Virus record (IMG/VR): IMGVR_UViG_3300021375_000191
Span: 1-21,653 of that record
From: a virus
Length of the DNA stretch: 21,653 nt
Strand: one strand, 5' to 3'
Shown: positions 1-21,653 of the stretch, in pieces
Numbering within the stretch: position 1 is the stretch's first letter
How the letters are laid out: each line of letters opens with the position of its first letter
The notes under the pieces: model-generated
Seen by the model: only the letters and a program-made list of their open reading frames with translations
What the model was told of the DNA's origin: nothing
Database searches by the model: none
Made by a program: the position numbers and the translations under genes

Positions 1-114
1 ATATGCATAAGGCAGAAAAAACTTGAGTTCTTTTTCAAGTTTCTTTCGCATGTCAAGATCAAGTCCTTCGATCTTACAATTAACTTCGTCTTTTAGGATT
101 ATTTTACAACTCAT
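1..114 (-). CDS. uvsW: UvsW-like DNA helicase, N-terminal fragment (runs off window)
   Basis: Only the first 38 codons are present, and the frame is open to base 1. The residues begin MSCKIILKDEVNCKIEG and continue through a Lys/Glu-rich helix to a FFLPYAY-like segment. This matches the layout of the small N-terminal domain of T4 UvsW: two strands, a helix, then an aromatic-Pro turn before the helicase core. UvsW is a superfamily 2 helicase that unwinds R-loops and recombination intermediates and works with UvsX and UvsY, whose genes lie upstream. The ATG at 114 sits exactly 6 bases after a TATAAT box with no Shine-Dalgarno sequence, so the mRNA may be leaderless. An alternative start is Met22, which has an AAGGA-like sequence upstream. 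No helicase motif is visible, so the call rests on the short N-terminus and on context. Confidence 0.5.
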   Translation of the reverse strand, partial: MSCKIILKDEVNCKIEGLDLDMRKKLEKELKFFLPYAY

Positions 115-120
115 AGTACT

Positions 121-148
121 ATTATACACTAACCTCTTGATTTGTCAA
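121..148 (-). promoter_or_regulatory. sigma70-type promoter for the UvsW-like gene
   Basis: On the minus strand there is TTGACA (148-143), a 16-base spacer and TATAAT (126-121), both perfect consensus hexamers. The -10 box ends 6 bases before the ATG at 114, so the expected start site falls on the first base of the start codon. It lies directly downstream of a terminator, so the helicase gene appears to be a separate transcription unit. Confidence 0.8.
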
Positions 149-150
149 TA

Positions 151-178
151 TAAAAAAACCGGGGGAGCAACCCCCGGT
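151..178 (-). terminator. Rho-independent terminator after the AAA+ ATPase gene
   Basis: ACCGGGGG (158-165) and CCCCCGGT (171-178) form a perfect 8-bp stem around a 5-base loop. On the minus strand a run of seven T (158-152) follows. It lies 40 bases past the AAA+ gene stop and just before the UvsW-like promoter, so it closes the operon of small genes. Confidence 0.9.
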
Positions 179-218
179 AAAGTTTAGCGAAGTGCTTTTG
201 TAAGCAACAATGAAGGAG

Positions 219-1097
219 TTAAGCTCTTCGCATACAAGTTACCTCAGCCATTGTCTTCCAACGTTGACTTTGTGACTTTTTCAAGTCTGCAATTTTGGTA
301 CACATACGTAGGCTAACTTCACGTAACTTATTCTGATTGTCCAACATGTATGTTACAATCTCATCTACTTCTTCTGGAGTAAACTTATATGAATCTAACA
401 TACCCTTGCCAACAATTTGTTTTACACGAAGCATCTTGTCTCGCATCGTGTCTAGAGTCAAGTCTAAGTAGTGACAACGTGACATAATAGCATCTAAGTG
501 ATCCTTAATTTTACCACGTACATTGTCAAATTTTAGGTTAGTAATAAAAATTACACTACCTTTAAACTCAAACTTGTCAGGAATACCTTCCCTACGTAGA
601 AGGGATGAATCTGTATTCCAACTAAGTGTTCTTTTAGCACCACTATCAAGTGCCGCCTTTAGTAGGTTAAGTGATGTCTCGTCATACAATACTGTATCAC
701 AATCATCTAGTACAAGAACATTACCTTTTTCTGAGTATTGATAAAGTAGTTTAAACAAACCAATTGCGGATGCCGCACCTTTTTCAACACCAAAACGTAG
801 CCTTGAACCTGCTAATTTATCGAACAAGTTATTCTTTTCTAGTACTTGTTCAACACCAAAAGACTTACCAACACCTGGAGGGCCTGTTACAACCATACCA
901 CGTACAATGCCATCAATAGACATTTGCGTCATATCTTCTAGTATCTGGAAACGTTCTGCAATACGCTCAATGATCTGAGCGTCTGTTTCTGTGGATTCAA
1001 CTTCTGGTGTTGCGAGCACCTGAATAATTGTCTCACCTTTTTTATTTTTACGTCCTGCATTTTTTGCTGGAACTGTTTTAAAAGCATTAACTGACAT
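219..1097 (-). CDS. AAA+ family ATPase
   Basis: A 292-residue P-loop ATPase. Walker A is TGPPGVGKS at residues 71-79, and Walker B is NVLVLDD at about 126-132. A sensor-1-like Asn follows in VIFITNL (about 181-188), and an SRC motif near 206-208 could supply an arginine finger. The N-terminal 20 residues are basic and probably flexible. Similar stand-alone AAA+ proteins of unknown role are common in marine T4-like phages; remodelling of a DNA or protein complex is the general expectation. The ATG at 1097 has a good AGGAG ribosome site 8 bases upstream and its own TTGACA/TATAGT promoter, and a strong terminator follows. The ATPase assignment is firm, but the substrate is unknown. It is not the clamp loader gp44, because it lacks the expected downstream lid and collar signatures. 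Confidence 0.85.
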   Translation of the reverse strand: MSVNAFKTVPAKNAGRKNKKGETIIQVLATPEVESTETDAQIIERIAERFQILEDMTQMSIDGIVRGMVVTGPPGVGKSFGVEQVLEKNNLFDKLAGSRLRFGVEKGAASAIGLFKLLYQYSEKGNVLVLDDCDTVLYDETSLNLLKAALDSGAKRTLSWNTDSSLLRREGIPDKFEFKGSVIFITNLKFDNVRGKIKDHLDAIMSRCHYLDLTLDTMRDKMLRVKQIVGKGMLDSYKFTPEEVDEIVTYMLDNQNKLREVSLRMCTKIADLKKSQSQRWKTMAEVTCMRRA

Positions 1098-1130
1098 ATT
1101 TTAACTCCTGTTTTTTTAACTTACTCTTAT

Positions 1131-1159
1131 ACTATACAGTAAGATGCCTTACTTGTCAA
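1131..1159 (-). promoter_or_regulatory. sigma70-type promoter for the AAA+ gene (cassette copy 1)
   Basis: TTGACA (1159-1154), a 17-base spacer and TATAGT (1136-1131) lie on the minus strand. An A-rich tract lies upstream of the -35 box. The sequence from 1131 to 1170 matches 2719-2758 at about 35 of 40 positions, so the two promoters are copies of one cassette. The leader is about 30 bases and carries AGGAG. Confidence 0.85.
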
Positions 1160-1168
1160 CCTTTTTAT

Positions 1169-1684
1169 CTAAATCTTTTGAAGTTTTTCTGCATAAAAAT
1201 CGAAATCATTGAACAATTTTATGAATTCCTCTTTATTATTAGTACGATATGCTTCATGTATACCGACCAAGTATTTAAGTACTTCAGGCTTTTTTCTATA
1301 CACTTCTGGCTGTAGAGCTTGGTGAAACCACTCTTCCATAACAGTATCTGCATTAGGATAATATTCCCTCCATTTCCACATTATCTTTGAATAATCGTAG
1401 TACTGATCTTTAAGGAATAGGCCATTAATGTTACCTATACATGCTTCATCTGATTCTTGACAATACACATAATGATGGGTTTTCATGTTATTCCATTCCC
1501 ATTCATGTTGCCATTTGCTGGCTCCTAGTACTTCAAACTTGTTGTGAGCTAATAGACAAGGCAACCTCCAAAAGTTATATTGTAGGTGCTCTATTACTTG
1601 TGAATTTTGAGGTTTTTCAAAATGTTCATAATGACCAGCTAGATTGTGGCTATTAAAAACTTCGTTGAGTTGATCAATTATCAA
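1169..1684 (-). CDS. Hypothetical protein, 171 residues, TTG start
   Basis: No family is recognised. The protein is soluble-looking and unusually rich in Trp, Tyr, His and Asn, with several aromatic pairs such as WEWNN and WKWREYY. No signal peptide, membrane segment or nucleotide-binding motif is seen. The only start that covers the open frame is TTG at 1684: an in-frame TAA lies four codons upstream and the next Met is residue 67. It overlaps the upstream 233-residue gene by 11 bases, so it is probably translated by coupling to that gene. The stop lies just before the AAA+ promoter. Codon composition resembles its neighbours, which supports a real gene. The function is unknown. Confidence 0.6.
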   Translation of the reverse strand: MIIDQLNEVFNSHNLAGHYEHFEKPQNSQVIEHLQYNFWRLPCLLAHNKFEVLGASKWQHEWEWNNMKTHHYVYCQESDEACIGNINGLFLKDQYYDYSKIMWKWREYYPNADTVMEEWFHQALQPEVYRKKPEVLKYLVGIHEAYRTNNKEEFIKLFNDFDFYAEKLQKI

Positions 1685-2375
1685 GAATTTTTACCCTATT
1701 CAGCATTGTTTCATGACAATTTGTGTACTTACTTTTCTCGTGTTTATTTACTGTACCACGAATACGGATAGTTTTTCCATCAATAATATCGCTAATATCT
1801 GGCTGATCTCTCCACCAAAATTTAATAATATCTTTACCAGAGGCAACACCTGATATCATGAATACGCCACTACTTTGAATAAATTTAACATCAATAATAG
1901 TAACATCTACATCAAACCGTTTGCCTTTTGTTCCTAGGAATTCACTTTGAAACCGTAGCTCTTCAAACTTATCTTCTACTGATTTTCGCTTCTTATCAAT
2001 CTCATTCATATGAGGAATACTAGCAAGGATAGCTAGATTGAACTTTGTAAGTTGATTATCAGTTACGCCAAATGCCTGTGAAACTCCTGATTCAAAATTG
2101 TTTAGTGAACCATTTAGTTTCTTAAGCATATAACGCCCATTGAACTTTGTAATGATTTGCTCTGCTAATTTTACATCTTCCTCTACAGGAACACTACCTG
2201 CTTGAATTGCATTAATAAGCAAAGTCTTATTATCAAAAGTTTCTACTGTTTGTTCACCATTAGGACCTATCCTAGTAAAACCGTCACCACTACGAATAAA
2301 TCCTTGTTTATTGTATACTTGAATAGCTAGAGCTAGTGCCGTTACTGGTGATACCTCTATTGTCTTTTGTGCCAT
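1674..2375 (-). CDS. Hypothetical protein with OB-fold-like C-terminus, 233 residues
   Basis: The family is not named with confidence. The C-terminal part, from about residue 180, reads as alternating strands (IIKFWWRDQ, KTIRIRGTVNKH) ending in ETMLNRVKIL. That pattern (G-T-V-x-x-H ... T-x-L-N-R-V) recurs in phage proteins with OB-type nucleic-acid-binding ends. The central part (about 80-150) is helical, with a charged stretch EIDKKRKSVEDKFEEL. The start ATG at 2375 shares one base with the stop of the upstream 103-residue gene (TAATG), and the 3' end overlaps the next gene, so it is the middle cistron of a coupled operon. Its place among recombination genes fits a DNA-binding accessory role, which is inference. 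Confidence 0.6.
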   Translation of the reverse strand: MAQKTIEVSPVTALALAIQVYNKQGFIRSGDGFTRIGPNGEQTVETFDNKTLLINAIQAGSVPVEEDVKLAEQIITKFNGRYMLKKLNGSLNNFESGVSQAFGVTDNQLTKFNLAILASIPHMNEIDKKRKSVEDKFEELRFQSEFLGTKGKRFDVDVTIIDVKFIQSSGVFMISGVASGKDIIKFWWRDQPDISDIIDGKTIRIRGTVNKHEKSKYTNCHETMLNRVKILDN

Positions 2376-2686
2376 TATACGAGTTCCTCAAAACCAAAAC
2401 TTGCAACAATATATTTTGTATTACCAACAAGCATATGATCACCAACACTAGTTGATCGCAAACCATAGCCATCTGTCAATGGAGCCATTACAGTAACATC
2501 TTTATTATAGTCACCGTTGTCTTCTCCATTAATGACTTTTTCTTTAATACTCCATGAGCCCATTACGTTGTTTGTCCAACGATATGCATATTCTAGTGCT
2601 TCTTCTACTACTGCAAAAGGTGTTTCTACAAATGCAACCGTATTAGGTGCATCTTCAAAAGCGGTATGAATAACTGCTACTTTCAT
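2375..2686 (-). CDS. Hypothetical protein, 103 residues
   Basis: No family is recognised. The best start is the ATG at 2686 (MKVAVIHTAF), placed 7 bases after AGGAG; a TTG two codons earlier overlaps the ribosome site and is less likely. The sequence has an N-terminal strand, a helix around VVEEALEYAYRWTNN, and a C-terminal SVGD-containing beta segment ending in IVASFGFEEL. It looks like a small globular alpha/beta protein with no metal or nucleotide motif. It is the first gene of an operon driven by the promoter at 2719-2747, and its stop codon overlaps the next ATG. An early function under host RNA polymerase is likely from the promoter type alone. Confidence 0.6.
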   Translation of the reverse strand: MKVAVIHTAFEDAPNTVAFVETPFAVVEEALEYAYRWTNNVMGSWSIKEKVINGEDNGDYNKDVTVMAPLTDGYGLRSTSVGDHMLVGNTKYIVASFGFEELV

Positions 2687-2718
2687 TTTCAACTCCTGTT
2701 TTATTAGCTTATATATAG

Positions 2719-2747
2719 ATAATACAGTAAGATGTCTTGCTTGTCAA
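2719..2747 (-). promoter_or_regulatory. sigma70-type promoter for the 103-residue gene operon (cassette copy 2)
   Basis: TTGACA (2747-2742), a 17-base spacer and TATTAT (2724-2719) lie on the minus strand. The spacer sequence, the A-rich tract upstream and the AGGAG leader closely match the AAA+ gene promoter at 1131-1159. No MotA-box pattern as in T4 middle promoters is seen. Confidence 0.85.
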
Positions 2748-2756
2748 CCTTTTTTT

Positions 2757-3560
2757 CTAACATTGCCATAAATGTTGAAATTTTTTATCTCTATCCTCTA
2801 AAAGAGTAAATTTATCTTGCATTCCTGCGATTGTTATTAATTTTAGAGCTTTAAATACCTTTATCCATCCACTGTGTGCTTGTGGTTTATCTATAAGAAT
2901 ATTAGGCCATTGTATAGATTTTACTATATCAAGTATCTTTTTGTCAAACACAAACATATAATCTGGCACATATTGATTGTCAATAAATGGATACGAAACC
3001 ATTACATCTGCCCATGATCCAACATATGCAATCTCATTAGGTATAGTATCGCTATGTACTAATTCTGAATAATGTTTGCTTCTATTACCAACAAATAACT
3101 CTATATCTTCTTGTAATCTTGATATATTTCTATCCCTTAGCCCTATATCCCACCGGTACCTTACTACTGCATCATAGTCACCTTTAACCTGTTGCATACA
3201 TAAAAACGTTGAAACAAATTGTCCATACGCCATTCTAGATGTGGCTAATATGTGATCAAATGCTTTTCCATCTTTTACAATATTTTTCCATTCAGGGTTA
3301 TCTGACCATGCTTTATCATAAAATCCATTAGTAATGTGATCACGTTTTACCCAGTCATCTATTATCGTTTGATCGTCAAAACAAAGGCCCTTAAAGGGAT
3401 CTCTGAATCTGCTAGTAACTGGCTTAGGTTGTCCTACCCATGTGTGTCCATATAGGTCGTATTCATAATCAGCAAATAAATGGTTAATATCTTCTAACCA
3501 TTTGTTGCTGTATGTATTATGATTACGTGTTTGTCCGCTTACACATATCGCTATTTTCAT
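2757..3560 (-). CDS. Glycosyltransferase-like protein
   Basis: A 267-residue protein that begins MKIAICVSGQTRN, an opening typical of a group of viral and bacterial sugar transferases (WavE-like/capsule type) in which a first strand leads into a nucleotide-sugar site. A second typical feature is YDAVVRYRWDIGL at about 129-141, with the Arg-x-Arg-x-Asp pattern where these families place a donor-binding acidic residue. The rest is rich in Trp, Asp and Tyr, and no membrane segment is seen. The ATG overlaps the uvsY stop by 4 bases (ATGA), so it is translationally coupled to a recombination gene. Its substrate could be DNA, a virion protein or host glycan; the sequence does not say. A non-catalytic homologue is possible. 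Confidence 0.5.
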   Translation of the reverse strand: MKIAICVSGQTRNHNTYSNKWLEDINHLFADYEYDLYGHTWVGQPKPVTSRFRDPFKGLCFDDQTIIDDWVKRDHITNGFYDKAWSDNPEWKNIVKDGKAFDHILATSRMAYGQFVSTFLCMQQVKGDYDAVVRYRWDIGLRDRNISRLQEDIELFVGNRSKHYSELVHSDTIPNEIAYVGSWADVMVSYPFIDNQYVPDYMFVFDKKILDIVKSIQWPNILIDKPQAHSGWIKVFKALKLITIAGMQDKFTLLEDRDKKFQHLWQC

Positions 3561-4015
3561 AGCGAGATGTCCTCGAGGCCAGCGGCTCGTAGTTTAACAA
3601 TATTGTTTATCTGGAACTGCTTGGCTTCTAGTGCCTTTATAACACCTATAAATTTATTACGCACTAGGGCAAAGTCATTGATTAGGTACTGAAGGGCTAC
3701 AACATCCTCCTCACCATCTACAAATCTATCAGCATCTCGAGAACTGAGTGCTCTGTTATAACTTTCAAGATACTTCCTGAATAGTTTACTGCGGGTCTTC
3801 CGCATCTCGGTGTTTAAATATTCGAGTATGGCTTCCACTTCCTGGAGTTGGTTGAAACGGTGTTCTACGATACCGGGCATGTCACGTGCCTGTTTTTCTA
3901 GAACACCCTTCATTCCACACTCTAGGCGTGCTTGCTCAAGTTCAGTCTCGAAATGTCCAATGGCATTTACGATCATCGACATATCTGCCGTTACTTCTCT
4001 GTACCATTTGCTCAC
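3557..4015 (-). CDS. uvsY: UvsY recombination mediator
   Basis: A 152-residue helical protein matching the UvsY of marine T4-like phages, best seen in NQLQEVEAILEYLN, the YNRALSSRDADRFVDGEEDVV region at about 86-108, and the C-terminus FQINNIVKLRAAGLEDISL. T4 UvsY is 137 residues and forms a hexamer that loads UvsX onto gp32-coated ssDNA; gp32 and uvsX lie just upstream here. The start is GTG at 4015, 3 bases after the stop of the acidic 89-residue gene, with only a weak ribosome site, so coupling is likely. Met12 is an alternative start. The stop overlaps the ATG of the glycosyltransferase-like gene. Confidence 0.8.
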   Translation of the reverse strand: MSKWYREVTADMSMIVNAIGHFETELEQARLECGMKGVLEKQARDMPGIVEHRFNQLQEVEAILEYLNTEMRKTRSKLFRKYLESYNRALSSRDADRFVDGEEDVVALQYLINDFALVRNKFIGVIKALEAKQFQINNIVKLRAAGLEDISL

Positions 4016-4018
4016 GAT

Positions 4019-4288
4019 TTATTCATCCCATAGTTCTTCATCTTCAAGCCAATCATCTTCTGGCTCTCCAAATTCATCTTCCGATTCCAAAAACTCAGTA
4101 ACGGCTTGATCAAGGAATTCATCGTGTTCGCCTATCTCCTTTGCGTTTGCTTTAATATCCATACCATAGTCTAACAACCTATAAAGAAAGTCTTTGGCAT
4201 GTTCACCCTTGACTTTATCAGTCATAAGGCGTGTTCCTGTATCATATAGTTGTAGGATAAACTCTAAATCATGTTCACTCAGATTCAT
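4019..4288 (-). CDS. Small acidic protein between uvsX and uvsY
   Basis: An 89-residue protein of unknown function. The N-terminal 60 residues look helical, and the C-terminal 25 residues are extremely acidic with Trp (ESEDEFGEPEDDWLEDEELW). The ATG at 4288 lies inside the end of uvsX (14-base overlap), and uvsY starts 3 bases after its stop. A small gene at this position recurs in marine T4-like phages. The tight coupling to both recombination genes suggests an accessory role, and an acidic tail could mimic the C-terminus of gp32 or modulate UvsX or UvsY; this is inference. Confidence 0.65.
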   Translation of the reverse strand: MNLSEHDLEFILQLYDTGTRLMTDKVKGEHAKDFLYRLLDYGMDIKANAKEIGEHDEFLDQAVTEFLESEDEFGEPEDDWLEDEELWDE

Positions 4289-5384
4289 TAACTACCTCCT
4301 CTGTATCTGATACTTCAAGAGTTTCAATCTCTTCTTCAGGAGGATCAACTACATCATCATTCCATTCTGACATAACTAAATCTAAACAGCCATCCTTGTT
4401 AGCATTCCAAGGCTTACGGAACATTTTAATTACTTCACCAGTAACAGGACTAATATATTCTAGACTATTACCACTTTTCTTTAAAAGTTCTTTTGCCTCA
4501 AAAAATTCAACAAGTCCGCTATAAGGACTCATACCAGTTTCATATGGAATCTCCACTTGTACACTTTCAAACGGTTTAGCATAACGTGTTTTCATTACCT
4601 TACACGCCGCTCTAATACCATGTACTTGTGATGTTTTATTACCATCTGCGTCTACTTTTAGTTTAAGTTTACGCATAGCAATAACAATACTTGATGCATA
4701 GATAAAGCCTTGACCGCCTGAAATCTTATCATCTGGATCAAACATATCTTGTGATGCATAAGTGTGGTTAGTACATAACATACCAACATTATATTCACCA
4801 AACATATTAACAGTATTTCTAACAAGTGATGTTAGTGCTTTGGGCTTACGACCCATGTCACCTTTCATATCACCTTTTTGAAACTGATCAACATCTGTTG
4901 GTGTTAACAACATACCCAAACTATCTACAACAAATAGCACTTTAGGTCGTTCTTCTTTTTCCTTATCAGCATATTCTGCTTTGTAATCTTTCATAAAGTC
5001 ACTAACTGTTTTAGCAACATCATCAATCATACTCATGTTAAGTTTAAGAAGTTTACTTTCGTCTGTATCTACATCAAGTGCATGTAGCCACTTAGCATCT
5101 AATGCATTTTCACTATCAATAAGAACAACAAAGATGCCTTGATCCTGTGCCGCTTTTACAATATTACCTGCCGCAATGTAGGATTTTCCAGCGCCGGATT
5201 CACCAGCCAGTACAGTAACTTTACCTAGAGGAATACCTCTATTAAATTCGCCACTAATTAGTTTATTAAGAGTATAGTTACCAGTAGAAATCCATGTGTC
5301 TGGATCATTAAATCCTACACTTAAACCTGGTACCGCTTTAGTAATACTTTTGCGAAACTTACTCACATCGAATGGTCTTGCCAT
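4275..5384 (-). CDS. uvsX: UvsX RecA-like recombinase
   Basis: 369 residues; T4 UvsX has 391. It performs ATP-dependent strand exchange and homology search in phage recombination-dependent replication. Walker A is GESGAGKS at 61-68 and Walker B is VLFVVDSL at 149-156. The region from TNHTYASQ through ISGGQGF corresponds to the RecA L2 DNA-binding loop. The N-terminus (FDVSKFRKSI) is the short oligomerisation segment. The last 30 residues are strongly acidic, as in many RecA-family regulatory tails. The ATG at 5384 has a perfect GGAGG site 7 bases upstream. The gene follows gp32 after a hairpin and overlaps the small acidic gene. Confidence 0.95.
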   Translation of the reverse strand: MARPFDVSKFRKSITKAVPGLSVGFNDPDTWISTGNYTLNKLISGEFNRGIPLGKVTVLAGESGAGKSYIAAGNIVKAAQDQGIFVVLIDSENALDAKWLHALDVDTDESKLLKLNMSMIDDVAKTVSDFMKDYKAEYADKEKEERPKVLFVVDSLGMLLTPTDVDQFQKGDMKGDMGRKPKALTSLVRNTVNMFGEYNVGMLCTNHTYASQDMFDPDDKISGGQGFIYASSIVIAMRKLKLKVDADGNKTSQVHGIRAACKVMKTRYAKPFESVQVEIPYETGMSPYSGLVEFFEAKELLKKSGNSLEYISPVTGEVIKMFRKPWNANKDGCLDLVMSEWNDDVVDPPEEEIETLEVSDTEEVVNESE

Positions 5385-5407
5385 TTATACCTCCAAAATT
5401 AAAGGAA

Positions 5408-5425
5408 GGGGGAACTTAATCCCCC
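5408..5425 (-). terminator. Hairpin between gp32 and uvsX (attenuator-like)
   Basis: GGGGGA (5408-5413) pairs with TCCCCC (5420-5425) around a 6-base loop, and the minus strand continues TTCCTTTAATTTT. It sits between the gp32 stop and the uvsX ribosome site with no visible promoter of its own for uvsX. It may therefore act as a partial terminator that keeps uvsX expression below that of gp32. The tail is not a clean T-run. Confidence 0.6.
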
Positions 5426-5432
5426 CTCAAGA

Positions 5433-6440
5433 TTAGTCTTCTTTACGAGCTCTGATCATCTGTAGGATGTCTTGAGCACTTGGCTTATCTCCACTAGCTT
5501 CTGCTGGTGCCGCCACTGTTTCTGCTACTGGTGCAGGTGCCGCCTCTGCTACTGGAGCAGGTGCTGGAGTTGGAGCGGGTGCTACTGGCGCAGGTGCTAC
5601 AGGAGCCGCCGGTGCCGCAGGAGCAGGAGTACTACTCTTGTTTGGAGCATCTAAGCCGTAAGGGCGGTAGAAGTCTGCAAAACGCTCTGGATCATATAAC
5701 TGACCATCAACACTAGCTTCAAACATTTCGAAGATTGCATTAACTGCATCAGCGTCTGGCTTCTTAGGTAAGAAGTCATTTAGAGTGAACAATCCATGTG
5801 TTGCTATAGCATCACGTTCCTCTTGATCTAGTCCACGCTCTCTACGAGCCCAATTAGATGTTGAGTAATCAGCATATTGGCCTTTAGTAGACTTCTGTAC
5901 ACGGAAGTCTGTGCCTGCTTCATAGTCTGTTGGAATTTCTGGAAAGTCTGGATCCATTAGCGCCTGACTAATGATTTTGAAAATTTGAGGACTAATTACA
6001 AATCTACGAATTGGATTGTCAGGAGTTGTATCTTCCTGTAATTCACTGCTTGTAACAAAGCCTTGGAAAACATACGAACGTTTTTTCCAATACTTACGAC
6101 CCATATCCTCCATAGAAGGGTCTTTAAACCACGGTCTAATTTCCGCATGTACAGGACAACTTTCGCCCCACATTTCAATACAAGGAACTTGTACTGTAAC
6201 GGGCTTATGTTCGTCATGTCCTTTAATGCCTGGAAATTCTAGTCTAATCATTTGACGTTCTTTCCAAAAGAACGTATTAGACTCATCCGCATCGGGAAGG
6301 AAACGTAGCGTTGCACTAGTGCCTTCTGGTATATTCCAATGTGGGAAAATTGCGTTGTCGCCACCACCTGCAGAGCGTTTGCCTGAGGAATTTGATTCTT
6401 GTGCGAGTAACTTCGCACGTATTTCTGCCAAAGATGCCAT
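5433..6440 (-). CDS. 32: gp32 single-stranded DNA-binding protein
   Basis: 335 residues, longer than T4 gp32 (301). It coats ssDNA during replication, recombination and repair and contacts UvsY, helicase and polymerase through its C-terminus. The basic N-terminal segment (EIRAKLLAQE) is the cooperativity region. The core contains a zinc-type cluster Cys87-x7-Cys95-x2-His98, with His75 or His78 as the likely fourth ligand, whereas T4 uses His-Cys-Cys-Cys. From about 270 to 314 there is a low-complexity Pro/Ala/Val linker, then a short acidic/basic tail ending MIRARKED. The ATG at 6440 has AGGAGA 7 bases upstream, in a leader with two inverted repeats. The promoter is sigma70-like. The Pro/Ala linker is unusual relative to T4. 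Confidence 0.93.
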   Translation of the reverse strand: MASLAEIRAKLLAQESNSSGKRSAGGGDNAIFPHWNIPEGTSATLRFLPDADESNTFFWKERQMIRLEFPGIKGHDEHKPVTVQVPCIEMWGESCPVHAEIRPWFKDPSMEDMGRKYWKKRSYVFQGFVTSSELQEDTTPDNPIRRFVISPQIFKIISQALMDPDFPEIPTDYEAGTDFRVQKSTKGQYADYSTSNWARRERGLDQEERDAIATHGLFTLNDFLPKKPDADAVNAIFEMFEASVDGQLYDPERFADFYRPYGLDAPNKSSTPAPAAPAAPVAPAPVAPAPTPAPAPVAEAAPAPVAETVAAPAEASGDKPSAQDILQMIRARKED

Positions 6441-6536
6441 AATTTATCTCCTATATTAGCCTTTGTTAGTAACTAGGTATAATACCTAATTTTGTAATTT
6501 GTCACATATTGTGACTTTGCCTTTATTAGCCTATAC
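6441..6536 (-). promoter_or_regulatory. Structured 5' leader of gp32
   Basis: The transcript from the promoter at 6537-6565 should have a leader of about 90 bases. It holds two separate inverted repeats: GTCACA/TGTGAC (6501-6515, 3-base centre) and TAGGTAT/ATACCTA (6474-6488, 1-base centre), followed by an AT-rich stretch and the ribosome site. In T4, gp32 represses its own translation by binding a leader pseudoknot and the unstructured region after it. The elements here differ in sequence, but their location suggests a similar control. The function is inferred. Confidence 0.5.
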
Positions 6537-6565
6537 AGTATACTACCGTTCTTGCCTACTGTCAA
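6537..6565 (-). promoter_or_regulatory. sigma70-type promoter for gp32
   Basis: TTGACA (6565-6560), a 17-base spacer and TATACT (6542-6537) lie on the minus strand, in the gap after the 419-residue gene. It marks the switch from late-box genes to host-type promoters. Confidence 0.85.
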
Positions 6566-6580
6566 GCAAGTTCTTGATTT

Positions 6581-7840
6581 TTATGAAGAAAGTTTCTTAC
6601 GTAATGTAAGTAACACGCCTTCATCAAGCGGAATTTCTTTATTAACTGATTCTACTGTTGGATTTGAACCCAAATACTTAACAATAGCTTCAATTAATTT
6701 GCGATCATTTGCACTAACGCCCTCAATTACCATACTATGTAGAGTATTAAAATACCCTTTAGCTTGTTCATTGGTTACGTTTGTTGCGAGATAGGATAGC
6801 TGGTGTGTAAGGATCTCTGCTTCATCTAGCACATGATTTGCTGGATGCTCAGGATCATTTTCATTAAGAGTAATACCTAGATCAGTTTGTGATTCAATCA
6901 TAGTATATAAGTCCTTAATTGTCTCTTGCACCATGCTATCCTTCTCTTGTTTTTCAGCTACAATACGGCCCACCTTACCGAGGATATCATTTAATTCCTC
7001 AGTGGTAAATGTATTATACAGAAACTTTTCACTTATGTCAACACTTTTCTCGACATTTTCTGAATTATTTTCAGAAACTTGAAAATTGTTATAACCTTTG
7101 AGTGTTGAGAGAGCATGTATCGTGTTTTTGTGTTCTGCAAGTTTTGACCTTACAGTATCAACAATTTCACTATTGTTCTCATTAACTAGTTTGTTAGATT
7201 GAACATGTCTAACAAATCTATTGAGGCTTGCAATCTCTTCGCATATGCTTAAAATTGCCTCTCCTTTTGGATCATAGGGAGTGCCGCCTTCATTAACGTG
7301 CATCGCCATCGCTTTTGCTCCACCCATATATCTATGGGGGAACTTAAATCTTTCACCTTGTGAGTTTTCAATAAACAGTGAGTGTATGTGTCTACTACGT
7401 GAACCACGTACTTCCTCATTAACGCCCTTAGTATGCTTAATTACAAGCCTTGCGTTTTCCTTTTGAATGTATGATGTCTTAACTGTGCCATAAGGTTTAC
7501 TAAACCCTTCTACTACACTTTGATGTGCAAAGTCTTTTGGCTCTATCTTTTTCTCAAATTTTCTCACTGTAAACTCACCTAAATTCTTATGTGTTGCTTT
7601 CTTAATAGTATTTAGCAAAATCTTATTTTTTGTTACATCAAAGGCAGAACCTGCTTGGACCACAACTTCAGTTTGATTATCTTCTGTACGAAGTGTAAGC
7701 ATTAAGTCATTATCATAAGCATAGAATCGTGTTGCTTCATCTACGTTAGTTGTCTTTTGGCCTTCTTCTGTGAATAACTTTACTTTGTATCCACTGCCTT
7801 TGATAATGTTAAAAAGTTCGTTTGCTAACTGGTTTTCCAT
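6581..7840 (-). CDS. Conserved-type phage protein of unknown function, 419 residues
   Basis: No named family is recognised. The ATG at 7840 (MENQLANELF) is chosen because AAAGGA lies 7 bases upstream and the frame before it would overlap the late promoter and gp17. The N-terminal half (1-200) is mixed alpha/beta with a basic patch (KKATHKN, RKFEKKIEPK) and an R-x-R-H-I-H segment near 150. The C-terminal half is mostly helical and rich in Asn, Glu and Lys, with coiled-coil-like character (about 270-390). It is expressed from an ATAAATA box that overlaps the end of gp17, so it is a late gene. A packaging or virion role is likely, but this is only from context. Confidence 0.65.
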   Translation of the reverse strand: MENQLANELFNIIKGSGYKVKLFTEEGQKTTNVDEATRFYAYDNDLMLTLRTEDNQTEVVVQAGSAFDVTKNKILLNTIKKATHKNLGEFTVRKFEKKIEPKDFAHQSVVEGFSKPYGTVKTSYIQKENARLVIKHTKGVNEEVRGSRSRHIHSLFIENSQGERFKFPHRYMGGAKAMAMHVNEGGTPYDPKGEAILSICEEIASLNRFVRHVQSNKLVNENNSEIVDTVRSKLAEHKNTIHALSTLKGYNNFQVSENNSENVEKSVDISEKFLYNTFTTEELNDILGKVGRIVAEKQEKDSMVQETIKDLYTMIESQTDLGITLNENDPEHPANHVLDEAEILTHQLSYLATNVTNEQAKGYFNTLHSMVIEGVSANDRKLIEAIVKYLGSNPTVESVNKEIPLDEGVLLTLRKKLSS

Positions 7841-7862
7841 TGGTTTGTCCTTTGTGCATATG

Positions 7863-7869
7863 TATTTAT
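7863..7869 (-). promoter_or_regulatory. Late promoter box for the 419-residue gene
   Basis: The minus-strand sequence GATAAATAC overlaps the gp17 TGA stop. A leader of about 17 bases with AAAGGA follows before the ATG at 7840. It matches the T4 late consensus TATAAATA except for the first base. Confidence 0.75.
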
Positions 7870-9428
7870 CATAAAATGCTAAACGGCATAGGTTCTTCAT
7901 AATCCTCATCTTGAGGTCTACCTTTTAGGTCCATGAACGCTCTATCTTCATATTTTGTTAACTCTAATGCCATGCGTACAATAAGTACTGCCGCCATTAC
8001 AAGATCATCCGTTTCGCCTTCTTTGGCGGAATAGCTATTACCCTTAGCACAAAATGTTTTTAATTCTTGTAAAAAGTTTCTACTAGCCACTTCCATCTTA
8101 TCTGTTTCTACCCACTGTTTTAACTTAGCACACGCTGTAACTTTGGATTTGTGAGTAGTTGTAAATCCACGTCTTAGCCTACCTGGTCCTGGCTTTTTAG
8201 GTTCAGTTAACATCGTGCCATATACGTTTTCTTCACCCAGTTCTTCTAACATGACTAGAGCCGCCTCACCAAGAGTATTGTTTTCAATACTATAGTAGAT
8301 ACTATCTTCATCAACGCCTTCAGTAACCATAAAATCACATATTTGTTTTATAATACCTATTTGACGTTGTATGGTTGTTTTATTGTGTTGCCATTCTGCC
8401 ACTTGCTTCATACCAGGCATCTCATATACTTGTATAGCACTATAGTCACCACCAGTACCTAAACTAGGATCTAATCCAACCAGATATATTTTATCTTTTT
8501 CCAACTTCTTATACCAACGTACTTGCCCCATTTTAGATGTTGGTTCTCTTGCTACCATATTAAATAATTTAATACTATCAATTAGGGTTTCATCATATGC
8601 GATAAATTCACAGTTGTGTTCACGCCTAAAACGCTCTTCACCAATTTTTGATTGTTCTTCTTTAGCCCACTCTTCATCTCTATCTGGGTGTACGTCCCAA
8701 GTTGCTAGGAAATGTGCAAATCCATTTCTACCAGTTTTTTGTTCATTGCCAAAATCATCAATACATTTACGTGCATCATTCCAAATTTGTGCAAATTGGT
8801 CATCATCTTGATTTGGTGTACTTGTAATAATACATTTACCACCTGTTGCTAGTGTAGGTGAAAGTGAAGTCCAGAATTCTCTGGCGATATTTGGTCTAAC
8901 AAATGCAAACTCGTCTAAGTAAACAAGTGATATGGACAAACCACGTCCTGTGTTTTCTGTAGTTGCTTGTGCAATAATACGTGAACCATTATCAAATTCT
9001 AAACTACCTTTATTATAACTTGTAACACCTGCTCTAATATGATTTGGAATGTGTTCATATGCAAATCTAATACGTTGCATAATCTCTTGAGCACCACTGT
9101 ATTTGTGTGCCGCTATAAGAATAGTTTGATCTGGATTAAACATTGCATACCATAACAAGTATCCTGCCGCACAGGTACTTTTACCTGTTTGCCGTGCAAG
9201 CATACTAATACTATATCTATAAGCATGATATGTGTCAACTAATTGTACTTGATAATCATATAATCCAAACTTCATACGACCCTTTGTTGGGTGTTGGATA
9301 TAACAAAAATTCATAAGGAAGTATTTAGGATCTTGCATACAATTTGCAAGATCTACAACTTGTTGCTCAGTATATTTTTCTTTTATATACGGAGTTTTAG
9401 TTAATTTTGTGTCTACTGTTCCTGCCAT
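7869..9428 (-). CDS. 17: gp17 large terminase subunit
   Basis: 519 residues from the ATG at 9428 (MAGTVDTKL). An upstream in-frame start would run 54 bases into the PP-loop gene and is unlikely. The protein is the packaging ATPase and headful nuclease that pumps DNA into the prohead. The ATPase domain has Walker A ARQTGKST (78-85) and Walker B LVYLDEF (about 168-174) with catalytic Glu. The following ITSTPN is the coupling motif. The C-terminal RNase H-like nuclease shows GLDPSLGTGGDYSAI, with the metal-binding Asp at 320, an acidic residue in YSIENN (382), and Asp474/475 in TDDLVMA. T4 gp17 is 610 residues. The ATG lies one base after the stop of the upstream gene. Confidence 0.95.
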   Translation of the reverse strand: MAGTVDTKLTKTPYIKEKYTEQQVVDLANCMQDPKYFLMNFCYIQHPTKGRMKFGLYDYQVQLVDTYHAYRYSISMLARQTGKSTCAAGYLLWYAMFNPDQTILIAAHKYSGAQEIMQRIRFAYEHIPNHIRAGVTSYNKGSLEFDNGSRIIAQATTENTGRGLSISLVYLDEFAFVRPNIAREFWTSLSPTLATGGKCIITSTPNQDDDQFAQIWNDARKCIDDFGNEQKTGRNGFAHFLATWDVHPDRDEEWAKEEQSKIGEERFRREHNCEFIAYDETLIDSIKLFNMVAREPTSKMGQVRWYKKLEKDKIYLVGLDPSLGTGGDYSAIQVYEMPGMKQVAEWQHNKTTIQRQIGIIKQICDFMVTEGVDEDSIYYSIENNTLGEAALVMLEELGEENVYGTMLTEPKKPGPGRLRRGFTTTHKSKVTACAKLKQWVETDKMEVASRNFLQELKTFCAKGNSYSAKEGETDDLVMAAVLIVRMALELTKYEDRAFMDLKGRPQDEDYEEPMPFSIL

Positions 9429-9429
9429 A

Positions 9430-10119
9430 TTAGTATTTACCAAAAGCCCAATTACGTTCTTTACACCACCAACATTCACCACAATGCGTTATCATCCAAC
9501 TAGGTTCATCTTTATTGTGTCTTGCTTCTTGTTCGCAACTACGAGTAAACGGAAATAAACTTTCCATTAAGTCAAAATGTTCATATAAGTATGCTATAAA
9601 TCGTTTATCAACACTCATCACTGGCATCCAACGTGTTACATCTTCACCAAGTTTACTAAATGCTGGACGGCTATGTCCTTTATCTCTTGGTTGATGTCTA
9701 CCCTTTAATAAGTATTCTATATCAAGTGGTGGATTCTGTGTTGTTCCGTGTACTGTAAATGTAATACCATGTATATCACGTATTAATCTTTCAGTATCAT
9801 TTAATTCTGTTCTTCTTTGATCATCACTATAAAATGTATAATGGCTTTTTATTAGCTCAGTACCAGTTAATTCTAGTATCTTATCTAATACAGTTGTTGA
9901 CCATTTAGCATTATACCAACCCTTAACTGGGTTTGCAGATGTTATAACGTGTATCTCTGCTTCAGGTATATTCTTTTCACAGTAGTTTATTAGCATCCAC
10001 AATAACACGGCGCTGTCTGCGCCACCTGAGATGTTCATACATATCTTAGTATGTGGTTCTGGAACAACAAATTTAATAGACTGACCAAAGCCGTCTTCAT
10101 AAGTAGTAATCGGTCGCAT
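9430..10119 (-). CDS. PP-loop ATPase, QueC-like
   Basis: 229 residues. The PP-loop SGGADSA at 31-37 is the ATP pyrophosphatase signature used to adenylate a carboxyl or carbonyl group. The C-terminal Cys195 ... Cys213-x2-Cys216-x2-Cys219 with a following Arg (CGECWWCKER) matches the zinc site of QueC (7-cyano-7-deazaguanine synthase). Middle features such as TVHGTTQNPP and RPAF are consistent with a substrate pocket but are not a classical QueC set. Phage QueC homologues can supply 7-deazaguanine for tRNA or for modified genomic DNA. A PAPS-reductase- or asparagine-synthetase-type PP-loop enzyme is the main alternative. It starts directly after the stop of the 63-residue gene and ends one base before gp17. 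Confidence 0.65.
   Translation of the reverse strand: MRPITTYEDGFGQSIKFVVPEPHTKICMNISGGADSAVLLWMLINYCEKNIPEAEIHVITSANPVKGWYNAKWSTTVLDKILELTGTELIKSHYTFYSDDQRRTELNDTERLIRDIHGITFTVHGTTQNPPLDIEYLLKGRHQPRDKGHSRPAFSKLGEDVTRWMPVMSVDKRFIAYLYEHFDLMESLFPFTRSCEQEARHNKDEPSWMITHCGECWWCKERNWAFGKY
9434..9440 (-). promoter_or_regulatory. Possible degenerate late promoter box for gp17
   Basis: The minus strand reads GGTAAATACTAATATG, 6 of 8 matches to TATAAATA, with the same 5 bases (CTAAT) between box and ATG as at the 63-residue gene. It lies inside the last codons of the PP-loop gene. If active, gp17 mRNA would be leaderless; if not, gp17 is read from upstream. Confidence 0.4.
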
Positions 10120-10311
10120 CTACTTGTCCATTAACTTAACTATTCTAGGTTTGAATAGTTTTTGGTCACCTTTTGTTGTTTTTAAAACAGGTTGGTTGTT
10201 TTCATCTGTAGTGAACCCTGTTACGACTGCTTTACGGTTTTTAAACTTGCCAACCATAACTTCGTCGCCTACCTTTATACTAGGTAATTTTAAGATGTCT
10301 TTTACTTTCAT
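10120..10311 (-). CDS. Small basic SH3/KOW-like protein, 63 residues
   Basis: A start at the ATG 10311 (MKVKDILKLPSIKVGDEV) is chosen; an in-frame TTG five codons upstream lies inside the late promoter. The protein is short, basic and strand-rich. The segment VGDEVMVGKFKNRKAVVTGF has the look of a small SH3-like or KOW-type barrel (x-V-G-D-x-V-x-V-G-x-F ... G). No function is known. A protein of this type often sits near the terminase in marine T4-like phages, as far as I recall. It is preceded by a terminator and an ATAAATA box, so it begins the transcription unit that contains the PP-loop ATPase and gp17. Confidence 0.65.
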   Translation of the reverse strand: MKVKDILKLPSIKVGDEVMVGKFKNRKAVVTGFTTDENNQPVLKTTKGDQKLFKPRIVKLMDK

Positions 10312-10316
10312 ATTAG

Positions 10317-10323
10317 TATTTAT
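10317..10323 (-). promoter_or_regulatory. Late promoter box for the 63-residue gene, PP-loop ATPase and gp17
   Basis: The minus strand reads GATAAATACTAATATG. The box ends exactly 5 bases before the ATG at 10311, leaving no room for a ribosome site, so the transcript is predicted to be leaderless. A terminator lies immediately upstream. Confidence 0.75.
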
Positions 10324-10334
10324 CAAGATAGAAA

Positions 10335-10355
10335 ACCCACGCTATTAGCGTGGGT
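10335..10355 (-). terminator. Rho-independent terminator after the 518-residue gene
   Basis: ACCCACGCT (10335-10343) and AGCGTGGGT (10347-10355) form a perfect 9-bp stem with a 3-base loop. The minus strand continues TTTTC. It lies 18 bases past the stop codon and directly before the next late promoter. Confidence 0.85.
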
Positions 10356-10373
10356 CTTTATACGCAAAAGCAA

Positions 10374-11930
10374 TTACTTAGCTTTGAAATTTTTATATGC
10401 GTTTGATAGTTTTTCTTTAGTGTGGCTTTCAGTAACATTAACTTTCATGTCCTGTGCATCTAAATAACGCTTAAGACTTAGGTTAACTGCTTGTGCAAAA
10501 TCATCATTTGCATCTCCAGCGTGTGCAGTTGGTTCTACTTCACCAACTCCTGCAGGAGTATTTGCCCACTCGTCTAATTTTTTATTAATTGCTTCTTCTG
10601 AAATTCCAGAATTTTTAAGCAAGTTAATAAGTTGTGTGGTATCCATTGTTGGGGACTCATCAAGTTCTTCTTTTTCGTCCTCATCTTCCATTTCTTCATC
10701 TTCAGTTACAGCATCTTCATCTGTTTCTTCTGATTCTACTTTGTATTTTTTACCATCAACTTCAAATTCTTTTTTGCCAGCTTTTCTAGCTTTTTCTAAT
10801 TCACCTGAGAATTCATTGCCTTCATTTGGCTCTTCATCAAGTTCTTTTTTAGCTTCGTCTAGCTCTTTTTCTGATTCTTTTTCCTCAGCCACTGGAGCCT
10901 TCTTTATTCCAGCAATCTGTAGGATTCTGTCTACTTCTTCCATAGTTCGCTCCTTATTTCTAATTGATTCATTTCCTTCACCGTAATCGGCTTCTAGATG
11001 GGCAGTACCCTCTTCTTGCATGCCTTGCTCAGACCAACTAACGGGCATATCAATGATATCACTAATTGCATCTTCAAATCCAGTGTCTGTATAAATTGTC
11101 CAAGGGCCATCGTGTTCTACTGAAACACTTGCATATCCATCGCCATCCTTATGAATTGAGATCTTTCCAACATTTACTGTATCAGTAACTGGTTCACCAC
11201 GCTTTTCGCCTTGCCAAATACTGTCGCCTGCAAGTTGTACAACATTGTTGTGATTAATTTGGTTAGTGTCTTCTCCAAGTTTTGATAACTTTTTCTGTAA
11301 TGCTAACATTTCACTTGAACGTTCAATGTTATAAGCCCGATTGTGGTCACCTTTTGCTTGGGCATCACTTGCCATTTGTTTTAACTTAGCCATTTGTGCT
11401 TTGAGTTTTTCTTTATCATTAGGCACATTAAGCTCATCAATTTGTTTTGATTCATCAAAATCAATATCCATATCATGATGGCGTTTATAATCTGCAACAA
11501 AGTCTTGAATTTGATCACCACTTAAATAACGAATCAGTTCATCTAATACTGCTTCTTCGCCTTCAATATCAACTAAGTTATAAATTGGTTCTGCAAATTC
11601 ACCAACTGCTTCAGTTGTTGATTCTCCACAGTTTTGGCAATTACAATCTGGTCCACAATTTCCGCCACATGCACAATCTGGGCCACAGCCACAATCTGAT
11701 TCTTGTACACTTTCATATTCACCTGGCCTAGCCATGTTTTTTGATCCTGCCCACTTTGCTAAACGTGCCGCCAACTTGGCCGCATCTTCTCTAGAAAGTT
11801 GAACATAACCTTTAGATCCAGTAAGTTGAATTGCTGTTCCATCTTTACTGGCGAATTGTTTTACATCAACGCCGCCGATGGAACCCATTTCAGTTCCTTC
11901 TGGAAGAATTCCTTTTTTGAGTTGTCTCAT
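10374..11930 (-). CDS. Large acidic protein with Cys cluster, probable head/prohead-associated
   Basis: 518 residues, no single named family. Residues 1-65 form a small domain (GSKGYVQLSREDAAKLAARLAKW is its helix end). Residues 80-101 contain eight Cys in 22 positions (80, 82, 86, 88, 92, 96, 98, 101) in a CGPDC/CxC layout like a metal-binding knot. Residues about 125-155 (ELIRYLSGDQIQDF) resemble a segment found in prohead-core-type proteins of marine phages. A helical charged part (170-220) is followed by a beta-rich domain (250-300). MEEVDRILQIAGI at 330-342 looks like an N-terminal leader motif fused inside. Residues 345-430 are very acidic, then a helical end. Start ATG 11930 has GGAGAAG upstream and overlaps the previous stop (ATGA). 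A capsid-internal role is inferred from context. Confidence 0.65.
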   Translation of the reverse strand: MRQLKKGILPEGTEMGSIGGVDVKQFASKDGTAIQLTGSKGYVQLSREDAAKLAARLAKWAGSKNMARPGEYESVQESDCGCGPDCACGGNCGPDCNCQNCGESTTEAVGEFAEPIYNLVDIEGEEAVLDELIRYLSGDQIQDFVADYKRHHDMDIDFDESKQIDELNVPNDKEKLKAQMAKLKQMASDAQAKGDHNRAYNIERSSEMLALQKKLSKLGEDTNQINHNNVVQLAGDSIWQGEKRGEPVTDTVNVGKISIHKDGDGYASVSVEHDGPWTIYTDTGFEDAISDIIDMPVSWSEQGMQEEGTAHLEADYGEGNESIRNKERTMEEVDRILQIAGIKKAPVAEEKESEKELDEAKKELDEEPNEGNEFSGELEKARKAGKKEFEVDGKKYKVESEETDEDAVTEDEEMEDEDEKEELDESPTMDTTQLINLLKNSGISEEAINKKLDEWANTPAGVGEVEPTAHAGDANDDFAQAVNLSLKRYLDAQDMKVNVTESHTKEKLSNAYKNFKAK

Positions 11931-12421
11931 TTTTCTTCTCCATCTTTACGCATGGCTAATAATTCTTGTACAAATTTTGTATTATATTTGTCACCGTAAT
12001 AATCTTCACCGTTGATTTTTTCTGCGTCATTGTAGTCTCCATCTTCTAAAATAGAGCCCTCAGGTTCAGCATCTGTTTGTGCCATCTCCTGCTGTTCAAG
12101 TGGTTCCATGTTACTTCTAACTTTCATGGCGCCATCACTTAAACCTAATAAACTTGAAATTTCTGTTTGTATTTGATAAGCACTTGCAGGACGTTGAGTT
12201 ACGAACTCAATTACATGTACCTCATATCCACGAGCTTGTGGGAAATCATAAGGGGCACTCTGAAGCATTAATTTCTTCGGTGCCTGTACACTTTTAACTT
12301 CATATTTTGCAAGATGGTTCTCTATACGTTCAATATCCGAATCGTCCATCGGGTGTATTGTTTTAATTCTATAAACGAACTCTTTCTTTGATTCCGTTAA
12401 ATATTCTTTGAATGTTTTCAT
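11927..12421 (-). CDS. Putative internal head protein with capsid-targeting N-terminus
   Basis: 164 residues, unknown family. The ATG at 12421 is chosen because GGAG precedes it by 9 bases and because the earlier in-frame ATG lies within the late promoter. The N-terminus MKTFKEYLTES closely resembles the capsid-targeting sequence of T4 internal proteins (MKTYQEFIAE), which is cut by the prohead protease gp21 after the (L/I)xE. Cleavage after LTE (residue 10) would be predicted here. The body has a mixed fold (about 14-85) and an acidic Asn/Asp-rich C-terminal half. It is followed, with a 4-base overlap, by the large Cys-cluster protein. A packaged internal or scaffold protein is the best guess. 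Confidence 0.6.
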   Translation of the reverse strand: MKTFKEYLTESKKEFVYRIKTIHPMDDSDIERIENHLAKYEVKSVQAPKKLMLQSAPYDFPQARGYEVHVIEFVTQRPASAYQIQTEISSLLGLSDGAMKVRSNMEPLEQQEMAQTDAEPEGSILEDGDYNDAEKINGEDYYGDKYNTKFVQELLAMRKDGEEK

Positions 12422-12440
12422 TTGTACATCTCCACTATAA

Positions 12441-12968
12441 TTATTTATCATTTTCCTTCATCTTTTGCATGATAGAATCAAGCATAGTACTGCGATCTCC
12501 TAAAAATTCTCCCTCTACTTCAGTAGGTTCATCTCCAGCTTCCTTCATATCTAACTTTCTTTCATCCAAATCTAGCTTTGCTTTACGCATTTGAAGTTCA
12601 ATCATCTTTAATTTTTTATCCATTTTATGTTGCTTGGCTTGTAATGCCGCTGATAACATTTTACTTGCACTATCAAATATTGGAGCCGCATGTCTATCTT
12701 CTACATTTTTTCCTAAATCACATAACTCATCAAATGTAATCATAGCTCTTTGTGCATAATCATCCATCTCTCTATCTACATCTTCTAAACCTTGTACAAC
12801 AGGTAATGAACTATCAATACGATTAGTCATATCAAGATCCTTTTGTACTAGTGCTATTTCATCTTTAGCTTCTTCCACTGTGATTTCTTCTTCTTGTTCA
12901 TCTTCAAGTGGAATTTTGATGTCTTCAATGGGCGGTAATCCCAATTCTTCTTCAAGTTTTTTTGTCAT
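12441..12968 (-). CDS. 16: gp16 small terminase subunit
   Basis: 175 residues; T4 gp16 is 164. It recognises concatemeric DNA and regulates the gp17 motor as a ring. The layout fits: an acidic N-terminal arm (about 1-40), then a central coiled-coil region. In the centre, DYAQRAMITFDELCDLGKNV is followed by APIFDSASKMLSAALQAK and a long charged helix KMDKKLKMIELQMRKAKLDL (about 115-140), and the tail is acidic. The segment corresponds to the conserved oligomerisation region of T4-like gp16. The ATG at 12968 has AAAAGGA 9 bases upstream, inside the end of gene 4 (4-base overlap). Unlike in T4, it is separated from gp17 by five genes. Confidence 0.75.
   Translation of the reverse strand: MTKKLEEELGLPPIEDIKIPLEDEQEEEITVEEAKDEIALVQKDLDMTNRIDSSLPVVQGLEDVDREMDDYAQRAMITFDELCDLGKNVEDRHAAPIFDSASKMLSAALQAKQHKMDKKLKMIELQMRKAKLDLDERKLDMKEAGDEPTEVEGEFLGDRSTMLDSIMQKMKENDK
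12442..12448 (-). promoter_or_regulatory. Late promoter box for the internal-head-protein gene
   Basis: GATAAATAATTATAG lies on the minus strand over the gp16 stop region. A leader of about 15 bases containing GGAG then leads to the ATG at 12421. Confidence 0.7.
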
Positions 12969-13414
12969 CTTTTTTTCCTTTTGGAATTTTGTGGCTTATT
13001 GAAAATTTCATTCTCTGTAATAACCCTAAATCCAAGTCCTTGCTTTGCACACCAAGCTCTTGCCGCTTCCCATTTTGCTTGATTCACAACAGCCGCCGCT
13101 TGATTTTGTGCTCCACGAGCTTCTCCCAATGTTTGTCCACTGGGTTTTATTTCTATAATTTCCGCTTTTCTGTTCTTATTCTTATCCTCATATACCATTA
13201 ACATATCGGGTACATAAGTTGTTGCTTTTCCAGTAAGTGGATTTTTATATGGAATTCTATGTGTTTCACTACCCCATGCAATAACATTAGGGTGGGCATC
13301 TGCCATTCTAAATACAGCTAATTCCCAACCACTTCTATATCTAGGTGCTCCTTTACCTACATATTTTTGTGGATTGTTTACTGTATATATACCTTGTTGA
13401 AACTTTCTCGCCAT
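12965..13414 (-). CDS. 4: gp4 head completion protein
   Basis: 149 residues, the same size as T4 gp4 (150). Shared features are the Lys/Asn-rich start with NPQKYVGKG, YRSGWELAVF, the block VIAWGSETHRIPYKNP (about 44-59), the YVPDMLMVYED strand, and EIIEIKPSGQT. The WGSE ... PD ... EIKP arrangement is reminiscent of TnsA/VSR-like nuclease folds, and T4 gp4 is needed to finish filled heads so that tails can attach. The C-terminus is strongly basic (NSKRKKR). The ATG at 13414 lies 5 bases after an AATAAATA late box with no ribosome site, and the gene overlaps gp16 by 4 bases. In T4 the gene sits beside 2/64 and 3, far from 16. Confidence 0.85.
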   Translation of the reverse strand: MARKFQQGIYTVNNPQKYVGKGAPRYRSGWELAVFRMADAHPNVIAWGSETHRIPYKNPLTGKATTYVPDMLMVYEDKNKNRKAEIIEIKPSGQTLGEARGAQNQAAAVVNQAKWEAARAWCAKQGLGFRVITENEIFNKPQNSKRKKR

Positions 13415-13419
13415 AATAC

Positions 13420-13426
13420 TATTTAT
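13420..13426 (-). promoter_or_regulatory. Late promoter box for gp4 and gp16
   Basis: The minus strand reads AATAAATAGTATTATGG, with exactly 5 bases between box and ATG. A leaderless transcript is predicted. Confidence 0.75.
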
Positions 13427-13444
13427 TACGGTAAGAACTGTTGG

Positions 13445-14125
13445 TTAGCGCCAAGTACCTGCGTCTAAAATATCAGATACTTCGCCTTTAATACTGCCAC
13501 TATTACCTGTTTTAATATCATATCCTTCATATTGTATTTGTAGAGTATATGAAACAGCCTGGCTATCACTATAATCTAGTGTATCTCCATCTATTTGTGA
13601 TATCATAGGATTGCGTAATGTAATCTCATTACAATCTTCAGCGGTGTTAATTCTAATAATTCTTAAATCTTTTAAATAATATCTGTTTCCCGATATACGG
13701 AATCCAGTCTCACTTGTGTCTGCTTTGCCACTAAAATTATTTGATATAATATCATCACCAAACTTAGCTTCATTATTTGACATAAGGCCTGCGTAATAAT
13801 AGTTACTATATTTCTTTAAAAAAGTTTCTACGATTGCTGATCTATCATCATAGACACGCATTTGAACAGGAGTATAATCTATTCCTGTTTGTATAAGTCT
13901 CTTTTTATTGTATTGATTTTGTGGTGCCACTCTTGATGTGTGTCCTGGCATTGACACACTTTGAATTCTAGTAAATGGAACGGATTGAACGGAACCATTA
14001 GCTCCGCCCACTGTCCATATACACATAAACTGGAATTTGCTCCTAGGGAACAATGGCTGTATTGTGCCAGAGTTGGTGTTTACTCCGTAAACATCGCTGG
14101 CGATGTCACCTAGAAACTTCCCCAT
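13445..14125 (-). CDS. Second tail-tube-like protein
   Basis: 226 residues. The pattern resembles the gp19 tube family: a strand FQFMCIWTV near residue 32, a helix/strand segment with SVPFTRIQSVSMPGH, QTGIDYTPVQMRVYDDRSAIVETFLKKY, then RYYLKDLRIIRI and SYTLQIQYEGYDI at the end. The core tube motif (interaction surface strand, D-D-x helix, terminal beta hairpin) can be followed, but the sequence is clearly diverged from the gp19 gene 4 bases upstream. It could be a tube paralogue, a baseplate tube initiator (gp54/gp48-like, though those are 320-360 residues in T4), or a tail-end protein. The start ATG at 14125 has no strong ribosome site and is probably coupled to gp19. Confidence 0.6.
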   Translation of the reverse strand: MGKFLGDIASDVYGVNTNSGTIQPLFPRSKFQFMCIWTVGGANGSVQSVPFTRIQSVSMPGHTSRVAPQNQYNKKRLIQTGIDYTPVQMRVYDDRSAIVETFLKKYSNYYYAGLMSNNEAKFGDDIISNNFSGKADTSETGFRISGNRYYLKDLRIIRINTAEDCNEITLRNPMISQIDGDTLDYSDSQAVSYTLQIQYEGYDIKTGNSGSIKGEVSDILDAGTWR

Positions 14126-14129
14126 TTAC

Positions 14130-14756
14130 TTAACTGCCGCTACCGTCAGTTGTTGCTGATGTTCCACCGCCTGCGACAATACCGCCACTGGCTAATTCGT
14201 CAACTGCTGAGTTTTTAATTGTGTGTGCCGCATTATCATAACGAATAGTAGCAGTTACCTGTACCATATCACTTGATGAATAGTTTAAATCACCGTACTG
14301 TATGCTTGGAATAAAACATCCAACCATTTCCCATTTATCAAGTACTGCCGCATCTCCTTCATCAAATGCACCATCTAAAGTCTCAATAGAGAATTTAAAT
14401 TTATAATCTGCGCCTGATTTAGCTGATGCTTGTGTAGTGTGGTTAACTTGTTTTGATAACTGATGATCCAATGCCTTAATGACATTTCCATCTACATCAT
14501 CACGTAGTACAAGTGTTACGTCTGACCAGGTATGTTTACCAGCTAGACGAATTTTTGAGTTGTATGTGTCAACTGTGATATCTTCATGATCCAGTTGCGG
14601 TCTCGTTGCACTAATAATATTTGTTGTTATTAGTGGTTGTGCCGAGCTATCTGAACCGATTCCTTCAAATGTTACACGGAAACGGTATTGTAGTTTTGGC
14701 ATAAGTGTGCCTGACGCATTTGCGGTAGGGACACCAAAATTTGTAATTACAGCCAT
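14130..14756 (-). CDS. 19: gp19 tail tube protein
   Basis: 208 residues; T4 gp19 is 163. The family pattern is clear: LQYRFRVTFEGIG (about 22-34), ISATRPQLDHEDITVDTYNSK, LAGKHTWSDVTLVLRDDVDG, a central KWEMVGCFIPSIQYGDLNYSSSDMVQVTATIRYD near the C-terminus. Stacked hexamers form the inner tube through which DNA passes. A short Gly/Ser/Ala/Thr-rich tail (about 185-208) is extra relative to T4. The ATG at 14756 has AAAGGAG 8 bases upstream and a CATAAATAC late box within a longer inverted repeat. Confidence 0.92.
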   Translation of the reverse strand: MAVITNFGVPTANASGTLMPKLQYRFRVTFEGIGSDSSAQPLITTNIISATRPQLDHEDITVDTYNSKIRLAGKHTWSDVTLVLRDDVDGNVIKALDHQLSKQVNHTTQASAKSGADYKFKFSIETLDGAFDEGDAAVLDKWEMVGCFIPSIQYGDLNYSSSDMVQVTATIRYDNAAHTIKNSAVDELASGGIVAGGGTSATTDGSGS

Positions 14757-14778
14757 ATTAATCTCCTTTAGAAAAGTT

Positions 14779-14809
14779 CTTGCTATCTGTATTTATGCCA
14801 AATAGCAAG
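14779..14809. repeat. Inverted repeat enclosing the gp19 late promoter
   Basis: CTTGCTAT (14779-14786) and ATAGCAAG (14802-14809) are perfect 8-base arms around 15 bases that contain the ATAAATA box. As RNA from the upstream gene it forms a hairpin followed by AACTTTTC, so it may be a weak terminator of the oxygenase transcript. As DNA it flanks the promoter symmetrically. Confidence 0.6.
14790..14796 (-). promoter_or_regulatory. Late promoter box for gp19 and the second tube-like gene
   Basis: CATAAATAC on the minus strand, about 34 bases before the gp19 ATG, with AAAGGAG in the leader. Confidence 0.8.
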
Positions 14810-14820
14810 AAAAATTTCAT

Positions 14821-15501
14821 TTAGTTTCTTTGACAGTTAACACCCTTTATATCTTGTGGTGGTTGTGCAAATGGAAGAGCATTTAGAAGCCAATTAGTGC
14901 TGATCTCTAAATTTTCTTTCATTGAGTTGCCTGTCTCGCCCTTACTATGTAAGTGTACGCCTGCCGCTAAATGTACAGTACCATCTTTGAAACATACACC
15001 ACTGTGTACTTTTCTTGTGTTAACTGCGTACCAACGACGTGGTTCAAATTTTACGATTTTGCCATCGTGAATAAAAGTAAATTCATTCATATTAGTATTA
15101 TTAGCCCAGCAAATTAGACGTAGAGCATCGCCCCAAATCTCACCTGTTGGCTGTACTGACTTCCATTTATCTCTGTGTGGGAAAAGGAAATCACCACAAT
15201 CATATAGCATACAACCTACTTCAGTTGCATTGCTAGGTAACCCCCAGCCTTCAGGAACATGATTATATTCCCATCCGCCTTTTGGGCCATTTTCAGGACC
15301 AGCCATTTGCGCCGTTTTAGTTGGTCTCTGTCTTTTAATCAATTCAGGTCTACTATTCATCTCAATACATTGCTGTATTACATCTTCTGGAACCCATGCA
15401 TCTAGCTCAATAATATCGCCAGCACTCTGGAATAACCATTGTGTAGTCAAGTAAGGGATCTCTTTTGCCTGAATATCTGTTGTTGTGTTGAACATGTCCA
15501 T
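14821..15501 (-). CDS. 2OG-Fe(II) oxygenase-like protein (Asp/Asn hydroxylase type)
   Basis: 226 residues from the ATG at 15501 (MDMFNTTTDIQ), chosen because GGGAG lies 8 bases upstream; a GTG 16 codons earlier lies in palindromic leader sequence. The iron-binding facial triad is readable: FPHRDKW (His109, Asp111) and RKVHSGV (His166), spaced as in jelly-roll dioxygenases. RRWYAVNTRKVHSG resembles the distal segment of aspartyl/asparaginyl beta-hydroxylases. A preceding Arg (128, RLICW) is in family-typical position. Such enzymes hydroxylate residues in protein substrates. It stands alone between gp18 and gp19 with its own terminator upstream and late promoter, so a virion protein is a possible substrate. 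Substrate and activity are inferred. Confidence 0.6.
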   Translation of the reverse strand: MDMFNTTTDIQAKEIPYLTTQWLFQSAGDIIELDAWVPEDVIQQCIEMNSRPELIKRQRPTKTAQMAGPENGPKGGWEYNHVPEGWGLPSNATEVGCMLYDCGDFLFPHRDKWKSVQPTGEIWGDALRLICWANNTNMNEFTFIHDGKIVKFEPRRWYAVNTRKVHSGVCFKDGTVHLAAGVHLHSKGETGNSMKENLEISTNWLLNALPFAQPPQDIKGVNCQRN

Positions 15502-15513
15502 ATTAGAACTCCC

Positions 15514-15547
15514 AATTTTTACGTAAAAATTTGGAGGATATTCCTCC
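15514..15547. repeat. Two adjacent palindromes in the oxygenase leader
   Basis: AATTTTTACGTAAAAATT (15514-15531) is a perfect 18-base palindrome. GGAGGA/TCCTCC (15533-15538 and 15542-15547) forms a second hairpin that holds a GGAGG sequence. Both lie between the late promoter at 15553 and the ATG at 15501 and could fold in the mRNA leader, one hiding a decoy ribosome site. Confidence 0.65.
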
Positions 15548-15552
15548 ACTTG

Positions 15553-15559
15553 TATTTAT
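15553..15559 (-). promoter_or_regulatory. Late promoter box for the 2OG oxygenase-like gene
   Basis: GCATAAATACAAG on the minus strand, directly downstream of the gp18 terminator and about 51 bases before the ATG. Confidence 0.75.
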
Positions 15560-15571
15560 GCAAATCGGCCA

Positions 15572-15603
15572 TAAAAAAAGCGGGCATTTAATACCCGCTT
15601 TCT
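15572..15603 (-). terminator. Rho-independent terminator after gp18
   Basis: AAAGCGGG (15577-15584) pairs with CCCGCTTT (15594-15601), and inner bases extend the stem with a wobble pair. The minus strand continues as a run of seven T. It isolates the highly expressed sheath gene. Confidence 0.9.
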
Positions 15604-15623
15604 TAATTTATTAATTAGCTAAA

Positions 15624-18077
15624 TTAGCTAAGTTCGCCTGTATTAACAATACGAATTGGAATGTATATAAATTCAGCCGCTTTAGTTGGCTCAATAGCTA
15701 CATCAATATATAGTTCGTTTGCATCAATACGTGCTGGTGTGTTGTTTGTTGTATCACAAACTGTTGCATAATCATATACACCACGTTGCGTTAGGATATT
15801 TGATAGGAACCCATCAAATGTTGCCTTAGCATTACGTCTTGTATTTGAGTCATTTGGCTCAAACAAGTAAGGTCTACCAATTACTGCAAAACGCTCTCTT
15901 AGATAAGCTGTAAGTCTTGCAACGTTAACTCTATCTAATGCACTTGCACTTGCCGCTAGAGTTTTCTGACCGAAGATTAAAATACCTTCACTTGGGAATC
16001 TAGCAATTGGATTCAACTTCTTGTTGTACATTGCATCTCTATCACCTTGTGTTAGAGAAACTGCAACAAATTCGTTTTCACTATTAATGTATCCAACGTT
16101 AGTTGCATTTTGTACTACACCACGTGTTAGACCCGCTGGAGCAAACCATTGGAAACTAACGCTATCACTGTATGCATAAGAGTAAAGTACTGAATGTGAT
16201 GCAGGAGCAACAACATTCTTACCACTTACTGGATCAGTTGTGTAAACACTAGGATAATAAGCCGCACCATATGTGTTGCTACTTACTAGTCCATCTTCAC
16301 CGTTAGCTGTAGCGCCTGTACCTTGTACCCACGTTACTGCTTCTGTTGGTGTTTTACGGAATGGTGAATCGATAATGCAGAATGCAGTTTCGTTTCTATC
16401 ACTATTCAATGTAAACATTTCGTCTGCCATTTCAGGATAACCTGGAGCCGCAATTAAACGGAAGTTAACATTTTCTTCACGTAGTTTTGTGTTAGCCGCT
16501 GAAGCTTGCATAGCCGCCACAACAACAATACGCTGTGCTTTTCTACCAAAAGAACCGCTACCGTCTGGTTGGTTACCAGCTTTATTGCGCCACTTCCAAG
16601 TAGTTGTTAATGAAGTATCATATTCTTTAACAGTATTAGCTGATCTACACATGTTAACCGCAGTTGTACCTGTTGGGTAAACTAGTGGATTAGGACCATT
16701 TGTTAATACGTCTGCCGCTACAACATATGTTCCAGCCGCTTTTGCTAAAGATGTAATATCACCAAACACAACACCAGAAGATGTTGATTGGTCTGTATTA
16801 TCTTTTGCTACCCAAGATGTACCATTGTGTCTATAGATTTTTGGATAATTTGCATCATCTGTATCTACCCAGTAGTCACCAGCCGCTAGTGCGTTTCCGC
16901 CTGAGTCAGTTGTTGGTGCCGCTGTAGTGTATTGTACGTCTGAAGCTTTTACCCATTTTTGAACACCACTATCTACTGCTACTTCAAAAATGTCTAAGTC
17001 GTTTACATCACCATCAAACCAAATTGTTTTGTCTGTTGGGTTACCAGTTGGCTGTGTAATTGAAGCTTCCATTACATAACCACCAGTTGCTACAGAACTA
17101 GATGTACTAATGTTATCAAATTGTGTATTTGCAGAATCATAACGCAGAACTGCAATAATACCAGTCGTTGCATCAACATCATACCAAATATCACCTTCTA
17201 CTAATGTTCTAGCCGCGCCTGCAGATCCATCTTGATTGATGTCTCCGGATACGCCTGTAGGTGCCAACGCTTGTGCATACGTTCCTGCTACTTTAGTAAA
17301 AGCTGATGTTGCTGTTGTATACAATGCCAAGTAAATATCTAAACCAGAGCCTGGTGTAGTTGTTTTAACCCAAACATCACCTGCTGTAGGTGAACTTGGT
17401 GCAGTGTAGTGTGGAGCAAAAGAACGATCATTTGCTGTAAATGATGCGTCTAATACGTCCCAAGCGCCTGAAACGCCTTTGTAATAATATAGTTGTGTAT
17501 CATTGGCATCGTTAACTACTTCAACTAAGTAGGCACCATTAACTACAGCCGCTGATGCGGAACCTGCAGTTGATACAATTTCTACTGTTGGTGTTTGTAC
17601 TTCCCATGAACCATTGGATTGATATTCGTGAATACCAAACTTAGTAGAAGATGGGTTTAGCCAATATGTGTTATTCGCCGCAGGACCTGTTGGTGCAGAA
17701 CTTGCAGGACGTAGTTGTGTTAGGTTAACATCAGCTCGCATAATATATGCTGAAGATGCTTGACCAAGAAAACTATAAGCCGCTAACAAACCATATTCGT
17801 TTGTTTCGTCGCCCTGTTGAACTGTGGATGATACCTGTCTAATGTCAACATTACCATAATACTGTGTAAGTTCACGTTGTGAAGTTACTAGTATAGGTGT
17901 GTTGGCATTGGCTTTCTTTGTGTATTTTGCAATACTATCAGTTTCTGTTCCAGTTGGATCTGTCTTGTCACTACCTGTTGCAATAAACAACATAGGGACA
18001 GTACCAGCACCCGCTGGACCATAAACTGACTCGTCTGTTACTGAAACCTGTACGCCAGGTGAAACAAGATTTGCCAT
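15624..18077 (-). CDS. 18: gp18 tail sheath protein with repeat-rich insert
   Basis: 817 residues; T4 gp18 is 659. It forms the contractile sheath. The N-terminus MANLVSPGVQVSVTDESVYG and the C-terminal third hold the conserved core, including FPSEGILIFGQKTL, an RVNVARLTAYLRE segment and NELYIDVAIEPTKAAEFIYI at the end. Between about 124 and 425 lies an insert with at least five degenerate copies of a short beta motif of the form P-x-x-G-D/N-x-W-x-D ... I/Y-x-Y/H-x-S/N-G-x-W. Examples are NTYWLNPSS (about 136), GDVWVKTT (233), GDIWYDVD (295), KTIWFDGD (350) and GDYWVDTD (400). The insert replaces the outer domains of T4 gp18 and probably faces outward. The ATG at 18077 has AAGGAG 9 bases upstream. 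Confidence 0.95.
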   Translation of the reverse strand: MANLVSPGVQVSVTDESVYGPAGAGTVPMLFIATGSDKTDPTGTETDSIAKYTKKANANTPILVTSQRELTQYYGNVDIRQVSSTVQQGDETNEYGLLAAYSFLGQASSAYIMRADVNLTQLRPASSAPTGPAANNTYWLNPSSTKFGIHEYQSNGSWEVQTPTVEIVSTAGSASAAVVNGAYLVEVVNDANDTQLYYYKGVSGAWDVLDASFTANDRSFAPHYTAPSSPTAGDVWVKTTTPGSGLDIYLALYTTATSAFTKVAGTYAQALAPTGVSGDINQDGSAGAARTLVEGDIWYDVDATTGIIAVLRYDSANTQFDNISTSSSVATGGYVMEASITQPTGNPTDKTIWFDGDVNDLDIFEVAVDSGVQKWVKASDVQYTTAAPTTDSGGNALAAGDYWVDTDDANYPKIYRHNGTSWVAKDNTDQSTSSGVVFGDITSLAKAAGTYVVAADVLTNGPNPLVYPTGTTAVNMCRSANTVKEYDTSLTTTWKWRNKAGNQPDGSGSFGRKAQRIVVVAAMQASAANTKLREENVNFRLIAAPGYPEMADEMFTLNSDRNETAFCIIDSPFRKTPTEAVTWVQGTGATANGEDGLVSSNTYGAAYYPSVYTTDPVSGKNVVAPASHSVLYSYAYSDSVSFQWFAPAGLTRGVVQNATNVGYINSENEFVAVSLTQGDRDAMYNKKLNPIARFPSEGILIFGQKTLAASASALDRVNVARLTAYLRERFAVIGRPYLFEPNDSNTRRNAKATFDGFLSNILTQRGVYDYATVCDTTNNTPARIDANELYIDVAIEPTKAAEFIYIPIRIVNTGELS

Positions 18078-18098
18078 TTGGAGTTCTCCTTCTCAAAA

Positions 18099-18115
18099 GA
18101 GGACGTTATGTCCTC
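18099..18115 (-). promoter_or_regulatory. 5' hairpin in the gp18 leader
   Basis: GAGGAC (18099-18104) and GTCCTC (18110-18115) pair around 5 bases, near the expected 5' end of the mRNA that starts after the late box at 18123-18129. A hairpin at this spot could protect an abundant mRNA from decay. This role is inferred. Confidence 0.55.
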
Positions 18116-18122
18116 ATACGAA

Positions 18123-18129
18123 TATTTAT
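18123..18129 (-). promoter_or_regulatory. Late promoter box for gp18
   Basis: CGATAAATATTCG on the minus strand, about 45 bases before the ATG, in the gap after the dNMP kinase gene. Confidence 0.8.
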
Positions 18130-18172
18130 CGAAACCGTCAAATATAGTGCGTTTATAGAATTATATATAGTG

Positions 18173-18787
18173 TTAATGGAGTTTTTTGAGTACTTCTAAC
18201 TGAAGTTCATCGTATGATTTTGTGTTATCTATAGATACATCAAAATCCCAGCCTGCCCAGCTAAATTCGCTTGGATGAATATCTGGATATTTAGACATTA
18301 AGTCTTTTTGGTTTTTAGTATTGGCTCTTACAGCATATTCCCACCATTCAGGTTTGTCATTACGCCAAACAACGGCAGTTGTACCACCTAACTTTTTAAT
18401 AATATTAAGTTCATTAAAAAATCTACAATCTGAAATAACAACGTTCTTATCAGTCATTTCAATTTGTCTTTCACAGGCGGCTACCCAAATATCTGGATGG
18501 AAATGTGTACGCAATACATCAGTACCTACATACTGCAATGCATAACGTGGGGTAAAGTTGGGTATGTCTAGTCGCTTACTCCACCATTCATCAGGCATTT
18601 CTCTAAACGCTCTGCTTTCAGGTGTATTTCCTTCTAAAAGAATTCTATCCCAACCAAAAATACTTGCACAAGCATCTTTCAATACTCCTGCAAAACTGAT
18701 ACGTTGATAGCCTTCTGCAATTAAAAATCCAGCGGCCGTATCTTTTCCGTGACCAATTAAGCCACATATACCAATAACTTTTTTCAT
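18173..18787 (-). CDS. Deoxynucleoside monophosphate kinase (T4 gp1-like)
   Basis: 204 residues. The P-loop GLIGHGKDT at 9-17 with the following AAGFL helix matches T4 gene 1-type dNMP kinases, which phosphorylate dTMP, dGMP and modified dCMP for phage DNA synthesis. Further conserved-looking parts are RISFAGVLKD (about 29-38), RYALQYVGTDVLR (81-93), WVAACERQI, and VVISDCRFFNEL, where the Asp follows a hydrophobic strand as in Walker B. T4 gp1 is 241 residues. It has its own TTGACA-N17-TATAAT promoter with the ATG 6 bases after the -10 box and no ribosome site, so the mRNA should be leaderless. As an early enzyme between two late virion genes, the separate promoter makes sense. Confidence 0.85.
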   Translation of the reverse strand: MKKVIGICGLIGHGKDTAAGFLIAEGYQRISFAGVLKDACASIFGWDRILLEGNTPESRAFREMPDEWWSKRLDIPNFTPRYALQYVGTDVLRTHFHPDIWVAACERQIEMTDKNVVISDCRFFNELNIIKKLGGTTAVVWRNDKPEWWEYAVRANTKNQKDLMSKYPDIHPSEFSWAGWDFDVSIDNTKSYDELQLEVLKKLH

Positions 18788-18793
18788 GCTTGT

Positions 18794-18822
18794 ATTATAC
18801 TAAATTATGAGGGGATTGTCAA
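18794..18822 (-). promoter_or_regulatory. sigma70-type promoter for the dNMP kinase
   Basis: TTGACA (18822-18817), a 17-base spacer and TATAAT (18799-18794), both perfect. Six bases (ACAAGC) separate the -10 box from the ATG at 18787, so the start site is expected on the A of the ATG. Confidence 0.85.
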
Positions 18823-18830
18823 CCTAAAAA

Positions 18831-19568
18831 TTAACCAATTACAAAACTTAAACCAGTGCTACCATCATTATATAAGGTTAGTTCAGTTTCTAATTTGTCA
18901 ATTTCTGCTTGTGCATCTTGTCTAAGTTGATCTGCGTTCATTGTAGTTCCACCTTGTGGTCCTGCAATCTGTGTAAACTTACCACGTGCTTCTGCAAGGA
19001 TTAAACGAGCATGTGCAAACGCATAATCCTTTAACCAAGGACCTGCATATGTATCTTCTAAAAGATTCTCTTCTGGACGGTAATTAAAGACGTGTAACAC
19101 AACGGAATCTTCTGCTTTAATCATACGTTGTAATATTAGTCTTTTAGTTTGAGGGCGCCAAGTAAACATAAGTTCTGCACCAAACAGTCTACCCATTGTT
19201 TCTCTGTATTGATGTAACATATCAAACATTTGAAGTCCACCAGGACGATGAGCTCCTAATACATATGTTTGTAGATATGCCGCTTGGAAAGGTTCTATGT
19301 CATTGCCTGTTCCACTGCTTACGCCAGTAGTACGTCTGTAAATATCTTTGACTTCCATTACTTCATTAGGTAATGTATATTCACTTACTTCTTTTTGCAG
19401 AGTCATATTAATGAAGCTTTCTTCAACTGCATTTTCTGCTCGTTGTCTGTACTTCTGTATACTCTTATCAATGGCTAATTCATAGTGTTCAGGGTCCAAC
19501 TCAACGTCGACCATTTGCCCACCAAGTCTTAGTTCCATTTCTTTTATTAAATCATTACGTTTGGCCAT
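18831..19568 (-). CDS. gp13-like neck / head-tail connector protein
   Basis: 245 residues. The N-terminal part (VDVELDPEHYELAIDKSIQKYRQRAE) and the C-terminal part fit the neck (gp13/adaptor) family of T4-like phages. The C-terminal segment is PWLKDYAFAHARLILAEARGKF, then a Gly-Gly loop (IAGPQGGTTMNADQL) and a closing helix with EIDKLETEL. Between lies a beta-rich stretch (VSEYTLPNEVMEVKDIYRR ... RLILQ ... VVLHVFNYRP). T4 gp13 is 309 residues and seals the portal under the tail; this is shorter. The ATG at 19568 has GAGG 9 bases upstream and a late box inside the end of the previous gene. A paralogous structural protein is possible. Confidence 0.55.
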   Translation of the reverse strand: MAKRNDLIKEMELRLGGQMVDVELDPEHYELAIDKSIQKYRQRAENAVEESFINMTLQKEVSEYTLPNEVMEVKDIYRRTTGVSSGTGNDIEPFQAAYLQTYVLGAHRPGGLQMFDMLHQYRETMGRLFGAELMFTWRPQTKRLILQRMIKAEDSVVLHVFNYRPEENLLEDTYAGPWLKDYAFAHARLILAEARGKFTQIAGPQGGTTMNADQLRQDAQAEIDKLETELTLYNDGSTGLSFVIG

Positions 19569-19578
19569 AGTTTTACCT

Positions 19579-19905
19579 CTACTTGTATTTATTACAGAAG
19601 TGAAGGCAGACGTCAGAAGGTTCTGTAGTCCAGCCTGGATAATAGATATTATCCTGATATTGCTTATGATTCTGTATATTTTCTAAGTGATGATGCTCTA
19701 AACTGTTCCAATTTGGTTCATCCTTTAAACTTTTCTCAAATGATTCATCTCTTACAGGAACTTCATCAGCAATATTACGCTCGCCATATATACTCGCATA
19801 ATGACAGCATGGAAATACTTGCATACTACTATCCAAATAAAACCCTCTGGTTTTCTCATTATGAAAACTACAGTATACTTTGCAGTTCTTCTCTAGTTCG
19901 CTCAT
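19579..19905 (-). CDS. SPASM/twitch-like Fe-S domain, downstream half of a split radical SAM enzyme
   Basis: 108 residues. Cys8, Cys12, Cys33, Cys34, Cys100 and Cys104 are arranged like the auxiliary 4Fe-4S cluster domain of radical SAM enzymes. The block GFYLDSSMQVFPCCHYA corresponds to the usual 'x-D-x-x-G/Q-x-V-x-P-C' core, and a terminal CLHFCNKY closes the domain. On its own it has no catalytic core. Its ATG at 19905 lies within the end of the radical SAM gene (38-base overlap, +1 frame), with only a weak ribosome site. In relatives these two parts are normally one protein of about 300 residues. It is therefore the C-terminal half, made by reinitiation, by frameshifting, or separated by a mutation or sequence error. 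Confidence 0.65.
   Translation of the reverse strand: MSELEKNCKVYCSFHNEKTRGFYLDSSMQVFPCCHYASIYGERNIADEVPVRDESFEKSLKDEPNWNSLEHHHLENIQNHKQYQDNIYYPGWTTEPSDVCLHFCNKYK
19586..19592 (-). promoter_or_regulatory. Late promoter box for the gp13-like gene
   Basis: AATAAATACAAG on the minus strand is formed by the last codons (Asn-Lys-Tyr-Lys) of the SPASM-like gene. The leader carries GAGG before the ATG at 19568. Confidence 0.75.
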
Positions 19906-20473
19906 CTATTTGTCCAAACGGGCCATTGGGCCACTTAAATCTAATAGGAATATTATTAGAATTTGCAAAAGTTTTTGCTAACGGTATTTGTTCTTTGTTC
20001 CAATCAAACATTAAATATTCCCATGTACCTTTACCACCGTTATAAAACCAAGCATACATGTTTGTCCATGCTTTTTCCCAATTAACACCTTCTCTATATT
20101 TCCAATTTGTATCGTGATCAATGCCATCAATACTCCATGTTATTTTTAAGCGTCTATTTTTAGCATTCTTTCTATAAAATTCTGAACCTCTTAGGCCACC
20201 ATTGGTGTTTATACTTACATAACCGATTGCAGTAAGGTTGTCTATATAGTCTTGTATTTTGGGGTGCATCATTGGATCGCCATATTCACCACATAAGTCA
20301 TATGTCATATTCAATCCTTTTGTTTTTTCAACAATAGAATTTAATTCCAGGTCACTCATGTGTTTAAGGACAAGCCAAGGTACAGTTTCACCTGTTTCGG
20401 TTACTGTACGCCGGCATGTCCTACATTTTGCTTGGCAATAATTAGTAATATTCAGTTCTAAACTGTAGTCCAT
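19868..20473 (-). CDS. Radical SAM protein (catalytic half)
   Basis: 201 residues. Near the N-terminus NITNYCQAKCRTC gives the CX3CX2C motif (Cys13, 17, 20) that binds the 4Fe-4S cluster used to cleave S-adenosylmethionine. YDLCGEYGDPMMHP at about 58-71 is the GGE-like SAM-binding strand followed by a typical 'G-D/E-P-x-x-x-P'. YVSINTNGG and RLKITWSIDGID are later barrel strands. The protein stops after a partial barrel (about residue 201) and the Cys-rich auxiliary domain follows in another frame. The substrate is unknown; SPASM-type enzymes often modify peptides or proteins. The ATG at 20473 lies 5 bases after a perfect TATAAATA, with no ribosome site. Confidence 0.85.
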   Translation of the reverse strand: MDYSLELNITNYCQAKCRTCRRTVTETGETVPWLVLKHMSDLELNSIVEKTKGLNMTYDLCGEYGDPMMHPKIQDYIDNLTAIGYVSINTNGGLRGSEFYRKNAKNRRLKITWSIDGIDHDTNWKYREGVNWEKAWTNMYAWFYNGGKGTWEYLMFDWNKEQIPLAKTFANSNNIPIRFKWPNGPFGQIDERTREELQSIL

Positions 20474-20477
20474 ACAG

Positions 20478-21653
20478 TTATTTATAGGTAGCCAATATTA
20501 CCGTTTCTGCGTTAAATCTACCATTAAGTTTTGTCTCAGTTGTTTTGAGTAATCCAAACTCTTTTAAAGCTCTAACTTTTGTTGTCTTTTTAAAAGTAGA
20601 TAACTGTTCTTGTGGTTTTCGTAGTGTTTTCTGCAAACTAGTTTCTTCGTTATATTCCAATAACGTTGTACCTCTAACTGCAAATCCATCTGAATCGTTA
20701 GCAACGTATATACCCAGTTTACGATTCTTAGTATTAAAAATAATACATGCTACTGCACCAATAAGTTTTTCTGGTGGTTCACTAGCAATACCATATTCAG
20801 TATCACTCATCTTAAACTTTAACTTTTTAACTTTTTCAGCCACACTCTTTTCTTTAATTTTACGTGGCTTACGTGTTGCTTTGCTTTCTGCAATAACAAT
20901 ATCACATGCATCCATAATTTTCTTATAGATTAGAAGAGCCGCCGCCTTCTGCTTGTTGTCATAATGCTCATATCCTTCAGCAAGTTGAGCCCACATATCT
21001 GCTTCATGTTCATCCATAAGTTTTAGTTGGGTTGCGGTTGGCATATTATTAAGCATTACCATTTCATCATAAGAAGCATCATAAAAATTCTTAATAATCC
21101 GAGCATGATTTGCTTTAGTTCCCTGTCTATTGAATATCTTCAAGGGCTCAAACTTTTTAACAATAGCTGGATCTGGATTAACTAACCATTCATCAACTAG
21201 ACTTTCAATATCATCTGTCATATTCATGGCCGCTTCTCGCATAACTTCTTGAATACTAGGCTTATAAAATCTACCTAATCTTTCCTTTTCAGCGGCTTCA
21301 TGGCGTTCTTTTTCTTCTACAAGTTTAGAACCCCTATCAATAGCTTCTTGAATTGTTTTCTTTAACCAAACAGTAGTAGGTTGCATAGAGCCCATAGTGC
21401 CTGGCATGCTCTCCCAATACTCATTTTCAGCTTCGCAATAATCAGGCATACCTAGTGTTAACAATCTTGAATGAATAGCAACATAGGGAGATATGTGTGG
21501 AGCCGCTTTTAGGCTACGTATATCTTCCTTGGTGTAACCATTAGCAATCATCCAAGTCCATGTATATTGATGATTATCTTTATGACTTGTTAGGGTATAA
21601 TAGTCTTCAATAGCACGGTGCTTAGTTCTATGAAACTTTACTCCATCCCATTT
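20478..21653 (-). CDS. Protein of unknown function, partial (start outside window)
   Basis: 391 codons are open from the window edge to the stop at 20478. An ATG at 21551 exists, but the 34 codons before it (starting KWDGVKFHRTKHRAIEDYYTLT) read like real coding sequence, so the true start lies beyond base 21653. No family is recognised. The visible part has a long charged helical middle (about 85-130 of the visible part, rich in Glu/Lys/Arg) and further helices around residues 200-240. It then has a basic linker (KATRKPRKIKEKSVAEKVKK) and a C-terminal beta-rich domain of about 110 residues (IGAVACIIFNTKNRKLGIYVAN). A DNA-binding or virion role is possible; the sequence gives no decisive motif. 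Confidence 0.7.
   Translation of the reverse strand, partial: KWDGVKFHRTKHRAIEDYYTLTSHKDNHQYTWTWMIANGYTKEDIRSLKAAPHISPYVAIHSRLLTLGMPDYCEAENEYWESMPGTMGSMQPTTVWLKKTIQEAIDRGSKLVEEKERHEAAEKERLGRFYKPSIQEVMREAAMNMTDDIESLVDEWLVNPDPAIVKKFEPLKIFNRQGTKANHARIIKNFYDASYDEMVMLNNMPTATQLKLMDEHEADMWAQLAEGYEHYDNKQKAAALLIYKKIMDACDIVIAESKATRKPRKIKEKSVAEKVKKLKFKMSDTEYGIASEPPEKLIGAVACIIFNTKNRKLGIYVANDSDGFAVRGTTLLEYNEETSLQKTLRKPQEQLSTFKKTTKVRALKEFGLLKTTETKLNGRFNAETVILATYK
20479..20486 (-). promoter_or_regulatory. Perfect TATAAATA late promoter for the radical SAM gene
   Basis: The only full 8-base match to the T4 late consensus in the window. It overlaps the Tyr-Lys-stop codons of the upstream gene (TAT AAA TAA) and ends 5 bases before the ATG, which predicts a leaderless transcript. 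Confidence 0.85.

Follow-up and report, generated by a model that had tools for sequence, protein, structure and literature searches.

The late genes of the window, which is the whole stretch of 21,653 nucleotides that was analysed, very probably form one T4-type late regulon with two translation modes. Late promoter boxes standing exactly five bases before a start codon (N5) would yield leaderless mRNAs, and the other late boxes would yield mRNAs with leaders that carry a Shine-Dalgarno (SD) sequence. The N5 arrangement has a fixed geometry, is enriched in the window and is conserved among its relatives. The window belongs to a marine relative of phage T4. Many other marine phages have the same arrangement, but T4 and most cyanophages in the comparison lack it.

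Octamers resembling TATAAATA stand upstream of late genes, as is the case for T4-type late promoters. The first-pass annotation had described a 5-base distance between box and ATG at the radical SAM gene, gp4, a 63-residue gene and gp17, and the same distance was recovered at all four, each of which reads TAAATA-N5-ATG. The boxes and their genes are as follows.

20479 to 20486, minus strand: late box TATAAATA, separated by actgt from the ATG at 20473
19868 to 20473, minus strand: radical SAM protein gene, predicted leaderless (phrog_21308; PF04055 at 1.4e-6, slightly below the curated cut-off)
13420 to 13427, minus strand: late box AATAAATA, separated by gtatt from the ATG at 13414
12965 to 13414, minus strand: gp4-like head-closure/TnsA-like nuclease gene, predicted leaderless (phrog_218 at 5e-38, PF08722 at 1.2e-21)
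10317 to 10324, minus strand: late box GATAAATA, separated by ctaat from the ATG at 10311
10120 to 10311, minus strand: 63-residue gene, predicted leaderless (open reading frame only)
9434 to 9441, minus strand: late box GGTAAATA, separated by ctaat from the ATG at 9428 and overlapping the end of the QueC-like gene
7869 to 9428, minus strand: gp17 terminase large subunit gene, predicted leaderless (phrog_36964 at 3.9e-138, PF03237)

The 63-residue gene is the weakest of the four cases, since it had no match in a family search with Pfam/PHROG-type profiles and recurs solely in the near-identical contig L002. No close DNA relative of the window was found in the phage collection. The string TAAATAN5ATG occurs six times in the window against 0.87 expected, and none of 100 dinucleotide shuffles reached six. 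The fifth copy (18115 to 18128, minus strand) is the gp18 promoter, where the ATG at +1 opens a mini-ORF of three codons. The sixth copy (20012 to 20025, plus strand) is antisense within the radical SAM gene and seems to be a chance occurrence.

The absence of SD sequences from the four N5 starts and their presence at gp18 (AAGGAG), gp19 (AAAGGAG) and the 419-residue gene (AAAGGA) were likewise borne out. The absence is partly geometric, since box and spacer fill positions -13 to -1. Further SD-bearing genes in the window encode proteins of 245 (GAGGT), 164 (GGAG) and 226 (GGGAG) residues. The late boxes with leaders are as follows.

19586 to 19593, minus strand: late box AATAAATA, 17 nt before the ATG at 19568 of the head-tail adaptor gene, SD GAGGT
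18123 to 18130, minus strand: late box GATAAATA, 45 nt before the gp18 ATG at 18077, SD AAGGAG; the transcript is predicted to start with ATGAGGACATAA and to carry a 5' hairpin
15553 to 15560, minus strand: late box CATAAATA, 51 nt before the ATG at 15501, SD GGGAG, two leader hairpins
14790 to 14797, minus strand: late box CATAAATA, 33 nt before the gp19 ATG at 14756, SD AAAGGAG
12442 to 12449, minus strand: late box GATAAATA, 20 nt before the ATG at 12421, SD GGAG
7863 to 7870, minus strand: late box GATAAATA, 22 nt before the ATG at 7840 of the 419-residue head protein gene, SD AAAGGA

The distances between ATAAATA boxes (n = 473) and gene starts were collected from 14 marine contigs, with the N5 counts requiring an ATG near the 5' end of an open reading frame. 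The distribution is bimodal, with 53 sites at exactly 5, a second mode at 16 to 25 and a nearly empty interval from 9 to 15. The 53 N5 sites belong to 30 gene families, and about a fifth of the boxes in these contigs that have a gene start at most 60 nt away have it at exactly N5. Twenty other 7-mers of the same A5T2 composition exhibit no independent spacing peak. The N5 peak is present in 13 large relatives pooled and also in HTVC008M and Mosig. The first-pass annotation had asked whether box and ATG are randomly spaced genome-wide and in relatives; instead, a sharp peak at 5 is followed by a near-empty gap. An apparent N5 family of 82 residues (MRKLRS..., 14 loci) was an intragenic coding coincidence removed by the same filter, and the raw N5 matches of Agrobacterium phage Atu_ph07 also disappeared on ORF filtering.

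The two classes of start differ in their flanking sequence. An SD match of at least 4 nt is found at 5 of 53 N5 starts and at 122 of 137 leadered starts. A pyrimidine occupies position -1 at 52 of the 53 N5 starts compared with 850 of 2039 among all starts (p = 1e-18), and this near-exclusive pyrimidine is a sharpened initiator. At the equivalent position, 59 of the 137 leadered promoters have A, a frequency that is expected if wobble of the start site is tolerated only with a leader. The sixth position past the box is A-rich in both classes, and the A found there in 86 of the 137 leadered promoters agrees with the T4-derived start of transcription about 6 bases past the box. In 17 genomes, the ATG opens a reading frame of at least 50 residues at 75 of 84 N5-ATG sites; a GTG at N5 does so at a single site and a TTG nowhere.

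Orthologues of the gp17, head-tail adaptor and head protein genes alternate between N5 starts lacking an SD and SD starts. The gp17 gene has N5 at 32 of the 52 loci with a located start and most of the others have an SD instead; the site behind the shared QueC-like 3' end is filled by either TAAATA-N5 or GGGAG. The head-tail adaptor and 419-residue head protein genes, both leadered with an SD in the window, have N5 orthologues in three relatives (G004, G007, and G009) and one relative (G008), respectively. The gp4 gene retains the N5 arrangement in G002, G006, and G008.

In two divergent gene pairs, one in G003 and one in HTVC008M, the ATGs are a mere 26 bp apart, a gap made up of two adjoining 13-bp promoters. 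Divergent paired boxes were sought in a scan of viral contigs, and 16 contigs had them at N5, two at N4 and two at N6. The scan is taken as supporting evidence only because several hits are one sequence in two contigs and reading frames flank both sides for only some of them.

T4 late boxes occupy positions -13 to -6 (PMC1524935), and T4 late promoters depend on gp55, gp33, and gp45 (PMC1524935, PMC2988020). The boxes described here belong to the T4 octamer family (NATAAATA, including GG/CT variants). They would be read by a gp55-like sigma factor, and by analogy with T4 transcription at an N5 box would begin at the first base of the ATG. The 5' end predicted from this spacing is leaderless, and the ribosome would bind the 5'-terminal AUG directly, with no SD pairing. 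Other late genes would be read from this promoter type too, but with an SD-bearing leader of about 11 to 20 nt or longer, and genes could swap modes in evolution. The leaderless reading is further supported by the pyrimidine at -1, the switching orthologues and the 26-bp divergent promoters. The likeness to T4 includes a predicted start about one helical turn downstream of the box, SD-leadered genes in the same genomes, and gp55 homologues in relatives. By profile, these homologues were identified in G002, G003, G004, G006, PA5oct, HTVC008M, Mosig, and Melnitz; the window fragment itself contains no gp55-like gene.

It is quite improbable that the N5 genes are translated mainly by reinitiation on polycistronic read-through mRNA, with the N5 promoter contributing little protein. 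An upstream stop precedes the window gp17 start by 1 nt and the radical SAM start by 4 nt, so read-through with reinitiation could also operate at these two genes, and many N5 genes in the 17 genomes have a nearby upstream stop, in many cases the TAA within the box. However, the nearest upstream stop on the same strand is at least 30 nt away in 35 of 86 N5 genes, 11 of the 86 have none within 400 nt, and in the divergent N5/N5 pairs neither gene is preceded by another on its strand. Reinitiation also requires neither an exact 5-base spacing nor a pyrimidine at -1.

The N5 box might instead act in the mRNA as an A/U-rich ribosome-binding signal of non-SD type, since it lies at a fixed distance where such a site would be and takes the place of the SD at gp17. 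This is very unlikely, as an identical box precedes a separate SD in the class spaced at 16 to 25, the A-rich sixth position is common to both classes, and the box matches the late promoter of T4, whose gp55 has homologues in the relatives. Even less credible is a true start farther downstream, at an in-frame ATG preceded by an SD of its own, the N5 ATG then being only a +1 ATG of the leader. The mini-ORF at the gp18 promoter is such a case, and in HTVC008M gp4 an internal ATG lies 14 codons into the gene. An in-frame ATG with an SD lies within 20 codons in only 3 of 71 N5 genes, compared with 6 of 169 leadered genes, and the conserved N-termini of gp17 and gp4 orthologues begin at the N5 ATG; downstream starts were rejected for most N5 genes on the former count. 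Chance might be suspected from the window alone, which has only four sites, one with a weaker box. Its probability is negligible, since the shuffles and the 7-mer controls exclude it statistically and the peak returns in the pooled relatives, HTVC008M and Mosig.

The dual-mode late regulon can be compared with known systems. Classic phage leaderless mRNAs of the lambda cI type serve single regulatory genes. They share with the predicted N5 mRNAs a start codon at the extreme 5' end, the almost exclusive use of AUG and the lack of an SD, whereas the N5 sites form a promoter class over structural, packaging, and auxiliary genes alongside leadered genes. The description of two modes as unusual for a T4-like phage holds, since no ATAAATA-N5-gene arrangement was found in T4, RB49, KVP40, Syn9, or S-PM2; their ATAAATA boxes lie at least 10 nt from the start, except for two isolated shorter cases in S-PM2. 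In contrast, the SAR11 phages HTVC008M and Mosig and the OM43 phage Melnitz (pelagimyophages/marine Kyanoviridae) all exhibit the N5 peak, as do the pooled relatives of the window. HTVC008M gp17 is only about 33% identical to the window gp17. The jumbo phage AR9 also has its own late promoters, but its late transcripts have long 5' UTRs of 26 to 491 nt, the opposite of the prediction here (PMC5312081). Full-text searches, whose coverage excluded most subscription journals, returned no earlier description of leaderless late mRNA in T4-like phages.

If the leaderless reading is true, the textbook T4 late-promoter system serves two modes of translation in phages that are abundant in the ocean, and a 13-bp promoter alone is enough for leaderless expression of a gene, so that late genes could be packed back to back or 26 bp apart head-to-head. 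The N5 rule would then be a simple finder of late promoters in pelagimyophages, where their prediction was reported to have failed (PMC7029224), and would correct start-codon calls. It would also pose the question of how the late-infection ribosomes of SAR11-like hosts handle leaderless messages.

A phage gene for the ribosomal protein bS21 is present in HTVC008M, Mosig, Melnitz, G001, G007, G008, PA5oct, and Atu_ph07 and was not found in T4, KVP40, Syn9, or S-PM2. PA5oct and Atu_ph07 have bS21 though they show little or no N5, and the regions upstream of the bS21 genes exhibit no consistent late box. It is a tentative and rather unlikely proposal that the dual-mode late regulon evolved independently in two distant marine T4-like lineages and adapts them to the translation machinery of their streamlined marine hosts, with bS21 helping the ribosome to favour the leaderless class. 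In 400 kb of SAR11 chromosomal DNA, TANAAT-N6-ATG occurs 11 times against about 4, only a weak signal that faintly hints at leaderless promoters in the host.

Ten coding-strand late-type boxes with a downstream gene were identified in the window. Four are separated from the start codon by exactly 5 bases (N5), and six lie farther upstream (spacings of 17, 20, 22, 33, 45, and 51) with a transcript leader carrying a Shine-Dalgarno sequence (SD), here termed leadered. The exact 5-base gap reported in the first-pass annotation is present at all four sites it named. Its SD contrast is also reproduced, as all four N5 starts lack an SD and all six leadered genes have one. TAAATAN5ATG was found 6 times in the window versus 0.87 expected, and none of 100 dinucleotide shuffles reached 6. 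Two leadered transcripts exhibit predicted leader structures:

Window 18077-18130, minus strand: gp18 transcript, predicted to open with the ATG of a 3-codon mini-ORF (ATGAGGACATAA) folded in a 5' hairpin (GAGGAC...GUCCUC) and followed by the SD; folding z is only -1.5, and the hairpin may stabilise the 5' end of the message of a highly expressed gene.
Window 15501-15547, minus strand: leader of the 226-aa gene, with two hairpins (GGAGGAAUAUCCUCC and AAUUUUUACGUAAAAAUU) ahead of the SD GGGAG; z is -2.0.

The window is a fragment of a T4-like phage, and its 21,653 bases are the entire record. The main genes (gp17 terminase, gp4-like head closure, gp18 tail sheath, gp19 tail tube, head-tail adaptor, radical SAM, and others) are all on the minus strand. 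No near DNA match was found among 50,697 phage records. The nearest isolate group to the window gp17 is Pseudomonas jumbo phage PA5oct (53% identity), and identity to the gp17 of T4, cyanophage, and Pelagibacter phage HTVC008M is about 31-33%. Relatives of this gp17 are encoded in hundreds of viral contigs, the best 80 being 61-98% identical. The source is called marine on the grounds that its relatives group with phages from seawater and on the sampling that this grouping would imply.

The relatives were selected on gp17 similarity and contig size, and gene starts were set by ORF rules rather than annotation. To avoid sampling one locus, the analysis was extended to contigs from 13 relatives (G001-G013, 51-205 kb) and to reference phages. 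The first-pass annotation had proposed recurrence of the gap genome-wide and in relatives as its check, and a sharp peak was indeed observed. ATAAATA in the window and the contigs of the 13 relatives gave 53 sites at a spacing of 5, 15 summed over 6-15, and 106 at 16-25, with at least one N5 site in all 13 contigs. The 53 sites fall in 30 protein families, thus the peak does not come from repeated counting of a single gene. Among 81 relatives, the spacing from NATAAATA to an ORF-opening ATG gave 55 counts at 5, 6 at either neighbour, and almost none beyond until a broad mode at 16-24. When all 21 7-mers of composition A5T2 were compared, only ATAAATA and its register-shifted forms exhibited the peak. 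Because of the in-frame TAA in the box, the ORF filter favours spacings divisible by 3 and is thus biased against 5, not toward it. Besides N5, there is a minor N6 family (box-N5-A-ATG) as well as an N8 group (G001, G003, G005, and G013; 123-aa gene), and these spacings would give predicted leaders of 1 or 3 nt.

The T4 late box spans -13 to -6 (PMC1524935), so N5 sets the predicted +1 at the first base of the start codon, and the late mRNA would be leaderless, as proposed earlier. Homologues of gp55, the T4-type late sigma factor, in four relatives and PA5oct support the late-promoter assignment. An SD match of at least 4 was found at 5 of 53 N5 starts versus 122 of 137 leadered starts, a shortage that is partly forced by the box itself, which takes up the place of the SD. 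C or T directly precedes the ATG at 52 of 53 N5 starts versus 42% of all starts (p=1e-18); at the same position of leadered promoters, pyrimidine is 53% and A is common. We infer that a pyrimidine-purine step would fix the start, wobble being affordable with a leader but not for leaderless genes. The N5 start codons are 75 ATG and 1 GTG. Almost no sites fall at spacings of 9-15, where the leader would not be long enough to hold an SD. Divergent late genes exactly 26 bp apart were identified at two loci:

G003:114164-114191, both strands: divergent pair (locus L189) in a relative.
HTVC008M 18916-18943, both strands: divergent pair in this SAR11 phage.

The spacer consists of two abutting 13-bp late promoters (CATGCTACTATTTATATATAAATATAAGTATG), a predicted minimal bidirectional promoter, and two such promoters back to back leave no space for a leader. 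When 2.9 million viral contigs were scanned for paired divergent boxes, these were N5 in 16 contigs, N4 in 2, and N6 in 2. The SD contrast, the -1 pyrimidine, the ATG use, the empty 9-15 range, and the divergent pairs all fit the leaderless reading.

Reinitiation from read-through mRNA is a possible reading at the window gp17 and radical SAM gene, where the upstream stop lies 1 nt and 4 nt before the start, respectively. At many N5 genes (17 genomes; distance 8), the TAA of the TAAATA box doubles as the stop of the gene before it. However, at 46 of 86 N5 genes no ORF on the same strand ends in the 30 nt upstream, and reinitiation is hard to invoke for these 46. Alternative downstream start codons could be the real starts, but they are rare. 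The box is unlikely to be a non-SD ribosome binding site, since it is also found upstream of true SDs.

For leaderless and leadered modes, individual genes differ among relatives. TAAATA-N5 precedes gp17 at 32 of 52 loci with a located start. At many other gp17 loci, the same 11 bases after the same 3' end of the upstream QueC-like gene resemble GGGAGATATTA (SD), and the N5 promoter is instead on the QueC-like gene. In the window, both the adaptor gene (17, GAGGT) and the 419-aa head gene are leadered, but the former is N5 in G004, G007, and G009 and the latter in G008. For gp4, N5 is shared by the window with G002, G006, and G008. There appear to be two discrete solutions, with each gene picking one. 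The biggest single N5 protein family (8 of 53 sites) consists of the window radical SAM gene and similar Cys-motif proteins (e.g. window 20473, G004 136812/136856, G006 34164). These data suggest that mobile auxiliary genes bring the compact promoter along.

The N5 peak is also exhibited by the isolates HTVC008M (9 ATAAATA and 12 TAAATA sites), Mosig (6 sites), and Melnitz (3 sites). N5 after ATAAATA is absent in T4, RB49, KVP40, Syn9, and S-PM2 (RB49 and KVP40 analysed in part), consistent with the earlier claim that two modes are unusual for a T4-like phage. In partly analysed genomes, N5 was found at 2 of 140 boxes in PA5oct, once in 120 kb of S-SRM01, and not in 400 kb of Atu_ph07. The leadered mode was found in all phages compared, with or without N5. 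N5 thus occurs in two T4-like lineages that are distant from each other and is missing from the close cyanobacteria-infecting cousins of HTVC008M, which in this small sampling suggests that it was gained or lost repeatedly, perhaps in a host-linked manner.

The predicted leaderless mRNAs may or may not be translated efficiently by the hosts; a 400-kb stretch of SAR11 DNA exhibits only a weak excess of TANAAT-N6-ATG. The ribosomal protein bS21 (PF01165) was looked for in T4, KVP40, Syn9, and S-PM2 and not found. It is encoded in six N5 phages, including HTVC008M, Mosig, and Melnitz, and also in PA5oct and Atu_ph07. Among the window-phage relatives, it is encoded at:

G001:112174-112329: bS21.
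G007:30335-30487: bS21.
G008:8568-8723: bS21.

A connection between phage bS21 and leaderless translation is speculation; the HTVC008M bS21 has been reported to be incorporated into E. coli ribosomes, where GFP translation was cut to ~5% (PMC6375957).
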